Of a stretch of DNA of 64,000 bases, positions 1 to 64,000 are shown one piece after another (positions within the stretch are counted from its first letter, which is position 1; the number at the start of each line of letters is the position of its first letter). Made by a program: the position numbers and the translations under genes. Below the pieces are notes generated by a model that saw only the letters and a list, made by a program, of their open reading frames with translations, had not been told where the DNA came from and did not search any database. Origin of the DNA: Gammaproteobacteria bacterium. GTDB lineage: Bacteria > Pseudomonadota > Gammaproteobacteria > SZUA-152. The stretch lies in NCBI GenBank assembly GCA_029882975.1, contig JAOUJW010000003.1, positions 193,090-257,089 of the forward strand, in the 5' to 3' direction.

Positions 1-105
1 GGGGTTCGCCATAAAGAGTTGGATGTAGAGGGGGTGCAGTTTCATCCCGAATCCATTTTGACCCAATGTGGCCATGATTTGTTGCGCAACTTCCTGGCTC
101 GCTAA
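1..105 (+). CDS. trpG: Anthranilate synthase glutamine amidotransferase component, C-terminal end
   Basis: Partial gene entering from the left edge; the last 34 residues are readable. They contain the HPES segment, which in class I glutamine amidotransferases carries the catalytic His and Glu of the Cys-His-Glu triad, followed by the usual C-terminal helix ending LLRNFLAR. TrpG releases ammonia from glutamine for TrpE to make anthranilate. Position just upstream of trpD and trpC supports TrpG over the near-identical PabA, although a dual TrpG/PabA role is common in gammaproteobacteria. The N-terminal part and the nucleophilic Cys lie outside the window. Confidence 0.85.
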
Positions 106-199
106 TACAATATTAAGGCCATTGGGATTTAATACTGGCTGAAAGTTACGCAGTGGCCGTTGGCGCGGTCTCGTGATTTAGGTAATGAGGAAATAAATT

Positions 200-1222
200 A
201 TGGAAATGCAAGCCGCTATTTCTTCGGTGATTGACCATCGTGACCTCACTTCGGCTGAGATGCAGTCAGTGATGCAGAAGATAATGACGGGTGAGGCAAC
301 ACCGGCCCAAATCGGGGGATTCCTGGTGGGTTTGCGCATGAAAGGTGAGACTATAGACGAAGTGGCGGCAGCGGCAGCCGTTATGCGCGATTTGGCAGCA
401 AAAGTCAGTGTCACCGGATCGCATGTGGTGGACACCTGTGGTACCGGGGGCGATGGTGCGCGGACCTTTAATATTTCCACTGCCAGTGCTTTTGTGGTCG
501 CGGCAGCCGGGGGTAAAGTAGCTAAACACGGTAATCGTTCTATTTCCAGTAAATCCGGCAGTGCCGATGTGCTGGAGGCCGCCGGTGTCAATCTGGATCT
601 AAGTCCTGAGCAGGTGGCGGCTTGTGTCGAAAAACTGGGAGTGGGGTTCATGTTTGCTCCCAAGCACCACAGTGCCATGAAGCACGCCATCGGCCCCCGG
701 CGTGACATGGGCGTGCGGACCATTTTCAATGTTTTGGGGCCGCTTACCAATCCGGCGGATGCGCCAAATCAGGTGATTGGCGTCTACAGTAATAAATGGG
801 TGGAGCCGTTGGCCAAAGTACTGGCGCGCCTGGGCAGTCGGCATGTTTTGGTGGTGCATTCCGAAGATGGTATGGATGAAATCAGTATCGGAGCTCCCAC
901 ATTTGTCGCCGAGATGAAAGAAGGGAAAGTAAACACCTACATGGTGACCCCGGAACAGTTCGGAATCTCTCGTACCAACGTGTCGGATTTGTCTGTGGAG
1001 GACGCGGCGCAATCCTTGGTGATGATTCGTCAAGTCTTTGATAATACACCCGGTCCGGCTTCGGATATAGTTGCCATCAACGCCGGCGCGGCGCTCTACG
1101 TGAGCGGCTTGAGTACCACGCTTGAGGCTGGAGTTAAGCTGGCACAGGAAACCATCGCCAGCGGTGCTGCGCGTGATAAATTCGATGCTTTTGTTGACAT
1201 GAGCCGGAGTTTTACCGGCTAG
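200..1222 (+). CDS. trpD: Anthranilate phosphoribosyltransferase
   Basis: 340 residues, full length for TrpD, which transfers the phosphoribosyl group of PRPP to anthranilate in the second step of tryptophan synthesis (cytoplasm). The N-terminal helical domain (about 1-70) is followed by the PRPP-binding GTGGD loop near residue 80 with the FNIST segment just after it, then KHGNRS near 108 and the [16 protein letters not shown] segment near 165-180; all are family signatures. The ATG follows a TGAGG-type ribosome site. It sits about 95 bp after trpG and 24 bp before trpC, so the three probably form one trpGDC operon. Confidence 0.97.
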
Positions 1223-1246
1223 TGGCGGCTGGAAAATAGAGCAACC

Positions 1247-2044
1247 ATGGCACAAACTCCGGATATCCTAAAAAAAATTTTGGCAAGCAAAATCCAATGG
1301 GTGGCCTCAAAGTCAGCGCAGGTCCCCATGGGACAGTTGCAACAACAAGTGGAATCTTGTGAGCCCTGCCGGGGGTTTGTCGCATCCATAGAGGCCGTCC
1401 AGCGGCGTGGTGAAGCGGCTGTGATTGCGGAAATCAAAAAAGCCTCACCCAGCAAAGGCGTGATTCGAGCCGACTTTCAGCCGCAACAAATTGCTCGTTC
1501 TTACGCCGAGGGTGGGGCGAGCTGTTTGTCTATCCTAACCGACGAGGAATTTTTCCAGGGCGCGGATTCCTATTTGCAACAGGTGCGACAAGTATGTCAG
1601 TTGCCGCTGTTACGTAAAGACTTCATGGTGGAACCCTACCAAATCCTCGAGTCCCGCGTGTTGGGGGCAGACTGTATTTTATTGATTGTCGCAGCACTGG
1701 ATGATACCAAGCTCATGGAGTTGTTTAACTTGGCTACGGAATTGGGTATGGATGTTTTGGTGGAAGTTCATGACGCCGAGGAGTTGGAGCGGGCCCTGGC
1801 TCTGGATGCTCGTCTGGTGGGGATAAATAACCGTAATTTGCGTACTTTTGACGTGAGCCTCAACACCACGCTGGATTTGCTGGAGCGCATACCTGACAGC
1901 AAAATTGTGGTCACGGAGAGTGCCATACACACTCGCGAGGATGTGGCTTTAATGCGCCGGCATGGAGTGAATGCCTTTTTGGTGGGGGAGGCCTTTATGC
2001 GGGCGGAACAACCGGGGGAAAAACTGGCGCAATTGTTCGCCTGA
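1247..2044 (+). CDS. trpC: Indole-3-glycerol phosphate synthase
   Basis: 265 residues, the size of monofunctional IGPS without the PRAI (TrpF) fusion found in enteric bacteria. The (beta/alpha)8 barrel signatures are present in order: [11 protein letters not shown] (catalytic Lys), [32 protein letters not shown], the TESAI segment and the FLVGEAFMR phosphate-binding end. It closes the indole ring from CdRP in tryptophan synthesis. It is the last gene of the trpGDC run and converges on crp, with only about 27 bp between the stop codons. Confidence 0.97.
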
Positions 2045-2071
2045 TTTTCCCCGTTTGAGTATACAAAATGA

Positions 2072-2734
2072 TTAGCGGGTATTGAAAACCACTATGGTTT
2101 TACCGCTGGCAGATATAAGGGATTGTTCTTCAAGGCTTTTTAATACTCTGCCAACCATTTCCCGAGAACAACCTACAATTCGCCCCAGTTCTTGGCGGGT
2201 GATGCGAATTTGCATACCGTCAGGATGGGTCATTGCGTCCGGCTCTTTACACAATTCGATCAAGGTGCGTGCCACTCGCCCGGTGACATCCATAAAGGCC
2301 AGATCGCCCACTTTTTGGCTGGTACGGCGCAGTCGTAAGGCCATTTGTGCCGCCAGTTCAAATAGAATTTTGGGATCGCTTTCGGCCAGTTGACGGAAGC
2401 GGGCATAGCTGATTTCGGCCAATTCACATTGAGTGCGAGCTCGAACAAATGCGCTGCGGTTGGATTCTTTGCCAAATAAACCCATCTCTCCAAAAAAGTC
2501 ACCGGCATTGAGGTAGGCGAGAACAATTTCATGGCCGGATTCATCTTCGATCAACACGGTAACGGAACCGTCAACGATGTAGTACAAAACGTCCGGGGTA
2601 TCGCCGGCATAGATGATCAGGCTCTTGCCCGGGTAACGCCGCCGATGGCAGTGTTCCAGGAAATGCGTAATCGTTTTGTTTTCCTCTGGCGGCTTGATCG
2701 AACCGAGTCGATTGTTGCGAGCAACTTGAGTCAC
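2072..2734 (-). CDS. crp: cAMP receptor protein (Crp/Vfr-type global regulator)
   Basis: About 220 residues from a GTG at 2734, which has an AAGGT sequence about 8 nt upstream; a longer TTG start at 2791 would add 19 residues but has poor spacing. The N-terminal cyclic-nucleotide domain has the FGEMGLF...RSAFVRA phosphate-binding cassette, where Arg and Ser contact cAMP in E. coli CRP. The C-terminal winged helix has [19 protein letters not shown], nearly identical to the E. coli CRP recognition helix region, including the Arg-Glu that read TGTGA half-sites. This makes it a true Crp rather than Fnr; no N-terminal Fe-S cysteine cluster is present. It may control genes in this window, but I found no convincing TGTGA-N6-TCACA site. 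Confidence 0.9.
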
Positions 2735-2983
2735 GGGCTTTACCTTCTTAAATGTCGTTGTGTGTCCATATCTATCGGCTTGGAACCCCAAACCTTTTGT
2801 GGAATGGGAAAATTACCCAAATCCTGCTTTAGGCTAAGCAAATTTAATGCCCGAAACCTGAAAAAAAGCAGGTTTACTGATTTTGGGCTGAAAAAATTAA
2901 CATAAAACTCATCTTTGCCTGTGTTTTTATGATAGTCTTAGGCGCTTTTAAAAATGCCGCTACAGGGGTAAGAGTCAGTGGTG

Positions 2984-3406
2984 ATGAAAGCACGGGTTAA
3001 ATGGGTCCAAGACGCTGAATTTGATGGGGAATCCGGGAGCGGTCACCACATCACTATGGATGGTCCGGCGGATTTTGGCGGGCAAAACAAAGGGGTGCGC
3101 CCCATGGAAATGTTGCTGCTGGGCCTGGGCGGTTGCACTGCTTTTGATGTGGTTCTGATATTGAAAAAAGCCCGCCAACCGGTGGACGATTGCGTGGTTG
3201 AGATCGAAGCGCAGCGAGCGGAAACCGATCCGAAAATTTTTACCCGTATTCATGTGCACTTCATCGTAGCCGGAAAGGGGTTAAGCGAAAAGCATGTCAG
3301 CCGAGCCATCAGTTTATCGGCAGAAAAGTATTGTTCTGCATCCATTATGCTGGGCAAGGTGGCTCAAATAAGCCATGATTTTAAAATAGTTGAAGTTTTG
3401 GAGTAG
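2984..3406 (+). CDS. OsmC family protein (peroxiredoxin-like)
   Basis: About 140 residues, the normal length of the OsmC/Ohr superfamily. The central helix carries the first redox Cys in LGGCTAFDVV, and the second Cys is in YCSASIMLGKVA; spacing is right for the organic-hydroperoxide-reducing pair. The short YhfA-like subfamily, often found beside crp, fits best, because crp lies divergently just upstream. GTG codons at 2978 and 2981 precede the preferred ATG at 2984, with an AGGGGTAAGA stretch upstream. Substrate cannot be read from sequence. The next gene starts 3 nt after the stop, so the two are co-transcribed. Confidence 0.85.
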   Translation: MKARVKWVQDAEFDGESGSGHHITMDGPADFGGQNKGVRPMEMLLLGLGGCTAFDVVLILKKARQPVDDCVVEIEAQRAETDPKIFTRIHVHFIVAGKGLSEKHVSRAISLSAEKYCSASIMLGKVAQISHDFKIVEVLE

Positions 3407-3409
3407 TAA

Positions 3410-3802
3410 GTGCAACGACCCAATGCGACAGCCGGATTGCGGCACGTGGCCTTAAATGTGGTCAATCTGGAAGCGAGCGAAAAATTTTATGTCGAGTTGC
3501 TGGGTATGACAGTAGAGTGGCGGCCGGATCCGGATAATGTGTATTTGACTTCGGGTAATGATAACCTGGCGCTGCATCGCGCATCGGCGTCCATCGAAGG
3601 TGGTCAATCATTAGACCATATTGGATTTATACTGAACCATGCGGAGCAGGTGGATCAGTGGCACGATTTTCTAAAACACCATGATGTCGTGATTAAAGCA
3701 GCTCCCCGGACCCACCGTGATGGTGCCAGAAGTTTTTACTGCCAGGACCCGGATGGGGTAACGGTGCAAATGATTTACCATCCACCCTTGGTGGGTAGCT
3801 GA
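3410..3802 (+). CDS. VOC (glyoxalase/bleomycin resistance) family protein
   Basis: 130 residues, one vicinal-oxygen-chelate module pair. LRHVALNVVNLEASEKFY is the first beta-alpha-beta strand with a metal-binding His, and DPDGVTVQMIYHPP is the closing strand with the conserved acidic/aromatic pattern. VOC enzymes bind a divalent metal and act in glyoxalase I, dioxygenase or resistance reactions; the specific reaction is not evident. GTG start with a GGAG site in the end of the OsmC gene, 3 nt downstream of that gene's stop. Probably a small stress operon with the OsmC gene and perhaps speD. Confidence 0.85.
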   Translation: MQRPNATAGLRHVALNVVNLEASEKFYVELLGMTVEWRPDPDNVYLTSGNDNLALHRASASIEGGQSLDHIGFILNHAEQVDQWHDFLKHHDVVIKAAPRTHRDGARSFYCQDPDGVTVQMIYHPPLVGS

Positions 3803-3829
3803 TTCCACATAGACAAAGAGATTACGCGG

Positions 3830-4636
3830 TTGAATACATCTGACAAGCTGAAACTCAAAGATTTCAATAACCTGACCAAGGTGTTGAGTTTTAATATATA
3901 CGATATTTGCTACACTCGGACCGAAGAACAGAGACAAAGCTATATCGAATATATTGACGAGGCCTACAATGCCGAACGCTTGACCAATATACTCAAAGAC
4001 GTCACTCAAATCATTGGTGCGAATATTTTGAATATTGCCCGTCAGGACTATGATCCTCAGGGGGCCAGTGTCACCATGCTCATAAGTGAAGAAGCCATCG
4101 ATAGTGCTAATGTCTCCAACACGGAAGCGCCAGGGCCGCTGGGTGATGCCATTGTGGCGCATTTGGACAAAAGTCATTTGACGGTTCACACTTACCCTGA
4201 AAGTCATCCCCATAACGGTATTAGTACTTTTAGAGCGGATATTGATGTATCGACCTGTGGCCGGGTGTCGCCATTAAAAGCGTTAAATTACCTGATCCAT
4301 TGTTTCGATTCTGATGTGGTGACCATGGACTATCGGGTGCGTGGATTTACTCGTGATATTTTCGGTAATAAGCACTACATTGATCACGATATCAATTCTA
4401 TCCAGAACTTCATTGCTCAAGATACTAAAGAACGTTATCAGATGATCGATGTGAATGTGTATCAGGAGAATATATTTCATACCAAAATGATGCTGAATGA
4501 TTTTAATTTAGACAATTATTTGTTCGGTATTGATCCAGGTGATTTAAGTGATACGGAGCGCGAGGAAGCCACTGGTCGTGTCGGCCGGGAAATGTTGGAA
4601 ATATTTTACGGTCGCAATGTGAAGTCTGCGGAATGA
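3830..4636 (+). CDS. speD: S-adenosylmethionine decarboxylase proenzyme
   Basis: 268 residues, matching the E. coli-type (class 1A) SpeD rather than the short thermophile form. The proenzyme self-cleaves before a Ser to create a pyruvoyl cofactor; the segment [13 protein letters not shown] places that Ser at residue 115, near Ser112 of E. coli SpeD. The conserved [12 protein letters not shown] and the ALNYLI segment follow. It decarboxylates SAM to supply aminopropyl groups for spermidine. TTG start. No aminopropyltransferase is adjacent here, although a spermidine-synthase-like fusion lies at 33-36 kb. The gene converges on coq7. Confidence 0.95.
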
Positions 4637-4652
4637 GGCGTTAGTTTCACGG

Positions 4653-5297
4653 TTACAGCCAAAACGCGCTTTTGGTCATAATTTTAGAAGTCAGTCCCAT
4701 TAAGCGTTTTATCGGTGTAGGGAGCTCGGCGCCTCCTGCTTTAACTGCTGTCGTGGCGTGATGCAGCTCATCTTCGCGCATTTGTTGCAATATGGCGCGG
4801 CTTCTAACATCTTCCCGGGGAAGCTGCTGCAAGTGATCGTCCAAGTGCCGTACCACTTGCCGTTCCGTTTCGGCTACAAATCCCAAGCTCCATTTATCGC
4901 CGGCCAGACCGGCAGCAGCACCGATGGCCACAGAGCCGGCATACCACAACGGATCCAGTAGACTGGTATGCGTACCCAGTTCATTGGCGCGGCTGCGACA
5001 CCACTGTAAATGATCGTTTTCTTCAGCTGCAGCCTGTTCCATTTGCCGGCGGACCAGGGGCAGTTTTGCGGTGAGTGCTTGGCCTTGATACAGGCCTTGC
5101 GCGGCCACTTCGCCGGCGTGATTGATGCGCATCAATCGTCCTGCCAGGGTTTTTTGCTCCTCGCTGAGCTCCGTTTCCTCTTGATGTTGGGACGGATTCG
5201 CGCGGCCCGTAACGGCAGGGTTACCGGATAGAGTTCGTAATCCTGTGTCCACATTGTGGATCAATTGATCCAAAAAGTTGTAATGCCGCCGGCTCAT
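4653..5297 (-). CDS. coq7: Demethoxyubiquinone hydroxylase (Coq7-type)
   Basis: About 214 residues from the ATG at 5297; an upstream TTG at 5324 would add nine residues. The di-iron carboxylate ligands appear in RINHAGEVAA, EENDHL and REDELHHA, in the two-EXXH pattern of the Coq7/Cat5 family. It hydroxylates demethoxyubiquinone in the last ring hydroxylation of ubiquinone synthesis at the inner membrane face. Possession of Coq7 fits an aerobic, ubiquinone-using organism. It is transcribed divergently from the ferredoxin-like gene, with about 90 bp between them. Confidence 0.93.
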   Translation of the reverse strand: MSRRHYNFLDQLIHNVDTGLRTLSGNPAVTGRANPSQHQEETELSEEQKTLAGRLMRINHAGEVAAQGLYQGQALTAKLPLVRRQMEQAAAEENDHLQWCRSRANELGTHTSLLDPLWYAGSVAIGAAAGLAGDKWSLGFVAETERQVVRHLDDHLQQLPREDVRSRAILQQMREDELHHATTAVKAGGAELPTPIKRLMGLTSKIMTKSAFWL

Positions 5298-5386
5298 GGA
5301 GGCCACATTACTCCAATTTTTCAAGAAAAAAAACCACTTCTTGGCTATAATGGCGCCCCTGGCTGTTATTAGGAAGGAGCGCCATC

Positions 5387-5698
5387 GTGGCTTATTACCG
5401 GCATCACGTGTTTTTTTGTACCAATAAACGAGACGACGGCAGCGATTGTTGTCAAAATTTCAACGCTCAAGCGATGCGCGACTACGCCAAGCAACGCAGC
5501 AAAGAACTGGGTATTGCCGGGCAACAGGGTAAGGTACGTATTAACAGTGCCGGTTGCTTGAACCGTTGCGCAGAAGGGCCGGTGATTGCCGTGTATCCTG
5601 ATGATGTCTGGTATACCTATGTAGACAAGGAAGACATCGACGAGATTATTGAAGAACATTTGTGTAATGGACGTGTGGTTCAGCGCCTGACCCTTTAG
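5387..5698 (+). CDS. (2Fe-2S) ferredoxin domain-containing protein (thioredoxin-like fold)
   Basis: 103 residues with the cysteine pattern of thioredoxin-like [2Fe-2S] ferredoxins: FFCTNKRDDGSDCC near residues 10-22 and the pair in SAGCLNRCAEGP near 57-61. C-terminal VYPDDVWYTYVDKEDIDEIIEEHL is typical of this small gammaproteobacterial family. It probably carries electrons, but its partner is unknown. GTG start with a strong AGGAAGGAG site. The hydrolase gene follows after about 30 bp and they are likely co-transcribed. Confidence 0.85.
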   Translation: MAYYRHHVFFCTNKRDDGSDCCQNFNAQAMRDYAKQRSKELGIAGQQGKVRINSAGCLNRCAEGPVIAVYPDDVWYTYVDKEDIDEIIEEHLCNGRVVQRLTL

Positions 5699-5729
5699 AA
5701 AACTGAACACAACGAGTAAACCGATAATT

Positions 5730-6413
5730 ATGTCTGATTTTAATGAAAGCCGCGGTGCCCAACTACATTTGTACGACGGCTTGGAAGATGCCCCCTGTAC
5801 CGGTGAGAACTTTCTGATTCAAGGTCCTGCCGGCGTTTTGGAAGCATTGATGTCCCAGCCGGCCAATCCAGGGGAGGTTGAGGCTGTAGCTGTGATTTGC
5901 CATCCGCATCCCCTGCATGGCGGCAGTATGGCCAATAAAGTGGTGCACATTGTCTCCAACGCCCTGAATGATCTGGGGGTGCCCACTCTGCGTTTTAATT
6001 TTCGCGGCGTGGGGCATTCCCAGGGACGCTTCGATCGGGGTCAGGGAGAGGTGGAAGATCTGGAGGCCGTGTGCGACTGGCTGCGTAGCCGTTATCCGCA
6101 GGCGCAGTTATGGTTGGCGGGGTTTTCCTTTGGTGCTTTTGTGGCGTTTAATGGGTACCGGGATGTGGGGGCCGAGCGTTTGTTGCTCATCGCGCCGCCC
6201 GTGACCTTGTTTGATTTTCCGGAAAATCCGGTGGAAATTCCCTGGTTGGTGATCCAGGGTGGTAAGGATGATGTGATTGCGCCGGAAAAAGTCTCTGCCT
6301 GGGTGCAGCAGCAGCGGCCGCGGCCTAACTACCAATGGTTTGCGGATGCGGATCACTTCTTTCACGGTCGTCTGAATCAGGTACGTGAAGCCGTAAAGCA
6401 GCAGTGGTCTTGA
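5730..6413 (+). CDS. Alpha/beta hydrolase
   Basis: 227 residues with the alpha/beta-hydrolase fold: CHPHPLHGGSMANK as the oxyanion-hole strand, FNFRGVGHSQG, the nucleophile elbow GFSFGAF (Ser in G-x-S-x-G), then DVIAPE with the acidic residue and DADHFFHGRL with the catalytic His. It belongs to the small cytoplasmic esterase/aminopeptidase-like family (YheT/YfhR-like group). The substrate is not known. It lies between a ferredoxin-like gene and the promoter of rplM. Confidence 0.85.
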   Translation: MSDFNESRGAQLHLYDGLEDAPCTGENFLIQGPAGVLEALMSQPANPGEVEAVAVICHPHPLHGGSMANKVVHIVSNALNDLGVPTLRFNFRGVGHSQGRFDRGQGEVEDLEAVCDWLRSRYPQAQLWLAGFSFGAFVAFNGYRDVGAERLLLIAPPVTLFDFPENPVEIPWLVIQGGKDDVIAPEKVSAWVQQQRPRPNYQWFADADHFFHGRLNQVREAVKQQWS

Positions 6414-6482
6414 ATCTTTTTGTAAGTCAAGGGTTTAGTTGAAACTCCGGCGTGAGTCCGGGTTCTGGTAAGTGAAAACATC

Positions 6483-6511
6483 TTGACTTTCGAACGGTTC
6501 GGTTCTAGTAT
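6483..6511 (+). promoter_or_regulatory. Sigma70-type promoter of rplM-rpsI
   Basis: TTGACT (6483-6488) and TAGTAT (6506-6511) are separated by exactly 17 bp, followed by a GC-rich discriminator-like TTCTGCGCC, as often seen at growth-rate-controlled ribosomal promoters. The 5' leader before rplM is about 35 nt and could hold the L13 autoregulatory site known in E. coli; I did not resolve its structure. Confidence 0.75.
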
Positions 6512-6553
6512 TCTGCGCCTTTTCAACAAGATTCTTTTTGGAGTTGATTCGCC

Positions 6554-6982
6554 ATGAAAACATTCAGCGCAAAGCCTGCTGAAGTCAAACGGGACTGGTA
6601 TGTCGTGGATGCCTCCGGCAAAACCCTGGGCCGCCTGGCTACGGAAATTGCCCTTCGCTTGCGCGGTAAGCACAAGCCCGAATATACCCCGCACGTCGAT
6701 ACAGGAGACTATATCGTCGTTGTTAACGCCGACAAGGTGACCGTAACCGGGCGTAAAACCACAGACAAAATGTACTATCGTCATACCGGTTTTCCGGGCG
6801 GTATCAAATCCATGAGTTTTGATAAGATGCTGCAACGCTCACCCGAGAGCATTATTCAAATTGCCGTAAAAGGCATGTTGCCCAAGAATCCTTTAGGGCG
6901 GGCTATGTACAGAAAGTTAAAGGTCTACGCCGGTGCACAGCACGATCATGCGGCACAGCAACCTAAAACTCTGGAAATCTAA
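6554..6982 (+). CDS. rplM: 50S ribosomal protein L13
   Basis: 142 residues, exactly the bacterial L13 length. It opens with [20 protein letters not shown] and contains the L13 signatures [27 protein letters not shown] and [21 protein letters not shown]13 is an early-assembly protein of the large subunit. The ATG follows a GGAG site. It is followed after 42 bp by rpsI, the universal rplM-rpsI operon. Confidence 0.99.
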
Positions 6983-7024
6983 AAACTTTGGAAATCTAAC
7001 CGTAACACTGGAATTTGGCAGATC

Positions 7025-7417
7025 ATGGCACAAACACAATATTATGCAACCGGCCGTCGTAAAAGTTCTTCGGCTCGAGTCTTTATCAGCGCCGGCAACG
7101 GCAATATCACCGTGAACAAACGGCCCCTGGACCAGTATTTCGGCCGCGAAACTTCACGCATGGTGGTGCGCCAACCTTTGGAATTGGTGGATTTGCTGGA
7201 AAAATTTGATATCAAGGTCAGTGTCAAAGGCGGTGGTAACAACGGCCAAGCCGGCGCTATTCGTCATGGTATTGCCCGAGCGTTGATCGAGTATGACGAA
7301 ACCTTGCGTTCACCGCTGCGTCGGGCCGGTTTGGTCACTCGTGACGCTCGATGCGTGGAACGTAAAAAAGTGGGTTTGCACAAAGCTCGCAAGCGTCCGC
7401 AATACTCCAAACGATAA
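7025..7417 (+). CDS. rpsI: 30S ribosomal protein S9
   Basis: 130 residues, standard bacterial S9. It has the N-terminal [15 protein letters not shown], the [19 protein letters not shown] core and the basic C-terminal tail [11 protein letters not shown] that reaches the P-site tRNA. Second gene of the rplM operon, closed by a strong hairpin terminator. In many Chromatiales-like genomes petABC follow rpsI; here the multiheme region follows instead. Confidence 0.99.
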
Positions 7418-7431
7418 CTGCGATTTACTGG

Positions 7432-7466
7432 AAAGGAATTCACCGCTTTCGCGGCGAATTCCTTTT
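7432..7466 (+). terminator. Rho-independent terminator after rpsI
   Basis: Inverted repeat AAAGGAATTC(A)CCGC / GCGG(C)GAATTCCTTTT around a TTTC loop, ending in T-rich sequence, 15 bp after the rpsI stop. Confidence 0.85.
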
Positions 7467-7498
7467 CTTGCCTTTCTTTTCAAGCCTCGGTTTTCCCC

Positions 7499-7572
7499 TG
7501 GGGGATCGTCTAGCGGCAGGACTGCGGACTCTGACTCCGCCAACCTAGGTTCGAATCCTAGTCCCCCAGCCA
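7499..7572 (+). tRNA. tRNA-Gln (anticodon CUG)
   Basis: A full cloverleaf can be folded by eye. The acceptor is TGGGGGA/TCCCCCA with discriminator G and encoded CCA. The D arm is GTC/GAC. The anticodon stem is GCGGA/TCCGC around the loop CTCTGAC, giving anticodon CTG at 7531-7533. The T arm is CTAGG/CCTAG around TTCGAAT. It reads CAG glutamine codons. The T1-A72 weak acceptor pair and G discriminator are glutaminyl-tRNA identity features. It lies at the left border of the large cytochrome region. Confidence 0.95.
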
Positions 7573-7749
7573 TTTTGGTGAATATTTCCCTTAAAGCCAC
7601 ACCGGGGTTTTGCTTATAATCCTCTGACTTTGTATGAAGCAAACAAAATGGTTAAATTATAACCATTTCGGGATTATAATAAAAAAAGATATGGTATACT
7701 CCATTCGTGATTTTGGGTTTCAATTAGGGCGCTGTTCCGGGGTGGTCTT

Positions 7750-8361
7750 ATGTACGGAATGATTTTTGAGTTTATGCGTGGCTATGTGCAGGAGCGCCAT
7801 GGAGGCAAACCGGCGTGGCGAACCTTGCTCAAGGCAACCGGCAGAGACAATCAAATTTACTTCCCCAGTGTGGACTATCCGGACCGTGAATTGGTGGAGT
7901 TGGCGGTCACTGCTGCCAAAACCTTCCGCTTGCCCACATCGCAGTTGCTCGAGGATTTCGGTGCGTACATGGCGCCGCGCCTGCTGGATTTCTACAAGAT
8001 GTACATTGATGGTAAATCCTGGCGCAGTCTGGAACTGCTGGAAAACGCCGGTGGCTGTATTCGCGCTGTGGAGCGCCACAATCCCAATCGCAAACCACCT
8101 CGAATTCTCACCCAACGCCTATCACTGGATAAGTTAGTGCTCCAGTACCAATCACGACGTAAATTGTGCTACGTAGCCAAGGGAGTGGTGCGAGGTTTGG
8201 GGGAGCATTTTCAAGAAAAAATCACCATTGTAGAAACCCAGTGTATGCTCAAAGGCGCTGACAGCTGCGTCATGACCTTGGAACGGGAAGTCAGTGTCCG
8301 CAGTATGCTGGACAAAGATATCCGCACCCTGGCGCGAGAGCTGGGGATTGACGGGATATAA
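7750..8361 (+). CDS. H-NOX-like (HNOB domain) protein lacking the proximal heme histidine
   Basis: 203 residues. The N-terminus MYGMIFEFMRGYVQERHG, the LLEDFGAYM segment and the C-terminal GLGEHFQ...GADSCVMTL are typical of heme nitric oxide/oxygen binding domains. The Y-x-S-x-R motif that holds the heme propionates is present at Y133-S135-R137. The residue expected 29 positions before the Tyr, the proximal His in characterised H-NOX proteins, is Ile104 here, flanked by Cys103; the nearest His is 111. So heme binding by the usual route is unlikely. No output domain is fused. It could be a heme-free relative or a redox/thiol sensor. A T-rich promoter region precedes the ATG. Confidence 0.75.
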   Translation: MYGMIFEFMRGYVQERHGGKPAWRTLLKATGRDNQIYFPSVDYPDRELVELAVTAAKTFRLPTSQLLEDFGAYMAPRLLDFYKMYIDGKSWRSLELLENAGGCIRAVERHNPNRKPPRILTQRLSLDKLVLQYQSRRKLCYVAKGVVRGLGEHFQEKITIVETQCMLKGADSCVMTLEREVSVRSMLDKDIRTLARELGIDGI

Positions 8362-8490
8362 AACCTGTTTCTCCCCTCGCTTTTCTTCATTTCACAGTTT
8401 TTCGCCTTACTTCTTAACTATCCGACCTTGGCCGTCGATCAGGGATGCGGTGGTGTCGTAATTAGTGGTCAAAAAATAATCTATAAGGTG

Positions 8491-8578
8491 ATTTGTGTCT
8501 CATTTTTACCACAAATGCAACAAATATTAGGCAGGCTTACGCAAAAACTGTTGCACTTTTACAAATTCCTGTTATAAA
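8491..8578 (+). promoter_or_regulatory. Putative porin promoter with upstream operator-like inverted repeat
   Basis: TTGCAC (8551-8556) and TATAAA (8573-8578) have a 16-bp spacer and lie about 45 bp before the porin ATG. Upstream, ATTTGTG (8491-8497) and CACAAAT (8510-8516) form a perfect 7-bp inverted repeat with a 12-bp spacer, about 35 bp before the -35 box, a position suited to an activator or repressor. The repeat does not match the Crp consensus. Confidence 0.5.
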
Positions 8579-8621
8579 TGCCAAGTCAATTGACATTTAA
8601 CACAATGGGGAGAGTAATAAT

Positions 8622-9602
8622 ATGAAAAGAAGTTTAATCGCATTGGCTGTTAGCTCAGCTGTTATTGCACCTGCTGCTATGGCCGGTGACGTGACCGTTT
8701 ACGGTCGTGCTCAAGTGGAAGTGAGCAGCATTAGCTACCAAAACGCCGCTACCGGTACTGACGGAGTGCAATTGCAGGACGTGGGTCACGGTCGTTTAGG
8801 TTTCAAAGCCTCTGAAGATCTGGGTGACGGCCTCACCGGTATGGCTGTGCTGGAATTCAAAACCAACACTGCTGATGGTGCGGCAGTCAGTTTGAGCGAT
8901 CGTGAAACCATGGTCGGCTTGAAAGGCAGTTTCGGTCAAGTGGAATTGGGTAACCTGAAACAAGCGTACAAATACGCCGGTGGCGTGAAATACGATCCCT
9001 TTGTTGCCAGCTCTTTGGAAGCACGTAACAACGGTGGTATGGTTCACAAGGCAACTAACTTCAGTGCGGGTGGTCAAGCCTCCTTCCATTCCAGCGCTAT
9101 CGGTTACCGCGGTAAGTTCGGTCCTGTAGCAGTAGCTTTAACCTACGGTGCTGAAGAAGGTGACGGTTCCATGACTGCTGCTGCCGTGTTCAACGCGCCT
9201 GCGTTTGAAGCTTTGGTAGCCCTTGCTGATTCCGGCGATTCTGCTGGTGCTGGTAATTCCTATTCTGCCACTAAAATCGGTGGACAGTTCCGTATGGCCG
9301 GTGGTGCTCACAAAATCTCCGCACAATACGAAATGGGTTCTATTGAAACCGGTGGTGCTACCACTGATCCCACCACTTTGTTCGTGGGTTATCAAGGTAA
9401 GTTCGGTAAAAATCTGTTCGTAGCTCAAATTGGTGCTCACGACAATGATGCAGCCACAAACAGTGGTACTTCCTACATGGCGGTTGGTGCGATTCACACC
9501 TTCTCCAAAACCACACGCGTTTTCGGCGGCTACCGTAACACGGATGCCGATACTGAAACTCGTGAAAGCGTAGTATCTATCGGTCTGCGCAAAGACTTCT
9601 AA
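8622..9602 (+). CDS. General outer-membrane porin (Gram-negative trimeric porin family)
   Basis: 326 residues with a clear signal peptide (MKRSLIALAVSSAVIAPAAMAG, cleavage near residue 21) and porin_4/OmpC-like features: the opening DVTVYGRAQVEV, GRLGFKASEDLGDGL, the GLKGSFGQVELGN strand and the C-terminal SIGLRKDF ending in Phe for BAM recognition. Expected to form a 16-stranded trimeric pore for small solutes in the outer membrane. It has its own promoter and terminator, so it is a single-gene unit. A specific role in the neighbouring electron-transfer region is not indicated. Confidence 0.9.
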   Translation: MKRSLIALAVSSAVIAPAAMAGDVTVYGRAQVEVSSISYQNAATGTDGVQLQDVGHGRLGFKASEDLGDGLTGMAVLEFKTNTADGAAVSLSDRETMVGLKGSFGQVELGNLKQAYKYAGGVKYDPFVASSLEARNNGGMVHKATNFSAGGQASFHSSAIGYRGKFGPVAVALTYGAEEGDGSMTAAAVFNAPAFEALVALADSGDSAGAGNSYSATKIGGQFRMAGGAHKISAQYEMGSIETGGATTDPTTLFVGYQGKFGKNLFVAQIGAHDNDAATNSGTSYMAVGAIHTFSKTTRVFGGYRNTDADTETRESVVSIGLRKDF

Positions 9603-9680
9603 GTTTTTGTGTAAACTGCTGTATTACGAAACAGATATAATAATATCTGTGGTCTAATAATAATAACGGTTTTAATCCTG

Positions 9681-9706
9681 ACGGGGCCTTTGGGCCCCGT
9701 TTTTTA
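9681..9706 (+). terminator. Rho-independent terminator of the porin gene
   Basis: ACGGGGCC-TTTG-GGCCCCGT followed by six T, about 80 bp after the porin stop. Confidence 0.93.
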
Positions 9707-9835
9707 TACAATCGTTAATGATCTAATGGAAATCCGGGTGCAATAACGCCAACAAAAATTCCGCCCGCATATTTACCCGCATCCTCCGATCACGTAATCT
9801 TTGCGTATTCGTTTTTCAGCCATAGGGATTGGTCT

Positions 9836-11005
9836 GTGTCATACCTCAGTTTGAGTCGCTGTAATAGTTTCGTTTTTTTCCTTCCTTTTATTTTAACCTT
9901 AAACGCCTGTGCTTCGCGGCAAGTGGGTTATGAGGCATTGTACTGGCCCCGGCCGCCGGATCGGCCCCGTTATGTGTTCGAGGGCACCTTACGCACCGGT
10001 CAGGATCTGGACTCCTATGCCACGATTTCCCGGGTAAGAGATGCCCTGACGGGATTGGGGCCGGGTAATACGCCGGCGTTTGCCAAGCCTTATGATCTTG
10101 CTGCCCGCAGCGGCCGATTGGTGGTGACAGATACCATTGCGAAAAGCATCATGATGTGGGATATCCCGCGGCGTAAAATGTACCATTTCGGTCAGCGGGG
10201 GCCGGGGTTGGTTAAAAAACCTTTGGGTGTCGGGATGGATGCCAAAGGTTGGGTTTATGTGGCGGACAGTGGCGACAATTCAGTAAAAGTTTACGATGCA
10301 CTGGGATTGTTTGTGCGCGGCATCGGCGCGCCAGAGGATTTTGAACGGCCGGTGGATGTGGCGGTAAATCAGGAGGGAAATCGCATTTATGTGGTGGACG
10401 CGGGCGGCATCAGCTCAAACCGCCATCGTATTCTCATTTACGATGATAAAGGCGAGTCTCTGGGGGTGATCGGTGAGCGCGGTTCCGGTTTTGGGCAGTT
10501 TAATTTGCCCATTCAAGCCGCGGTTTCACCCGCTGGTCAGTTACATGTGCTGGATGCAGGAAATTTCCGAGTACAAGTCTTCAATGCCGAAGGCGAGTAT
10601 GTGTACGCCTTTGGTCAAGTGGGGCGAAATTTTGGCAATATGGCGCGCCCCAGAGGAATTGCCATTGATGCTGAAGGCAATGTTTATGTCTCCGATGCGG
10701 CCTATCGCAATTTCCAGGTGTTCAATTCGGAAGGGCAGTTGCTCATGTCCATTGGCGGGGAGCAGTTTGCGGATAAACCAGGGCATTTTTCCCTCCCGGC
10801 CGGTATTGCGGTGGATGAGACTAATCATGTTTACGTGGTGGATCAAATTTTAGCCAAAGTGGATATTTTTCGTAAGCTGGATGAGGCGGAAGTGGAACGC
10901 GCTGTGCTAGTGAATAAGGTCTGGCAAATTCCACCGCTGCCGCAAATACAGGCCACCGAGGCGACCGTCAGTACGGAGGCGGAGTCGTCAGATTTTGATT
11001 TCTAA
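9836..11005 (+). CDS. NHL-repeat beta-propeller lipoprotein
   Basis: 389 residues. A GTG start with AGGGA upstream gives a lipoprotein signal ending in LNAC (Cys25), so the protein is probably anchored in the outer membrane facing the periplasm or surface. NHL blades follow from about residue 85, with repeats such as KGWVYVADSGDNSVKVYD, GNRIYVVDAGG, GQLHVLDAGNFRVQVFN and GNVYVSDAAYRNFQVF; a six-bladed propeller is expected. The N-terminal stretch WPRPPDRPRYVFEG is shared with the NHL lipoproteins at 20291 and 54414. It directly precedes the tetraheme gene but is separated by about 400 bp. Probable scaffold or assembly factor for secreted cytochromes; no enzyme motif seen. Confidence 0.88.
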   Translation: MSYLSLSRCNSFVFFLPFILTLNACASRQVGYEALYWPRPPDRPRYVFEGTLRTGQDLDSYATISRVRDALTGLGPGNTPAFAKPYDLAARSGRLVVTDTIAKSIMMWDIPRRKMYHFGQRGPGLVKKPLGVGMDAKGWVYVADSGDNSVKVYDALGLFVRGIGAPEDFERPVDVAVNQEGNRIYVVDAGGISSNRHRILIYDDKGESLGVIGERGSGFGQFNLPIQAAVSPAGQLHVLDAGNFRVQVFNAEGEYVYAFGQVGRNFGNMARPRGIAIDAEGNVYVSDAAYRNFQVFNSEGQLLMSIGGEQFADKPGHFSLPAGIAVDETNHVYVVDQILAKVDIFRKLDEAEVERAVLVNKVWQIPPLPQIQATEATVSTEAESSDFDF

Positions 11006-11408
11006 TCAAAGATCTGAAATATGGTTAAGCATTAGCTTACGTAGTATTAAGATTATCTTAAGTAGTAGACGGTTATTTGACGATTTCGACTTCAAATTAT
11101 TGACGCTTCAGTGAAAAATTGGAAAGAAGTGGTAAAAAAGCAATAAATACGAGCGTTTTGTAGTCATTATATTACATAAGACTATGTTAATTAAGGATAA
11201 TTTAGAATCTAACCAGAATGCTAAATTACATTAAATTTACTGGAAACCGGGGGGTGATGGTTTGACAAATCTTTAATTTGTGTGATATTTATAGGATATT
11301 GAATGAAGATTGTTTAAGTATAGCGTTTGTTGTTCAGGGATGATGTGGTACCCACACACAGAATGACATTAAACTCACAGAGCGAGAGAGGCACAGGGGG
11401 TTACACCA
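11006..11408 (+). promoter_or_regulatory. 403-bp AT-rich intergenic region with candidate promoter of the tetraheme operon
   Basis: No gene is seen. TTGACA at 11262-11267 is followed 18 bp later by TATTTA (11286-11291), a plausible sigma70 promoter giving a leader of about 110 nt. A perfect 7-1-7 palindrome TTAAGAT-T-ATCTTAA at 11047-11061 is a possible operator. A purine-rich GAGAGAGGCACAGGGGG sequence lies just before the ATG at 11409. The length and low GC suggest a strongly regulated promoter. Confidence 0.45.
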
Positions 11409-12440
11409 ATGACTCATAAATTCAGAAAAACGGTTGTCAGTGCGGCGTTGGCTGGTGCTGCAGTATTTGCATCAAACGCATTCGCTGCCCCGGCTGGGAC
11501 CGGGCCCATGAACAGTATTGCCGATTCATGGCATAATCTGGGCTCCGGCAATATTAAAGGCGCTACTCCAAATGGGGGTACACCAGCAAACCATTCTACC
11601 CAAACCGGTGAGATATGCGTATTTTGTCATACGCCTCACGGTGGCGATAACTCTGCCGCCGTACCGATTTGGAATAGAAAGTTAAATGATCCTGCAAACT
11701 ATATTCGTTATAGCGCCAACAACAGTACCACATTCGATGCAGAGGAAGGCGAGGTGGGTTCCACTACCATCGCTTGTTTGTCTTGCCACGATGGTGCTCA
11801 AGCTATTGATGCCTTGATCAATGCGCCGGGGTCCGGTAACTATACGGACTGGAGCACAGCACCTTTCGGGAGTGCTGCATATTTGGCATGGGCCGGTGGC
11901 AGCACCAGTATGACCGGTGCGGACATCAATCCGGCGACGGGAGCTCTGGCCAGCGGTATCGTACAAAATCTGGGTACAGACTTAAGTAATGACCATCCGG
12001 TCAGTATGCAATACGGCGGTGGCGGTATTACCGGGGCCGGTGGTGTTGCAACCGGTACTACCATTGACCCGGATTTTACTCAGGTTGGTACGGCACGAAG
12101 CATTAATGATCAGAGTGGTTCTGCGGTTAGCATGGTGATGAATGCCAAAGCAAATCCTTCACCCACTATTAATACCGTGTTTTGGATCGAGCGTTCAGAT
12201 TCCTTAAATCCCAACGACCGTGACCGCGAAGACGTTATTATGTACACCAGAAACCATGGTGGACAATTCCAGCCTTTTGTCGAGTGCGGTTCTTGTCACG
12301 ATCCGCATAATGTGGATAACCCCACATTCTTGAGAACCTCTAACGGTATCCCAAGCACCAATACGGCTTTAGCGGCTATGTTCCCCGGCTCGGTTAATGA
12401 CCCTGCCAGTGGTCTGTGTCTGACTTGTCACGCCAAATAA
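11409..12440 (+). CDS. Secreted tetraheme c-type cytochrome (doubled CXXCH family)
   Basis: 343 residues with a signal peptide (cleavage near residue 26 after SNAFA). Four heme sites in order: CVFCH, CLSCH, CGSCH and the C-terminal CLTCH, which ends the protein as CHAK. The first and third are followed by TPH and DPH, and other non-heme His (NDHPV, RNHGG, SWHN) give enough ligands for all-bis-His hemes. Long Gly/Ser/Thr/Asn-rich stretches separate the hemes, as in extracellular multihemes. It is the first gene of a ten-gene order ending at the undecaheme. A strong terminator follows, so it may be made in excess over downstream genes. Closest relatives are the pentahemes at 53193 and 55588. 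Confidence 0.9.
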   Translation: MTHKFRKTVVSAALAGAAVFASNAFAAPAGTGPMNSIADSWHNLGSGNIKGATPNGGTPANHSTQTGEICVFCHTPHGGDNSAAVPIWNRKLNDPANYIRYSANNSTTFDAEEGEVGSTTIACLSCHDGAQAIDALINAPGSGNYTDWSTAPFGSAAYLAWAGGSTSMTGADINPATGALASGIVQNLGTDLSNDHPVSMQYGGGGITGAGGVATGTTIDPDFTQVGTARSINDQSGSAVSMVMNAKANPSPTINTVFWIERSDSLNPNDRDREDVIMYTRNHGGQFQPFVECGSCHDPHNVDNPTFLRTSNGIPSTNTALAAMFPGSVNDPASGLCLTCHAK

Positions 12441-12469
12441 AGGCTTAGTCAGAGCAGTTCCAGTAAAAC

Positions 12470-12512
12470 AAGCTGGCAGTGAGATGGTTCATCTTGCTGC
12501 CAGCTTTTTTTT
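12470..12512 (+). terminator. Rho-independent terminator after the tetraheme gene
   Basis: Long stem AAGCTGGCAG...CTGCCAGCTT with additional inner pairing GAGATG/CATCTT around GTT, followed by eight T. It should limit read-through into the PPIase gene. Confidence 0.9.
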
Positions 12513-12568
12513 GCTTGCAGAATTTTTCTGTCATAGGATAACGATATAAGTTGTAAGGAATGGAATGA

Positions 12569-13660
12569 ATGAGTAAGCGAGTTTTGCATAGGGCGAGAGT
12601 AATTTTAGGATTTCCGGGCTTGGTTTTTTGTTTGCTGTCCGCCCTTAGTGTTCAAGCCACCGCAGAGGAAGGTTCAGCTGAGGCCGGGAAAACACAAAGC
12701 GACCAGCAGGAAAAGCAGAATGATTATTTCGCTGTTATCGATGGGGAAAAAATACCCATCGATGAATTTTTATATACCTTTCGCCGGGGCGTTCGGGAGA
12801 AGTTTTATCACGGCAAGGTGTCGCGGGATAAAGTGGAGAACTTTAAAAACGAGGTTGCCGACAAACTGGTCACCAAGATATTGTTGGTGAAGGAAGCGAA
12901 GCGTCGCGGTCTCAAGGCGGACGAAAAAGATATCAGCCACCGATTGGATGAGATTGATCAAAAATTCAAAAAGTCCAAAGATGAAAAAGAACGTGAGGCC
13001 TGGGGTAAGGATCGAGGGAAAACATTGACAGTAATTCGTCAGCGTATGGAGGCGGATGCCTTGACGGCATTGTTGTATGAAGAGGTGAAGAAGGTCAGTG
13101 CCATTTCAGAAAACGAATTAAAGGCTTATTACTCCAGTAATAAGGATAAATTTACGGCGCCTGAGCAATGGGATGTGTCTTTGATTTTGTTGTCCGTAGA
13201 TCCTTCTTCTTCTTCGGAAATTTGGCAAAGTGCTATTGAAGAAGGGCAGGCCCTGGTGGAAAAAATCCGTGAGGGCGCCAATTTTGACGAAATGGCCAGG
13301 ATTCATTCAGGTGACGAATCCGCTGCCAACGGCGGTAATATGGGGTATTTACACATTGGCATGTTGTCGGAACCTGCACAAAAAGTGTTGAATATTATGG
13401 AAGTGGGGCAAGTGTCAGAGCCGGTGGTGTTGTTGAAGGGCGTGGCTATTTTTCGCTTAAACGGTGTAAGAAAAGCGCGTTTGAATGAATTTAAGAAAAT
13501 CAAACAAAGTGCCAAGGATCTGCTTGAGAGAGAAAAGGGGGATGCGGCTTGGCAAAATCTGATCGCTTCCCTGCGCAAGTCGGCAACCGTGGAATACAGT
13601 GACGCGATACGGTTGGAATTAAACAGCGTACTGGATCAGGGGCAGTCAAAAGGAAAGTAG
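12569..13660 (+). CDS. Parvulin-type peptidyl-prolyl cis-trans isomerase (SurA/PrsA-like), secreted
   Basis: 363 residues with an N-terminal signal sequence (hydrophobic FPGLVFCLLSALSVQATA). A SurA_N-like helical chaperone segment spans about residues 50-185 (charged, with repeated Lys/Glu helices). A PpiC rotamase domain lies around 205-305, with GGNMGYLHIGMLSE and VSEPVVL as the family signatures. A C-terminal helix completes the fold. It probably folds secreted or outer-membrane proteins of this cluster, such as the barrel encoded next. PPIases recur in Geobacter multiheme loci and in the uet-type order. ATG start with AAGGAA upstream. Confidence 0.88.
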   Translation: MSKRVLHRARVILGFPGLVFCLLSALSVQATAEEGSAEAGKTQSDQQEKQNDYFAVIDGEKIPIDEFLYTFRRGVREKFYHGKVSRDKVENFKNEVADKLVTKILLVKEAKRRGLKADEKDISHRLDEIDQKFKKSKDEKEREAWGKDRGKTLTVIRQRMEADALTALLYEEVKKVSAISENELKAYYSSNKDKFTAPEQWDVSLILLSVDPSSSSEIWQSAIEEGQALVEKIREGANFDEMARIHSGDESAANGGNMGYLHIGMLSEPAQKVLNIMEVGQVSEPVVLLKGVAIFRLNGVRKARLNEFKKIKQSAKDLLEREKGDAAWQNLIASLRKSATVEYSDAIRLELNSVLDQGQSKGK

Positions 13661-13789
13661 GCATACATAAAATATGGTATTTGGCGTGATCCGTTTTGAA
13701 CATCCGCTTTTGGGTGTTACTATGCGCCATCAGGAGTGTGGGGGTTCTGGGGGCGAGACCGGTTGTGGTGGTTTTGATATAACAAGTGC

Positions 13790-15580
13790 ATGAAAAATAA
13801 AGTTGGTAAAATACTCAGACGCTTGCTGTGGCCGGTTATGCTGCTAGTGATTGTGTCTCCGGGGACGGCGCATAGCGTGGGATTTGTGCCCATGTCATTT
13901 TCAGGTGCCTTATCTTATGGCTATGGGTATGTGCGTGCCGAAGTGGGTAGTGAAGCAGAAAGCACCTCTGTTACGCTCAACCTGAATCTTACCGGATTTA
14001 TCTGGAAACCCTGGTTTATCACTACCACGGGCGGCTTGTCTTTTGGGGTGGCGCGAGCGCAAACATCCGCCAGTAGTAATGCCAGTTCCACCGCGGTAGC
14101 CGGTAATTTGGGCGTGAATGTTTTCCCCAGCAGCCGGTTTCCTTTCAGTTTGTTATTGAGTCTTTCCAACAGTGAAGTGGAAAATCGTTCAGCATTGAAT
14201 ACTTTGGGTAATGCCAATTACACCACCACCCGCGTGCTGATGTTGCAGACTTATAAGGGATACGACAATTTTTTAACTAACTTTTCCTGGGCGTATTCCA
14301 ATTTTCAGTCCGACACCAGTACCTCTAGCAGCAATGCGGTTAATTATGACGCTCGATATCGAAAATCCAAGCAATCATGGGTAGGTGGAGCGTCTTACAA
14401 TGAAAACTCAAATTCCGATTCCGATGTAAAACCCCAGAACTTTACTATACGGATGCATCACAACTATGTGCCGGGAAATCAATTGGGGGTAACCTCATCG
14501 GTAAGCTTTAACGAGAGTCGGGTGAGTTCCCGGTTTTCCAATAGCCGCAGTAGTGTGGCGCAGGCATCCAGTGTGTATTCATGGCGCCCTGAGCACAAGC
14601 CCTATTCATTCTCGGGTGGTGCTCGAGTATCAACGGCCAGGGCGGAAGGTCGGGGTGACAGTGAATCCAATTCCATGAGTTTGAGCTTGGGTACAAACTA
14701 CCGCTTAACCCGAAAAGTAAATGTCAGTGCCAGCGGTTCTATGTCAGCTGCGGAGACTGACAGCATAACCACGTCAAATGCCACTTTCAGCGCGTCCACA
14801 GGCTACAATTCCGATCAATACGATTATTTGGGATTCCGTTACAACTGGCGGGCGGCCGGTGGCGTGGCCAGCAGCAGTTCTACCAGTCAAGTGGAGCAGA
14901 ACGCAACCGAGGATGAGACCACCAGTTCTTTGTCTTTTTCACTCGGTCATACGGCATCGCGCAACTGGGCTTTGGGGCGTACATCCTCATTGAGTTTAAG
15001 CCTGTCTCAAAGCGGCGGTTTGGGTTATACCAATGCAGCTGTGGGTAGCGGTACTATTGGCCACGGTGTGGGTTTGAATGTCAGCTCCAATGATCGTACC
15101 GGCTCCACTTTTATGGGAGGCAGTTTTACCGATACTCGTTCTTGCACTGAGTGTGAAGGTACGGTGGATTCCGAGTCACAATTCTTGTCATTCCAATTGG
15201 CTCGAAATCAAGGAATAAATCGCTTAAGCTCATTGAGTGGTAATGCCGCTTATCAATGGGGGCGCCAGAAAAAACTGGAGGAAGATGCGTCAAACCCGGG
15301 GTTTGAACTCACGGCAAAGTCCTACACGCGTTCCGCCAATATGAATGCTAATTACCATCATAGTCGTGCTTTCGGTGTATATGCGCTCAATTACACCTCG
15401 TCCTTCGCCTATTCGCGGAATTTTAATGCTTTGCGCGATCAAAGGGATACTTTGCGTTGGGAAAACTTTTTTACCTACGCAATAGGCTTGTTGGACACCA
15501 GTTTAACCATCGATTTTGTGCAGCAAGGTAGTGATAATGTGCGTGGATCCTTGAGTTTTCGCGCCACTCGAAATTTCTAA
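13790..15580 (+). CDS. Ser-rich outer-membrane beta-barrel, candidate conduit protein
   Basis: 596 residues. The signal peptide (MKNKVGKILRRLLWPVMLLVIVSPGTAHS) is followed by a long run of alternating hydrophobic/polar strands rich in Ser, Asn and Thr, and the protein ends in LSFRATRNF with C-terminal Phe, the outer-membrane targeting signal. I count many strand-like segments, consistent with a barrel larger than general porins. It has no CXXCH. In its position between PPIase and triheme genes it could be the barrel through which electrons cross the outer membrane, analogous to MtrB/PioB, but no sequence similarity to MtrB was recognised. A CTECEG pair near residue 453 is probably in a loop. 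Confidence 0.7.
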   Translation: MKNKVGKILRRLLWPVMLLVIVSPGTAHSVGFVPMSFSGALSYGYGYVRAEVGSEAESTSVTLNLNLTGFIWKPWFITTTGGLSFGVARAQTSASSNASSTAVAGNLGVNVFPSSRFPFSLLLSLSNSEVENRSALNTLGNANYTTTRVLMLQTYKGYDNFLTNFSWAYSNFQSDTSTSSSNAVNYDARYRKSKQSWVGGASYNENSNSDSDVKPQNFTIRMHHNYVPGNQLGVTSSVSFNESRVSSRFSNSRSSVAQASSVYSWRPEHKPYSFSGGARVSTARAEGRGDSESNSMSLSLGTNYRLTRKVNVSASGSMSAAETDSITTSNATFSASTGYNSDQYDYLGFRYNWRAAGGVASSSSTSQVEQNATEDETTSSLSFSLGHTASRNWALGRTSSLSLSLSQSGGLGYTNAAVGSGTIGHGVGLNVSSNDRTGSTFMGGSFTDTRSCTECEGTVDSESQFLSFQLARNQGINRLSSLSGNAAYQWGRQKKLEEDASNPGFELTAKSYTRSANMNANYHHSRAFGVYALNYTSSFAYSRNFNALRDQRDTLRWENFFTYAIGLLDTSLTIDFVQQGSDNVRGSLSFRATRNF

Positions 15581-15748
15581 GTCCATGAGGCGCTAATATT
15601 AGTAAATACTAAATTAATACAGATCGTTGAATGGGTTTATAAATATAAGCATAAATACCAGAGATCCGTTGTCCCAAGGTGATACAACAGGTATTATATG
15701 GGGTCGCGGAGAATTAGTTATTTGTTAGATAATAGGGAGGAGGGCTCT

Positions 15749-16162
15749 ATGTATAAGTCCGCAATAATCGGGGTGTTAAGCATGATGGCTGTGCTTTTAC
15801 TTCCCAATGCCGCCAAGGCTGAATACGCTGATGTGGTGATTAACAACTATGCTGATGCTGCAGGTATGCGACCTGCTGTATTTCCGCATTGGTATCACCG
15901 TATTCGTTTCCGATGTAAAGTTTGCCATGCAGACCTTGGATTTAAATTCAAAGCCGGCGGTAATAAAATAACAATGGCAAAAATTATAGATGGCCAATTT
16001 TGTGGTGCTTGCCACAATGGGGAAATTTCCTGGTCTGTTGAAAACTGCGGTATGTGTCATTCAGGTGTGCCTGGTACACCGACATCTATCCATGGAAGTA
16101 CCGTGCAACGTTTGGTAGCACCTACGTACAAATCCTTGGGTGATAAAGATCGCGCACAGTAA
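15749..16162 (+). CDS. Periplasmic triheme cytochrome c (c7-type), first of three
   Basis: 137 residues from the ATG at 15749, which has a GGGAGGAGGG site; an in-frame upstream ATG at 15698 lacks one. Signal peptide MYKSAIIGVLSMMAVLLLPNAAKA. Heme motifs CKVCH, CGACH, CGMCH with the c7-type upstream FPHWYH, in which His residues serve as distal ligands. Domain layout matches the three-heme c7 family used as periplasmic electron shuttles in metal-reducing bacteria. It is followed 24 bp later by the second triheme gene and the pair ends in a terminator. Confidence 0.9.
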   Translation: MYKSAIIGVLSMMAVLLLPNAAKAEYADVVINNYADAAGMRPAVFPHWYHRIRFRCKVCHADLGFKFKAGGNKITMAKIIDGQFCGACHNGEISWSVENCGMCHSGVPGTPTSIHGSTVQRLVAPTYKSLGDKDRAQ

Positions 16163-16186
16163 GCCAACAGAATAAGGGATAGTATT

Positions 16187-16828
16187 ATGAAAACGATAAA
16201 AATCTTGCTTGGCGCGCTGGTGCTGTTTTCTTTGGTTTTCTCCAGTACGGCAGTATTGGCGGCAAGTAAATCTAAGAGTAAAGTTAGCGACGCTAACATT
16301 TTTAACCGTTTATTGAAGAAAGAAAAAATGCGCAATGCGCCACCACCGAAGGATGGGATCCACGATCCTGCTAACGATGGTACACATGTATTGCAACCCC
16401 CCCTAATTGCCTATGATGGGTTACCTCCATCAGATTTTGGTAACTATGTGGATTGGGTTAAATCGCTGGATGATGGCAAATTGAATCCGCGTTATGATCG
16501 GGCGGATCCAACGGTTGAGCCTTTGGTTATGGATTTGGACATTGTACGAGAAGTAAAAGCATCTATGCCGGATGTGGTGTTTCCGCACCGACAGCATACG
16601 CTCTGGTTGCATTGCTCCAACTGTCATCCGAAAATTTTTATTCCGCAACGCAATGCCAACGTGATCAATATGTCGGCGATTTTGCTGGGACAAAAATGCG
16701 GTGTTTGTCACGGGAAAGTGTCTTTTCCGATTACGACAAAATCTTGCAGGAAATGTCACTCTAAAGACAAACCCAAAGATTGGAAACCGCCCAAGAGTGA
16801 AGCCAGCTTGAAAAACCCTTGGCGCTAG
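16187..16828 (+). CDS. Triheme cytochrome c (c7-type), second of three
   Basis: 213 residues with an N-terminal signal sequence (KILLGALVLFSLVFSSTAVLAAS). An N-terminal 80-residue region, KDGIHDPANDGTHVLQPP...WVKSLDDGKLNPR, precedes the hemes and is also found in the third triheme at 18717, so the two share an added domain. Hemes: CSNCH, CGVCH, CRKCH with FPHRQHT upstream. FIPQRNANVINM between hemes 1 and 2 is shared with the third copy. Probable periplasmic or outer-membrane-associated carrier working with the neighbouring propellers. ATG start. Confidence 0.9.
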   Translation: MKTIKILLGALVLFSLVFSSTAVLAASKSKSKVSDANIFNRLLKKEKMRNAPPPKDGIHDPANDGTHVLQPPLIAYDGLPPSDFGNYVDWVKSLDDGKLNPRYDRADPTVEPLVMDLDIVREVKASMPDVVFPHRQHTLWLHCSNCHPKIFIPQRNANVINMSAILLGQKCGVCHGKVSFPITTKSCRKCHSKDKPKDWKPPKSEASLKNPWR

Positions 16829-16872
16829 TGGGTAAAGAGAATAATTATAATGTACTAATGTTGTGAAGTTGA

Positions 16873-16915
16873 GCGGCGAGTGAACAATCAGTGCACTCGC
16901 CGCTTGTTATTTTGT
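16873..16915 (+). terminator. Rho-independent terminator after the second triheme gene
   Basis: GCGGCGAGTG (16873-16882) pairs with CACTCGCCGC (16894-16903), followed by TTGTTATTTTG. Confidence 0.8.
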
Positions 16916-17019
16916 CTGTCTCATTTTAATCTTTAGCACAATTCCCTTTCTATAGGATTGTAGAAATTATAGGATAATAGGAATTTTATTGTTCCAGGTT
17001 ACAGAGTGAGTATTAACTT

Positions 17020-18660
17020 ATGAGAAATTTGGTCCTGATGCGAGTAGCCGTGGGCGGTATGGTGGCAGGTTTAGCCATTGCCGGATGTTCCGTGAAAAGT
17101 AAACGAGTTGAAGAACCAGCTGTAGCCAAGGAGGCCAAATCGCAGGAGGAAACTCAAGCTGCGGCAGCGGTGCCGGCACCACCGGAAAAGCAAGCCGTGG
17201 AAATACTGGTTCCACCTGCTGAAGTAGCTCAACCCAAGGTGTCCGTTGATCCAATACCTAAAGCTGCTCCCAAACCGGTGGAAACAGCAAAAGTAGAAAA
17301 GCCTGCAGCGGTGAAGCAAGAGCCTTCAGCGGTGAAACAAGAGCCTTCAGCGGTGAAACAAGAGCCTTCAGCGAAAAACCAAGAGCCTGCAAAAGAAGCA
17401 CCCGTAGCGGCAAAAGAGCCCGCAAAGACACCCATGATAGAGGCGCAATCTAAAGCACAAGTAACCGCGCCAAAATCCACCGGACCGGATCATTTTGTTA
17501 TCACGGTTGCAGAAAAAAATTCATCGCATCCCCATTTTGGTAAGGGGCATAAATTGGGCTTTTCCGTTAATGGTGAGCCGGGCAAAGAGCTGGTAGTGCA
17601 GCGATCCAAAGCTTATCGCTTTGAAGTAGCCACAGACCCCAAGCACGATGTGTATTTTTCCACCAAAGAAATCGGTTGGGGTTCCAGTCCTTGGGCCGAT
17701 GGTGTGGAAGGCGCGTTTATTTACAACGGTATCATCAATGTCAAACTGGACGACAAGGCTCCCAAAGCCTTGTACTATTCCTGTCGAAATCACCCCTATA
17801 TGGGTGGAAGAATTCATGTGGTTAATCCGGGGGAAACCGTTGCCATAAAAAAAGGCAAGAGTTCCTCTGGCGCCGCTGAAACAGAGGTTAAGGTTACCGC
17901 AGGCATGGTGAATCAAAAGTTAATGTTTGCGCAAATGTTAATGAAATCCCAGTCGTTTAAGTCCCTGACGGCTGTCCAGCGCCAAACTGCAGAGGAACTG
18001 GTCGCCGGTGCAAAGCAGGACTCAAAAGCCGGGAATCACCAACAGGCGTTTGCAGCAGCAGAAAAGGCTTTGGTTATTTTGAAAAATAAAAAGTCTGCCA
18101 GCGCGGTTGCTAAAGATAACCCGCAGGTAAAAGCCGAATATAAGGAGCTTACAGCATCCATTGCAGATTATGAAAAATCCCATGCGGACAATGTGAAACG
18201 AGTCAAGAAAGCCGGTAAATCCAAACCTGTTAATTACGACAAGGACAAAGTTGCCGCTTTAAAGAAAAAAGCCGAAGACGCGGCGAAACAAAATGACTAC
18301 GAATCCGCCAATCACAGTCTGCATGAGGCTCAAAACCTCATCACTAAAGCACTGCAAGGCATGTTACATTCCACAACAATTGTTTATGACTTGAATTTTG
18401 AAACACCACAAGAAGAATATGAATATGAGTTGAAACGCTTTGGAGGTTACGAAGAGCTGATACCGGTTGCCATCGAAGCAAAAAAACCGGCGGAGGGAGC
18501 GAAAAAACTCATGCAAATGTATTTGAAAAAAGGCCGTGATATGAGAGAGGCTGCAGTGAAAAAGGCGGCATCCGGTGATTTCCCGGTAGCCATCGCCATG
18601 CTGCTGGATGCCACTAAGGAAGTTCGGCGGGCATTACGCATGGTTGGCGTAATGCAATAA
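17020..18660 (+). CDS. Cupredoxin lipoprotein with Lys-rich helical C-terminal domain
   Basis: 546 residues. Lipobox IAGC (Cys23). Residues 30-150 are a Pro/Ala/Lys/Glu linker with a short tandem repeat. Residues about 157-270 form a cupredoxin-like domain with a complete type 1 copper ligand set: His209 in DPKHDVYF and Cys255, His258, Met261 in YSCRNHPYM, i.e. C-x2-H-x2-M as in amicyanin. Residues about 300-546 are predicted helical, with Ala/Lys-rich repeats such as KAEDAAKQNDYESANHSL; function unknown. It lies between triheme genes 2 and 3 and would put a copper electron carrier in the cytochrome chain. Starts the 17020-21460 operon after a terminator. Confidence 0.8.
   Translation: MRNLVLMRVAVGGMVAGLAIAGCSVKSKRVEEPAVAKEAKSQEETQAAAAVPAPPEKQAVEILVPPAEVAQPKVSVDPIPKAAPKPVETAKVEKPAAVKQEPSAVKQEPSAVKQEPSAKNQEPAKEAPVAAKEPAKTPMIEAQSKAQVTAPKSTGPDHFVITVAEKNSSHPHFGKGHKLGFSVNGEPGKELVVQRSKAYRFEVATDPKHDVYFSTKEIGWGSSPWADGVEGAFIYNGIINVKLDDKAPKALYYSCRNHPYMGGRIHVVNPGETVAIKKGKSSSGAAETEVKVTAGMVNQKLMFAQMLMKSQSFKSLTAVQRQTAEELVAGAKQDSKAGNHQQAFAAAEKALVILKNKKSASAVAKDNPQVKAEYKELTASIADYEKSHADNVKRVKKAGKSKPVNYDKDKVAALKKKAEDAAKQNDYESANHSLHEAQNLITKALQGMLHSTTIVYDLNFETPQEEYEYELKRFGGYEELIPVAIEAKKPAEGAKKLMQMYLKKGRDMREAAVKKAASGDFPVAIAMLLDATKEVRRALRMVGVMQ
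17308..17391 (+). repeat. 21-bp tandem repeat (3 copies plus a degenerate fourth)
   Basis: Three units of GCGGTGAAACAAGAGCCTTCA (first with one G variant) at 17308-17328, 17329-17349 and 17350-17370, and a diverged unit to 17391. Each adds AVKQEPS to the linker of the cupredoxin lipoprotein, so copy number can change without a frameshift. Confidence 0.95.
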
Positions 18661-18716
18661 GTATCAGGGAGACTAAGAAGTTGTTGCTTAAACAGTATTT
18701 AAAAGGAATCACAAGA

Positions 18717-19259
18717 GTGAAACGACTTGGACTTATGGGATTATTCTGTATGATCTTTGTGCCGTCACTCACGGCCGAGGAGGGCAGCGGGCATTTCCAG
18801 CTGCACGGAGACGTGGTGCCAATTCATAAGGATGGTATTCATGATCCGGAAAATGACGCAGTGAACACGCTGCAGCCTCCCTATGAGGCAATGAAGGATT
18901 TTCCCCGTGATGCACGCGGTGTCATCAATTGGGTGGAAACCCTGAATCAAGGTTTTATCAACCCTAGAACCGGGTTGACCGGAAAAGAAAAAATGCATTC
19001 TGTGGATTTCGATGTCATTTTCAAAAATACCGCATCCATGCCCTACGTGCGTTTTCCACATCTCCCGCACACAAAGTGGCTAACCTGTAAGAATTGCCAC
19101 CCAGGTATATTTCTACCCCAACGCGGGGGGAATTTTGTAACCATGGCTGCCATTATAGAGGGAGAATATTGTGGAGTTTGTCATGGGAAAGTTGCTTTTC
19201 CGCCACTGGAGTGTAATCGATGTCACAGCGTTGCGCGGAAAAGTGTCGGTTTAAGATAA
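18717..19259 (+). CDS. Triheme cytochrome c (c7-type), third of three
   Basis: About 180 residues from a GTG at 18717 with AAGGA upstream, giving the signal peptide KRLGLMGLFCMIFVPSLTAE; a TTG at 18681 would add 12 residues. It has the same N-terminal domain as the second triheme (KDGIHDPENDAVNTLQPP, WVETLNQGFINPR) and hemes CKNCH, CGVCH, CNRCH with FPHLPHT upstream. It overlaps the next NHL gene by 40 bp, a sign of tight co-translation. Gene order cupredoxin-triheme-NHL-NHL suggests one complex. Confidence 0.88.
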   Translation: MKRLGLMGLFCMIFVPSLTAEEGSGHFQLHGDVVPIHKDGIHDPENDAVNTLQPPYEAMKDFPRDARGVINWVETLNQGFINPRTGLTGKEKMHSVDFDVIFKNTASMPYVRFPHLPHTKWLTCKNCHPGIFLPQRGGNFVTMAAIIEGEYCGVCHGKVAFPPLECNRCHSVARKSVGLR

Positions 19260-20290
19260 GTTTCGCTCTCTTTGCTGCATGGGTGCTGCTGCTATCAGCA
19301 TGCACTATGGAGGAATTGGAGCGATTCGCTCGCGAAAAAGAAGAAGTTAATCCTTTACCTACATCTTCCACCGGGATTGTGCCCAGTGCCGGAGCTTTGG
19401 TGCCTCATTCCATCATCAAGGGCGGGAAACACGAGTTCAAAGGTGCCGTGGGGACTGTGGCGCGTCTGTTGGTGGGTCCTGCCGATGAAGTAAAATTTGT
19501 TAAACCGGTAGCCGTCGGTGGGCGTGATAATTTTCTCTATATAGTGGATGCGGGTGCTAAAGTAGTATTCCGTTACAATTTAGATACTCATAATATTTCC
19601 GCCATTGGCCAGGTCGGGGTTCGTTTTGCCGGTGACCTGGGGAACATCTATGTGCTTAAGGACTATTCCTTTTACATAGTAGACTCTACCGGTAAACAGG
19701 TCTTACATTTTGATAAAGAAGGCCAATTATTAAACACATTGAACGATCCCGCCAACTTATCTCGCCCAATGGATGTGTGGGTGAATGAGCGCAATGGGGA
19801 TGTCTATGTGGCCGATGGCTCTTACAGCCATATTATTGTGTTTGATCGTTTCGGTCGAGCGTATAAATTGGTGGGTCAACGGGGAACAGGGCCGGGTCGC
19901 TTCCGTGCCATTACGGATATGACAGCGGGAGTCGACGGACTCTATGTTGTGGATAGACTGGAGTTACCCATTCAGGTGTTTGGCTTTGAGGGTAATTTTT
20001 TATTTTCCTTCGGAGAGAAGAAACAAATATACCCAACGGCGATAGCCGTGGATCAGTGGAAACGAGTGTACGTCAGTGATAAGTCGGATAATACCATACG
20101 CGTTTATGACAACAAGGAGCTTATCGCTGAGGTCGGGGGGGGGGGTGCAGCACCCGGCCGATTTCGCTTAATAACGGGAATGTGGTTAAAGGACCGGTTT
20201 CTATATGTGGCCGACAGCATGAATAAACGAGTGCAGGTGATGCAAATCAATCCGGAATATTCCGGTAATTTCATTCCATTGGGGTTGTAA
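19220..20290 (+). CDS. NHL-repeat beta-propeller lipoprotein
   Basis: 356 residues. The signal ends in a lipobox LLSAC (Cys28). Propeller blades start near residue 80: NFLYIVDAGAKVVFRYN, DYSFYIVDSTGKQVLHFD, GDVYVADGSYSHIIVFDRFGRAYK, VDGLYVVDRLELPIQVFG, KRVYVSDKSDNTIRVYDN and RFLYVADSMNKRVQVM, about six NHL blades. No catalytic motif. The start codon lies 40 bp inside the preceding triheme gene, and its stop is immediately followed by the ATG of the next NHL gene. Likely an outer-membrane periplasmic-face scaffold for the triheme or undecaheme cytochromes. Confidence 0.87.
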   Translation: MSQRCAEKCRFKISFALFAAWVLLLSACTMEELERFAREKEEVNPLPTSSTGIVPSAGALVPHSIIKGGKHEFKGAVGTVARLLVGPADEVKFVKPVAVGGRDNFLYIVDAGAKVVFRYNLDTHNISAIGQVGVRFAGDLGNIYVLKDYSFYIVDSTGKQVLHFDKEGQLLNTLNDPANLSRPMDVWVNERNGDVYVADGSYSHIIVFDRFGRAYKLVGQRGTGPGRFRAITDMTAGVDGLYVVDRLELPIQVFGFEGNFLFSFGEKKQIYPTAIAVDQWKRVYVSDKSDNTIRVYDNKELIAEVGGGGAAPGRFRLITGMWLKDRFLYVADSMNKRVQVMQINPEYSGNFIPLGL

Positions 20291-21460
20291 ATGGCTTTAG
20301 ATCACGTTTTTACAATAGCTGGGCGCAGAGGACTAGTCGGTGTTTTGGTTTTAGTGATGCTGAGCGGTTGTGCGGAAATCCAATACCGGTTCCAATATCA
20401 TGAAGCAAAACAGCTGCAAGAAGTTAAAACAGACGCTGAAGGCAACGAAAAAATAACCCAGCAAGCCCCTTTGGTCTGGCCTTCACCGCCTGAGCAGGAG
20501 CGATTTAAATATATCGGTGAGCTTTCAGGGGAAACAAACTTTAAACCCATAGAGTCATCCAAGACATTTTTAGAGCGCTTAGGTAGTTTCTTCCAATGGT
20601 TGGTTGGTTTGGATACCGGGGGAAACAGTCCAATGTTGTTGCGTCGGCCACAATCGGGAGTGATGGACGATGATGGCCGTATGTACGTTACCGATGTGGG
20701 GCGCCATTCTGTGCTTATGTTTGATACCCAAAAAGGTGAATTTGCCGAATGGACGCAAGCAGGAGCCCAGGAAGATTTTAAAACGCCAGTGGGAATTGCT
20801 ATATCCTCACAAGGGAAAATTTATGTGGCGGATGCGGACTGGGGGTTTATCGTAGAATTGGATAAAGAGGGTAATCCAATTCGCAATTTCGGCAAAGGAA
20901 TTTTGCAAAGACCTACCGGTCTTGTTTACGATACCATTTTGCATCAGCTCTACGTTGCCGATACTCATGCTCACGATATCAAAGTTTTTAATGTCAACGG
21001 CGAATTAGTTGATAACATTGGTCAAAAAGGCAGCGCTCCAGGCGAATTCAATTCCCCAACGCATTTGGCGTTTTCTCGCGGCAAGCTCTATGTCACTGAT
21101 ACTTTTAATACTCGTGTTCAAGTGTTGAGCAGAAATGGCGATGTGAGTCATCAAATTGGTCAAAGAGGCTTATATATCGGTAATCTTATCCGCCCAAAAG
21201 GTGTGGCTACTGATTCGCAAGGAAATATATATGTCATTGAGTCATATGCCGATTATTTGCTAGTATATAATGCTAAGGGCGATTTTCTTTTACCTATCGG
21301 GGGCACTGGTTCGGAGGCGGGGAAGTTTTATCTGCCATCCGGAGTCTGGACCGATTCCAAAGATCGCATCTATATAGCTGATATGTTCAATGGACGTATT
21401 GTGGTTTTGCAGTATATAGCTTCGCAATACAGTTCGGAATTTAGCGGCATGAAGAATTAA
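20291..21460 (+). CDS. NHL-repeat beta-propeller lipoprotein
   Basis: 389 residues, starting one base after the preceding stop. Lipobox LSGC (Cys27). The region QAPLVWPSPPEQERFKYIGE resembles the N-terminal segment of the NHL lipoproteins at 9836 and 54414. Blades: GRMYVTDVGRHSVLMFD, GKIYVADADWGFIVELD, HQLYVADTHAHDIKVFN, GKLYVTDTFNTRVQVL, GNIYVIESYADYLLVYN and DRIYIADMFNGRIVVLQ, a six-bladed NHL propeller. It is the last gene before the undecaheme, 130 bp upstream of it. Confidence 0.87.
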   Translation: MALDHVFTIAGRRGLVGVLVLVMLSGCAEIQYRFQYHEAKQLQEVKTDAEGNEKITQQAPLVWPSPPEQERFKYIGELSGETNFKPIESSKTFLERLGSFFQWLVGLDTGGNSPMLLRRPQSGVMDDDGRMYVTDVGRHSVLMFDTQKGEFAEWTQAGAQEDFKTPVGIAISSQGKIYVADADWGFIVELDKEGNPIRNFGKGILQRPTGLVYDTILHQLYVADTHAHDIKVFNVNGELVDNIGQKGSAPGEFNSPTHLAFSRGKLYVTDTFNTRVQVLSRNGDVSHQIGQRGLYIGNLIRPKGVATDSQGNIYVIESYADYLLVYNAKGDFLLPIGGTGSEAGKFYLPSGVWTDSKDRIYIADMFNGRIVVLQYIASQYSSEFSGMKN

Positions 21461-21589
21461 GCAACGCTTAACCGTGTAAAGATAGAATAAACTGTCACTC
21501 TGATGAGCGCAGGTAGACAGTACAGTTAAACTCATGCCACGGATGATAATGAGTATAGGAACGGGATCAGGGGCATCTATGCCGGGATT

Positions 21590-24268
21590 ATGAGAATAGA
21601 CGGGGTCGTTATGAATATCGTGCGTGTGGTAGGGCAGTGCATGGTTTTGGTGTTGGGCACGATGTTATGTGTATCCAATGCATGGGCGGGGCGCATCGCG
21701 GATATCTCCAATACAAAACACAATTTTTCCACCGGTGGGCCCGATACTTTACCCACCGGTCAGCAACGTGTGGTTAAAGCGCAGGCGGAAAATCAAATCT
21801 GTGTCTTTTGTCATACACCGCATGCGGCCAATACCGAAGTTGCTCCATTGTGGAATCGAAATTTAACCACGGCGACTTATCAAGTTTACGGTTCCACCAT
21901 CGGCGGTGCCTCTACCAGTTCCTTTGATGCAAACATTACCCAACCCAGTGGCGTCTCCAAACTGTGTTTGTCCTGTCATGATGGAACCATGGCTATCGGT
22001 GGCGTTAACGTTTTAAACGGGTCCGATCGAAACGGACCTATCCAGATGGTGGGTACGGGGCCTGGTGGAAACATGGCTCCGGGTGATGGTACCACCACCG
22101 GTTTTACGCGTTATCTTGGTACAAATCTGACCAACGATCATCCCATCTCCGTCACTTACGACCAGACCTTGGTCACTGTGGATGCGGAAATGCGCAATCC
22201 CAACCAAAACCATATTTTCGTACGCACGGTTGATCCCGGGCGACCCGTGACAGAGCAAGTGCATCTGGAAGGTAGCCCCAGCGTGGTCAATGGCGGATTG
22301 GTCCAATGTAACAGTTGTCACGATCCTCATATTCGCAGTACCGATCCTCAGGAAAATATTAAATTCCTGCGGTTGAATCGTTTACAAGTAGGGCAAGGTC
22401 CCAGTACGGTCCAAGTGTTTTCTCCGCAAAACGATATTATTTGTCTCGCTTGTCACGAAAAAACCGGCTGGGCCGGTTCGGCTCATGCTGATGAACGGGT
22501 GGCCAACGAGGTTTACACCGCAGGTGCTGCCCAGGCCCGTGAATTCCCTGCCGGTACTCAAGTTTGGCAATCCGCCTGCTTGGCCTGCCACGATACTCAT
22601 ACTGTGGAAGGTTCACGACGTTTGTTGCGCGAAGGGGTTGACGGTAACACGTTAACTTTAGCGGGAAATTACCGGATTAAACAAGGCGGTGGTCAACCGG
22701 CCATTGAAGAGACATGTTATGCCTGCCACTCGCGCGACGGTTTTACGCTACAAGGGCAAGATCGAGGACTAAACGCCAGCACATTTGAGGTGCCGGACAT
22801 AAAAACAGATTTTACCACCATGGCGCGGCGCATGCCGATCACTACGGCGGCACAACAACGCAGTTTTGAGGTGCACGATATCGGTTCAGCCAATGCCGAT
22901 GCCGCTCGCGTTGGTGACGGGCCCAATGGTTTAGGTAAGGATTTTATTGAATCTGCTGCCTTGATGGGCAATGGTAATCGTCATGTGGAATGTACCGATT
23001 GTCACAACCCGCACCGAGTCACCAAAAACCGATTGTTTTACGAAGATCCAGTTGCCACCGGTCCAGCGGCTGCGGGAACCCATAGTCATACGCAGCCTCA
23101 TACCAATCTGGCCTCCGGTGTATTACGCGGTATATGGGGTGTGGAACCGGTGTATACGTCACAGTCGTTTTATGATGATCCATCCAGTTTCAATGTTAAG
23201 CGGGGCAATCCGGCTAATACAGTGGTGCGGGCAACAGACTCCCCGGATGCTGTGGATTATGTTACTCGGGAATATCAAATTTGCTTTAAGTGTCATTCCA
23301 ATTATTCTTTCGGGACGACACCCCCGCCAATGGGCTATAACCCCAATTTAACACCGGCCAGTGTCAACAATATTGGTTCTTATACAAATATTGCGAGGGA
23401 GTACAATTCCCCGGCTTCACATATGGGTGAAGGCGCTGCTGCCGGTGGTGGTGCGACCGGTGCAGGTGCAAACCACCGTTCCTGGCATCCGGTGATGCGA
23501 CCCACGGGCCGGGATGGCGGTGTTCGCGGTGTGACGCCGGCACAGTTGTGGTTGCAACCGTTCCAGTTTATCGGTACTCAAACCATGTATTGCACTGACT
23601 GTCATGGTTCCAGCACAGCAGGTGGAACCGCGGTACCAAACGGCGGTGAAAACGGCTTTGCCTGGGGTCCACACGGTTCCAACGATAACTTCCTGCTCAA
23701 AGGCCCGTGGTCTGGAGCGACCACCGGGGGTACGGGAGCCGGCACACCCAACCACTTATGTTTTAAGTGCCATAATTACGATCAGTACGGTACGGGAAAT
23801 GGTGGTACCGGTGGTGTAGCCAACAGTGGCTTTCGTCTAGGTGGCGGTATGGGCGGTATGTGCATGGGCGGTGGTATGGGTGGTGGAGCCGGTGGCGGTA
23901 TGATGTGTATGATGGGTGGCGGCGGTATGGGTGGCATGGCGTTCAATAACCTGCATGTATTTCACAATAATGTGGTGACCAATTTCCGCTGCAATCTGTG
24001 TCACGTGGCTATCCCACACGGCTGGAAAAACAAAAACTTCCTGGTCAATCTTAATGATGTAGGTGCGGAAAGCAGTAATGGTGACCGGGGTGAAATCGCC
24101 TGGCCGGCCGGTAGAGCCCGTTATGTGAATGGTCCCTATTATAATGGAGCCGTGTTGAAAATACGGAATTTTGCAGTGAGTGGTGGCTGGAACCCTGTCG
24201 ATTGTGGCTCAGCTTCCGGTGCCTTTGGTGTAGGCTGGATGGCGGCTACCTGCGCAAACGCACCATAA
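21590..24268 (+). CDS. Undecaheme (11 CXXCH) secreted c-type cytochrome, copy 1
   Basis: 892 residues; an in-frame ATG at 21611 with GGGG upstream gives a cleaner signal peptide (MNIVRVVGQCMVLVLG...AWAG). Eleven heme motifs in order: CVFCH, CLSCH, CNSCH, CLACH, CLACH, CYACH, CTDCH, CFKCH, CTDCH, CFKCH, CNLCH. Many are followed by TPH/DPH/NPH. The start, ADISNTKHNFSTG, is shared with the copy at 28142 and resembles the tetra/pentaheme N-termini. Before heme 11, residues about 750-785 are almost all Gly and Met with two Cys. No membrane segment. It fits the undecaheme of the uet-type cluster and would be the terminal surface electron donor or acceptor. Confidence 0.93.
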   Translation: MRIDGVVMNIVRVVGQCMVLVLGTMLCVSNAWAGRIADISNTKHNFSTGGPDTLPTGQQRVVKAQAENQICVFCHTPHAANTEVAPLWNRNLTTATYQVYGSTIGGASTSSFDANITQPSGVSKLCLSCHDGTMAIGGVNVLNGSDRNGPIQMVGTGPGGNMAPGDGTTTGFTRYLGTNLTNDHPISVTYDQTLVTVDAEMRNPNQNHIFVRTVDPGRPVTEQVHLEGSPSVVNGGLVQCNSCHDPHIRSTDPQENIKFLRLNRLQVGQGPSTVQVFSPQNDIICLACHEKTGWAGSAHADERVANEVYTAGAAQAREFPAGTQVWQSACLACHDTHTVEGSRRLLREGVDGNTLTLAGNYRIKQGGGQPAIEETCYACHSRDGFTLQGQDRGLNASTFEVPDIKTDFTTMARRMPITTAAQQRSFEVHDIGSANADAARVGDGPNGLGKDFIESAALMGNGNRHVECTDCHNPHRVTKNRLFYEDPVATGPAAAGTHSHTQPHTNLASGVLRGIWGVEPVYTSQSFYDDPSSFNVKRGNPANTVVRATDSPDAVDYVTREYQICFKCHSNYSFGTTPPPMGYNPNLTPASVNNIGSYTNIAREYNSPASHMGEGAAAGGGATGAGANHRSWHPVMRPTGRDGGVRGVTPAQLWLQPFQFIGTQTMYCTDCHGSSTAGGTAVPNGGENGFAWGPHGSNDNFLLKGPWSGATTGGTGAGTPNHLCFKCHNYDQYGTGNGGTGGVANSGFRLGGGMGGMCMGGGMGGGAGGGMMCMMGGGGMGGMAFNNLHVFHNNVVTNFRCNLCHVAIPHGWKNKNFLVNLNDVGAESSNGDRGEIAWPAGRARYVNGPYYNGAVLKIRNFAVSGGWNPVDCGSASGAFGVGWMAATCANAP

Positions 24269-24301
24269 GCGAGCTTGTTTGTATATTTTAAGGTTGCAGG
24301 T

Positions 24302-26479
24302 TTGAAAGCAGTATTGGTGGCAAACCAGGCCCGGCGTTTTCCCGGCCTGGTTTTTATTCTTTGTTGTATTTGTACTTCGGTCCTGGCTGAACCCCAGGCC
24401 CGTTTTGCCTATAGTGTCAACTCTGTAGATAACAGTATTACTGCCTACCGAATTAATGAGTACGGCATTCCTGTTTATAATAGTCATATGCATGGCGGTA
24501 AGTTTCCCTCCTCGGTGGCAATACATCCGGGAGGAAAATTTCTAGTTACCACTTCGCAAATACGAAATCGAATTCAGGTCTATTCCATTGATTCAAAAAC
24601 CGGAGAAATCGCAAAACACGGAGCGCCGGTTGATGATAAAAGTTTATCCATTTTTGATTCGGATTTTACCCCTGCCGGGGAGTTTTTATACGTGGCGGGT
24701 CGAATATCCAACACCATTTCGGCCTATCGCTTCGATGCGGTTACCGGGAGATTAACCAGCATATCCGGCAGTCCCTTTAAAACGCCGGGGCGGCCACGCC
24801 AGTTGTTGATTCACCCGTCCGGACGATTTCTTTTTACGTTGGGTGTTTTTGACGACACCGTATCGGTATTTTCCATTGACGAAAAATCCGGCGAACTGAC
24901 TCTAGTTCAGAAAAGCTCCGTAGGTGTTGCGCCTATGAGTATAAAAATGGATTTCTATGAACAGCCGGAATACACCAAATCTGCTCCGTATAACTTAGCG
25001 CTGGACGCAGAAGGTAAAGTGCTCTATGTGGCCAATTGGGTATCTGCAAGTATTTCTGCGTTTTTAGTAGATACGCATACCGGCAAATTGACAGTGGTGC
25101 CGGGCAGTCCTTTTATTACCGAGGCTCATCCCTACAGTGTGATAGTCGATAAAAGTGGACGCTATGTCTATAGTGCACACTGGGCATCGGATAAGATTAT
25201 ACTGTACAAAAGGGAGGCCAACGGTGCTTTACAGCGCGTTGCCGGAGCCGAAGTCACCGCAAAAGGTCAAGCGCCGGTAGATTTGTGGATAGATCCGTCG
25301 CAGCGTCTTTTATACGTGACAAATTATGTGAGTCACAATATTTCAGTGTTTGAAAGGGACATGTCCAATGGCCGTCTTCGGTTTAAGGACGCTTACACTA
25401 CCCGCAACAACCCGAGAAAACTGGCGTTTCTCACGGGAAATACACCAGTCCGAATTCAGTCGGATGCGTTGTTTGTGTTGGATAAACGGTTTAATAAAAT
25501 TCAAGCCTATCGTTTGCAACAGGGCGTACCTCAGACCGGTACTCGGTCAGAGCAAGTGGTCAAAGGTAAGCCCGTGGCACTCAGTTATGATCGTGAGCAT
25601 GCCCTAGTCTATGTGTTGACTCAAAACCCCAATCAGTTACTTGTATTTCGTTATGATGTGCAAAAACATGATTTACGCCCATTGAGTAATTCCACGTTGG
25701 CTCTGCAGTGGGAAGCAGAGGCCGTGACAACGGGTGTCACAGGGCGATTTGTGTATGTGGCCAATACCAGTCAAGGTCATATGTCTGTATTTGAGTACGA
25801 TGCGGATAAAAACCGTTTGCAATCCTGGCCTGAGTCACCCTTTGTATCCGATCCGGGGCCCGCCGCACTGCGTATGGGGTCGGATGAGAAAATTATGTAT
25901 TCGGTAAATACTAAAAACAATACTATTTCAGCATTTATGTTTGGCGAAGGAGATGCTCCCACTCCCTTGATTCGGAATTTAATTCGCTCAGAGTTTATTT
26001 TTAAGACCGGGGCCGAACCTAAAGATATAGTGTTTGATGTAGGCGGTAAGTTCGCTTACGTGGCCAACTACGGTGACGATTCTCTGTCGCCGTACTGGGT
26101 ACATCAACATAACGGTAAACTGACTCAAATTCGTCTTCCAGGATATTCTGCCGGCAAAGGACCTATTAGTTTGGCTATGCATCCCGGCAACCGTTTCTTA
26201 TATGTGGTAAACCGCAAAGAATCCACCGTATCGGTGTTTGATATGGACCCAACCAATGGAATAATAACCGAGCGTAAGCGAGTTAAGACTGGGAAAACGC
26301 CCATCAAAATACGCTTGGATGATGGGGGGCGGTATGCTTATGTGGTTTACGAAAACTCTGCAGTTATGAGTGTTTTTTCAATCAATGACACTGGTAAACT
26401 GCTTAAGCTTAAGGACGTGACTTTGCCTGGAATTGTTGCTGATTTTGTTTTGCATCAAAGGATAGCGGCAACTCAATAA
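24302..26479 (+). CDS. Large YVTN/lactonase-like beta-propeller protein, copy 1
   Basis: About 725 residues from the TTG at 24302 (TAAGG 8 nt upstream; a TTG at 24275 is an alternative). Signal peptide with RR then LVFILCCICTSVLA. Blades of the YVTN/6-phosphogluconolactonase-like type repeat throughout, for example PSSVAIHPGGKFLVTTS, EFLYVAGRISNTISAYRFD, KVLYVANWVSASISAF, RFVYVANTSQGHMSVFEYD and KFAYVANYGDDSLSPYWV. Two seven-blade propellers would fit the length. Catalytic lactonase residues cannot be judged. It is coupled to the undecaheme gene 33 bp upstream, and the pair is repeated at 28142-33069, so it is probably a dedicated partner of that cytochrome. Confidence 0.85.
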   Translation: MKAVLVANQARRFPGLVFILCCICTSVLAEPQARFAYSVNSVDNSITAYRINEYGIPVYNSHMHGGKFPSSVAIHPGGKFLVTTSQIRNRIQVYSIDSKTGEIAKHGAPVDDKSLSIFDSDFTPAGEFLYVAGRISNTISAYRFDAVTGRLTSISGSPFKTPGRPRQLLIHPSGRFLFTLGVFDDTVSVFSIDEKSGELTLVQKSSVGVAPMSIKMDFYEQPEYTKSAPYNLALDAEGKVLYVANWVSASISAFLVDTHTGKLTVVPGSPFITEAHPYSVIVDKSGRYVYSAHWASDKIILYKREANGALQRVAGAEVTAKGQAPVDLWIDPSQRLLYVTNYVSHNISVFERDMSNGRLRFKDAYTTRNNPRKLAFLTGNTPVRIQSDALFVLDKRFNKIQAYRLQQGVPQTGTRSEQVVKGKPVALSYDREHALVYVLTQNPNQLLVFRYDVQKHDLRPLSNSTLALQWEAEAVTTGVTGRFVYVANTSQGHMSVFEYDADKNRLQSWPESPFVSDPGPAALRMGSDEKIMYSVNTKNNTISAFMFGEGDAPTPLIRNLIRSEFIFKTGAEPKDIVFDVGGKFAYVANYGDDSLSPYWVHQHNGKLTQIRLPGYSAGKGPISLAMHPGNRFLYVVNRKESTVSVFDMDPTNGIITERKRVKTGKTPIKIRLDDGGRYAYVVYENSAVMSVFSINDTGKLLKLKDVTLPGIVADFVLHQRIAATQ
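24322..24355 (+). terminator. Terminator-like hairpin inside the start of the propeller gene
   Basis: AAACCAGGCC (24322-24331) pairs with GGCCTGGTTT (24344-24353) and is followed by further T. The hairpin overlaps the signal-peptide codons of the propeller gene, whose only plausible starts lie upstream. It may attenuate transcription between the undecaheme and propeller genes. Confidence 0.6.
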
Positions 26480-26507
26480 TCCTTCCTGTGTCACCAAAGT
26501 CTCCTGT

Positions 26508-27773
26508 TCAAAAAAGCCCCGGTATAAAACGTTTCTTCACCTGTTGCATATACTGCCGGTACTCGGGAAATTTCTGTAAATGACGCTCTTCCGTAAAGGC
26601 TCTTAATATATACAGGGTTGCCCACATACTGTAGCCATAGACAAATTTTAAAGTCCAAAATTGTTTGTAGAAAGCGCCCTGGGAAAACCACAGCAACAGT
26701 TTGAATGTTGTGCCCGGGTGGCGGATTAGGCTATAGAGCCCTTTATTTTGCAATTTCTTAAAGGTGACATTGACTATAGAGGGCCCCAGAGATACATTGG
26801 AGTAAATTTGAAAGCCTAAAAGCACAACCTCCAATACTTTTAACGCGGTTAACGTTACAACTCCGGAAAACACCAGGTCTTGCTCCAGCCCTGTCGCTGC
26901 ATGGGGGCCAAAGGGGAAAAACGATCCGGTGATTTCGTTGAGTGGCGCATAACAGGCGAAACACACTAACCAGCCGCCGGCAGTTAAATCTACTGAGCGG
27001 CTGCGATTCTCCAGCCAGCGCGATTCCAGTCCGTAGTTAAGCGCCGCATTGACAATGTCGGTAGTCCAAAGTACAGCGCTGACCATCACCAGAAAACTTA
27101 GAAACTGCCATTGTGCCTGCAAAGACTGGTAGATATTGATGGAGCTGACTAGATTGGCCAAGACTTGAGCAATCATAATGGGTATAAAATAGCCCCGCAT
27201 GAGAATGTTTAATAGGACTTTTTTATTGGTGGGGTTTTTCAGTACTCTAAATGGATTCTCCGGTGTATGTTGCGCGCCACTGGTAGAGGGTTTATCGGCA
27301 AACAAGGCCAATCCCATTTGTTTTACGATATGGATGATTCGTACCGCCGGATCATAGAAATCTTCTACTCGGGAGGATTTAAAAATCAATGTAAGGACAA
27401 AGTAAGGAAAGCCCCCATACAGGCTGGCCATAAGTAAATACTCAAAGAAAATCTCGTTCGCCCTGAAGCTTGAGGTGCCGTAAAAGGGAAGTTGGGTGTA
27501 AAGCAATTTGGCCGATGCGATTATGGATAGCCAGACCAGGTAGCGGGCCAGTGCCTGGCGCAATACAGTCCGCCAACGAAACTGGCGGTTGTAACGGAAC
27601 ACGCTCTTGCCGAGCTTTTGTTGCCATAGCAGGGCCACGCTGTTCAATAATGCGAGCAGTAATAGCGGGATGAGAAAATACGCCTGTTCCCAGGAGGTAT
27701 TGGCAAAAAGCCAAGTCATACTTAAGGTGGTAGCCAGAGCGCACAGAAAATAGATGTGGGGTGAAATATGCAT
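26508..27773 (-). CDS. Polytopic membrane protein with ICMT-like methyltransferase domain
   Basis: 421 residues with several hydrophobic membrane segments (for example YFLCALATTLSMTWLF, AYFLIPLLLLALLNSVALL, and a run near 215-240). The C-terminal 110 residues match the isoprenylcysteine methyltransferase/phospholipid methyltransferase-like family: GLYSLIRHPGTTFKLLLWF, then RAFTEERHLQKFPEYRQYM, with RHP and EER as SAM-site signatures. The substrate is unknown; bacterial members methylate lipids, quinones or proteins, or are uncharacterised. It sits on the opposite strand between the two undecaheme-propeller modules and converges on the first propeller gene. Confidence 0.75.
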   Translation of the reverse strand: MHISPHIYFLCALATTLSMTWLFANTSWEQAYFLIPLLLLALLNSVALLWQQKLGKSVFRYNRQFRWRTVLRQALARYLVWLSIIASAKLLYTQLPFYGTSSFRANEIFFEYLLMASLYGGFPYFVLTLIFKSSRVEDFYDPAVRIIHIVKQMGLALFADKPSTSGAQHTPENPFRVLKNPTNKKVLLNILMRGYFIPIMIAQVLANLVSSINIYQSLQAQWQFLSFLVMVSAVLWTTDIVNAALNYGLESRWLENRSRSVDLTAGGWLVCFACYAPLNEITGSFFPFGPHAATGLEQDLVFSGVVTLTALKVLEVVLLGFQIYSNVSLGPSIVNVTFKKLQNKGLYSLIRHPGTTFKLLLWFSQGAFYKQFWTLKFVYGYSMWATLYILRAFTEERHLQKFPEYRQYMQQVKKRFIPGLF

Positions 27774-28141
27774 GGTCCGATTATACGGGTTTCCATTTTC
27801 AGGGGAAGCTTTTGCCTCGGCTGGGTGAGGTTGGACCAGTTCTCATATATGCGGAATTTACTGATAGACATCTTGAACAATCCCACAAAAAGATAAGAGT
27901 ATTGGAGGGGGTCAGCTACTGTGATTGCCGACAGTGTCCCGGCTCATACTTAGGTAAAGTGTTGCTTCTGTTGTACCCGTTCGACTTAAGGAATCAGGTT
28001 ATGGAAAACATTCCAGTCGTCTGTATTTGTTCTTACCTGACGGTTTTTGTCAGCCATTCGCCCATAAAGTAAATCACCATTTATCCGATATGAAGACGAA
28101 TAGGCTGCGCAATAGGAAATTGCGCTTTTGGGGATTATCAA
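27774..28141. promoter_or_regulatory. 368-bp intergenic region with a hairpin just before the second undecaheme gene
   Basis: No supported gene. GCGCAAT (28107-28113) and ATTGCGC (28119-28125) form a perfect stem with a five-base loop, followed by TTTT and then GGGGA, which serves as the ribosome site for the TTG at 28142. The hairpin is thus placed to act as a terminator/attenuator or to influence access to the ribosome site. The region must also hold divergent promoters for this gene and the ICMT-like gene. Confidence 0.45.
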
Positions 28142-30784
28142 TTGTACAAACAGTTTTTTATAGTATTAATTTTTGTGGGCTCAGTTGTGGGGTTAATTAC
28201 CCCCGGATGGGCTGCTCGAATCTCAGACGTTAAGAACACCAAGCACAATTTTTCCACTAACAGTCCCACTTTGCTGTTTGATGAAAATGGAAATCCGGTT
28301 ATACGGTCGGTGGAGGCAGTCAGTGAAACGCAGATTTGTGTGTTTTGCCATACGCCTCATGCTGCTAATCCGCAGGCCAAAGTGCCCTTGTGGAATCGCG
28401 GCCTGTCCGGGGCTACCTACCAGGTTTACGGGTCACAGATTAACGGCAGCGGTACCAGCTCATTGGACGCAACAGTTTCACAACCCAATGGAATATCCAA
28501 ATTATGTTTGTCCTGTCATGACGGTACGCTTGCTATCGGTGCAGTCGATGTTCTAAACGGCACTGCTTCCAGTACGGTTGAAATGGCGGGTGTGGGGGGC
28601 AGTGGAGAAATGGCCCCCGGGACGTTTGGTGTCGATAGTGGTTTTACCCGAAATTTGGGCACGGATTTGACTAACGATCATCCGATTTCCCTGATGTACG
28701 ATCACAATTTGGTGGTGATGGATGGGGAAATGCGGGTGCCATCGGAGCAAGCAGATATTGTGGTTCGCACCCGAGATCCCTTGCCCGCAGACCAGCCGAG
28801 AAAAGCCATCCATTTACAACCGGTGGCGACCAATACCACCGGCGGTTTAGTGCAGTGTAATAGTTGCCATGATCCACATATTCGGGATGATGAAGATCCC
28901 GGTATCAAATTTCTGCGATTGAATCGCTTACAGAAAAATGTCCATCCCAGTACCGACACCGTTTTCAATAAAGACAATGATATTATATGTTTGTCCTGTC
29001 ACCAAAAAGAAGGTTGGGCCGGGTCGGCGCATGCCAATAGTGATGTGGCCGATGAGGTCTATACCAGCAATGCAGCTGCATTGCGTGAGTTTCCTACAAC
29101 CGGTTTAGGAACTCAAGTCTGGCAATCCTCATGCTTGGCCTGCCATGACACACATACCGTGCAAGGTTCCAGGCGTTTGTTGCGGGAAGGAACCGATAGT
29201 CTGTCGCGGCCGAAACAGGGCGGGGCCCCGGCTTTGGAGCAGACCTGCTATGCATGTCATTCTAATGATGGGGATACCTTGGTTACGCAAGGTTTGAATA
29301 CCGAAGTCCCGGATGTTAAGAGCGATTTTTCTCTGCCTCGCCATATGCCAATAACGAGCGAGGAACAGGGTAATTTCAGAACGGAAGTTCACGATATTGG
29401 ATCCAGTGTGTTGCCGCAGGCTGGAAAAGATTTTCTGGAATCAGCAGCGAAATTGGGAAAAATATCTGCCGGTGGAACGCTAAACAATCGCCATGCTGAA
29501 TGCACGGATTGCCACAATCCTCATCGAGTTACCAAGACTCGCTTGTTTTATACCGACCCTTTTACGGGGAGCGCCGAGGATGATAGAGCCGCTGGGACAC
29601 ATAATCACAGTGCGCCCCACAGTAACATTGCCTCAGGAGTGCTCAAAGGGACATGGGGAGTGGAACCCACCTATATCAGTAATAGCTTTCATATCGATCC
29701 TATATTTGATGTTAACAGTGTAAAACGGGGTAATCCACCCATCAATGCCTCCACTTTGGTGACCAGTGAGTATGTGACGCGGGAATATCAAGTATGTTTG
29801 AAGTGTCATTCCAACTATAGCTACGATACACCTCCCAGCCTGGGTGTGTCGACGCCCCCCAATACCAACGGCATGATGGCTTACACTAATCAGGCGACAG
29901 AATTTCATGCGCCATTGAGCCATGCGGATGAACCGGTCAGTTTGGGCTTGGATGGAGGTGCCGGGGTGGCACCTGTTAGCGCCAATGCTCCGGATTGGAA
30001 CACCAATAACCATCGATCATGGCACCCGACCATGCGTGCGACCGGACGCACGGCGGCAAAAAGAAATGCGAACGCCAACAATTGGTTGGCACCATTTAAT
30101 TCAGCCATTGGCAGTTTAACCATGTATTGTTCTGACTGTCATGGTAGTAATACGAATGTGGATACGGTGGTGCCGGGGGATGGGTCAGAAAATAGTCGTC
30201 CCTGGGGACCGCACGGATCGGAAAATGACTTCATTCTTAAGGGGGCCTGGTCCGGAGATCGACTCAATGGTACGGGCGAACTGCAAGGCAGTCCCGGTGC
30301 TCAAAACCACTTGTGTTTTAAGTGTCACGATTTTGACCAATATGCCAATCCTGCGGCCGCGCCTCAAGACAGTGGCTTTAGTATGACAGGAATGTGTTCT
30401 GATATGTGCGGTGGTGGTGGCATGGGTGGAATGGGGGGTATGAATAATTTGCACATCTTCCATGCTAATCAAGTACAGAATTTCCGTTGCAATTTCTGTC
30501 ATGTAGCCGTGCCTCACGGTTGGAAGAACAAGAATTTTCTAGTCAATCTGAATGATGTGGGGCCGGAAAGTACCAACGGAGATCGCGGAGAAGTTCGTAA
30601 CAATACCACTGCCGCGTATACCAACGGACCTTATTACAACCGAGCAGTATTAAAAGTCGTCACTTTTGCACAAAGCGGTGGATGGGATCCGGGGCGCTGT
30701 GGGTCAGCCAACACGGGGGGCAACGGCCAGACCGGAGTGAACTGGATGGCGTTTGGAAGCGAAGCATGTAACAATGTACCCTAA
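28142..30784 (+). CDS. Undecaheme (11 CXXCH) secreted c-type cytochrome, copy 2
   Basis: 880 residues from a TTG start; signal peptide MYKQFFIVLIFVGSVVGLITPGWAA. Eleven motifs: CVFCH, CLSCH, CNSCH, CLSCH, CLACH, CYACH, CTDCH, CLKCH, CSDCH, CFKCH, CNFCH, at the same relative places as copy 1. Long stretches are identical or nearly so (TKHNFST, ICVFCHTPHAAN, GWKNKNFLVNLNDVG), so it is a recent or constrained paralog. The Met/Gly-rich stretch before heme 11 is shorter here, but holds CSDMC. It is followed by its own propeller gene. May be expressed under different conditions or form a different complex. Confidence 0.93.
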   Translation: MYKQFFIVLIFVGSVVGLITPGWAARISDVKNTKHNFSTNSPTLLFDENGNPVIRSVEAVSETQICVFCHTPHAANPQAKVPLWNRGLSGATYQVYGSQINGSGTSSLDATVSQPNGISKLCLSCHDGTLAIGAVDVLNGTASSTVEMAGVGGSGEMAPGTFGVDSGFTRNLGTDLTNDHPISLMYDHNLVVMDGEMRVPSEQADIVVRTRDPLPADQPRKAIHLQPVATNTTGGLVQCNSCHDPHIRDDEDPGIKFLRLNRLQKNVHPSTDTVFNKDNDIICLSCHQKEGWAGSAHANSDVADEVYTSNAAALREFPTTGLGTQVWQSSCLACHDTHTVQGSRRLLREGTDSLSRPKQGGAPALEQTCYACHSNDGDTLVTQGLNTEVPDVKSDFSLPRHMPITSEEQGNFRTEVHDIGSSVLPQAGKDFLESAAKLGKISAGGTLNNRHAECTDCHNPHRVTKTRLFYTDPFTGSAEDDRAAGTHNHSAPHSNIASGVLKGTWGVEPTYISNSFHIDPIFDVNSVKRGNPPINASTLVTSEYVTREYQVCLKCHSNYSYDTPPSLGVSTPPNTNGMMAYTNQATEFHAPLSHADEPVSLGLDGGAGVAPVSANAPDWNTNNHRSWHPTMRATGRTAAKRNANANNWLAPFNSAIGSLTMYCSDCHGSNTNVDTVVPGDGSENSRPWGPHGSENDFILKGAWSGDRLNGTGELQGSPGAQNHLCFKCHDFDQYANPAAAPQDSGFSMTGMCSDMCGGGGMGGMGGMNNLHIFHANQVQNFRCNFCHVAVPHGWKNKNFLVNLNDVGPESTNGDRGEVRNNTTAAYTNGPYYNRAVLKVVTFAQSGGWDPGRCGSANTGGNGQTGVNWMAFGSEACNNVP

Positions 30785-30873
30785 CCCGGGCGGCGCGATT
30801 TGCCGCTGTGTATAACAATAATGCGCTTAGAGTGGAACTGTCAGGAACTCTCCTGTAGCGCAAAGGGTGATGC

Positions 30874-33069
30874 ATGCCAAGCTTATTGAAACAACTGCTG
30901 CTGCAGGTGATGTTTGCAGCTGGTATCTGCTTCAGCGTTGCTGCGCACGGGGCTCAGTATTTTTATTCCATCAATTCTCTGGATAGCACCCTAAGTTCTT
31001 ATGTGAGTGATGCTGGTGTGCTGCGTCACGCCGGCTTTATATCGGTTCCCAAAAACCCCAAAGCGTTGTTGGTGCATCCGGATAAGAAAACGGTTTATGT
31101 GCTGTCGAAAACTACGGCTCAGATAAGTGTTTTTAGGCAAGAAGTACACGGTTTGCACGAGTTGGATTTCTCCCCCTACTCTTTAAGTCTGCCTTCGCCA
31201 TTTGCCATGCAGTTTCATAACAGCGGACAGTTTTTGTATGTAGCCAGCCGGGCGGGCGCCATTTTGGCTTATCGCATTGAAGCCGACCGTAGTCTCAATC
31301 CTGTTAAAGGGTCACCCTATAAATCCGGCCAACGCACGCGTTCTCTTGTGCTGCATCCCAGCGGAAATTATCTCTATGCGGTAAACGCGCACAGCAATAC
31401 TATTTCAGCTTACAGCGTTGACGTAGACAGTGGAGCTTTAATTCCTTTACCTGAGTCCCCCTATGTACTTGAGGCTAAAGATATGGAGCTTAAAACCGCT
31501 GTGCCCTTGGTGGATTTTCCGTCCCAAGCCGGTGGTGTCCCATATTTTGTCAATATCCATCCCTCCGGGGGCTATCTTTATGTCACTCATTGGGCCACGG
31601 CTTCGGTTTCCGTCTATAAAATTAATCCGGATGGACGCTTGTCACGCCTGGCTGGAAATCCGTTTCCGACCGGATTGAATCCTTTTTCGGTGACCCCGCA
31701 TCCCAACGGCAAATTTGTTTATATTAGCAGTTGGGGAGAACATCGTATTTACGCTTATCGTGTCGATGCGAATGGCGCCTTATCTCTTATGAAACGTCGG
31801 GTTAGTACTGCCGGAAAAACACCGGCCACTTTGGTGTTCAATGAATCAGGCGCGATCGCTTATGTTGTCAATACGCAGACAGACAGCATTACCGCGTTTG
31901 GAGTCAACACAAAAACCGGTGCTATGCACATTAAACAGCATTTACAGACCCGGCCCGGTCCTTGGGAGTTGCACCCCGGTGGTTTGGCTGACGCCAATAA
32001 GGTCCTAAAGGAAAGTACGCTTATTGACAGTAACAAAAAAATTCAGAAGAGTGCGAAAAACTCCAGGCAAGTAAAGAAAGATCAGGGAAAAGGTGAGTTC
32101 CTGTTTGCTTTAGACAAGTTTCGTCGTTACCTCACGGCTTATGAGGTGCAAAATGATGGCAAACTTAGAGAAATTGCCAATACAACTTTAGCGGGTAGGC
32201 CCGTTGATCTGGTCTCAACGAAACAATATGGGGTTGTGGTAGCTTATGAAGATACGGGTTCTTTAGATGCTTATACATTATCACTACAGCGGAAACAGTG
32301 GACTCGACTGGCCAGGCAGACTTTGCAGCTGGGGAAGGGGAAGAAGCAGTTGTTGCTCGATAACAATGAAAAATACCTTTATGTGTTAAATCGGGACAGG
32401 AAAACATTACATTCCATCCAAGTGGAGGCTTCTACCCAAATGGTACTACTTGAGGCGTTGTCGGACAGGCGCAGTGAGGCTGTGAAGTTAACGCTGGACC
32501 CGGCTGGACGATATTTGTTTGAAGTGAATGGTCAGCCCAGGGATGTGGCAGTGAAAGGATTTCGAGATCCTGCGGAAGTATTAAGTTACGAGCGGCGTAA
32601 ATGGGGGTCTCCTTATACTTTAGTGGGTACTGCACAGGATGCGGTCGTGTCTCGTGGTGGAAACTTCCTTTTGATCTCTCATTCCCAGCCGCAGCAGTTG
32701 GCCGTTTATTCCGTCCAGCACCGGACCGGAGCTTTGGAATTGTTACCCGACTCCGTAATACCTATGCCCCTGCCGGTAAACGTTATAGCGTCTCATCCGA
32801 CCGAATCCTTGCTCTATGTGGTGGCCGGTAAGACTATTACTGTTTATAAGTGGTTTGACGTCACAGGAACACTGAAAGAGATTTCTCAGTTTAAAACTAA
32901 TTTACCACCGGTTTCGATGGTTATTGAACCGGGGGGTGAATTTGCCTATGTAAGCTATTCCAAGCGAGGTGCGGTGGACGTGTTGGAAATCGATAAAGCA
33001 GGCGGTTTAAAGTTCAAGGCCAGTACCAAAACGCGCGGACGGCATTTATTATTGTTTTCTACTATTTAG
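30874..33069 (+). CDS. Large YVTN/lactonase-like beta-propeller protein, copy 2
   Basis: 731 residues with signal peptide MPSLLKQLLLQVMFAAGICFSVAAHGA. Blade motifs match copy 1 in kind: KALLVHPDKKTVYVLSK, QFLYVASRAGAILAYRI, NYLYAVNAHSNTISAYSVD, GYLYVTHWATASVSVYKIN and KFVYISSWGEHRIYAYRVD. Sequence has diverged more than the paired undecahemes have. Residues near 385-410 form a Lys-rich spacer between two propellers. Starts about 90 bp after the undecaheme stop. Probable partner or assembly factor of undecaheme copy 2. Confidence 0.85.
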   Translation: MPSLLKQLLLQVMFAAGICFSVAAHGAQYFYSINSLDSTLSSYVSDAGVLRHAGFISVPKNPKALLVHPDKKTVYVLSKTTAQISVFRQEVHGLHELDFSPYSLSLPSPFAMQFHNSGQFLYVASRAGAILAYRIEADRSLNPVKGSPYKSGQRTRSLVLHPSGNYLYAVNAHSNTISAYSVDVDSGALIPLPESPYVLEAKDMELKTAVPLVDFPSQAGGVPYFVNIHPSGGYLYVTHWATASVSVYKINPDGRLSRLAGNPFPTGLNPFSVTPHPNGKFVYISSWGEHRIYAYRVDANGALSLMKRRVSTAGKTPATLVFNESGAIAYVVNTQTDSITAFGVNTKTGAMHIKQHLQTRPGPWELHPGGLADANKVLKESTLIDSNKKIQKSAKNSRQVKKDQGKGEFLFALDKFRRYLTAYEVQNDGKLREIANTTLAGRPVDLVSTKQYGVVVAYEDTGSLDAYTLSLQRKQWTRLARQTLQLGKGKKQLLLDNNEKYLYVLNRDRKTLHSIQVEASTQMVLLEALSDRRSEAVKLTLDPAGRYLFEVNGQPRDVAVKGFRDPAEVLSYERRKWGSPYTLVGTAQDAVVSRGGNFLLISHSQPQQLAVYSVQHRTGALELLPDSVIPMPLPVNVIASHPTESLLYVVAGKTITVYKWFDVTGTLKEISQFKTNLPPVSMVIEPGGEFAYVSYSKRGAVDVLEIDKAGGLKFKASTKTRGRHLLLFSTI

Positions 33070-33112
33070 AGTTCTTATTTGGATCCATGAGCGGTTTGGG
33101 TAATCCTTACAG

Positions 33113-36100
33113 CTACTCGCTGTGTGCAGCTAATAATCGTAGTAATAGTTTGTTTTGAAAGTCCAAGGCATATTTTTGTTCAAACTCCAATATTAATTGT
33201 CGAGCTTTGGCGTGATTGTTTCTGAGTATTTCACCCAATAGAGCAGTTGCGGCAAGGAATTCGGTGTGGTCGGGGCTGGTGGCAATATTGTGTTGTAACA
33301 GCCACTGGCTCAATTCAGCCATTTCCCGGTGTTGTTTTTGACTTATGGCCTGGAATAGGCTGATCCAGTCCTGCTGTTGCGGTAGCAACTGGGAATAACA
33401 CGGACTGGCTGCAAAAGATCCCCACAACTTGGATAGTTCATGACTGCTCAGAAATGGAATGGTCGCGTTGCCCAGTTCCAATAGGTTGGTGATCCAGGTT
33501 TGAGAGTCGGCGCTTTCGCATTGGAAAAAAATTCGGTTCACTCGGGCGATAATGTCGCGAAATTTTAAGGGTAAAAGCATACTTTGGGTTTTGCCTGCAC
33601 CCGTGTTACTGCCCTGCTCGATGGCGTCATGATGGCTTAAATATCGGTCTCGAATGGCCATGGCCACCCGGGTGAACAGAGTTTTGGTGGGGGTATGGAA
33701 TTGGGTTATGTTTGTTGTGTCGTTTCCGTGTGTCGATGCGCCCAAGTACTTTAATGCCGGTGGATTGCTATAGCTCAGCGCAACCAGGCCACCCGCATGG
33801 GCATTGAGAAAACGAGTTTTGGCCGCTCCTAAATCCAAAACCGGGTAATAATCAGAATTGGCCGCTGAGGAATAACTGTCGAACAGGGGTTGAAAAACTT
33901 GCTTACTTCCCAGGCGCCGTAAGTTTAGATCGTCGAGAGTGCGGACGTGGATTTTCTTTAATTCGGCTTGTAGTTGTGGTTGGTTAAATACCGCAAGGTT
34001 ACTTCGGGGGACTCTACCTTGCACCCTGGCTACCAGTAAAATATCGCGGTCTGTGGCGGTGTAAATGACGTAATCGGAAAAATGGGGAGTGAGCGCTTTT
34101 GCTATGGTAGCAACCAGTTCCATGTCCAGTTCATACAATTGTATCCATTGTACCAATATGCCATTTTCACGGAGATAATTGGGGATCAGTCGATAAAATT
34201 CTTCGGTAAACAGGCCGGCTGTTCCGCTAACCCAGGGATTGGAGGGTTCGGAAATGATAATGTCGTATTTTTTGTTGTGGGTGGAAAAGTAAGTTTTGGC
34301 GTCATCAATGAAAATATGGCTGCGTGCGTCACTGTACGCCAATTCCACTCGGGGCCGAAATCCGGCCGCAGCCTCTACCATGGCGGGTTCTATTTCGATA
34401 GTATCCACAGTGCTTATGGCGCTTGAGGTTAGCAGCGTGTGGGTGCTGAGTCCGGATCCTAAGCCGATCACGGCGGCGGTTTGAGCTGTCGGGTTTAAGC
34501 TTAAGGGTACAGCGGCGGCGAGCACCATCGTGGGTTCGTCTGTAGAAACTTGGGGTGTGCCGGACATATTAATGTTGGCGTCCACCTTTCCATTGGTGCG
34601 TATATTGACGTGTCCATCGGCATCTCGATGTAAGTCAACGGTGGCTGCCTTGCCATCTTTGTGGTACAGGATTTGGGTGTCGGATTCTGAAATCAGCTTG
34701 CCGGTACGGTAAACTCCGGAGCCGGTTTTATATAAGTCCAACTGAGTTAAACCTAGCGCGCCCAGCAACACGGCGGCAGTACCGATACTCGCGCCTGCCA
34801 AAGTTCTTATTCCCAGTCCGGCGTAGTACAGCAGTATCAAGCCCAATACCATGTCGATAGCGGCTCCAGTCCACAGTGCATTCTTCAGTCCCAGCAGAGG
34901 GAGTCCTAAGTGTATGGCAAACATTACTCCGACAATGGCGCCGATTGTGTTAGCAGCATACACCGCGCCGATACTTTTTTCGCCGTGGCCACCGCCAAGA
35001 AGTAGAAAAGTAATTAACGGTAAGGTCATGCCCGCACAAAAAGTAGTGGGTAGCATAATCATCAGCGCAATACCGTGACTGGAAAGATTAAACAGGCTAT
35101 ATCCCAGATCTGTTTTTTCCAAGTTGGCGACCAGCCAACGCATCAGCTCAAAACTTTGGTCATATAAGGGGATGGTTCCCAGTGCCAGTGCCCCCATAGC
35201 TAACTGGATAATTGCTAAAACTAATATGGGCTTGGTAAATGTACCGATGCGATTGCGAATCCATAATCCACCGAATGCCAATCCAAAAATAAAAGCACTG
35301 AGCATGAGTTCAAAGGCGTGAGTGGAGCTGCCCAATACCAAGCTAAGCATGCGAATCCAACTGATTTCATAGATAAAGGATGCCGCACCAGTGAAAAAGG
35401 CGATGGACAACATCACCACAAACCAAGTGCCTCTACTATTATTGGTGTGGGTTTCCTGCGTTTTTATTTGGCTTACCGGATCGCCGGCGGGGTGATCTTT
35501 GACCAGTCGCCAAACCAGTACTGCCAGAATCAGGTTGATCAGGCCTGCACTTAATAAAGTGCCCGGAAGTCCCACATACTCGATCAGTACAAATCCGCTC
35601 GCCAAGACGCCGACAGCGGCACCAATGCTATTGGAAAAATACAAGATGGAGATGGAGCGGCCCGGTTGTTGGGGGAAGCGGCGCAATAATCCGGTGCTCA
35701 TCAAAGGGAAAGTCATTCCCAGTAATATGGATTGGGGTAAAATTAATAGGGAAGCCAGGGTCCATTTATAGATTCCGACAATGCCAGGGGAACCCAGTGC
35801 CGGCATGATGCTGTCGTAAGACCAGCCAGTGATCCCAACAAACAAGGGATGAAACAGTAGGGCAGCGGTGCCGATCAGGCCTTCGGCAATGGCGTAGCCG
35901 AGTAACAGGTTTTTCCACCGCGTGGAGTATTGGCTGCAAATGATTGAGCCCAGTGCCATACCTCCCATAAAAATAGCCAAAACCAGCGTTTGGGCGTAGG
36001 CTGCATGGCCTAGAAAAAGTTTTAGATAGTGCGACCAGATGGACTCATATATAAGGCCGGAAAAACCGGATATGGCAAACAGAATAAAGAAGACGAAGCG

Positions 36101-36184
36101 TTTGTTATAGTGTGTGTCCATGCGAAATAACTTGCAGCGTAGCCAAAGTGGAATCTTACACAAAATCCACAGGTAATGCGCCAT
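33113..36184 (-). CDS. Fused polytopic membrane (MFS-like) and spermidine-synthase-like protein
   Basis: 1023 residues. The first ~490 contain about a dozen membrane segments in two halves (GFSGLIYESIWSHYLKLFLG and ASFIYEISWIRMLSLVLGSS start each half and are related, an internal duplication). Residues about 560-790 form a Rossmann methyltransferase-like domain as in spermidine synthases: AAVIGLGSGLSTHTL, DTIEIEPAMVEAA, DIIISEPSNPW. The remaining C-terminus is helical. The family is widespread and its activity is mostly untested; polyamine export-synthesis has been suggested. ATG at 36184 has TAAGG upstream. It is transcribed divergently from resB. Confidence 0.83.
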   Translation of the reverse strand: MAHYLWILCKIPLWLRCKLFRMDTHYNKRFVFFILFAISGFSGLIYESIWSHYLKLFLGHAAYAQTLVLAIFMGGMALGSIICSQYSTRWKNLLLGYAIAEGLIGTAALLFHPLFVGITGWSYDSIMPALGSPGIVGIYKWTLASLLILPQSILLGMTFPLMSTGLLRRFPQQPGRSISILYFSNSIGAAVGVLASGFVLIEYVGLPGTLLSAGLINLILAVLVWRLVKDHPAGDPVSQIKTQETHTNNSRGTWFVVMLSIAFFTGAASFIYEISWIRMLSLVLGSSTHAFELMLSAFIFGLAFGGLWIRNRIGTFTKPILVLAIIQLAMGALALGTIPLYDQSFELMRWLVANLEKTDLGYSLFNLSSHGIALMIMLPTTFCAGMTLPLITFLLLGGGHGEKSIGAVYAANTIGAIVGVMFAIHLGLPLLGLKNALWTGAAIDMVLGLILLYYAGLGIRTLAGASIGTAAVLLGALGLTQLDLYKTGSGVYRTGKLISESDTQILYHKDGKAATVDLHRDADGHVNIRTNGKVDANINMSGTPQVSTDEPTMVLAAAVPLSLNPTAQTAAVIGLGSGLSTHTLLTSSAISTVDTIEIEPAMVEAAAGFRPRVELAYSDARSHIFIDDAKTYFSTHNKKYDIIISEPSNPWVSGTAGLFTEEFYRLIPNYLRENGILVQWIQLYELDMELVATIAKALTPHFSDYVIYTATDRDILLVARVQGRVPRSNLAVFNQPQLQAELKKIHVRTLDDLNLRRLGSKQVFQPLFDSYSSAANSDYYPVLDLGAAKTRFLNAHAGGLVALSYSNPPALKYLGASTHGNDTTNITQFHTPTKTLFTRVAMAIRDRYLSHHDAIEQGSNTGAGKTQSMLLPLKFRDIIARVNRIFFQCESADSQTWITNLLELGNATIPFLSSHELSKLWGSFAASPCYSQLLPQQQDWISLFQAISQKQHREMAELSQWLLQHNIATSPDHTEFLAATALLGEILRNNHAKARQLILEFEQKYALDFQNKLLLRLLAAHSE

Positions 36185-36244
36185 GGATACCTTATACGCA
36201 TACTAAAAACATGGCTATGGCTCGCGTCAGGGGAAGCGAATGGG

Positions 36245-36319
36245 TATAATCGGATTTACCGGTGCTGCATAAGGAATGGTAAGCAAATCCGCAGTGAGGC
36301 GGAAGCCGCCGGATTTTTT
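36245..36319 (+). promoter_or_regulatory. Candidate promoter and attenuator-like hairpin before resB
   Basis: A perfect TATAAT at 36245-36250 has no good -35. Downstream, GGCGG (36298-36302) pairs with CCGCC (36306-36310) and AAATCC (36285-36290) with GGATTT (36311-36316) across a bulge, followed by T residues, before the resB ATG. The arrangement would allow transcription attenuation of the biogenesis operon. Confidence 0.4.
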
Positions 36320-36353
36320 AGGCGAATGTGAGCGTTAATTACAGGCGTTGGTG

Positions 36354-37439
36354 ATGAATTTTTTACGTCGGCTGGCTTCATTGAAAGTGACACTGTTGGG
36401 CATGGCTCTGCTGGCCGCCGGTGCTATGGCTATTTACGGTAACCCGGCACAAATTCCCGCCTGGGTGTTGACCGTGCCTTTAATGGTTTTGGCCCTTAAT
36501 TTAACCGCAGCTATCATAACCAATGTGCGCATTAACCAGCAGCCTGGATTACTGGTATTTCATGTATGTTTGTTGGCCCTGGTGATTCTAGCCGGAGTAG
36601 GCCGGTTAACCTATTTGGATAGCCATGTCGAACTGCCTATCGGAACCCGTTTTGATGCTGCTGAGATGTTGGACACCCGGACTGGCATATTTCACCAAGG
36701 AAATATTGATAAAGTCGCATTTACTCAAGGTGAGTTTTCGGTGGAGTACTCCCCGGGTATACAGCGAGGGCGCACTTATAGTCATGTACAGCTTAGAGAA
36801 GCGTCAGGTCGGTGGGTGGAGCAAGTGATTGGTGACGACAGTCCTTTGTTGTCGCACGGGTACCGGTTTTACACTACACACAATAAGGGTTTTACGGTTG
36901 TGCTGCATTGGATGCCGGATAACGGTACGCCCCGTTTGGGAACTATCAATATGCCTTCCTTCCCTTTGTTTGACTATAAGCAGGATAATCGCTGGACACC
37001 GCCGGAAAGCAAAAAGGAAATTAAATTTTGGTTGCAGCTCACCACGGCAATGGATGTTAGCAAATCCTGGGTGCTCAGTCACAGGAACTCCTCCGGCGTC
37101 TTGGTAGTCACACACAGGGGACAAAGGACTGAGCTGGGTTTGGGCCAAAGTGTAGATCTCGGGGATGGGGTGTTACGTTTTGAGCGCTTGAGTATGTGGA
37201 TGGGGTATCGGATTTTTTATGACCCTACGATTCACTGGATGTTTTTTATTTCTATAGCGGGTGTTTTGGGTTTGGGGCAATACTTTTGGAAGAAAATCAA
37301 TTTGCAACCCTGGATGGAGGCTGAATCATCGGAGGGTTCCGATGTGACAGATGCGGAAAATACGGACGAGGCTAACGGTTCGGTAAAAAACGGTTCGGTA
37401 AAAACCGCTACACTACCAACAAAAAGGGGAGTGGTGTGA
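36354..37439 (+). CDS. resB: ResB-like cytochrome c biogenesis protein (System II)
   Basis: 361 residues from ATG 36354 (in-frame TTG and GTG lie 6 and 3 nt before). N-terminal membrane segments (LKVTLLGMALLAAGAMAIYG, VLTVPLMVLALNLTAAIIT, LLVFHVCLLALVILAG), a long periplasmic domain (about 90-285), and a last membrane segment after RIFYDPTIHWMFFISIAGVLGLGQYF, the ResB signature. Short for the family. ResB and CcsA together export heme and attach it to apocytochromes in System II. The stop overlaps the ccsA start. Sits directly upstream of the complete System I locus. Confidence 0.82.
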   Translation: MNFLRRLASLKVTLLGMALLAAGAMAIYGNPAQIPAWVLTVPLMVLALNLTAAIITNVRINQQPGLLVFHVCLLALVILAGVGRLTYLDSHVELPIGTRFDAAEMLDTRTGIFHQGNIDKVAFTQGEFSVEYSPGIQRGRTYSHVQLREASGRWVEQVIGDDSPLLSHGYRFYTTHNKGFTVVLHWMPDNGTPRLGTINMPSFPLFDYKQDNRWTPPESKKEIKFWLQLTTAMDVSKSWVLSHRNSSGVLVVTHRGQRTELGLGQSVDLGDGVLRFERLSMWMGYRIFYDPTIHWMFFISIAGVLGLGQYFWKKINLQPWMEAESSEGSDVTDAENTDEANGSVKNGSVKTATLPTKRGVV

Positions 37440-38290
37440 TGAGTACAGGCATTGTTGCAGAATTGCCTTGGTTATGGGCCGGGTTGACTGCCTATCTGGT
37501 TGCCACATTCGTAACCATATGGGGGGTTTCTCCGCGCTATTCGGGAAATGCGTTGGTTAAAAATAAATCCCACGAAACCGTCGTTTTGGTCTTATTGGCT
37601 TTGGGGGTGGTTTTGCTTGCGGTTGCCATATCAGCGCGCTGGGTGCGCATTGGTCACGGGCCCTGGATCAGTTTGTTTGAACTTCTAATGAGTCAGTTGT
37701 GGAGTTTGGGGCTAATATTTTTGTTTTTGTATTGGCGTCTTCCGGGGTTGCGCCCCAGTGCGGTTATTGTGCTGCCGGTAATGTGGATATTGGGTAGTTG
37801 GGTATTGACTTTGGAGCCCAGTCCCAGTCACTTTCCTGCTACTTATTATAATGCCTGGAAATGGTCTCATGTGGGTTTGGGGAAAATGTTTTTAGGCTTG
37901 TTATTGGTGGCGGTCGGTCTGGGTGGGGTGATGATCTTACGTCGCACGGAGCGAGGTCGAAAATGGTTCAGCTCCATGCCCAGTGATATGGTAGTGGATC
38001 GTCTGGCTTGGCGGTTCATGATGCTGGCATTGGTATTTGATAGTCTTATGCTGATTGCCGGGGCAGTATGGGCACAGGATGCCTGGGGACGTTATTGGGC
38101 CTGGGATTCCTTGGAAACCTCAGCATTTCTAACCTGGTTGTTTTTAGCTATTGGCCTGCATGTGCGTCTCAGTTATAAAGTGCCTTACTGGGCCAGCGGC
38201 TTGCTAATTATTGGTGTATTTTTTATGGCGTTTGCAACCTATTTTGGGACTCCTTATATCAGTCCGGCGGCGCATAAAGGAGTAATCTAA
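37439..38290 (+). CDS. ccsA: CcsA-like cytochrome c biogenesis / heme-handling membrane protein (System II)
   Basis: 283 residues from ATG 37439, overlapping the resB stop (GTGATGA). About eight membrane segments. The tryptophan-rich WWD-type motif is AWGRYWAWDSLETSAFLTWL near residues 215-235, with flanking His in WKWSHVGLGK and GLHVRLSY, the arrangement that binds heme at the periplasmic face in CcsA/CcmC/CcmF proteins. Its pairing with ResB and the SLETSAF variant favour CcsA over CcmC, and a true ccmC occurs at 41037. It partners with ResB for heme delivery. Confidence 0.85.
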   Translation: MSTGIVAELPWLWAGLTAYLVATFVTIWGVSPRYSGNALVKNKSHETVVLVLLALGVVLLAVAISARWVRIGHGPWISLFELLMSQLWSLGLIFLFLYWRLPGLRPSAVIVLPVMWILGSWVLTLEPSPSHFPATYYNAWKWSHVGLGKMFLGLLLVAVGLGGVMILRRTERGRKWFSSMPSDMVVDRLAWRFMMLALVFDSLMLIAGAVWAQDAWGRYWAWDSLETSAFLTWLFLAIGLHVRLSYKVPYWASGLLIIGVFFMAFATYFGTPYISPAAHKGVI

Positions 38291-38976
38291 TGGCGGCTAA
38301 GAGCAATCACAGTCATTTAATGTCCATTACTGTCGTAGTGTTGGCCTGCGTAGCGATTGGCTTTAGCGTACAGATGGCGCAACGGTATGCAACTGAATCC
38401 ACCAATGTTTATGCAATGGGTAATACGATTCAGGGTTACCAGCGTCCCGGTTCCCATTTGGCGGTGAGGTTGTCTCCGGAAGATGCCAAGACAGTGCAGG
38501 ATAGTTTTGAAAGGGCGGCGGCGTTAATTCACGCGGGTCAGTACGAGTACGCGATTAAGGCGTTGGATCAAGTGATTCGATTGCACCCCAAGCTCCCCTC
38601 GGCCTACGTCAATATGGGGTATGCATACCTGAACTTGGAGGATTATCGATCCGCAGCATCGGCGTTTGCTAAAGCTATCGATTTGAGGCCCGAACAGGCT
38701 AATGCCTACTATGGGATGGCGGAAGTGTTGGAAAAGACCAACGAGCTTGAGACTGCATTGGGTTTTATGCGTACTTTTATCCATTTATCCGATCCGGGCG
38801 ATCCATTCATGGCCAAGGCGCGGTCTGCATTGTGGGAATGGGAGGCTGAGTTAGGTCGCATACCGGGAGTTGAGCCTGGAACTCCGGACAATAAATCTCA
38901 GCTGATTATTAAAAATTCGCCTCACAAACCACCGGTTTCCGGTCAAGCGCCTCATTCGGCAAAGACCAAGCCCTGA
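38290..38976 (+). CDS. Membrane-anchored TPR protein
   Basis: 228 residues, starting with TAATG overlap at the ccsA stop. N-terminal hydrophobic anchor (SITVVVLACVAIGFSVQMAQ) and then at least three tetratricopeptide repeats: AALIHAGQYEYAIKALDQVI, PSAYVNMGYAYLNLEDYRSA and ANAYYGMAEVLEKTNELETA (residues about 75-180). A Pro-rich tail follows. By analogy with CcmI/NrfG it may hold apocytochrome c near the ResB-CcsA complex. No heme or Cys motif. Confidence 0.8.
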   Translation: MAAKSNHSHLMSITVVVLACVAIGFSVQMAQRYATESTNVYAMGNTIQGYQRPGSHLAVRLSPEDAKTVQDSFERAAALIHAGQYEYAIKALDQVIRLHPKLPSAYVNMGYAYLNLEDYRSAASAFAKAIDLRPEQANAYYGMAEVLEKTNELETALGFMRTFIHLSDPGDPFMAKARSALWEWEAELGRIPGVEPGTPDNKSQLIIKNSPHKPPVSGQAPHSAKTKP

Positions 38977-38979
38977 ACT

Positions 38980-39525
38980 ATGGGGCAACACTCATTCTCA
39001 CGGGTGCTTTGTGGTTTCCTCTGTGGGTTCCTGATAGCCTGCTCCGAATCGACGTCGCCACAATTGAAGGTGCACGTGGGGCAGACGTTTCCAAACCTGG
39101 AGCTAAGCGATTTGCACAACAAGCCGGTGGAGCTGAAAATGGCTTCCGGGCGCCTATTGGTGTTAAATTTTTGGGCGACCTGGTGTCCTCCGTGTCGACA
39201 CGAAATGCCCAGTTTGGATCGGTTGTCCCATTTACTGGATTCGGATCGAGTGGCTATTGTAGGGATCTCCATGGATAGTGATGATCACCTGGTGCGAGAG
39301 TTTTTGCTGGAGCGCAAGATTTTTTTTCGCAATTTAATGGATCGCGACATGACTCAAACCACAGCACGGATAGGGATAAGGGTGTTTCCTTCCACTTTCT
39401 ATGTAGGTCCCGATGGAAAATTGCTCAAAGTGGACGAAGGCGGTAAGGTCTGGGATACCCCGGAAGTTGTCCGTGAAATAAAGTCCCTGTTGGCTGCCTA
39501 TGATAAGCCTTTAAAAAATAAATAA
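38980..39525 (+). CDS. TlpA/ResA-like thioredoxin lipoprotein
   Basis: 181 residues. The N-terminus FLCGFLIACSES has a lipobox-like LIAC site, so it is probably a membrane-anchored periplasmic lipoprotein. Thioredoxin-fold motif FWATWCPPCRHEMP has the redox pair Cys69-Cys72, and the cis-Pro strand is VFPSTFYV. ResA (CcsX) reduces the heme-binding cysteines of apocytochrome c before ligation. As the fourth gene of the resB-ccsA-TPR run it completes a System II set, distinct from the CcmG at 44492. Confidence 0.85.
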   Translation: MGQHSFSRVLCGFLCGFLIACSESTSPQLKVHVGQTFPNLELSDLHNKPVELKMASGRLLVLNFWATWCPPCRHEMPSLDRLSHLLDSDRVAIVGISMDSDDHLVREFLLERKIFFRNLMDRDMTQTTARIGIRVFPSTFYVGPDGKLLKVDEGGKVWDTPEVVREIKSLLAAYDKPLKNK

Positions 39526-39721
39526 TTTTCCCATACATTGTTTTTTCGGATGGTTTATAAGCCCCCGGCGTATACAGGTGTTTTTAGATTAAAAACAATG
39601 TGATGCGTGCGAGCTTTGATAAACAAAAAGTGATAAACTGCGGTTTTTCTTTGCGGCCATATAAGGTAGTTCTAAGTGATCCTAGAGCATGTGACGGTCC
39701 CGGTTTGAGAAGTGCGCAGCT

Positions 39722-40339
39722 ATGTTGGAAGTGAAAAATCTGCAATGCGTACGTGGTGATCACTGTTTGTTTACCGGGTTAAATTTTTCCCTGGATACGG
39801 GCGAACTAATACACCTACGCGGGTCTAATGGGAGTGGTAAAACCAGTTTGCTGCGCACAATTTGCGGATTGATGGTGCCGGCTGACGGAGAGGTGCTTTG
39901 GAATGGGGAAAGTATCGCCCGGTTACGGGACGAATTTTTCCAACACTTACTGTATTTCGGGCATTTGGGTGGAATTAAGGGCGAGTTAAGCGCTACAGAA
40001 AACCTACAACTGGCATTCCAGTTGGCAGGAGCAAATAAAAACCAGAAGCAGATAGAGACCGCGTTGGCGGACCTAGGGCTTGCTGGACGGGAGGACTTAC
40101 CTACTAAAGTATTATCACAAGGCCAGAAACGTCGTGTGGCATTGGCGCGATTGCTTTTAACAGACGCCGTGTTATGGGTGTTGGATGAACCGTTCACCGC
40201 ACTGGATGTGGCTGCGGTTGAGTTTCTGAAACAATTGATCGTTCGGCACGTTGAGTCCGGGGGTATGGTCATTTTGACCACGCACCAAGAAGTGGAAATC
40301 GACACCGGCACGATTCGACATATCAGTTTAGACTCATGA
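39722..40339 (+). CDS. ccmA: Cytochrome c biogenesis ATP-binding protein CcmA
   Basis: 205 residues, the CcmA length. Walker A GSNGSGKTS, signature SQGQKRRVALARLLL, Walker B VLWVLDEPFTALD and the His switch LTTHQE are all present. CcmA with CcmB and CcmC powers release of holo-CcmE (heme-loaded) in System I. Overlaps ccmB by 4 bp. About 195 bp of non-coding sequence separates it from the ResA-like gene, so the Ccm locus may have its own promoter. Confidence 0.95.
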   Translation: MLEVKNLQCVRGDHCLFTGLNFSLDTGELIHLRGSNGSGKTSLLRTICGLMVPADGEVLWNGESIARLRDEFFQHLLYFGHLGGIKGELSATENLQLAFQLAGANKNQKQIETALADLGLAGREDLPTKVLSQGQKRRVALARLLLTDAVLWVLDEPFTALDVAAVEFLKQLIVRHVESGGMVILTTHQEVEIDTGTIRHISLDS

Positions 40340-41019
40340 ATCAGCCCAGCTTATTTACGGCTTGTCGGTCCATGTTGGTACGGGATTTGGTTTTGGCCAT
40401 GAGGCGCCGCGCCGATGTGTTAACCACATTGTTCTTTTTCTTGATAGTGGTGAGTCTGTTTCCTTTAGGTGTTGGACCGGAAACAAAAACCCTCAAGGAA
40501 ATAGGTGCCGGAGTGATTTGGGTGGCTGCCCTGTTGGCTTCCATGCTCTCGCTGGGGCGCTTGTTTGCAGATGATTATCAGGATGGTACGCTGGAGCAAA
40601 TATTACTGCTACCGCACCCTTTGTCCCTGTTGGTCTTAAGTAAAATTTTGGCTCATTGGTTGGTTTCCGGTTTGCCCTTAGTCTTGTTTTCGCCTTTGCT
40701 GGGATTGCAGTTGGGTCTGGATTTAGAGAGTATTCAACTACTTATGTTGACTCTGCTGATGGGGACCCCGGTTTTGAGTCTTCTCGGTGCTGTTGGAGCA
40801 GCTCTGACCCTGGGTTTACGTGGTGGCGGGGTGCTGGTTTCATTATTGGTGCTGCCATTGTATATTCCGGTACTGATTTTTGGTGCCATGGCAGTGGATG
40901 TGGCAGTCGTCGGCTTGGATAACGGTGCGCATTTATCTCTGTTGGGTGTGTTTGTGACACTATCAGTATTGCTTTGTCCCTTGGCGACAGCAACCGCGTT
41001 ACGCATTAGTTTGGAATAA
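40336..41019 (+). CDS. ccmB: Heme exporter protein CcmB
   Basis: 227 residues with six membrane segments (for example TTLFFFLIVVSLFPLGVG and VLVSLLVLPLYIPVLIFGA). The FADDYQDGTLEQILLLPHPL cytoplasmic loop is characteristic of CcmB. It forms the membrane part of the CcmAB transporter-like complex. Translationally coupled to ccmA. Confidence 0.95.
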   Translation: MNQPSLFTACRSMLVRDLVLAMRRRADVLTTLFFFLIVVSLFPLGVGPETKTLKEIGAGVIWVAALLASMLSLGRLFADDYQDGTLEQILLLPHPLSLLVLSKILAHWLVSGLPLVLFSPLLGLQLGLDLESIQLLMLTLLMGTPVLSLLGAVGAALTLGLRGGGVLVSLLVLPLYIPVLIFGAMAVDVAVVGLDNGAHLSLLGVFVTLSVLLCPLATATALRISLE

Positions 41020-41036
41020 TAGAATTGGATTAAGGC

Positions 41037-41792
41037 ATGGGATTTAAAAACTCAATAGTGTGGTTATATTTTTCGTCGCCGAAGAATTTCTATCCCTTTG
41101 CAGGGAAGCTCATTCCCTGGATCGCCGCTTTGTCTGCCATCCTAACCGTTGTTGGTCTTTATATCGGGTTTTTTGTGGCTCCGCCGGACTATCAACAGGG
41201 CGACAGTTACCGCATCATATTTATCCACGTTCCTGCCGCGTGGATGTCCATGTTTATTTATTTCTTGATGGCGGTGTACGCCATTGTTGGTTTGGTCTGG
41301 AATATAAAAATGGCTGAAACCATGGCGTCTGCTCTGGCGCCCACCGGAGCCTTGTTTACTTTTCTGGCACTGTGGACGGGAGCCCTTTGGGGTAAACCTA
41401 CCTGGGGGACTTACTGGGTTTGGGATGCAAGGCTAACTTCCTATCTGATTTTATTGTTTCTTTATATCGGTTTCATGTCACTGGAATCAGCTATCGACGA
41501 TTCCCGCCGTGCTGCTAAAGCAAGCGCCTTAGTTGCAATTGTGGGTGCGTTCAATTTGCCTATCATTTATTTTTCCGTGAAGTGGTGGAATACGCTGCAC
41601 CAAGGGATGAGTGTATCGTCTTCCGGTTTGAAAATGGCACCTTCCATGTCAGCCGCTATGTTCACCATGACATTTGCATTCTGGACCTATGCAATAGCTG
41701 TGGTGTTGATGCGGGCTCGTACCAAGATTTTGGAACGGGAGCGGCAAACGGCGTGGGTTCAGGAATTGGTATCCGGCAGTAGCAAAGGTTAG
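41037..41792 (+). CDS. ccmC: Heme handling protein CcmC
   Basis: 251 residues, six membrane segments. WWD motif WGKPTWGTYWVWDARLTSYL at about residues 119-138, with external His in FIHVPAAWM and WNTLHQG as heme axial ligands. CcmC places heme on CcmE. It follows ccmB by 17 bp. Confidence 0.96.
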   Translation: MGFKNSIVWLYFSSPKNFYPFAGKLIPWIAALSAILTVVGLYIGFFVAPPDYQQGDSYRIIFIHVPAAWMSMFIYFLMAVYAIVGLVWNIKMAETMASALAPTGALFTFLALWTGALWGKPTWGTYWVWDARLTSYLILLFLYIGFMSLESAIDDSRRAAKASALVAIVGAFNLPIIYFSVKWWNTLHQGMSVSSSGLKMAPSMSAAMFTMTFAFWTYAIAVVLMRARTKILERERQTAWVQELVSGSSKG

Positions 41793-41804
41793 CAGGTACA
41801 GCTT

Positions 41805-41972
41805 ATGGCAGAATTTTTCGCAATGGGTGGTTACGCATTTTATGTATGGGGATCATACGGTGTGACGGCTTTATTTATGTTGGCCGAAGTGATTTTGGTC
41901 GTTAGAGGCAAAAAGACCATGTTGCAACGAGTGTCACGAATGGTCCGAATGAATACGCAGGTGAAGCAATGA
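41805..41972 (+). CDS. ccmD: Heme exporter protein CcmD
   Basis: 55 residues: short periplasmic start (MAEFFAMGGYAFYVWGSYG), one membrane helix (VTALFMLAEVILVV) and a basic cytoplasmic tail, which is the whole of CcmD. It stabilises the CcmABC-CcmE complex and helps release holo-CcmE. Starts 12 bp after ccmC and overlaps ccmE by ATGA. Confidence 0.92.
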   Translation: MAEFFAMGGYAFYVWGSYGVTALFMLAEVILVVRGKKTMLQRVSRMVRMNTQVKQ

Positions 41973-42424
41973 AAGCGAGACATAAAAGATTGGGTTTTAT
42001 CGCTGTGGGCGTAGTAGGCCTGGGGCTGGTTCTGACCTTGCTGGTAAAAGTGTTCAACGAAAACTTAATGTTTTTCCATAGTCCCTCTGAGGTGGCGCAA
42101 AACAAAGTGCCATTGAATAAGGAGTTTCGTCTGGGCGGTTTGGTGGAAGAGGGTAGCGTAAAACGAGAAGATGACGGTCTAACCGTACATTTTCGCGTGA
42201 CTGATAACGCGCAAACCGTACAGGTTACTTATACCGGCATATTGCCGGACTTGTTCCGCGAAGGTCAAGGTGTGATCGCTCAGGGGAAACTGTCCAATGG
42301 CGTTTTTAATGCCAGCGAAGTGCTGGCAAAGCACGATGAAACCTATATGCCACCCGAGGTGCAGGATGCTTTGGATAAAGCCAAGCAACAAACTGCGTCA
42401 ACGGTGGACAACAAAACCAATTAG
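41969..42424 (+). CDS. ccmE: Periplasmic heme chaperone CcmE
   Basis: 151 residues. One N-terminal anchor (HKRLGFIAVGVVGLGLVLTLLV) and an OB-fold domain. The covalent heme-binding site is His122 in VLAKHDETYMPP, with Tyr126 as axial ligand, the H-x3-Y form. It carries heme from CcmABC to CcmFH. Translationally coupled to ccmD. Confidence 0.96.
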   Translation: MKARHKRLGFIAVGVVGLGLVLTLLVKVFNENLMFFHSPSEVAQNKVPLNKEFRLGGLVEEGSVKREDDGLTVHFRVTDNAQTVQVTYTGILPDLFREGQGVIAQGKLSNGVFNASEVLAKHDETYMPPEVQDALDKAKQQTASTVDNKTN

Positions 42425-42445
42425 AATCCGGCACAGGAGAGAATC

Positions 42446-44488
42446 ATGATTCCAGAAATAGGTCATTTCGCGTTAATCATCGCCCTGTGCGTTGCGATTG
42501 TGCAAGGAGTTGTCCCCTTGTTGGGAGCCCAATTGGGGATTCGCCCCTGGATGGCTTTGGCCAGGCCGGCGGCTCAAGGGCAACTGGTTTTTGTCTTGGT
42601 GGCCTTTATTTGTTTGATGATTGCTTTCATTTACAACGATTTTTCGGTCCAGTACGTGGCCATGCAATCCAACTCTCTACTGCCCATGATCTACCGGATT
42701 TCTGCAATTTGGGGTGGTCATGAAGGTTCCATGTTGTTGTGGGTTTTCATACTGGCGATCTGGACCTTTTGCGTATCCATATTCAGTAAAAATCTGCCGG
42801 ATGATATGGTCAGTCGGGTAATTGCCGTCATGGGTTTGGTTTCCGTCGGTTTTTATTTGTTTATACTGCTTACGTCAAATCCCTTTGATCGGTTACTGCC
42901 GGCTGCGGCTGATGGCCGAGATTTGAATCCCCTGTTACAGGACCCAGGTCTGATTATTCATCCGCCGATGCTGTATACCGGTTATGTAGGTTTTTCCGTT
43001 GCCTTTGCTTTTGCTCTGGCGGCATTATTGAGTGGGCGTATGGATGCTGCCTGGGCTCGTTGGTCTCGGCCCTGGACCACTGTTGCTTGGTTGTTTTTGA
43101 CCATGGGTATTGCATTGGGCAGTTGGTGGGCCTATTACGAGCTGGGCTGGGGCGGTTGGTGGTTTTGGGATCCGGTAGAAAATGCGTCTTTCATGCCCTG
43201 GATCGCCGGTACGGCGCTGGTGCATTCACTGGCGGTAACTGAGAAACGCGGTGGTTTTAAAAACTGGACGGTATTGTTGGCCATTACGGCTTTCTCCTTC
43301 AGTATACTCGGAACCTTCCTGGTTCGTTCCGGAGTATTAACATCCGTGCATGCCTTTGCGACGGACCCGGATCGCGGTGTTTTTATTCTTGGATTGCTGG
43401 GCATTACGGTGGTTACTTCACTGGTATTGTTTGCCCTCAGGGCGCCCAAAGTAGGCGTTGGTGGTCAATTTGACATGGTTTCGCGTGAGTCCATGTTATT
43501 GGTCAATAATGTCTTGTTGGTGGTGGCATTGGGTGTGGTCATGTTGGGAACTTTATTCCCCCTGGTTGTGGATGCCCTGGCCAACTACGGGATTATCCCG
43601 GAGAAAAATAAAATCTCTGTGGGCCCTCCCTATTTTAACCTCATGTTTCCCATCGTTCTGGCTCCGGCCATGTTTTTGATGGCTGTAGGGCCGATTACCC
43701 GCTGGAAAAAGGCTGAGCTGCCATCCTTGATGCAGCGCATGAAATGGGCAGCCGCTATCAGCGTGACCATGGCCATTATTGTTCCCTTTATCATGGGGGA
43801 ATCCAGTATCGTTCGGACCCTGGGTTTTCTGGCCGCTTTCTGGATTGCGGCCGGGGTGATTGTTGCCCTAACGGAGCGTGTAAAGAAAAGCAATGTGGAA
43901 GGAAATATTCTGGTAAAAATTGCGGCGCTGCCCAATTCCTTTTTGGGTATGTGTTCCGCTCATTTTGGGGTTTCAGTGTTTATCATTGGCGTCACTATGG
44001 TAAACAGTTATCAGGTGGAAAAAGATATGCGCATGGAAGTGGGGGACACGGTGACCATGGCCGGTTATACCTTCCAGTTTAATGGCGTGACCCAGGTAGC
44101 CGGACCCAACTACGATGCCCATCGTGGTGATGTTAAAGTTACCAAGAACGACAAAGTGGTCACTAACCTCTATCCGGAAAAACGTACTTACAAAGTACAG
44201 ACTATGCCCATGACTGAGGCGGCGATAGATACGGGTTTGACTCGGGATTTGTACGTATCTTTGGGTGAGCCGGTCAGCCGCGGCGCCTGGAGTGTGCGGG
44301 TGTACTACAAACCTTTTGTGGATTGGATCTGGGGAGGTTGCTTTATTATGGCCTTGGGTGGATTGTTGGCTGCTTCCGACCGTCGTTATCGCATCGTGAC
44401 TCGCAAGAAAGTGGCTCAAAAGACGAAGAGCGATGAGGCCGCCGCAGCAATCAATACCGGTAGCGAACCTGCTAAAGGGGAAGCGTAG
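42446..44488 (+). CDS. ccmF: Cytochrome c heme lyase subunit CcmF
   Basis: 680 residues with many membrane segments. HPPMLYTGYVG, the WWD motif GWGGWWFWDPVENASFMPW, and RSGVLTSVHAFA are conserved CcmF signatures with heme-ligating His. CcmF, with CcmH/I, ligates heme to CXXCH apocytochromes and reduces heme b. A 21-bp gap follows ccmE. Confidence 0.97.
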   Translation: MIPEIGHFALIIALCVAIVQGVVPLLGAQLGIRPWMALARPAAQGQLVFVLVAFICLMIAFIYNDFSVQYVAMQSNSLLPMIYRISAIWGGHEGSMLLWVFILAIWTFCVSIFSKNLPDDMVSRVIAVMGLVSVGFYLFILLTSNPFDRLLPAAADGRDLNPLLQDPGLIIHPPMLYTGYVGFSVAFAFALAALLSGRMDAAWARWSRPWTTVAWLFLTMGIALGSWWAYYELGWGGWWFWDPVENASFMPWIAGTALVHSLAVTEKRGGFKNWTVLLAITAFSFSILGTFLVRSGVLTSVHAFATDPDRGVFILGLLGITVVTSLVLFALRAPKVGVGGQFDMVSRESMLLVNNVLLVVALGVVMLGTLFPLVVDALANYGIIPEKNKISVGPPYFNLMFPIVLAPAMFLMAVGPITRWKKAELPSLMQRMKWAAAISVTMAIIVPFIMGESSIVRTLGFLAAFWIAAGVIVALTERVKKSNVEGNILVKIAALPNSFLGMCSAHFGVSVFIIGVTMVNSYQVEKDMRMEVGDTVTMAGYTFQFNGVTQVAGPNYDAHRGDVKVTKNDKVVTNLYPEKRTYKVQTMPMTEAAIDTGLTRDLYVSLGEPVSRGAWSVRVYYKPFVDWIWGGCFIMALGGLLAASDRRYRIVTRKKVAQKTKSDEAAAAINTGSEPAKGEA

Positions 44489-44491
44489 TAT

Positions 44492-45073
44492 ATGAAATTA
44501 AAGTATTTGATTCCCTTGATTGTGTTCGTTGTCATGTCCGTGTTCCTGTTTGTGGGTTTGTACATGAATCCAAAAATCGTGCGACCGGTCAATATTGACA
44601 AAGCTGCACCTGCGTTTGAATTGCAGAATCTGCATCAAATGACTGAAAAAGTTTCCAACAGTAGTTTGTTGGGCAAGGTATGGATGCTCAATGTATGGGC
44701 TTCCTGGTGTGTGGCATGTCGCCAGGAACATCCCTATTTGGTGGAATTGGCCAGAGCCGGTGATATTCCCCTGTACGGCCTGAACTACAAGGACGCCCCC
44801 AGTGATGGCAGGCGTTGGTTGGAGCAACATGGTAATCCTTATCTGATGAGTTTTGTGGATTACCAGGGTAACGTGGGTATTGATTATGGCGTCTACGGGG
44901 TTCCTGAAACCTTCATTATTGATAAAAAAGGTGTGATTCGGCACAAGGTGATCGGCCCTTTAAGCGGTAGGGAAATACGCACATGCGTGCGCCCTGTCGT
45001 TAAATATTTAGAACAAAATGAACTCGTTAATAATACAGTTCCCAGCGAGGTTACCAAGGAATGCTCAAAATAA
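44492..45073 (+). CDS. ccmG: Thiol:disulfide interchange protein CcmG/DsbE
   Basis: 193 residues. N-terminal anchor (LIPLIVFVVMSVFLFVGLY) then a thioredoxin domain. The active site is WASWCVACRQEHP with Cys73-Cys76, and GVYGVPETF contains the specific cis-Pro loop of DsbE. It reduces apocytochrome or CcmH disulfides in System I. Starts 4 bp after ccmF and overlaps ccmH by 13 bp. Confidence 0.95.
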   Translation: MKLKYLIPLIVFVVMSVFLFVGLYMNPKIVRPVNIDKAAPAFELQNLHQMTEKVSNSSLLGKVWMLNVWASWCVACRQEHPYLVELARAGDIPLYGLNYKDAPSDGRRWLEQHGNPYLMSFVDYQGNVGIDYGVYGVPETFIIDKKGVIRHKVIGPLSGREIRTCVRPVVKYLEQNELVNNTVPSEVTKECSK

Positions 45074-45576
45074 TAAGCAAAGCGCAATGTTATTGCATTA
45101 TCATTTTCCTGGGTGTTTGCGTACTACCGGCTCAGGCCAAAGAAGCAGCGTCTATGGCCGCAGATCCCGCCTTGGAGAAACAGGTGATGGAAATTTCTGA
45201 AGAATTGCGTTGTTTGGTGTGTCAGAACCAGACCATTGCCGAGTCGGATGCGGGTCTGGCTGTGGATCTGAAAAATCAGGTTAGAAATATGGTTTCGCAG
45301 GGTAAATCGCAGGATGAAATCGTGGATTATATGGTGGAGCGCTACGGTGACTTTGTCCGTTACCGTCCACCGGTGAAACCGGTTACCTATTTGCTTTGGG
45401 CCGGTCCGTTTATACTGCTGTTTGTTGGGGCATTGGTGTTATTCCTGACGTTGAAGGGCAGAAAGCAACAAGTAAAAGATACTCCCTTGTCCGATGAGGA
45501 ACAGGAGCGATTGCAGGCTATACTCGCCAAAAAAATGGGTGCCAACTCAGATGGCGGTGAAGAGGTTAAATCATGA
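45061..45576 (+). CDS. ccmH: Cytochrome c biogenesis protein CcmH (CcmL type)
   Basis: 171 residues. A signal segment, then LRCLVCQNQTIAESDA with the redox pair Cys51-Cys54, then a C-terminal membrane helix (LLWAGPFILLFVGALVLFL). It handles the apocytochrome CXXCH thiols with CcmG and CcmF. The E. coli CcmH fusion with CcmI is not present here; ccmI is the next separate gene, overlapping by ATGA. Confidence 0.95.
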   Translation: MLKIISKAQCYCIIIFLGVCVLPAQAKEAASMAADPALEKQVMEISEELRCLVCQNQTIAESDAGLAVDLKNQVRNMVSQGKSQDEIVDYMVERYGDFVRYRPPVKPVTYLLWAGPFILLFVGALVLFLTLKGRKQQVKDTPLSDEEQERLQAILAKKMGANSDGGEEVKS

Positions 45577-47300
45577 CGTTAACATTTATTGTAGTAGCAC
45601 TGTTATTGCTGGCGGCAGCACTACTGTTTCTAATTCCCCCAATGCTACAAAAGAACAATGATGCACCCAAGTTGGATCGGGACGAAATCAATGTGGAACT
45701 GTATAAAGATCAACTGGAGGAACTGCAGCGGGACTTGGACAGCGGTGTGCTCAGCGAAGATCAATTTGAAAAATCCAAACAAGATCTGGAAAGAACTTTA
45801 CTCGAAGATGTTAGTGGCGAGATATCAGTGGCTACTCCGGAACAGTACAAAGGTTTAGTGCAAAACGGCGTGCTGGCGGTAGCGGTGTTTGTGCCCTTGC
45901 TCAGTGTCATACTGTATTCTCAATTGGGTGGTGGTGACCATGCTTTTAACCCGGAAGCGGCTCGTAATACAGTAACAGCGGAAGGACATAAAGGGACTAT
46001 TGAGGACCAAATACGCCAACTACAGGAACACTTGCAAGGTGAGCCCGATGATGTGGAAGGTTGGGTGATGTTGGCGCGTTCTTACTATTTTATGAAGCAA
46101 TATCAGGCAGCCAGTGATGCGTTTGCCCGTGCCTCCTCTCTGACAGGGCAGGCAGACCCCAATATGTTGGCAGACTATGCGGATGCTTTGGCGATGGCCA
46201 ACGGCAGAACCTTAATGGGGCAGCCTTATGATCTGGTAAAAAAGGCATTAGAGGTGCAACCCAATCACCAAAAAGCGTTGTGGTTAGCCGCTTCGGCTAC
46301 CATGGAAAGTAAAGATTACAAAACCAGCTTGGGGTATTGGACAACTTTGCTACGCCTATTTCCTAAGGGCAGTAAAGAATATAACCAGATGCTGCGAAAC
46401 ATCGGCGAAGTGAAACAGTTAGCCGGTGAAGAGATCGAGCCTGAGTTATTAGAGGAAATGCGCGTCGCTCAGCAAATGGAAGAGCAGGGTATGGTGACTG
46501 ATGCTGCCTCGCAAACTTCGGGCGGTGGAGCTGGTGTATCCGGTGAAGTGGTTCTGGATCCAGGTTTTAGTGCAAAAGTCAGTCCCGGTGATACTTTATT
46601 CATCTATGCCATAGCTGCCAACGGACCACGAATGCCTTTGGCGATTGTCCGTAAAACAGCAGCTGATTTACCTTTTAAGTTTGTGTTGAACGATTCGAAT
46701 GCCATGGATCCGTCCATGACTATCTCCAAGTTCCCCGAGATTGTATTAATTGCGCGAGTCACCAAGAGCGCAGACGCAATGCGACAGGCCGGTGATCTAT
46801 ACGGTACAACTGCGCCGATAAAAACCGGTTCGCAGGATTTGAAAATTGTCATCGATAAAATCATTCCGGAAGATGCAGCGGCCGCATCGCCTGGAGGAAT
46901 GAGTACCCAATCTTCCCCCGCCGCAGCTGCTGCTACTGCTCCCGGGAGCAACAGCAACGCCAAGGTGACAGGTACAATTTCCCTGGATTCCAGTTTAAGT
47001 GCTCGTGTCTCACCGCAGGATACCGTATTTGTATTTGCGCGCGCGGCCAATGGACCTCGAATGCCACTTGCCATTATTCGCAAACAGGTGAAGGATTTGC
47101 CCATTGCATTTTCCTTGGATGATTCCATGGCCATGAATCCCAGCATGAGTTTGTCTAAGTTTTCAGATGTCATCGTGACGGCGCGAATCTCTAAAACCGG
47201 TGATGCCATGCCTAAAAGCGGTGACCTAAAGGGTTCCAGTTCAGTTATAAAAGTGGGTGCTGAAGGTTTAAAAATTATAATAGACAGCGCGGTACCGTAA
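45573..47300 (+). CDS. ccmI: Cytochrome c biogenesis protein CcmI with duplicated C-terminal domain
   Basis: 575 residues. Two N-terminal membrane helices flank a cytoplasmic Leu-zipper-like loop (about 30-85). TPRs (about 150-290) bind the C-terminus of apocytochrome c. Then come two copies of a C-terminal domain at about residues 317-430 and 463-575. Each contains SP.DT.FI/VFA, ANGPRMPLAI, NP/DPSM and a LKIxID ending. Many CcmI proteins have one such domain; two is unusual. It closes the ccmABCDEFGHI block; about 60 bp later comes a cytochrome gene. Confidence 0.92.
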   Translation: MTLTFIVVALLLLAAALLFLIPPMLQKNNDAPKLDRDEINVELYKDQLEELQRDLDSGVLSEDQFEKSKQDLERTLLEDVSGEISVATPEQYKGLVQNGVLAVAVFVPLLSVILYSQLGGGDHAFNPEAARNTVTAEGHKGTIEDQIRQLQEHLQGEPDDVEGWVMLARSYYFMKQYQAASDAFARASSLTGQADPNMLADYADALAMANGRTLMGQPYDLVKKALEVQPNHQKALWLAASATMESKDYKTSLGYWTTLLRLFPKGSKEYNQMLRNIGEVKQLAGEEIEPELLEEMRVAQQMEEQGMVTDAASQTSGGGAGVSGEVVLDPGFSAKVSPGDTLFIYAIAANGPRMPLAIVRKTAADLPFKFVLNDSNAMDPSMTISKFPEIVLIARVTKSADAMRQAGDLYGTTAPIKTGSQDLKIVIDKIIPEDAAAASPGGMSTQSSPAAAAATAPGSNSNAKVTGTISLDSSLSARVSPQDTVFVFARAANGPRMPLAIIRKQVKDLPIAFSLDDSMAMNPSMSLSKFSDVIVTARISKTGDAMPKSGDLKGSSSVIKVGAEGLKIIIDSAVP

Positions 47301-47388
47301 AATAAGAACAAATAACATAGTAATAACAGTAACGCGACGTTAGAGGTTAAAGTTAAAGGTTTTGCAAAAACACGGGGAGGTTATCCGT

Positions 47389-47700
47389 ATGAGACTGCTA
47401 TCCGGGAAAGGGTGTCTTGGGTTTGTTCTGTTCAGTTGGTCTCTTGTGTGTGTGGCGGGTGATCCGTTTATCGGTAACCAGATTTACAACGAGCATTGTG
47501 CCAGTTGTCACGGTTCAAGCGGCAAGGCGAATATTGCCGGTACTCCGGATTTTGCGGGAAATCCCATGTTGCTGGCCAAGCCGGATCTGCAGCTGCGTGA
47601 CACCATTGCCAGCGGCAGAAATCTGATGCCGGCTTTCGTGGGAATTCTAAAAGAAAAACAAATGATGGATGTTATTGCGTATATAAGGACGTTTCATTGA
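47389..47700 (+). CDS. Small monoheme class I cytochrome c
   Basis: 103 residues from ATG 47389, with a strong GGGGAGG site; an upstream TTG at 47362 is less likely. Signal peptide (GFVLFSWSLVCVA). One heme site CASCH at about residue 41, and a likely Met ligand in NLMPAF. C-terminal QMMDVIAYIRTF helix is typical of class I. It could feed the multihemes or act with the propeller gene next to it, whose ATG overlaps its stop codon (TGATG). Confidence 0.9.
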   Translation: MRLLSGKGCLGFVLFSWSLVCVAGDPFIGNQIYNEHCASCHGSSGKANIAGTPDFAGNPMLLAKPDLQLRDTIASGRNLMPAFVGILKEKQMMDVIAYIRTFH

Positions 47701-48872
47701 TGGGTGAGTGTTTGTATAGACTGCGACAGCAGTTGACTTTTATTTCCGTTGTTATCGCCGTCACGGCGTGTTCAGATTCAAAACAAAACCAGGATACGGG
47801 TCAAACTGACCAAAATGCCACGGTTTCTCAAGCCGTACAGGCTCCGGAACAAGCCCCCCAATTGGTATCCAAGCCGGTCGCTGTAGGCGGATTCAAAGTG
47901 GTGGAGTCCTTCAATGTGGGTGAGAACGTGTATGTGCGTTCCATGGCCATCGACTCGAAGAAAAGCGCCCTTTGGGTGGGGACGTCCCTGGGGGTGCTGG
48001 AAGTGGATTTGAAAAGCCGAAATATGCTGGGTACTTATACCCGAACCCATGGTTTGGCCAATGAATATGTTTTCGGAATGATGGTGGATAGTCAGGGCAA
48101 GAAATGGTTCGGTACTAACGGTGGTGGTATCACCACTAAAAAAGACCAGATTTGGAAAACTTATTTTCCCATGCACGGTTTGGCAGATTACTGGGTATAT
48201 TCCTTTGCTGAACAGAAAAATGGCGATATCTGGGTCGGAACCTGGGCTGGGTTGAGTCAATTCAATCCCAAATCCGGAAAATTTCATACCTACCTTACCG
48301 AGCTGGTGAACGAATGGGTATACGGTCTGGACGTGGACTCCAAAGACCGGGTGTGGATTGGCACCGAAGGTGGCATTAATCGATTCGATGGAAAAACCTG
48401 GGCGGTTTGGACGCATAAAGACGGTTTGGGGGCGGCCAACAAGGACAATCTGCCCTTGAGTGATAATACCGGCTTAGGCACACGAGCCCGTCACGATTTA
48501 AACGTTACCGCCCAGGGTATGCCGACCTACAATCCTAATTATGTGTTTAGCTTGGCAGTGGCGAAAAACGACGTTGTATGGGCCGGCACCTGGGGTGGTG
48601 GAGTCAGTCGCTTTGATGGTAAGCAATGGCAGAATTTCACCAAGGAGCAAGGTGTTGCCGGTAACATCATTTACAGTGTTGCTGAAGGCAATGGTGGTGA
48701 TATGTGGTTTGGTACCAATGAAGGCTTATCTCGTTATGACGGTAAGAATTGGTATAATTTTACTCGCAAGGAAGGTCTGCTCGATAATAATATTTATGCT
48801 ATTGCCGTTACCGGGAATAATGAGGTTTGGGTAGGAAGCAAGTCTGGAGTTATGTTGTTGGTGCAGCAGTAA
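47700..48872 (+). CDS. reg_prop beta-propeller lipoprotein
   Basis: About 390 residues from the ATG at 47700, overlapping the cytochrome stop. Lipobox VTAC in FISVVIAVTACSDS. Blades of the two-component-regulator-propeller type: LWVGTSLGVLEVD, KWFGTNGGG, DIWVGTWAGLSQF, RVWIGTEGGINRFDG, VVWAGTWGGGVSRFDG, DMWFGTNEGLSRYDG and EVWVGSKSGV, so seven blades. These repeats normally form the sensing part of large hybrid kinases, but here they stand alone in a lipoprotein. The copy at 48919 is a paralog with the same insertion near blade 5. Confidence 0.85.
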   Translation: MGECLYRLRQQLTFISVVIAVTACSDSKQNQDTGQTDQNATVSQAVQAPEQAPQLVSKPVAVGGFKVVESFNVGENVYVRSMAIDSKKSALWVGTSLGVLEVDLKSRNMLGTYTRTHGLANEYVFGMMVDSQGKKWFGTNGGGITTKKDQIWKTYFPMHGLADYWVYSFAEQKNGDIWVGTWAGLSQFNPKSGKFHTYLTELVNEWVYGLDVDSKDRVWIGTEGGINRFDGKTWAVWTHKDGLGAANKDNLPLSDNTGLGTRARHDLNVTAQGMPTYNPNYVFSLAVAKNDVVWAGTWGGGVSRFDGKQWQNFTKEQGVAGNIIYSVAEGNGGDMWFGTNEGLSRYDGKNWYNFTRKEGLLDNNIYAIAVTGNNEVWVGSKSGVMLLVQQ

Positions 48873-48918
48873 TTCAGGCGTAGCGTTATCGGGTGTCGTG
48901 TTAGATGGGAGAGGAACA

Positions 48919-50157
48919 GTGAATATAAATACAAAAGCTTTGGCCGCATTATTGATTTTGGTGGGAGGTGCCATCGTGGCGGCTTATACCATAGGTATGA
49001 AGCAGGGAGGCAAGCCGGCGACAGCACAATCTTCGATGGATTCTACAGAAGTCTCGGTGGAGCAGGCGCAGCAGCAACCGAAAAACCTGTTTCCGAATGA
49101 TCAGGCCAATGCAGAAGCTCGTTTTACCCATTTTCGTGTGGGCAATCGTAATGTTAAAGGCATGGTCGCCGATGGTAATGAAGTGTGGGTAGGTACTTCC
49201 GGCGGTGCGATTCGTTATGATCTAAACAAAGAAAACTACAAATTGTATGATGTCAAAAATGGTAGTTTAATTTCCAATGGCGTGTTTCACTTAAGTAAGG
49301 TTCGCGACAAAATCATGGTAGGAACCTATGGTGGTGGCATGTCTGTGTATGACCCCAAAGCGGATTCCTGGAAAAATTATAATATCCCTGATGGTTTGGC
49401 CGACCAGTTTGTTTACGATATCGATGAAGATGAGCAGGGTAATTACTGGATCGCAACCTGGTCCGGAGTTAATTTTGTTCCCGGAGGTAAAATGGAGGAT
49501 AGCAAAGGCTGGAAAACCTTTACCGTTGAGAACACTAAGGGTGGTTTGCCCAACGATTGGGTTTACGGTGTGGAAGTGGGACGAAACGGGGATGTTTGGT
49601 TTGCAACGGAAGGTGGTTTAGCACGATTTGATAAACACCAAAAGTGGACCAATTGGCAGCACGACAAATCAGGCAACGGCTTGGGCGCCGCCTACGAAAA
49701 AGTAAAAGATGATATCGCATTTTCTAACGATCCAGCCAAAGCCTCCAAACATCATGCAACTCAAAAAGCGCAGCAGGGACTGGATACCGTAAAAGTGGGT
49801 TATAACCCCAACTATATTGTTTCCATGATTGTCGATACAGATGGTGCCGTATGGTGTGGTACTTGGGGGGCCGGTCTCTCCCGCTTTGATGGCAAAACCT
49901 GGACGACCTATACAACCAAAGAAGGGTTGCCGGGAAATCATGTGTTTATGTTAAAGAATTCCAAAAAGGGGCGTTTTTGGATCGGTACCAACAAAGGATT
50001 AGCGCGATTTAATCAAGACGGTAAAAGCTTTTCGGTTATGAATCAAAAAAGCGGCCTGTACGCGGATAATGTCTTTTCTATGGCCGAAGCGGCTGATGGC
50101 AGTTTATGGGTGGGAAGTTTTGGAGGCGTAGCTCGTCTAAGCAACCTAAAGCTATAA
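48919..50157 (+). CDS. Membrane-anchored reg_prop beta-propeller protein
   Basis: About 412 residues from GTG 48919 with GGAGAGGAA just upstream; a GTG at 48898 is a longer alternative. One N-terminal anchor (ALAALLILVGGAIVAAYTIG) without lipobox, so an inner-membrane protein with a periplasmic propeller. Blades: EVWVGTSGGAIRYD, IMVGTYGGGMSVYD, YWIATWSGVNFV, DVWFATEGGLARFD, AVWCGTWGAGLSRFDG, FWIGTNKGLARFN, LWVGSFGGVARL. Paralog of 47700. Kinase, receiver and Y_Y_Y domains are absent. May present a ligand or scaffold to the kinase at 51717 or to cytochromes. Confidence 0.85.
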   Translation: MNINTKALAALLILVGGAIVAAYTIGMKQGGKPATAQSSMDSTEVSVEQAQQQPKNLFPNDQANAEARFTHFRVGNRNVKGMVADGNEVWVGTSGGAIRYDLNKENYKLYDVKNGSLISNGVFHLSKVRDKIMVGTYGGGMSVYDPKADSWKNYNIPDGLADQFVYDIDEDEQGNYWIATWSGVNFVPGGKMEDSKGWKTFTVENTKGGLPNDWVYGVEVGRNGDVWFATEGGLARFDKHQKWTNWQHDKSGNGLGAAYEKVKDDIAFSNDPAKASKHHATQKAQQGLDTVKVGYNPNYIVSMIVDTDGAVWCGTWGAGLSRFDGKTWTTYTTKEGLPGNHVFMLKNSKKGRFWIGTNKGLARFNQDGKSFSVMNQKSGLYADNVFSMAEAADGSLWVGSFGGVARLSNLKL

Positions 50158-50177
50158 AGGTAGTTAGCTGTTTTCTA

Positions 50178-50216
50178 AAAACCCCGTTCTGATCAAGAAG
50201 CGGGGTTTTGTCTTTT
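50178..50216 (+). terminator. Rho-independent terminator after the second reg_prop gene
   Basis: AAAACCCCG (50178-50186) pairs with CGGGGTTTT (50201-50209), followed by GTCTTTT. Confidence 0.85.
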
Positions 50217-50247
50217 AGGAATACAACAAAGTGTGGGGAGGTGCATA

Positions 50248-51624
50248 GTGGGACAATTGCTTCGACCGTCATATCGGAAGTTTTGCGGTATGCTGATGGT
50301 TGGTCTGGTGTTTCTAGGGGCTTGTTCCGGGAAAGAAAATCCGGATAAGGCTTCATCCCAGCCTGCTGTGTCGACGCAGTGGATTGCCGGCTGGAAAACA
50401 ACACACTCATTGATGGGGCCTCGGTCAGGGGCCGCCACGGCTGTTCACAATAGTTTCATTTATATCATGGGCGGTGTGGATGGTCGCGATTTTGTACCTT
50501 ATACCGAATTTGCCAAAATCAATGCAGACGGCAGTCTCGGCCCATGGCAGCGTGGACCGGATTTGCTGGAAGAAAGAGGCTTCGTTGAGGCCGCCGTGCA
50601 CAAGGGATATATCTATGTCGTTGGTGGTGGAAACGGTCCCAATGGACAGAATTTGTTGCAAAGTGTAGAGCGAGCCAAAATCAATACCGATGGCAGTTTA
50701 CAAGGGTGGGAGCTGCAAAAAAACGCCATGGTAACTCCGCGACGATGTTCCAAAGTGTTTACCGTGGGAGACTATCTGTATTCCTTAGGAGGTTTTGCCG
50801 GCACCTTACTGAACACGGTGGAGCGCGCTGGAATCGGTGTTGATGGACATTTAGGTCCCTGGGAGATCGAAACGGATATGTTAACATTGCCACGTTATGT
50901 TAATGCGGCAAAACAGTTCAACGGGTTTGCCTACGCGATTGGCGGTCATGATCAGAATAAAGGGGTGGGAATTCCTGACGTGGAAATCGCCCAACCAAAT
51001 AGAACCGCAGGGGGGACCGGTGTGTGGCGTGCCACCACTTCCATGCAAGTGGGGCGGTATGGATTGAGTAGTGCGGCGTACAAGGGGCGACTTTATGCGT
51101 TGGGGGGGCTTTCCGGTTTGGAATATCTTACCAGCGTGGAAACAGTATCTGTTAATGCTGATGGGACTTTGTCAAAATGGCGTTTTACCTCTGATTTGGC
51201 GCAGCCCAGGGCTATGTTTAGCGCTGTTGTTTACAAAGATTGGATCTATGTCATCGGCGGGACCAACCAGGACGGTTACTTAAACAGCGTGGAATTTGCA
51301 GACTTTAACTCCGAAGGCGATATCGGGTTTATGGGAACTGCCGAGCAGGCCCGACAACACCAAGCGGCGAAACAACAAACCAAACTGGCCGTTGCCTTAC
51401 CAAATCAGGGAGTGGTGGTTCATGTGCAACATGCCTCAATGTACACCTATCTCAACGTGCAAGGTAATTTGGGTGATGTGTGGTTGGCCGGACCCCGAAT
51501 GGACATAAAGCCGGGAGAAAAGGTGCAGTTTAGTAAAGGTGTAACCATGAGCAATTTTTATAGCAAGGAATTGCAGCAACAATTTCCCATGATCCTCTTT
51601 GTCGGTAAAATCGAAAAAATGTAA
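50248..51624 (+). CDS. Kelch beta-propeller lipoprotein with NrfJ-like C-terminal domain
   Basis: About 458 residues from GTG 50248 with GGGGAGG 6 nt upstream (a GTG at 50233 overlaps that site). Lipobox LGAC. Kelch blades repeat the pattern GG...N.VE.A.I..DG.LG.W, for example FIYIMGGVDG, YIYVVGGGNG, YLYSLGGFAG, FAYAIGGHDQ, RLYALGGLSG and WIYVIGGTNQ, so six blades. Residues about 388-458 form a small domain (VVHVQHASMYTYLNVQG, then NFYSKELQQQFPMILFVGKI) resembling NrfJ-like proteins from nitrite-reductase and cytochrome loci. The specific task is unknown. Confidence 0.82.
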   Translation: MGQLLRPSYRKFCGMLMVGLVFLGACSGKENPDKASSQPAVSTQWIAGWKTTHSLMGPRSGAATAVHNSFIYIMGGVDGRDFVPYTEFAKINADGSLGPWQRGPDLLEERGFVEAAVHKGYIYVVGGGNGPNGQNLLQSVERAKINTDGSLQGWELQKNAMVTPRRCSKVFTVGDYLYSLGGFAGTLLNTVERAGIGVDGHLGPWEIETDMLTLPRYVNAAKQFNGFAYAIGGHDQNKGVGIPDVEIAQPNRTAGGTGVWRATTSMQVGRYGLSSAAYKGRLYALGGLSGLEYLTSVETVSVNADGTLSKWRFTSDLAQPRAMFSAVVYKDWIYVIGGTNQDGYLNSVEFADFNSEGDIGFMGTAEQARQHQAAKQQTKLAVALPNQGVVVHVQHASMYTYLNVQGNLGDVWLAGPRMDIKPGEKVQFSKGVTMSNFYSKELQQQFPMILFVGKIEKM

Positions 51625-51716
51625 ATGTTATGTATCCATTATTAATTGACAAAAGTTTTACAAAGTGAATTCATTCTAACGACGATAGAATTTCCGTAGC
51701 TATTAGAGATTTGAAA

Positions 51717-53126
51717 ATGGACGCAATAAAACCATTGTTAATATTTTTTTCGGTCGTTGTCATATTGAATTTAGTTTTGACAACGGTCTTATGGTATTTG
51801 AATAGAAATAAACTGCACAGCTATGGGATTTTGTTGTGGACCGGTGTTTTTCTGAATTTTATTGTCCAAGGTATATTTGATCAAAGTTCCTTGGCTATGG
51901 TGGCTGGGTTTTCCACTTATATTATCGTCTCCGTTGCCTTGGCAAAAATCGTTGCTGAAACAGCAGCGATAAAACTCCCGTTCAAATTCTATTATACGGC
52001 GTTTGCACTGCTTGCTTTTCTCTCAGTAGCTTTGTTTTATTCCGGCTTTGGTTTTACCGGCGTCGCTTTGCCGGTTGCGTTGGCTGTAGCTATTCCGATG
52101 TTACACAGCAGTATTGTTGGGTTTCGTGCTGCCAAAAGCAATGCGATGGTTAAAGTGTATTTGGTGATTCTGACACTTAATGCTCTGCATTTTTTAGACT
52201 ATCCGTTTTTACGACCTATCCCAGAAATGGCTATTGTGGGATTTTCCCTGGCGTTTCTATTTCTTATTGTACTGTCTATTTACCTGCCTATTTTTACCAC
52301 GAAGAATATTTCGGATACCTATGCTAAAGCTTTGGAGGAGGAAATCATACAACGTCAAAGAATGGAGGAGATTCTACGCATTGAAAAGGCTAAAGCGGAA
52401 TTGGCGGCACAGGCAAAAAGTGATTTTTTGGCCAATGTGAGTCATGAGATCAGGACACCATTAAACGGAATTATTGGCATAACACAACTTTTGTTATTGG
52501 AAGATTTGGATAAGGATATTAAAGAACGATTGAAAATAGTGGATGACTGTGCTGACAGTTTGTTGGCAATCTTAAATGATATAATAGATTTTTCTAAAAT
52601 AGAATCCGGACAACTGAGTTTAGAGAAAGGTCCCATAGAATTGATTCGTAGTATCGAATCGGCTGTTTCCATGTATGAAAGCATGGCTGCGCATAAAGGT
52701 TTGCAGTTACGTAAAGAAATTTCAGCGGGGTTACCGGAAACCATCATGGGTGACTTGGTCCGAATTAATCAAGTCATTATGAATTTACTAAACAATGCTA
52801 TTAAATTTACTCAGACGGGCCATGTTACCTTGAGAGTGAGTAAAAGAATCTCGAGTCATGACCAAGCTGATATTTTGTTTCAAGTTGTTGATACCGGCAT
52901 TGGGATTGACGCGGACAAAATGGACACTATTTTTGACTCGTTTAATCAGGGTGATAACTCTGCAACCCGGAAATTTGGTGGAACCGGGCTGGGGCTGGCT
53001 ATTTGCAAGCAATTGGTTTCCATGATGGGGGGGGAGTTGCTATGTAAGAGCCGCTTGGGGGAGGGGTCCGAGTTTTCTTTTAGTTTGCCCCTGGAAGTAC
53101 CTGCCGGTATGGTTAAGACGGCCTGA
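51717..53126 (+). CDS. Sensor histidine kinase with seven-helix membrane sensor
   Basis: About 469 residues from ATG 51717. About seven hydrophobic helices in residues 1-195 form an unrecognised membrane sensor with no large periplasmic domain. A coiled coil (about 200-235) leads to HisKA, with the phosphorylated His243 in FLANVSHEIRTPLNG, and a HATPase domain with N-box NQVIMNLLNNAIKF, G1 DTGIGID and G2 GGTGLGLAICK. No receiver or Hpt domain, and no response regulator gene is adjacent. It may sense membrane redox or signals collected by the propellers encoded before it. It converges on the pentaheme gene through a shared terminator. Confidence 0.92.
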   Translation: MDAIKPLLIFFSVVVILNLVLTTVLWYLNRNKLHSYGILLWTGVFLNFIVQGIFDQSSLAMVAGFSTYIIVSVALAKIVAETAAIKLPFKFYYTAFALLAFLSVALFYSGFGFTGVALPVALAVAIPMLHSSIVGFRAAKSNAMVKVYLVILTLNALHFLDYPFLRPIPEMAIVGFSLAFLFLIVLSIYLPIFTTKNISDTYAKALEEEIIQRQRMEEILRIEKAKAELAAQAKSDFLANVSHEIRTPLNGIIGITQLLLLEDLDKDIKERLKIVDDCADSLLAILNDIIDFSKIESGQLSLEKGPIELIRSIESAVSMYESMAAHKGLQLRKEISAGLPETIMGDLVRINQVIMNLLNNAIKFTQTGHVTLRVSKRISSHDQADILFQVVDTGIGIDADKMDTIFDSFNQGDNSATRKFGGTGLGLAICKQLVSMMGGELLCKSRLGEGSEFSFSLPLEVPAGMVKTA

Positions 53127-53142
53127 TGGATAACGATAAAAA

Positions 53143-53168
53143 AGCCCGTTTTGATTCCAAAACGGGCT
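53143..53168. terminator. Bidirectional rho-independent terminator
   Basis: AGCCCGTTTTG-ATTC-CAAAACGGGCT is flanked by an A run on the left, which works as a T run for the minus-strand genes. It lies between the converging kinase and pentaheme genes. Confidence 0.88.
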
Positions 53169-53192
53169 GCTGTTTCCAATAGGATTTCGGGC

Positions 53193-54176
53193 TTACTTAG
53201 CGTGACAAGTCAGACAAAGAGCACTGCCGCTATTGCTGACAATTCCCAAAGTACCTTGATGGTCTCCCACGACACCATTGTTCACTCTTAAAAAGCTAGG
53301 ATTAAAAGTAGAGCCGGGACCGCCGGATGGTACACCATGAGGGTCGTGACAGGAGGCACATTCCACCTCAAAACCCTCTCCTGTATCGTAGAGGCGGGGT
53401 TCGTCTTTGTCTGGATAGCCGTTGGAATTGAGGTCGAACACCTGCATTTGGGCTCCGCCTGGAGTGCGGTAAATCAAGTTGGGTTCATTAAAATCCACTC
53501 CGGGCTCAAATACTGTGGGAAACAAGATACCGATGGGGTGGTCATCACGTAAGTCCGTGCCTAAAGCAAACGCATTAAATGGCAGACTCTGGGCGGCCGC
53601 AGTAGGGTCGGTACTGTGGCAGTACATACAGCTTTGGTCGTTTGCCGGTCCGGTTCCCGGGGAGGGCCCCATTGTGGCGTGTACCGCGGCTGCGTTGGGC
53701 CAGGTATCCAGAAAGGAAGGATTCATGCTGGTCTTTTGGGCTTCGCTGTAATTGCCGGAACCGGGCATATTAATAATAGAGTCTATGGCTATGGTGCCAT
53801 CGTGGCAGGACAAGCAAGTCAAAGAATTGGGGCCCGGTTGGCCGATAGGGCGATCCAAAGTTCTGGGCTTGTCGTAAATAGTGTAGGTTCCGGTATTAAT
53901 CGTGCGGTTCCAAAGGGGCAAGGCGTCCACTGTAGTATTGGTTCCATGCGGGGTGTGGCAATAGACACAGATTTCGCCGTAGTTGTTGCGAGCATTGTCC
54001 ATAATAGCGCCGCCACCGGTAATGGCAGGTAAGTAGGACATGGTGAGGTTATGTCGTGTTTTGGATATGCTGTCGGTGTTAGGGGCTCTTGTGGCGGGGC
54101 TCCAGCCGTCCGCAAAAGCAGTGATTACCACGCACAACAACGCCCAGAAAGTCAAAGACCTTACTAAGTGCTTCAT
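53193..54176 (-). CDS. Secreted pentaheme c-type cytochrome (doubled CXXCH family)
   Basis: 327 residues with a signal peptide (LTFWALLCVVITAFA). Five heme sites: CVYCH (followed by TPHG), CLSCH, CMYCH, CASCH (followed by DPHG) and the C-terminal CLTCH ending CHAK. Same architecture as the tetraheme at 11409 (SISKTRHNL start, DDHPIG segment, final CLTCHAK) with one extra heme, CMYCH, in the middle. Last gene of the minus-strand set after the NHL gene, with about 240 bp between. ATG with GGGAGAG upstream. Probably extracellular or outer-membrane associated. Confidence 0.9.
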   Translation of the reverse strand: MKHLVRSLTFWALLCVVITAFADGWSPATRAPNTDSISKTRHNLTMSYLPAITGGGAIMDNARNNYGEICVYCHTPHGTNTTVDALPLWNRTINTGTYTIYDKPRTLDRPIGQPGPNSLTCLSCHDGTIAIDSIINMPGSGNYSEAQKTSMNPSFLDTWPNAAAVHATMGPSPGTGPANDQSCMYCHSTDPTAAAQSLPFNAFALGTDLRDDHPIGILFPTVFEPGVDFNEPNLIYRTPGGAQMQVFDLNSNGYPDKDEPRLYDTGEGFEVECASCHDPHGVPSGGPGSTFNPSFLRVNNGVVGDHQGTLGIVSNSGSALCLTCHAK

Positions 54177-54413
54177 CAGTCTCTCCCTGAAAGCGAACTT
54201 TACCGCGTCAAACTTCCTTGTTCGCTGATTATAAACTTATGTGCCAAATTCTAGGATCTGGCGCGAATCAAACTACTACTAAATGGTTTATTATAGTAGC
54301 TCCTGTCCGATTGTGGAGTAAATTAACTGAGATGCTTTATACTTGTCAACAAATAAATTCAATAACTTAGATCGCGTCTACGATTGTAGGACAGATTCTG
54401 ATGTGTCTGTCGG

Positions 54414-55523
54414 TTATCGTCTACTGCGTTTCTTTTTGTTGCTGACAGGGGCGAAGAAACCTTGCCCAGGAGGTAAATCAGCGGGCCGGTAAACGTCCAC
54501 TTTTTTATAATACTGGTCTGCTACATAAACTCGGCCATCTTCATCCACGGCTATACCGGTAGGTAACATGTAGGCGGCAGGGCCCCCCTTGAAGCTGCGT
54601 TCTCCGACGAACAACAGTAACTCTCCGGTACCGCTGAAGATTTGGAAGTTGCCAAAAGAAGAATCCACCACGTATATATTGCCGGAAGTGTCTGTGGCTA
54701 TCCCTTTGGGGCGGGAAAACTGACCGCTGCGGGTGCCTATAGAGCCAAATGAGCTAATGAAACCGCCGTTACTGTCGAAGGACTGGACTCTGAAATTTCC
54801 TCCGTCTACCACATGTATGGTTCCGTCAGGGGATGCGGCGGCTTGTAAGGGTAAGTTAAATTCACCCAGTTCTTTGCCTCGGACCCCCACCGTCTTAATT
54901 AAATGGCCGTTGATGGCATCGAAAATGTGCATTTTATGCTCATCGGTTTCTACTCCGCCATTATCTATCACATAAATACGACTGCCGTCTGGGCTTACCG
55001 TCACGCCGGTGGGGCGTTTGAATATCTCAGTGCCACCAATGGCGCGTAGATATTCGCCGTCTTTATCGAAAGCCACTACACGTTTAGCGGTATTGTCCGC
55101 TACATAGACGGTTCCGTCTGCGCGACTGACGGCGATGCCGATGGGCTTAAATAGCTGGCCGACACCTTCAGTGCCAATATGTTTGAAATCTTTGCCGGGA
55201 GCGTCAAACAGCAGCACGGCTCGTTGTACGGTATCGCATACATAGACCCGACCCCGATTCACGGCGATTCCCCAGGGTTTCACCAAACCGAAAGCGCTGG
55301 CACCACTGCCGGTGGCCAGTTGTTTCAGTTTGTCCATGGCTGTCTGTTCTTTGACGTCCAGACTATTGGTTAGGGTTCGTTCCCAAATAAAGCGGGCTTT
55401 TTCAGGGGGGGGAGGGAATACAGGTGGCTCGAATTCGAATTCACGTCCACCGGAGCCTGTGCAGGCTTGTAAAACCAAGGTGACTAAAAGAATGGCTCCT
55501 GCCAAAGGGGAATGTCTGACCAT
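54414..55523 (-). CDS. NHL-repeat beta-propeller lipoprotein
   Basis: 369 residues. Lipobox LQAC (Cys21). The segment PPVFPPPPEKARFIWERTL and blades GRVYVCDTVQRAVLLFD, GTVYVADNTAKRVVAFD, SRIYVIDNGGV, GTIHVVDGGNFRVQSFD, GNIYVVDSSFGNFQIF and GRVYVADQYYKKVDVYR match the NHL lipoprotein at 9836 blade by blade. So this is its paralog, paired with pentahemes as 9836 is with the tetraheme. Lies between the two pentaheme genes. A hairpin separates it from the upstream pentaheme. Confidence 0.88.
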   Translation of the reverse strand: MVRHSPLAGAILLVTLVLQACTGSGGREFEFEPPVFPPPPEKARFIWERTLTNSLDVKEQTAMDKLKQLATGSGASAFGLVKPWGIAVNRGRVYVCDTVQRAVLLFDAPGKDFKHIGTEGVGQLFKPIGIAVSRADGTVYVADNTAKRVVAFDKDGEYLRAIGGTEIFKRPTGVTVSPDGSRIYVIDNGGVETDEHKMHIFDAINGHLIKTVGVRGKELGEFNLPLQAAASPDGTIHVVDGGNFRVQSFDSNGGFISSFGSIGTRSGQFSRPKGIATDTSGNIYVVDSSFGNFQIFSGTGELLLFVGERSFKGGPAAYMLPTGIAVDEDGRVYVADQYYKKVDVYRPADLPPGQGFFAPVSNKKKRSRR

Positions 55524-55551
55524 GATGTATCGTTTAGTTCCGTATGCTGAT

Positions 55552-55585
55552 TACAAAAGAGGGAACCCCGAATAATCGGGGTTCC
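55552..55585 (-). terminator. Hairpin between pentaheme and NHL genes (minus strand)
   Basis: GGAACCCCGA (55562-55571) and TCGGGGTTCC (55576-55585) form a perfect 10-bp stem with a four-base loop. Read on the minus strand it is followed by CTCTTTTG. It lies inside a same-strand gene run, so it probably causes partial termination and unequal expression. Confidence 0.75.
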
Positions 55586-55587
55586 GG

Positions 55588-56391
55588 TTATTTAATGTGA
55601 CAGGTGAAACATAATACCTCAGCATTGGCTCTAAGCAATAGTTCTCTTGAAGGATCATGCACATTATGGCAAGTCATGCACTCCACTTGATCGTTATACA
55701 GTTTAACTCCGTTTTGAAAAATACGGTTATTAAACTGATCGGCAGGTGGTGCGGGGACAAAATCCGGGTCGGTAAATCCAAGACCGGCGTAACGCATGGA
55801 AATGGGGTGGTCATTACGTAAGTCCGTTCCCAGCATTTTTACTGTGATATCGTGAGCTACATTGCCGTTATGACATTTACCGCAGTTTTCGATGCTGTCA
55901 CCGGGATTGATGCGCATATGCATGGCAGAATCCGCGGTAGGGTCGAAGGTCACCGGCTTAAATACCACCATGTCCACTGCCATAGTGCCGTCGTGGCAGG
56001 AGAGGCATAGCATGCTGATGGAATTGAGTTTGTTGGGATTGGTGTCCAGTGTCATGCTGCCTGCATCGGCGTAAAACTGGTAGTTTTCCGTGGCCGGGAC
56101 AAACCGGTTCCAGTCCGGAATTCCGCCGAAATCCGAAGGTTGAGCGCCAGCCTCCTCCGGTGGAACATGACAGTACACGCAGGAATAACCGTAATCCGAG
56201 AACGCTACACCGGCCATGGCAACAACACCTGCCCGTGAGTTGAGTCCGGTAAAGTCGTGTTTTGATCCTAATATAGGATCATCCGCCCCTAGAACCGGAT
56301 CTCCGACAATAGCCTCTGCCCCCGCATTTGTTATCCCAAACACTGTAACCAGAAGAGCTACAACAACATTGTTTGGTTTTAAATATTTCAT
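55588..56391 (-). CDS. Secreted pentaheme c-type cytochrome
   Basis: 267 residues with a signal peptide (VVVALLVTVFGITNAGA). Heme sites: CVYCH, CLSCH, CGKCH, CMTCH and the C-terminal CFTCH. N-terminal GSKHDFTGLNSR resembles the KHN/KHD start of the other multihemes in the island, and RNDHPISMRYAG matches the NDHP segment seen in all of them. Shorter loops than 53193. Divergent from the class I multiheme gene at 56600 with a 208-bp intergenic region. Confidence 0.9.
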   Translation of the reverse strand: MKYLKPNNVVVALLVTVFGITNAGAEAIVGDPVLGADDPILGSKHDFTGLNSRAGVVAMAGVAFSDYGYSCVYCHVPPEEAGAQPSDFGGIPDWNRFVPATENYQFYADAGSMTLDTNPNKLNSISMLCLSCHDGTMAVDMVVFKPVTFDPTADSAMHMRINPGDSIENCGKCHNGNVAHDITVKMLGTDLRNDHPISMRYAGLGFTDPDFVPAPPADQFNNRIFQNGVKLYNDQVECMTCHNVHDPSRELLLRANAEVLCFTCHIK

Positions 56392-56599
56392 AGTGCTTTT
56401 GTCTGAATATGTTTATATATAGTAGTATGGATTTGTCCAAATACGATACCTTTCTCCTTCTCAGTCCTTATCGAATATGTTTATATCCCTATATGGCTCT
56501 CGTATTGTATTGTAATATCTGCAAACTTTAGAGTAGCGTAAAATTTTTAAATAAGCCACAATTTACTTAAAAACCGTATATTTATCTTGTAGGAATATA
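56392..56599. promoter_or_regulatory. Divergent intergenic region with direct and inverted repeats
   Basis: The 14-bp sequence GAATATGTTTATAT occurs at 56405-56418 and again at 56473-56486 in the same orientation. AATACGA (56440-56446) and TCGTATT (56500-56506) form an inverted pair. The AT-rich region must contain promoters for both divergent cytochrome genes; the repeats are possible regulator sites. Confidence 0.4.
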
Positions 56600-57811
56600 A
56601 TGATTATTAGGACCATATTTGTTAGTTATATTACATGGATTGTGATTTGTACAAATTCTGTACTAGCTGCGGAAAAAACGGACAAAGTCCCTACAAAACA
56701 GTCTGAAGCCGAAAAAATCTATACCGACAACTGCGCCATTTGTCATGGAGATAAAGGTGATGGTGACACGCGGGCGCAAAATGGGCTCAATCCGCCGCCA
56801 CGAGATTTCACGACTGTTCAGGCTGCGATGGAGCTTACACGCGATCGTATGATTCAGTCAGTGACCAATGGTCGGCCGGGAACCGGGATGATGCCGCATA
56901 GAGATCGCTTGAGCGCAACCCAAATCAGCGCTGTGGTGGACTATATCCGGACCCGGTTTATGAACACCCCGGTTGCAAACGGCCCCGCTCCGGTTGCAAA
57001 TCCCAAGGGTGCAAAAATATATACTAAGTTTTGTTCTGTCTGTCATGGAGACAAAGGAAATTCAGCGGTCTGGGCCCGCAGTCAGTTAAATCCACCGCCG
57101 CGAGATTTCACCAGTGCGCAGGCTGCTAAAGAGCTGACCCGAGAGCGGATGATTCATTCCGTCACCAACGGTCGACCGGGGACAGGCATGATGTCGTTTA
57201 CAACCAAGCTAAAAAGTGACGAAATCGAGGCCGTCGTGGACTATATTCAGGGGCAGTTTATCGGCAAAACGCCGCAAACCAGTCTCAGTATGGCGCCGCA
57301 AACCGTCCCTGGCGGAAACCCTCATCAAAGGGCCGACCCGCATCAAGCGATTCCGCAGCGTGCCAACCCCCACCAAAGGACTAATCCACACCAGCGAGCC
57401 AATCCACATCAAGCCAGTCCACATCAAGCCAATACCCCCATGGCCGGACCCCAGTCCCTGCCGCAGGCGATACCGGCTGATATGAGTTTACCTATGCCCA
57501 ACGGTTTGCAAGGTAATGTGAAAAACGGGCGTCGGTTTTTTATGAAAAACTGTTTTACTTGCCACGGTGTGAAGGGTGACGGCAACGGCCCAAGAGCTTA
57601 CTTTAACACGCCACGACCGCGAGACTTTACCAGTTCCGCTTCACAGCGAATGTTGAACCGGGTACGCTTGTTTAACAGTATTACCCACGGTCGTGTTGGT
57701 ACAGTAATGCCGGCATGGGGTAAGGTATTGAATCAACAACAAATTGCTGATGTGACTGAGTTTGTGTTTCAGGCCTTTATACAAACGTCAGGCAAAAAAA
57801 AAGCCCAATAG
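56600..57811 (+). CDS. Class I multiheme cytochrome c, 5' part (three hemes, before frameshift)
   Basis: 403 residues. Signal segment (TIFVSYITWIVICTNSVLA). Three class I domains with CAICH (45-49), CSVCH (145-149) and CFTCH (318-322), each followed by PPRDF or PRPRDF and a Met-containing GTGMM/GTVMP loop. Between domains 2 and 3, residues about 240-279 hold six PHQ units. The frame stops at TAG right after a run of nine A. The next reading frame, in -1, carries three more domains of the same kind and has no start codon before its first heme motif, so the gene is probably one hexaheme unit with a frameshift. ATG start with TGTAGGAA upstream. Confidence 0.85.
   Translation: MIIRTIFVSYITWIVICTNSVLAAEKTDKVPTKQSEAEKIYTDNCAICHGDKGDGDTRAQNGLNPPPRDFTTVQAAMELTRDRMIQSVTNGRPGTGMMPHRDRLSATQISAVVDYIRTRFMNTPVANGPAPVANPKGAKIYTKFCSVCHGDKGNSAVWARSQLNPPPRDFTSAQAAKELTRERMIHSVTNGRPGTGMMSFTTKLKSDEIEAVVDYIQGQFIGKTPQTSLSMAPQTVPGGNPHQRADPHQAIPQRANPHQRTNPHQRANPHQASPHQANTPMAGPQSLPQAIPADMSLPMPNGLQGNVKNGRRFFMKNCFTCHGVKGDGNGPRAYFNTPRPRDFTSSASQRMLNRVRLFNSITHGRVGTVMPAWGKVLNQQQIADVTEFVFQAFIQTSGKKKAQ
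57794..57802 (+). other. Slippery run of nine A at the frameshift point
   Basis: GGC AAA AAA AAA GCC in the upstream frame. One added A, a -1 ribosomal slip on A-AAA-AAA, or transcriptional slippage would join the upstream frame to the downstream frame and give one protein of about 720 residues. A sequencing homopolymer error would look identical. Confidence 0.7.
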
Positions 57812-58761
57812 CTCACTCCGTTCCTGCTTCAGTCGGTCCCGAGGATGCGAGGGATTGGCATGAACAGGGGCGGAAAATATACAACTTTCGTTGTTATTTC
57901 TGTCACGGTTATTCCGGCGATGCGGCTACTTTGGCAGCCAGCTATTTAACACCTCGGCCTCGAAATTTTCGCAGCAGCGATCCCTCGGCTTTATCCCGCA
58001 ATCAAATGCTGGATGCAGTCACTGAGGGCCGTTTCGGCACTGCTATGAAGAGTTTCGCAGCCACGTTGTCGCCACGAGAAATTGAGGCTGTGGTGGATTT
58101 TGTTCGCATAGAGTTTATGCTTAATGGTAACCCCAATACTCGCTATCATACCGCTGAAAATGGTTGGCCTGACCATGAGAAATACCAAGCCGCTTTTCCT
58201 TTTGCGCTAGGACAAATTGCTTTGGATGCACCGGAAAGCGCGCTGACAAAGCAACAGCGTGTCGGTAAGGTTTTGTTTATGAACGCCTGCATAACTTGCC
58301 ACGATCGCGCCAGGGTGGAGCATGAAGGGGTTATTTGGGACGTTAAAGCGGTTTCGTTTCCGCGCAATCGTTATACCCACAAAAATCCCAGCGCGTCAGC
58401 TAGCCCAGTGGTGGACAGTCGCTCCGGGGCAACGCCGTATGCCAAGCACGATAAAGCTCCCCTATTGAGTGACTTAAGCTCTCAGGAGCGCAGAGGTGAG
58501 AGTCTTTTTCAGGCTAATTGTGCTTTTTGTCACGCCATGGATGGAACGGGCAAAAACTGGATTGGTAGTTTTTTGGAGCCCCATCCAAGGAATTTGACGG
58601 ATCCGGAAATAATGTCGACTATGACACGAAAGCACGTTAAAGCAGTCGTGATGAACGGGATAGAGGGAACTACCATGTCGGCCTGGCGGTCAGTGTTAAG
58701 TGAGCAGGAAATAGACAGCGTGGTGGCCTATATCAACAAAGCCTTCCATCCTTTGAAATGA
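57811..58761 (+). CDS. Class I multiheme cytochrome c, 3' part (three hemes, after frameshift)
   Basis: Open frame of about 316 codons in the -1 phase relative to the upstream part. Its first heme motif CYFCH (57892-57906) lies before the first conventional start codon, a TTG at 57931, so the frame cannot make a correct cytochrome alone and has no signal peptide. Two further motifs are CITCH (58288-58302) and CAFCH (58519-58533). The first domain here (GRKIYNFRCYFCHG, PRPRNF, GRFGTAM, EIEAVVDFVR) is clearly homologous to domain 1 of the upstream part. It should be read as the 3' half of a hexaheme gene. argC follows after 60 bp. Confidence 0.8.
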   Translation, partial: AHSVPASVGPEDARDWHEQGRKIYNFRCYFCHGYSGDAATLAASYLTPRPRNFRSSDPSALSRNQMLDAVTEGRFGTAMKSFAATLSPREIEAVVDFVRIEFMLNGNPNTRYHTAENGWPDHEKYQAAFPFALGQIALDAPESALTKQQRVGKVLFMNACITCHDRARVEHEGVIWDVKAVSFPRNRYTHKNPSASASPVVDSRSGATPYAKHDKAPLLSDLSSQERRGESLFQANCAFCHAMDGTGKNWIGSFLEPHPRNLTDPEIMSTMTRKHVKAVVMNGIEGTTMSAWRSVLSEQEIDSVVAYINKAFHPLK

Positions 58762-58820
58762 CTGTGTCAATGTGGAACTGACACAAAACACATCTAACGA
58801 GAATAAAGAGAATTGGAACA

Positions 58821-59852
58821 ATGATTAAAGTAGGAATAGTGGGTGGAACGGGGTACACCGGTGTGGAACTGCTACGGTTATTGGTACAGCATCCGCAGGT
58901 ACATTTGCATACGATTACTTCCCGCACAGAAGCCGGGATGGCGGTAGCGGATATGTTTCCCAATCTGCGCGGTCATACCGAGCTGTGTTTTTCCGAACCG
59001 GATACAGCCGTTCTGAGCGAGTGCGATCTGGTTTTTTTTGCAACCCCCAATGGAGTTGCCATGAAGTCCGTTCCCGAATTACTACAGGCTGGGGTTCGGG
59101 TAATTGATCTGGCCGCGGATTTTCGTCTTAAGAATGAAACGGAGTGGGAGCAATGGTATGGAATGCCCCATGCCTGCCCGCAATTGCTGGAGCAAGCAGT
59201 TTACGGTCTTCCGGAGTTAAATCGCAGCGATATTGTGAATGCCCGTTTGATTGCCAATCCCGGCTGTTATCCTACCTCCGTACAATTGGGTTTTGCACCT
59301 TTGTTGCGCCATGGCTTGGTGGATACGGACCGTTTGATTGCCGACTGCAAATCCGGTGTCAGCGGGGCAGGGCGTAAAGCCAGCGTGGCGCACTTGTTGG
59401 GTGAGTGCAGTGAAAGTTTTAAGGCTTATTCTGTGGCCGGACACCGACATTTACCAGAAATCACTCAAGGACTGCGCTCCTTAACCGACAATACTGTGAG
59501 TCTAACGTTCGTACCTCATTTGACTCCCATGCTGCGCGGAATTCACGCAAGCCTCTATGCCTATTGTGAAGACCTCAGTGTGGATCTGCAGGCGATATAT
59601 GCAGAGTATTTTGCCTCAGAAGTCTTTGTTGATGTCATGCCTGCCGGTTCGCACCCGGAAACCCGGTCTGTGCGAGGTTCCAATACTTGTCGTATCGCGG
59701 TACACCGGCCGCAACAAGGCAATATGGTGGTTATTTTGTCCATCATAGACAATTTAACCAAAGGCGCTGCGGGGCAAGCGGTACAAAATATGAATATCAT
59801 GTTTGGATTTGACGAAGCTGCGGGCTTGAATCAGGTGGCGTTGTTACCCTGA
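58821..59852 (+). CDS. argC: N-acetyl-gamma-glutamyl-phosphate reductase
   Basis: 343 residues, standard length. N-terminal Rossmann [17 protein letters not shown], active-site Cys in [12 protein letters not shown] near residue 149, and the catalytic His region in [10 protein letters not shown]. It makes N-acetylglutamate semialdehyde in arginine synthesis (NADPH, cytoplasm). Marks the return to housekeeping genes after the cytochrome region. ATG start. Confidence 0.97.
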
Positions 59853-59904
59853 GAAAGACCATTTTTTAAGTGTGATTTTAAAAATATTGAAAACTGAATA
59901 AGTT

Positions 59905-60621
59905 ATGGGTTCACAACTGGTAATCAAAGCGGTTACGCCATGGAAATACTGGTCCAGAATGTTTCTGGCGGTGTTCAGTATAGGGGTATTTGGTTGGCTC
60001 ATGTTCGGTTTTGGCGGCATCAAGGCCGGATATGACAATGAAACCATGGGTGAGGAAATGCAGCGTTTACAGCAGCATATTTACGATCTTGGGAGAAGCA
60101 ATAGTGATTTGCGCGAAAAAATCGCGGTTGCTAAACAGGGCGGTGAGATTGATAAACAAGCTTATTCGCAGGTAAAAACCAGCCTGGTGGATCTGCAGAC
60201 CGAATTGTTGGAACTAAAGCAACAAGTGGCGTTTTACCAAGGTATCTTGTCCCCCAAAGAAGCGGCGAGTGGACTAAAAGTTACCAGCCTGAAGTTAAAC
60301 AGCATTGGCAGTGCGGATGGCTATCGCTTTAAGTTGGTGTTAACTCACGTGAACAAGCACAGTCGGATGGTTACCGGTCGAGCTCGTATTTTTGTGGAAG
60401 GAATCATGGAGGGGGCGAACAAAACCTTAAGTTTGGCAGATGTCTCCGGCGGTAAGCTAAGTGAATTGAAGCTGAAATTTAAGTATTTTCAGAATTTGGA
60501 GGGGGATATTGTGTTGCCCAAAGGCTTTGTTCCATCGGGTGTTCTGGTGGACCTGATGCCTAGTAATAAAGGCATGACACGAATAAAGAAAAATTTTACC
60601 TGGACCGATATTATCGGTTGA
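59905..60621 (+). CDS. DUF6776-like membrane-anchored protein
   Basis: 238 residues. One N-terminal membrane segment (MFLAVFSIGVFGWLMFGFG), a coiled coil (about 50-110, with heptads in LQQHIYDLGRSNSDL and LVDLQTELLELKQQVAF), and a small beta-rich domain ending in PKGFVPSGVLVDLMPS. It matches the gammaproteobacterial DUF6776 type that regularly sits beside a bactofilin gene. Possibly an envelope or cytoskeleton-associated factor; function not established. 38 bp before the bactofilin gene. Confidence 0.75.
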   Translation: MGSQLVIKAVTPWKYWSRMFLAVFSIGVFGWLMFGFGGIKAGYDNETMGEEMQRLQQHIYDLGRSNSDLREKIAVAKQGGEIDKQAYSQVKTSLVDLQTELLELKQQVAFYQGILSPKEAASGLKVTSLKLNSIGSADGYRFKLVLTHVNKHSRMVTGRARIFVEGIMEGANKTLSLADVSGGKLSELKLKFKYFQNLEGDIVLPKGFVPSGVLVDLMPSNKGMTRIKKNFTWTDIIG

Positions 60622-60658
60622 GACTGATCATTAACTGACATCAGAAGGAATCCCTCCT

Positions 60659-61183
60659 ATGTTCGGAAGTAAAAAGGCGAAAATTTCCTCGGAAATAGAT
60701 TCATTAGTCGGTGGCAACACAACCATTAAAGGCGATGTGATGTTTACCGGTGGTTTGCACATTGATGGTGTAGTTCGCGGTAGCGTGGTGGCCGAAAGTG
60801 AACAGTCTTTACTCACCACCAGCGATAGAGGTCGTATTGAAGGCAACGTTAAGGTGCATAGTATTGTCTTAAACGGTGAAGTCGTGGGCGATGTGCACGC
60901 TTACAAACATATTGAGCTGGCTGCGAACGCCCGGGTGACCGGCAACGTATACTATCAAGTGATTGAAATGGCTATGGGGGCTGAAGTTAATGGCAGCCTG
61001 ATTCATTTGTCCAAAGAACAGGTGCCGGCAACCGTAGTCCCCGAGGTGATTGAAGAAAAAGCAGTAGCGGAACCTTCAGTGGAAGAAAAAGTGTTGGATT
61101 CTATTCCTGAGTCACAGGAAGGACCGGCATTTGAAGCTGAGCCGGATGATCAGGGCCAGACGTACCAGTTTAGCGTCAAATAA
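60659..61183 (+). CDS. Bactofilin (polymer-forming cytoskeletal protein)
   Basis: 174 residues. The central region (about 15-120) is the bactofilin beta-helix, with repeated hydrophobic steps such as GGNTTIKGDVMFTGGLHIDG and GEVVGDVHAYKHIELAANARVTGNVYY. N- and C-terminal tails are disordered; the C-tail is acidic. Bactofilins form filaments that organise cell-envelope growth. ATG with AAGGAA upstream; follows the DUF6776-like gene in a conserved pair. Confidence 0.92.
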   Translation: MFGSKKAKISSEIDSLVGGNTTIKGDVMFTGGLHIDGVVRGSVVAESEQSLLTTSDRGRIEGNVKVHSIVLNGEVVGDVHAYKHIELAANARVTGNVYYQVIEMAMGAEVNGSLIHLSKEQVPATVVPEVIEEKAVAEPSVEEKVLDSIPESQEGPAFEAEPDDQGQTYQFSVK

Positions 61184-61301
61184 GTGGCGATTGTATAAAT
61201 GTTGTACAATTTGGTCCATGTGTTCACATTTTTCCGCGTTGACTTGAAAAATCATCTTCAGGCACTATCTATAATTAGATGATAGAGTTGGAGGTATTTG
61301 C

Positions 61302-61646
61302 ATGAGTTCTACTGCGGACGTGACGTTAACATTCACCGACAATGCCGCCAATAAAGTTAGGGCGCTGATAAAAGAAGAGGGTAATGAATCACTTAAGCTT
61401 CGGGTTTACATTACCGGGGGTGGCTGTGCCGGATTTCAATATGGGTTTAAATTTGACGAGAAAGTCAACGAGGGTGACACGGAAATCGAAAATTCCGGAG
61501 TGAGCCTTGTAGTGGACCCCATGAGTTATCAGTATCTGGCGGGAGCTGAGGTGGATTATGTGGAGGGCCTGCAGGGTGCTCAATTTCTTATCCGAAATCC
61601 CAACGCCAGTACCACCTGTGGATGCGGTTCTTCATTTTCTGTGTGA
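61302..61646 (+). CDS. erpA: Iron-sulfur cluster insertion protein ErpA
   Basis: 114 residues of the A-type carrier family. Three conserved Cys in [11 protein letters not shown] and TTCGCGSSF bind and transfer [4Fe-4S] clusters. It matches ErpA in length and N-terminal [17 protein letters not shown] better than IscA or SufA. It supplies clusters to respiratory and isoprenoid enzymes. ATG with GGAGG upstream; followed by a terminator. Confidence 0.93.
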
Positions 61647-61676
61647 TGAGGTAAGATTTCCGGGCATTATGTCCGG

Positions 61677-61711
61677 CAAAAAAACAGGGGCGGGTCGCCC
61701 CTGTTTTTTTC
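61677..61711 (+). terminator. Rho-independent terminator after erpA
   Basis: ACAGGGGCG-GGT-CGCCCCTGT with flanking A run and seven T. Confidence 0.92.
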
Positions 61712-61743
61712 GTCTGACACAATTTACATAAGGATTTTTAACA

Positions 61744-62904
61744 ATGACAATGAATGAGTACCTGCCGGGATTGGCCGGTGTTCCAGCCACGAAATCTAAT
61801 ATTTCCGATATTGACGGCCAAAAAGGCAAGTTGTATTACCGTGGCTATCCCATCGAGCAGCTGGCTAAACACAGTTCTTTTGAGGAAACCGCCTTGTTAC
61901 TGCTGGACGGCGAATTACCCACGACCGATCAGCTCAGTTCTTTTGACGCGCAGCTGCGCGATAACCGCTTGGTTAAATACAATATTCGGGAGTTGATGAA
62001 AAACCTTCCAGCGACCGGCCATCCTATGGAAATGTTGCAAACGGCTGTAGCCAGCTTGGCTATGTTTTATCCAGGAAATGAATGCCTCACCGGTAGCGAC
62101 CGTTGCGAAGACTTGTACTACATACACAATATGACCGTGAAAATTATCGCCCGCATGGGGACCATTGTGGCCATGTGGGAGCATATTCGTAACGGTTACG
62201 ATCCTATTCCTCCAAGGGCGGATCTATCCTATGCCGAGAATTTTCTCTATATGCTCAACGGGAAGGAGCCGGACCCCTTGCTGGCTAAGATTATGGATGT
62301 GTGTCTGATTTTACATGCAGAACACACCATCAACGCATCCACATTCGCCATGCTGGTTAATGGTTCTACCCTGGCCAGTCCGTGCAGTGTCATGGCCTCG
62401 GCTATCGGTACCTTGTCCGGCCCCTTACACGGTGGTGCCAATGAGCGGGTTTTGACCATGCTGGAAGAAATTGGCAGTCCCGATAAAGTGGAAGCCTATA
62501 TTGATAATAAGTTAAATAATAAGGAAGTTATTTGGGGGATGGGACATCGAGAGTACAAAACCAAAGACCCCAGAGCGACCATTCTACAAGGTTTGGTGGA
62601 GGAATTTATGCAGGTTCATGGCGCTTCCAATCCCCTATTGGAAACAGCGTTGGAAGTAGAGCGGGTGGCTGAAGGTCGTTTGGCACACAAAGGTGTGTAC
62701 GCAAATGTGGATTTTTACTCAGGAATACTCTATGCGGAAATGGGTATTCCTTCGGATCAGTTTACATCAATCTTTGCTATCGCCCGTTCTGCCGGTTGGA
62801 TGGCACATTGGCGGGAGCAATTGGCGGACAATCGTATCTTCCGGCCGACACAGGTGTATACCGGCCAACCGCCTCGAGACTACACTTCCATCGACAAGCG
62901 CTAG
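61744..62904 (+). CDS. gltA: Citrate synthase
   Basis: 386 residues, the shorter form of the citrate synthase family (no N-terminal extension as in the E. coli NADH-sensitive enzyme). LHAEHTINASTF holds the first catalytic His, GPLHGGANE the second, GMGHREYKTKDPRA the binding Arg, and NVDFYSG the catalytic Asp. It condenses oxaloacetate and acetyl-CoA; sequence alone does not exclude 2-methylcitrate synthase activity, but no prp genes are adjacent. ATG with AAGGA upstream. Confidence 0.92.
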   Translation: MTMNEYLPGLAGVPATKSNISDIDGQKGKLYYRGYPIEQLAKHSSFEETALLLLDGELPTTDQLSSFDAQLRDNRLVKYNIRELMKNLPATGHPMEMLQTAVASLAMFYPGNECLTGSDRCEDLYYIHNMTVKIIARMGTIVAMWEHIRNGYDPIPPRADLSYAENFLYMLNGKEPDPLLAKIMDVCLILHAEHTINASTFAMLVNGSTLASPCSVMASAIGTLSGPLHGGANERVLTMLEEIGSPDKVEAYIDNKLNNKEVIWGMGHREYKTKDPRATILQGLVEEFMQVHGASNPLLETALEVERVAEGRLAHKGVYANVDFYSGILYAEMGIPSDQFTSIFAIARSAGWMAHWREQLADNRIFRPTQVYTGQPPRDYTSIDKR

Positions 62905-62943
62905 CTTGTCCGATGTGCTGCATGACAAGTATCTGTTAAAAAT

Positions 62944-62973
62944 AAAAAGGCGGATTGATCAATCCGCCTTTTT
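62944..62973. terminator. Bidirectional rho-independent terminator
   Basis: Perfect palindrome AAAAAGGCGGATT-GATC-AATCCGCCTTTTT between the converging citrate synthase and M23 peptidase genes. Confidence 0.95.
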
Positions 62974-63012
62974 ATCCCCAAATTTGTTGCCCAGTGACTG
63001 CTGAATCTTGCC

Positions 63013-64000
63013 TTACAGTTTGGCCACAGAAGTCTTACCTAAGGTGTTCAATAAGGTTAGATAGCCTTGAGTGTTCAGTTTGAAATCGGTTTTTTGCTCA
63101 TAGGTAATGGGTGCGGCACCGGGCAATTTTACGGTTAAAGGGTTACGATGGATGCCATCTACACGGAACTCGTAATGTAAGTGCGGTCCGGTAGCTAAAC
63201 CGGTTTTGCCGATGTAGCCAATGATTTCCCCTTGTTTAACCCGGTCACCGCGACGTAAGCCCTTTTTGAATTTCACTAAGTGAGCGTACAGTGTCTGATA
63301 TTTGCCGCCGTGCTGGATAATAACGGTATTGCCATATCCGCCTTTGTGTCCCAGATGGCTGATTTTACCGTCTCCGCTTGCCTTGATGGGAGTGCCCACC
63401 GGGGCTGCGTAATCCACGCCTTTGTGATCCCGGAGGCGATTTAATACCGGATGGAAACGTTTACCGAATTTGGAGCTGACTCGGGTGGAATCTACAGGGT
63501 TTCGCAGAAACGCCTTGCGCAGACTGATACCTTCCGGGGTGTAGTAATCCACATGACCGTTCTGGTCTTTATAACGAACGGCGCGGTAAAGTTTGCCGTT
63601 ATTGATGTATTCCGCAGCGAGAATATTGCCATTGGTTATTTTTTCACCGTCTAAATAGTATTCCTCGTAAATCACTGAGAAGCGATCGCCGGCTCGCACG
63701 TCGGTAACAAAATCGAATTCCCAGTCAAACAGGCCTACCAACTCCATCGTCATGCTACCGGGAATGCCGGCTTCTAAGGCGGCTTCGTACATAGAGCCGG
63801 TTATCTCCGCTGTGGCGTGTGCTATGCGTTTGTCCAGCTCAGTTGTAATGGTAGATGCGTGGAACTGATCGCCTTTGCGGGTAATATGCAGAGCGCTGGA
63901 GTCGTTGATCTCATAGATCAATTCATGCAGTTTGTTGTTAATCAGAAGAAACTTCAGTTCTTCGCCGGGAGAAATAAGATTTAAGGTTTTAGTGGGTTCG
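63013..64000 (-). CDS. M23 peptidoglycan DD-metalloendopeptidase, N-terminus off window
   Basis: Reading frame stays open to the right edge, so the protein is partial (about 328 residues seen). The portion near the edge (LNLISPGEELKFLLINNKLHELIY) is an OapA/LysM-like domain. Then comes a middle domain and the LytM/M23 peptidase domain with Zn ligands in RDHKGVDYAAP and GPHLHYEF (HxH). It is the MepM/YebA-like type that cuts peptidoglycan cross-links for cell growth. No internal start should be used. Confidence 0.9.
   Translation of the reverse strand, partial: EPTKTLNLISPGEELKFLLINNKLHELIYEINDSSALHITRKGDQFHASTITTELDKRIAHATAEITGSMYEAALEAGIPGSMTMELVGLFDWEFDFVTDVRAGDRFSVIYEEYYLDGEKITNGNILAAEYINNGKLYRAVRYKDQNGHVDYYTPEGISLRKAFLRNPVDSTRVSSKFGKRFHPVLNRLRDHKGVDYAAPVGTPIKASGDGKISHLGHKGGYGNTVIIQHGGKYQTLYAHLVKFKKGLRRGDRVKQGEIIGYIGKTGLATGPHLHYEFRVDGIHRNPLTVKLPGAAPITYEQKTDFKLNTQGYLTLLNTLGKTSVAKL

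Follow-up and report, generated by a model that had tools for sequence, protein, structure and literature searches.

A complete uetABCDEFGHIJ cluster is present in the 64,000-nucleotide stretch of gammaproteobacterial DNA analysed here (the window). Its gene order is the published one, running from the tetraheme, PPIase and barrel through two trihemes, the copper protein and a third triheme to two NHL proteins and the undecaheme. We consider it probable, at roughly 0.6, that the locus is a Uet outer-membrane electron conduit in which surface cytochromes of the OmcE family are folded, exported and held by dedicated accessory proteins. The core of the cluster is already known as Uet from Tenderiales and from Gallionella (Eddie et al. 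2022, as cited by PMC10734462 and PMC12575090), and the ten genes, their order and their predicted parts all equal those found here (Table 1); the initial annotation, which had recognised the uet cluster by its gene order, was right, and the coordinates were confirmed. The window goes beyond the published Uet: a further NHL gene precedes uetA, there is a second undecaheme along with two double-length propellers, and maturation genes follow downstream; two pentahemes also lie beyond the core, so that the second undecaheme and the pentahemes noted earlier are all present. In the two citing accounts, the passages on Uet do not mention a kinship with OmcE.

Table 1. Features of the window and the evidence on which they were assigned.
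Feature	Coordinates	Strand	Evidence
NHL0, NHL propeller lipoprotein upstream of uetA	9836..11005	+	NHL E 3.9e-29; lipobox LNAC
UetA, tetraheme, OmcE-type	11409..12440	+	7TFS (OmcE) E 5.8e-18; 4 CXXCH
UetB, SurA/PrsA-like periplasmic PPIase	12569..13660	+	Rotamase E 8.9e-14, SurA_N; NCBIfam PPIase models
UetC, outer-membrane beta-barrel	13790..15580	+	AF2 pLDDT 90; C-terminal Phe
UetD, triheme c7-type	15698..16162	+	Cytochrome_C7 E 1.1e-14
UetE, triheme c7-type	16187..16828	+	Cytochrome_C7; 3ov0 E 4.8e-24
UetF, lipoprotein, predicted type-1 copper (cupredoxin-like) domain and C-terminal region without known fold	17020..18660	+	Ligand set
UetG, triheme c7-type	18681..19259	+	Cytochrome_C7 E 8.8e-11
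UetH, NHL propeller lipoprotein	19220..20290	+	NHL, DUF5128; own clade
UetI, NHL propeller lipoprotein directly before uetJ	20291..21460	+	NHL E 2.3e-26
UetJ, undecaheme, OmcE-like N-terminal tetraheme part and 7-heme extension	21590..24268	+	Profile vs 7TFS E 4.4e-31, positions 12-228
LacP1, double-length lactonase-type propeller after uetJ	24275..26479	+	Lactonase E 1.1e-74, 6 stretches
Membrane methyltransferase-like protein, neighbour conserved in the family	26508..27773	-	Weak PEMT E 0.0027; 10 homologous ORFs in related loci
UetJ2, second undecaheme	28142..30784	+	11 CXXCH; 62% identity to UetJ over 865 aa
LacP2, double-length lactonase-type propeller after uetJ2	30874..33069	+	Lactonase E 8.3e-48
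ResB-like and CcsA-like genes, putative system II cytochrome c maturation	36348..38290	+	Named from sequence
RegP1 and RegP2, Reg_prop propellers	47697..50157	+	First: Reg_prop (Pfam) E 4.2e-25; second (48898): its paralogue by alignment
Kelch propeller lipoprotein	50233..51624	+	Kelch_1 E 2.6e-25
Pentaheme 1, OmcE-type	53193..54176	-	7TFS E 8.3e-11; CXXCHxK C-terminus
NHL3, NHL propeller lipoprotein between pentahemes	54414..55523	-	PF01436 matches; own clade
Pentaheme 2, OmcE-type	55588..56391	-	9YUQ E 7.2e-13; 7TFS E 2.9e-12
Class I cytochromes with 3 and 2 (or 3) hemes, encoded by two ORFs (56600 and 57931) that differ in frame	56600..58761	+	CXXCH count

The assignment of the surface cytochromes rests on their relation to the OmcE nanowire of Geobacter sulfurreducens (7TFS), which shows homology to UetA, to both pentahemes and to the N-terminal region of UetJ (E 8e-11 to 4e-31). 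In a search of UetA against the PDB, only OmcE 7TFS and 9YUQ were found below E 2, and no other multiheme chain matched at E<10; the same two entries are the best PDB matches of UetJ and the pentahemes. In OmcE, which has four hemes, a histidine of the neighbouring subunit ligates one of them. UetA has in common with OmcE four CXXCH motifs and four distal histidines at matching positions, and a CXXCHxK terminus, which places a heme site at the extreme end of the protein. Exactly four distal histidines (H42, H77, H196, H300) are kept together with the 4 CXXCH across 46 homologues of UetA, and the CXXCHxK C-terminus was found in 18 of 18 aligned OmcE-type proteins, OmcE and 9YUQ having the same ending. 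In UetJ all 11 CXXCH are invariant in alignments of 14 and 28 sequences; its AF2 model had a pLDDT of 39 and was discarded as unusable. Compared with four-heme OmcE, UetJ has seven more hemes and the pentahemes one more each; because their heme counts are 11 and 5 rather than four, these proteins are relatives of OmcE, not orthologues.

The second line of evidence is the association of propellers with cytochromes. Nine beta-propeller genes were present in the window, as initially counted, four of the NHL type, two lactonase-type, two Reg_prop and one Kelch; however, the interval 9836-33069 to which they had been assigned has five, and the other four lie at 47-56 kb. Of 369 gammaproteobacterial genomes, 49 have both NHL lipoproteins and OmcE/UetJ-type cytochromes, 3 have one without the other (1 and 2), and 317 have neither (p = 1.8e-57; about 40 genera). 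At least 128 of the 150 NHL matches listed lie within 2 kb of an OmcE/UetJ-type cytochrome. The NHL propellers split across classes into partner-specific and position-specific clades: NHL0 groups with uetA-adjacent propellers, separate from other NHL proteins, while UetI, the upstream neighbour in 62 of 85 uetJ copies, forms a clade of 62 rows with support 100. A lipobox was found in 39 of 49 UetH homologues. The double-length lactonase-type propellers were located directly 3' of uetJ-type genes in nine cases out of nine and found nowhere else. Of the 40 genomes that have a full-length uetJ, 39 carry Reg_prop propellers, as do 4 of the remaining 329.

The proposal that each cytochrome has its own propeller is borne out for most OmcE-type cytochromes, but not for the trihemes, the class I cytochromes or the genome's other multiheme loci. 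No propellers were found at the latter (10, 25+15, 41 and 21+17 hemes), and a propeller for every multiheme cytochrome is therefore ruled out. Nor is the association entirely new, as had been supposed: UetH and UetI have already been named, and NHL or other propeller proteins have been reported beside outer multiheme cytochromes, so that the system is partly described.

The predicted structure of UetC is a barrel of 28 long strands, and structure comparison gave the highest Z to MtrB (6r2q_B, 19.6), with the next barrels about 1 lower; in the Pfam search UetC had no match to MtrB_PioB (PF11854). The designation of UetF as a cupredoxin is supported by its ligands, since H209, C255, H258 and M261 make up a His/Cys/His/Met set that is invariant in 17 homologues. 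No Pfam or PDB profile match to cupredoxins was obtained, and the PDB profile search with the copper domain returned only designed and helical chance matches. Outside the gammaproteobacterial core, the counterparts of UetF are ORFs of about 290 aa with weak matches.

Taken as an OmcE-family conduit with dedicated accessory proteins, the locus could work as follows. The periplasmic c7-type trihemes UetD, UetE and UetG, perhaps together with the copper lipoprotein UetF, would pass electrons to or from the outer cytochromes at UetC. UetB, the PPIase, may act in the folding of multiheme proteins, and the UetC barrel in their export or threading. UetA, with its OmcE ligand set, would form, or be able to form, a heme filament, for which UetJ, with an OmcE-like head and a seven-heme tail, could be the cap or anchor, while NHL lipoproteins specific to their partners may assist, at the outer membrane, in assembling or anchoring the OmcE-type cytochromes. 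By analogy with Tenderia, we infer that electrons would be taken up rather than released.

Such an accessory set would resemble the Geobacter osc machinery in its described parts. In G. sulfurreducens, the osc operon (for omcS companion) is described as supplying folding, secretion and morphology factors for OmcS, with OscD affecting nanowire morphology (PMC13194489). The client there is a hexaheme, while the cytochromes here have 3, 4, 5 or 11 hemes, and the OmcE-type cytochromes of the window match OmcE and not OmcS. Shen et al. in 2025 reportedly described the osc accessory factors as a PPIase, a channel and a propeller, and OscD is said to be propeller-like. As in Uet, these three parts would be encoded with an outer multiheme cytochrome.

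A conventional porin-cytochrome conduit without filaments, in which a cytochrome sits in the UetC pore, UetA and UetJ are monomeric at the surface and the propellers are structural or dock minerals, seems to us a rather unlikely alternative. UetC has an MtrB-like size as well as its highest Z with MtrB, Uet is called a porin-cytochrome complex in passages of published accounts, and binding of mineral nanocrystals has been proposed for NHL proteins; UetJ, with 11 hemes and much larger than OmcE, also counts against a nanowire, and we know of no filament of any Uet protein. However, although a large barrel serving outer-membrane electron transfer is common to Uet and the Mtr/Mto systems, the latter have a decaheme MtrA beside a PF11854 barrel; the Uet cluster has neither, a true MtrB is encoded at a separate locus in the genome, and the PDB matches of the Uet cytochromes are to a filament protein, not to MtrC or OmcA. 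The PCC3 of iron oxidisers likewise combines a barrel with multiheme cytochromes, but its periplasmic cytochromes have 21-27 hemes, and the genome's 21+17-heme locus is on another contig (C37), not in the window.

It is also possible, but unlikely, that the system reduces an external acceptor, for example as a conduit for metal-oxide respiration, since OmcE and OmcS of Geobacter serve Fe(III) reduction and conduits may be bidirectional; against this, published reports place Uet in Tenderiales that oxidise cathodes and in iron-oxidising Gallionella. Least probable, in our view, is that the propellers are generic periplasmic proteins inherited along with an electron-transfer island, where they would serve as enzymes or sensors (lactonase, Reg_prop) independently of any individual cytochrome. 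The lactonase-type propellers do match 6-phosphogluconolactonase folds, a Kelch gene is seldom nearby in related loci (5 matches), and the co-occurrence of NHL proteins and cytochromes is also what plain co-inheritance of an operon would produce. Nevertheless, the 49/1/2/317 distribution over about 40 genera, the position-specific clades across classes and the retention of UetI beside UetJ from Magnetococcales to Gammaproteobacteria all speak against mere hitch-hiking.

The building and anchoring of cytochrome nanowires by bacteria has been studied mostly in Geobacter. If the Uet locus is an OmcE-type nanowire system, it would offer a concrete structural model for electron uptake in cathode- and iron-oxidising proteobacteria, and the co-occurrence and clades predict that every NHL lipoprotein binds its own cytochrome. 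Somewhat short of even odds, we tentatively suggest that Uet could be a second, widespread class of cytochrome nanowires, mainly in Gamma- and Betaproteobacteria, with UetA filaments, a UetJ cap or anchor, orthologous dedicated NHL chaperones or anchors, and an undecaheme-propeller duplication in one lineage. In the synteny search, the uet order was kept in Gamma- and Betaproteobacteria, Magnetococcales and some Alphaproteobacteria, and no match to uetJ or uetA was found on plasmids. The duplicated undecaheme with its double-length propeller is a lineage-restricted variant. Among the relatives are genera that have members in culture (Ramlibacter, Rubrivivax, Noviherbaspirillum, Halomonas, Thalassotalea), which would allow work outside the uncultured Tenderiales.

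The window as a whole is strongly enriched in heme-binding motifs, with 57 CXXCH matches in the DNA versus 5.7 expected by chance, and none of 100 shuffles reached 57. The 52 sites counted initially comprise 51 that lie in frame within 11 ORFs and one, at 57892, that shares the frame of ORF 57931 but precedes its first usual start codon. The supposed class I hexaheme is divided between two ORFs in different frames and is not one gene.

A fused MFS/spermidine synthase gene (33113-36184) was considered in connection with GSU2502, a spermidine synthase encoded in the omcS region; the resemblance was dismissed as coincidence, with no homologue in the other stretches searched. The ResB-like and the CcsA-like gene each have homologues in 36 of 65 loci, among the five genes that follow uetJ.

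The core of the region corresponds to the Uet electron-transfer cluster in its published order, uetABCDEFGHIJ, as proposed in the initial annotation, whose genes and coordinates were also borne out: the ten-part order, the second undecaheme, nine propeller genes (spanning 9.8–55.5 kb of the window) and the many CXXCH sites. Passages of two papers state that Uet was first described for Tenderiales and later in Gallionella, with UetA as a tetraheme, UetB a PPIase, UetC a barrel, UetDEG trihemes, UetHI NHL proteins and UetJ an undecaheme (PMC10734462; PMC12575090), and a passage of another reports UetJ and its porin in Leptothrix-group genomes (PMC13386937). A UetJ profile search revealed more than 500 relatives in named genomes. 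The uet order is kept in the 79 best loci, whose hosts are Magnetococcales, Gamma- and Betaproteobacteria and also some of the Alphaproteobacteria. Within the family of the window's genome, 23 of 24 genomes have a match to the profile, in some of them to shorter relatives only. Given the published order and this wide synteny, the Uet core is therefore an already known cluster. Solitary additional uetJ copies without a propeller occur in one genus of the family (loci L063, L064, L067 and L071), in another neighbourhood with ORFs of about 350, 220 and 620–890 aa.

Features of the Uet region, in window positions
Feature	Position	Strand	Remark
Extra NHL gene	9836		upstream of core
Core: tetraheme, SurA/PrsA-type PPIase, barrel, two c7-type trihemes, lipoprotein, triheme, two NHL, undecaheme	11409-24268	+	uetABCDEFGHIJ
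Lactonase-type propeller	24275		double-length; 3' of core
Membrane methyltransferase-like gene		opposite	next 3'
Second undecaheme			next 3'
Second lactonase-type propeller	30874		double-length; next 3'
Fused MFS/spermidine synthase-like protein	33113-36184		adjoins second lactonase-type propeller
ResB/CcsA-type maturation-like genes	36348-39525
Ccm-type maturation-like genes	39722-47300
Reg_prop propeller pair	47697-50157
Pentahemes	53193, 55588
Gly/Met-rich, Cys-containing stretches	23840-23940, 30380-30470		just before last heme of both undecahemes

At the DNA level the window, which covers bases 193090–257089 of contig C3, contains 57 CXXCH matches versus 5.7 by chance, a tenfold excess; 51 are in frame, spread over 11 ORFs, and a 52nd lies just 5' of an ORF start. 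In ORF 57931, an in-frame CXXCH at 57892 precedes the first ATG, GTG or TTG (region 57760–57960), and the preceding ORF 56600 terminates just past a nine-A run; the two ORFs may be one hexaheme gene linked by a frameshift, whether from slippage or a sequencing error, or else translation of ORF 57931 may begin at an unusual start codon. The Gly/Met-rich stretches of the undecahemes could possibly bind metal.

A search of UetA against all PDB chains matched 7TFS (E 5.8e-18), which we take to be the Geobacter tetraheme nanowire subunit OmcE (the entry itself is labelled 'Cytochrome c'), and the putative multiheme cytochrome 9YUQ (E 2e-16), and nothing else below the next match at E 2.4. The same two entries were matched by both pentahemes and by the UetJ profile, the latter in a stretch of roughly 228 positions from its start (E 4.4e-31). 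In the alignment of 46 UetA sequences, all four CXXCH motifs and the distal H42, H77, H196 and H300 are kept, with no further conserved histidine, and the conserved histidines align with those of OmcE in TKH, CHTPH, NDHP and CHKVH. A C-terminal CXXCHxK is present in every aligned UetA and pentaheme, as well as in OmcE and 9YUQ. According to a passage on OmcE, a histidine crossing the subunit interface binds one heme (PMC12307469).

Among 369 Gammaproteobacterial genomes, drawn evenly and searched at E <= 1e-40, UetJ-type proteins were found in 50, NHL propellers in 51, and both in 49 (Fisher p 1.8e-57 with genomes treated as independent; positives span about 40 genera). The two are also adjacent: of the 150 NHL matches listed, at least 128 are no more than 2 kb away from a match of the OmcE or UetJ type, a zone expected to cover about 0.6% of sequence by chance, and for 62 of 69 uetJ copies with sufficient flank, a propeller of the NHL or lactonase type is encoded less than 3 kb away. 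On a tree of 122 NHL proteins, chosen by similarity to the window's propellers and thus a biased set, gene context, labelled independently of the tree, changes 6 times (minimum 4; average of shuffles 48), separating UetJ-adjacent, UetH-position, uetA-adjacent and pentaheme-adjacent propellers. A single clade with a support of 100 unites 62 UetJ-partner NHL proteins from Magnetococcales and from Alpha-, Beta- and Gammaproteobacteria.

All nine full-length lactonase-type propellers in the sample lie directly 3' of a uetJ-type gene, and they come from just two families; the module of duplicated undecaheme and double-length propeller is a variant confined to two families among the genomes sampled. 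Of the 40 genomes that carry full-length uetJ, 39 also have the Reg_prop pair, in one case on a partial contig, whereas just 4 further genomes have it (p 6e-47); the pair thus tracks this gene almost perfectly despite the 23 kb between them. With such co-occurrence and adjacency, the objection that propellers occur as often without the cytochromes as with them therefore fails for the NHL, lactonase-type and Reg_prop families.

The suggestion that each cytochrome has its own propeller holds for most OmcE- and UetJ-type cytochromes and fails for the trihemes, which have none of their own, and for other multiheme loci of the genome. The latter (L166, L167, L168 and L170) encode a decaheme together with an MtrB_PioB barrel, a cytochrome of 41 hemes, and two cytochrome pairs with 25 and 15 and with 21 and 17 hemes; the stretches covered around them contain no propeller. 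A second NHL and multiheme locus on contig C2 (L163 and L164, about 170–184 kb) carries three NHL genes and cytochromes with 18, 3, 6, 8, 11 and 4 hemes, an OmcE-type tetraheme among them; a single NHL gene on contig C27 is without a multiheme neighbour.

The observed parts, homology, conservation and co-occurrence fit a nanowire-type conduit, in which the PPIase would fold, the barrel would export, and partner-specific lipoprotein propellers would assist. These roles can be likened to those in the Geobacter osc operon, where, as a passage of its description states, OscH folds, OscEFG secrete and OscD shapes OmcS nanowires (PMC13194489). For Uet, we infer filament formation, anchoring and the direction of electrons. 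The literature passages searched, none of them from the primary Uet, osc or nanowire-survey papers, mention neither that UetA, UetJ and the pentahemes are related to OmcE, nor partner-specific NHL clades, nor the association of the Reg_prop pair with uetJ.

The model of UetC (596 aa; pLDDT 90) is a barrel with 28 long strands, and its highest Z score, 19.6, was to MtrB of the Mtr complex (374 aligned, rmsd 12). Since this exceeds the scores to TonB-dependent receptors by only about 1, the modelled fold points to a large outer-membrane barrel and no more. UetE matches the c7-type repeat protein 3ov0. For the lipoprotein UetF (546 aa), family searches gave no match; H209, C255, H258 and M261, invariant in 17 homologues, are a predicted type-1 copper set. 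ResB-like and CcsA-like homologues were each found within five genes after uetJ in 36 of 65 loci, and in the window the ResB/CcsA-like genes have Ccm-like genes, which represent the other cytochrome c maturation system, as their neighbours. The Geobacter omcS region also has a spermidine synthase, GSU2502; since the other stretches searched yielded no homologue of the window's fused protein, this likeness is probably a coincidence.
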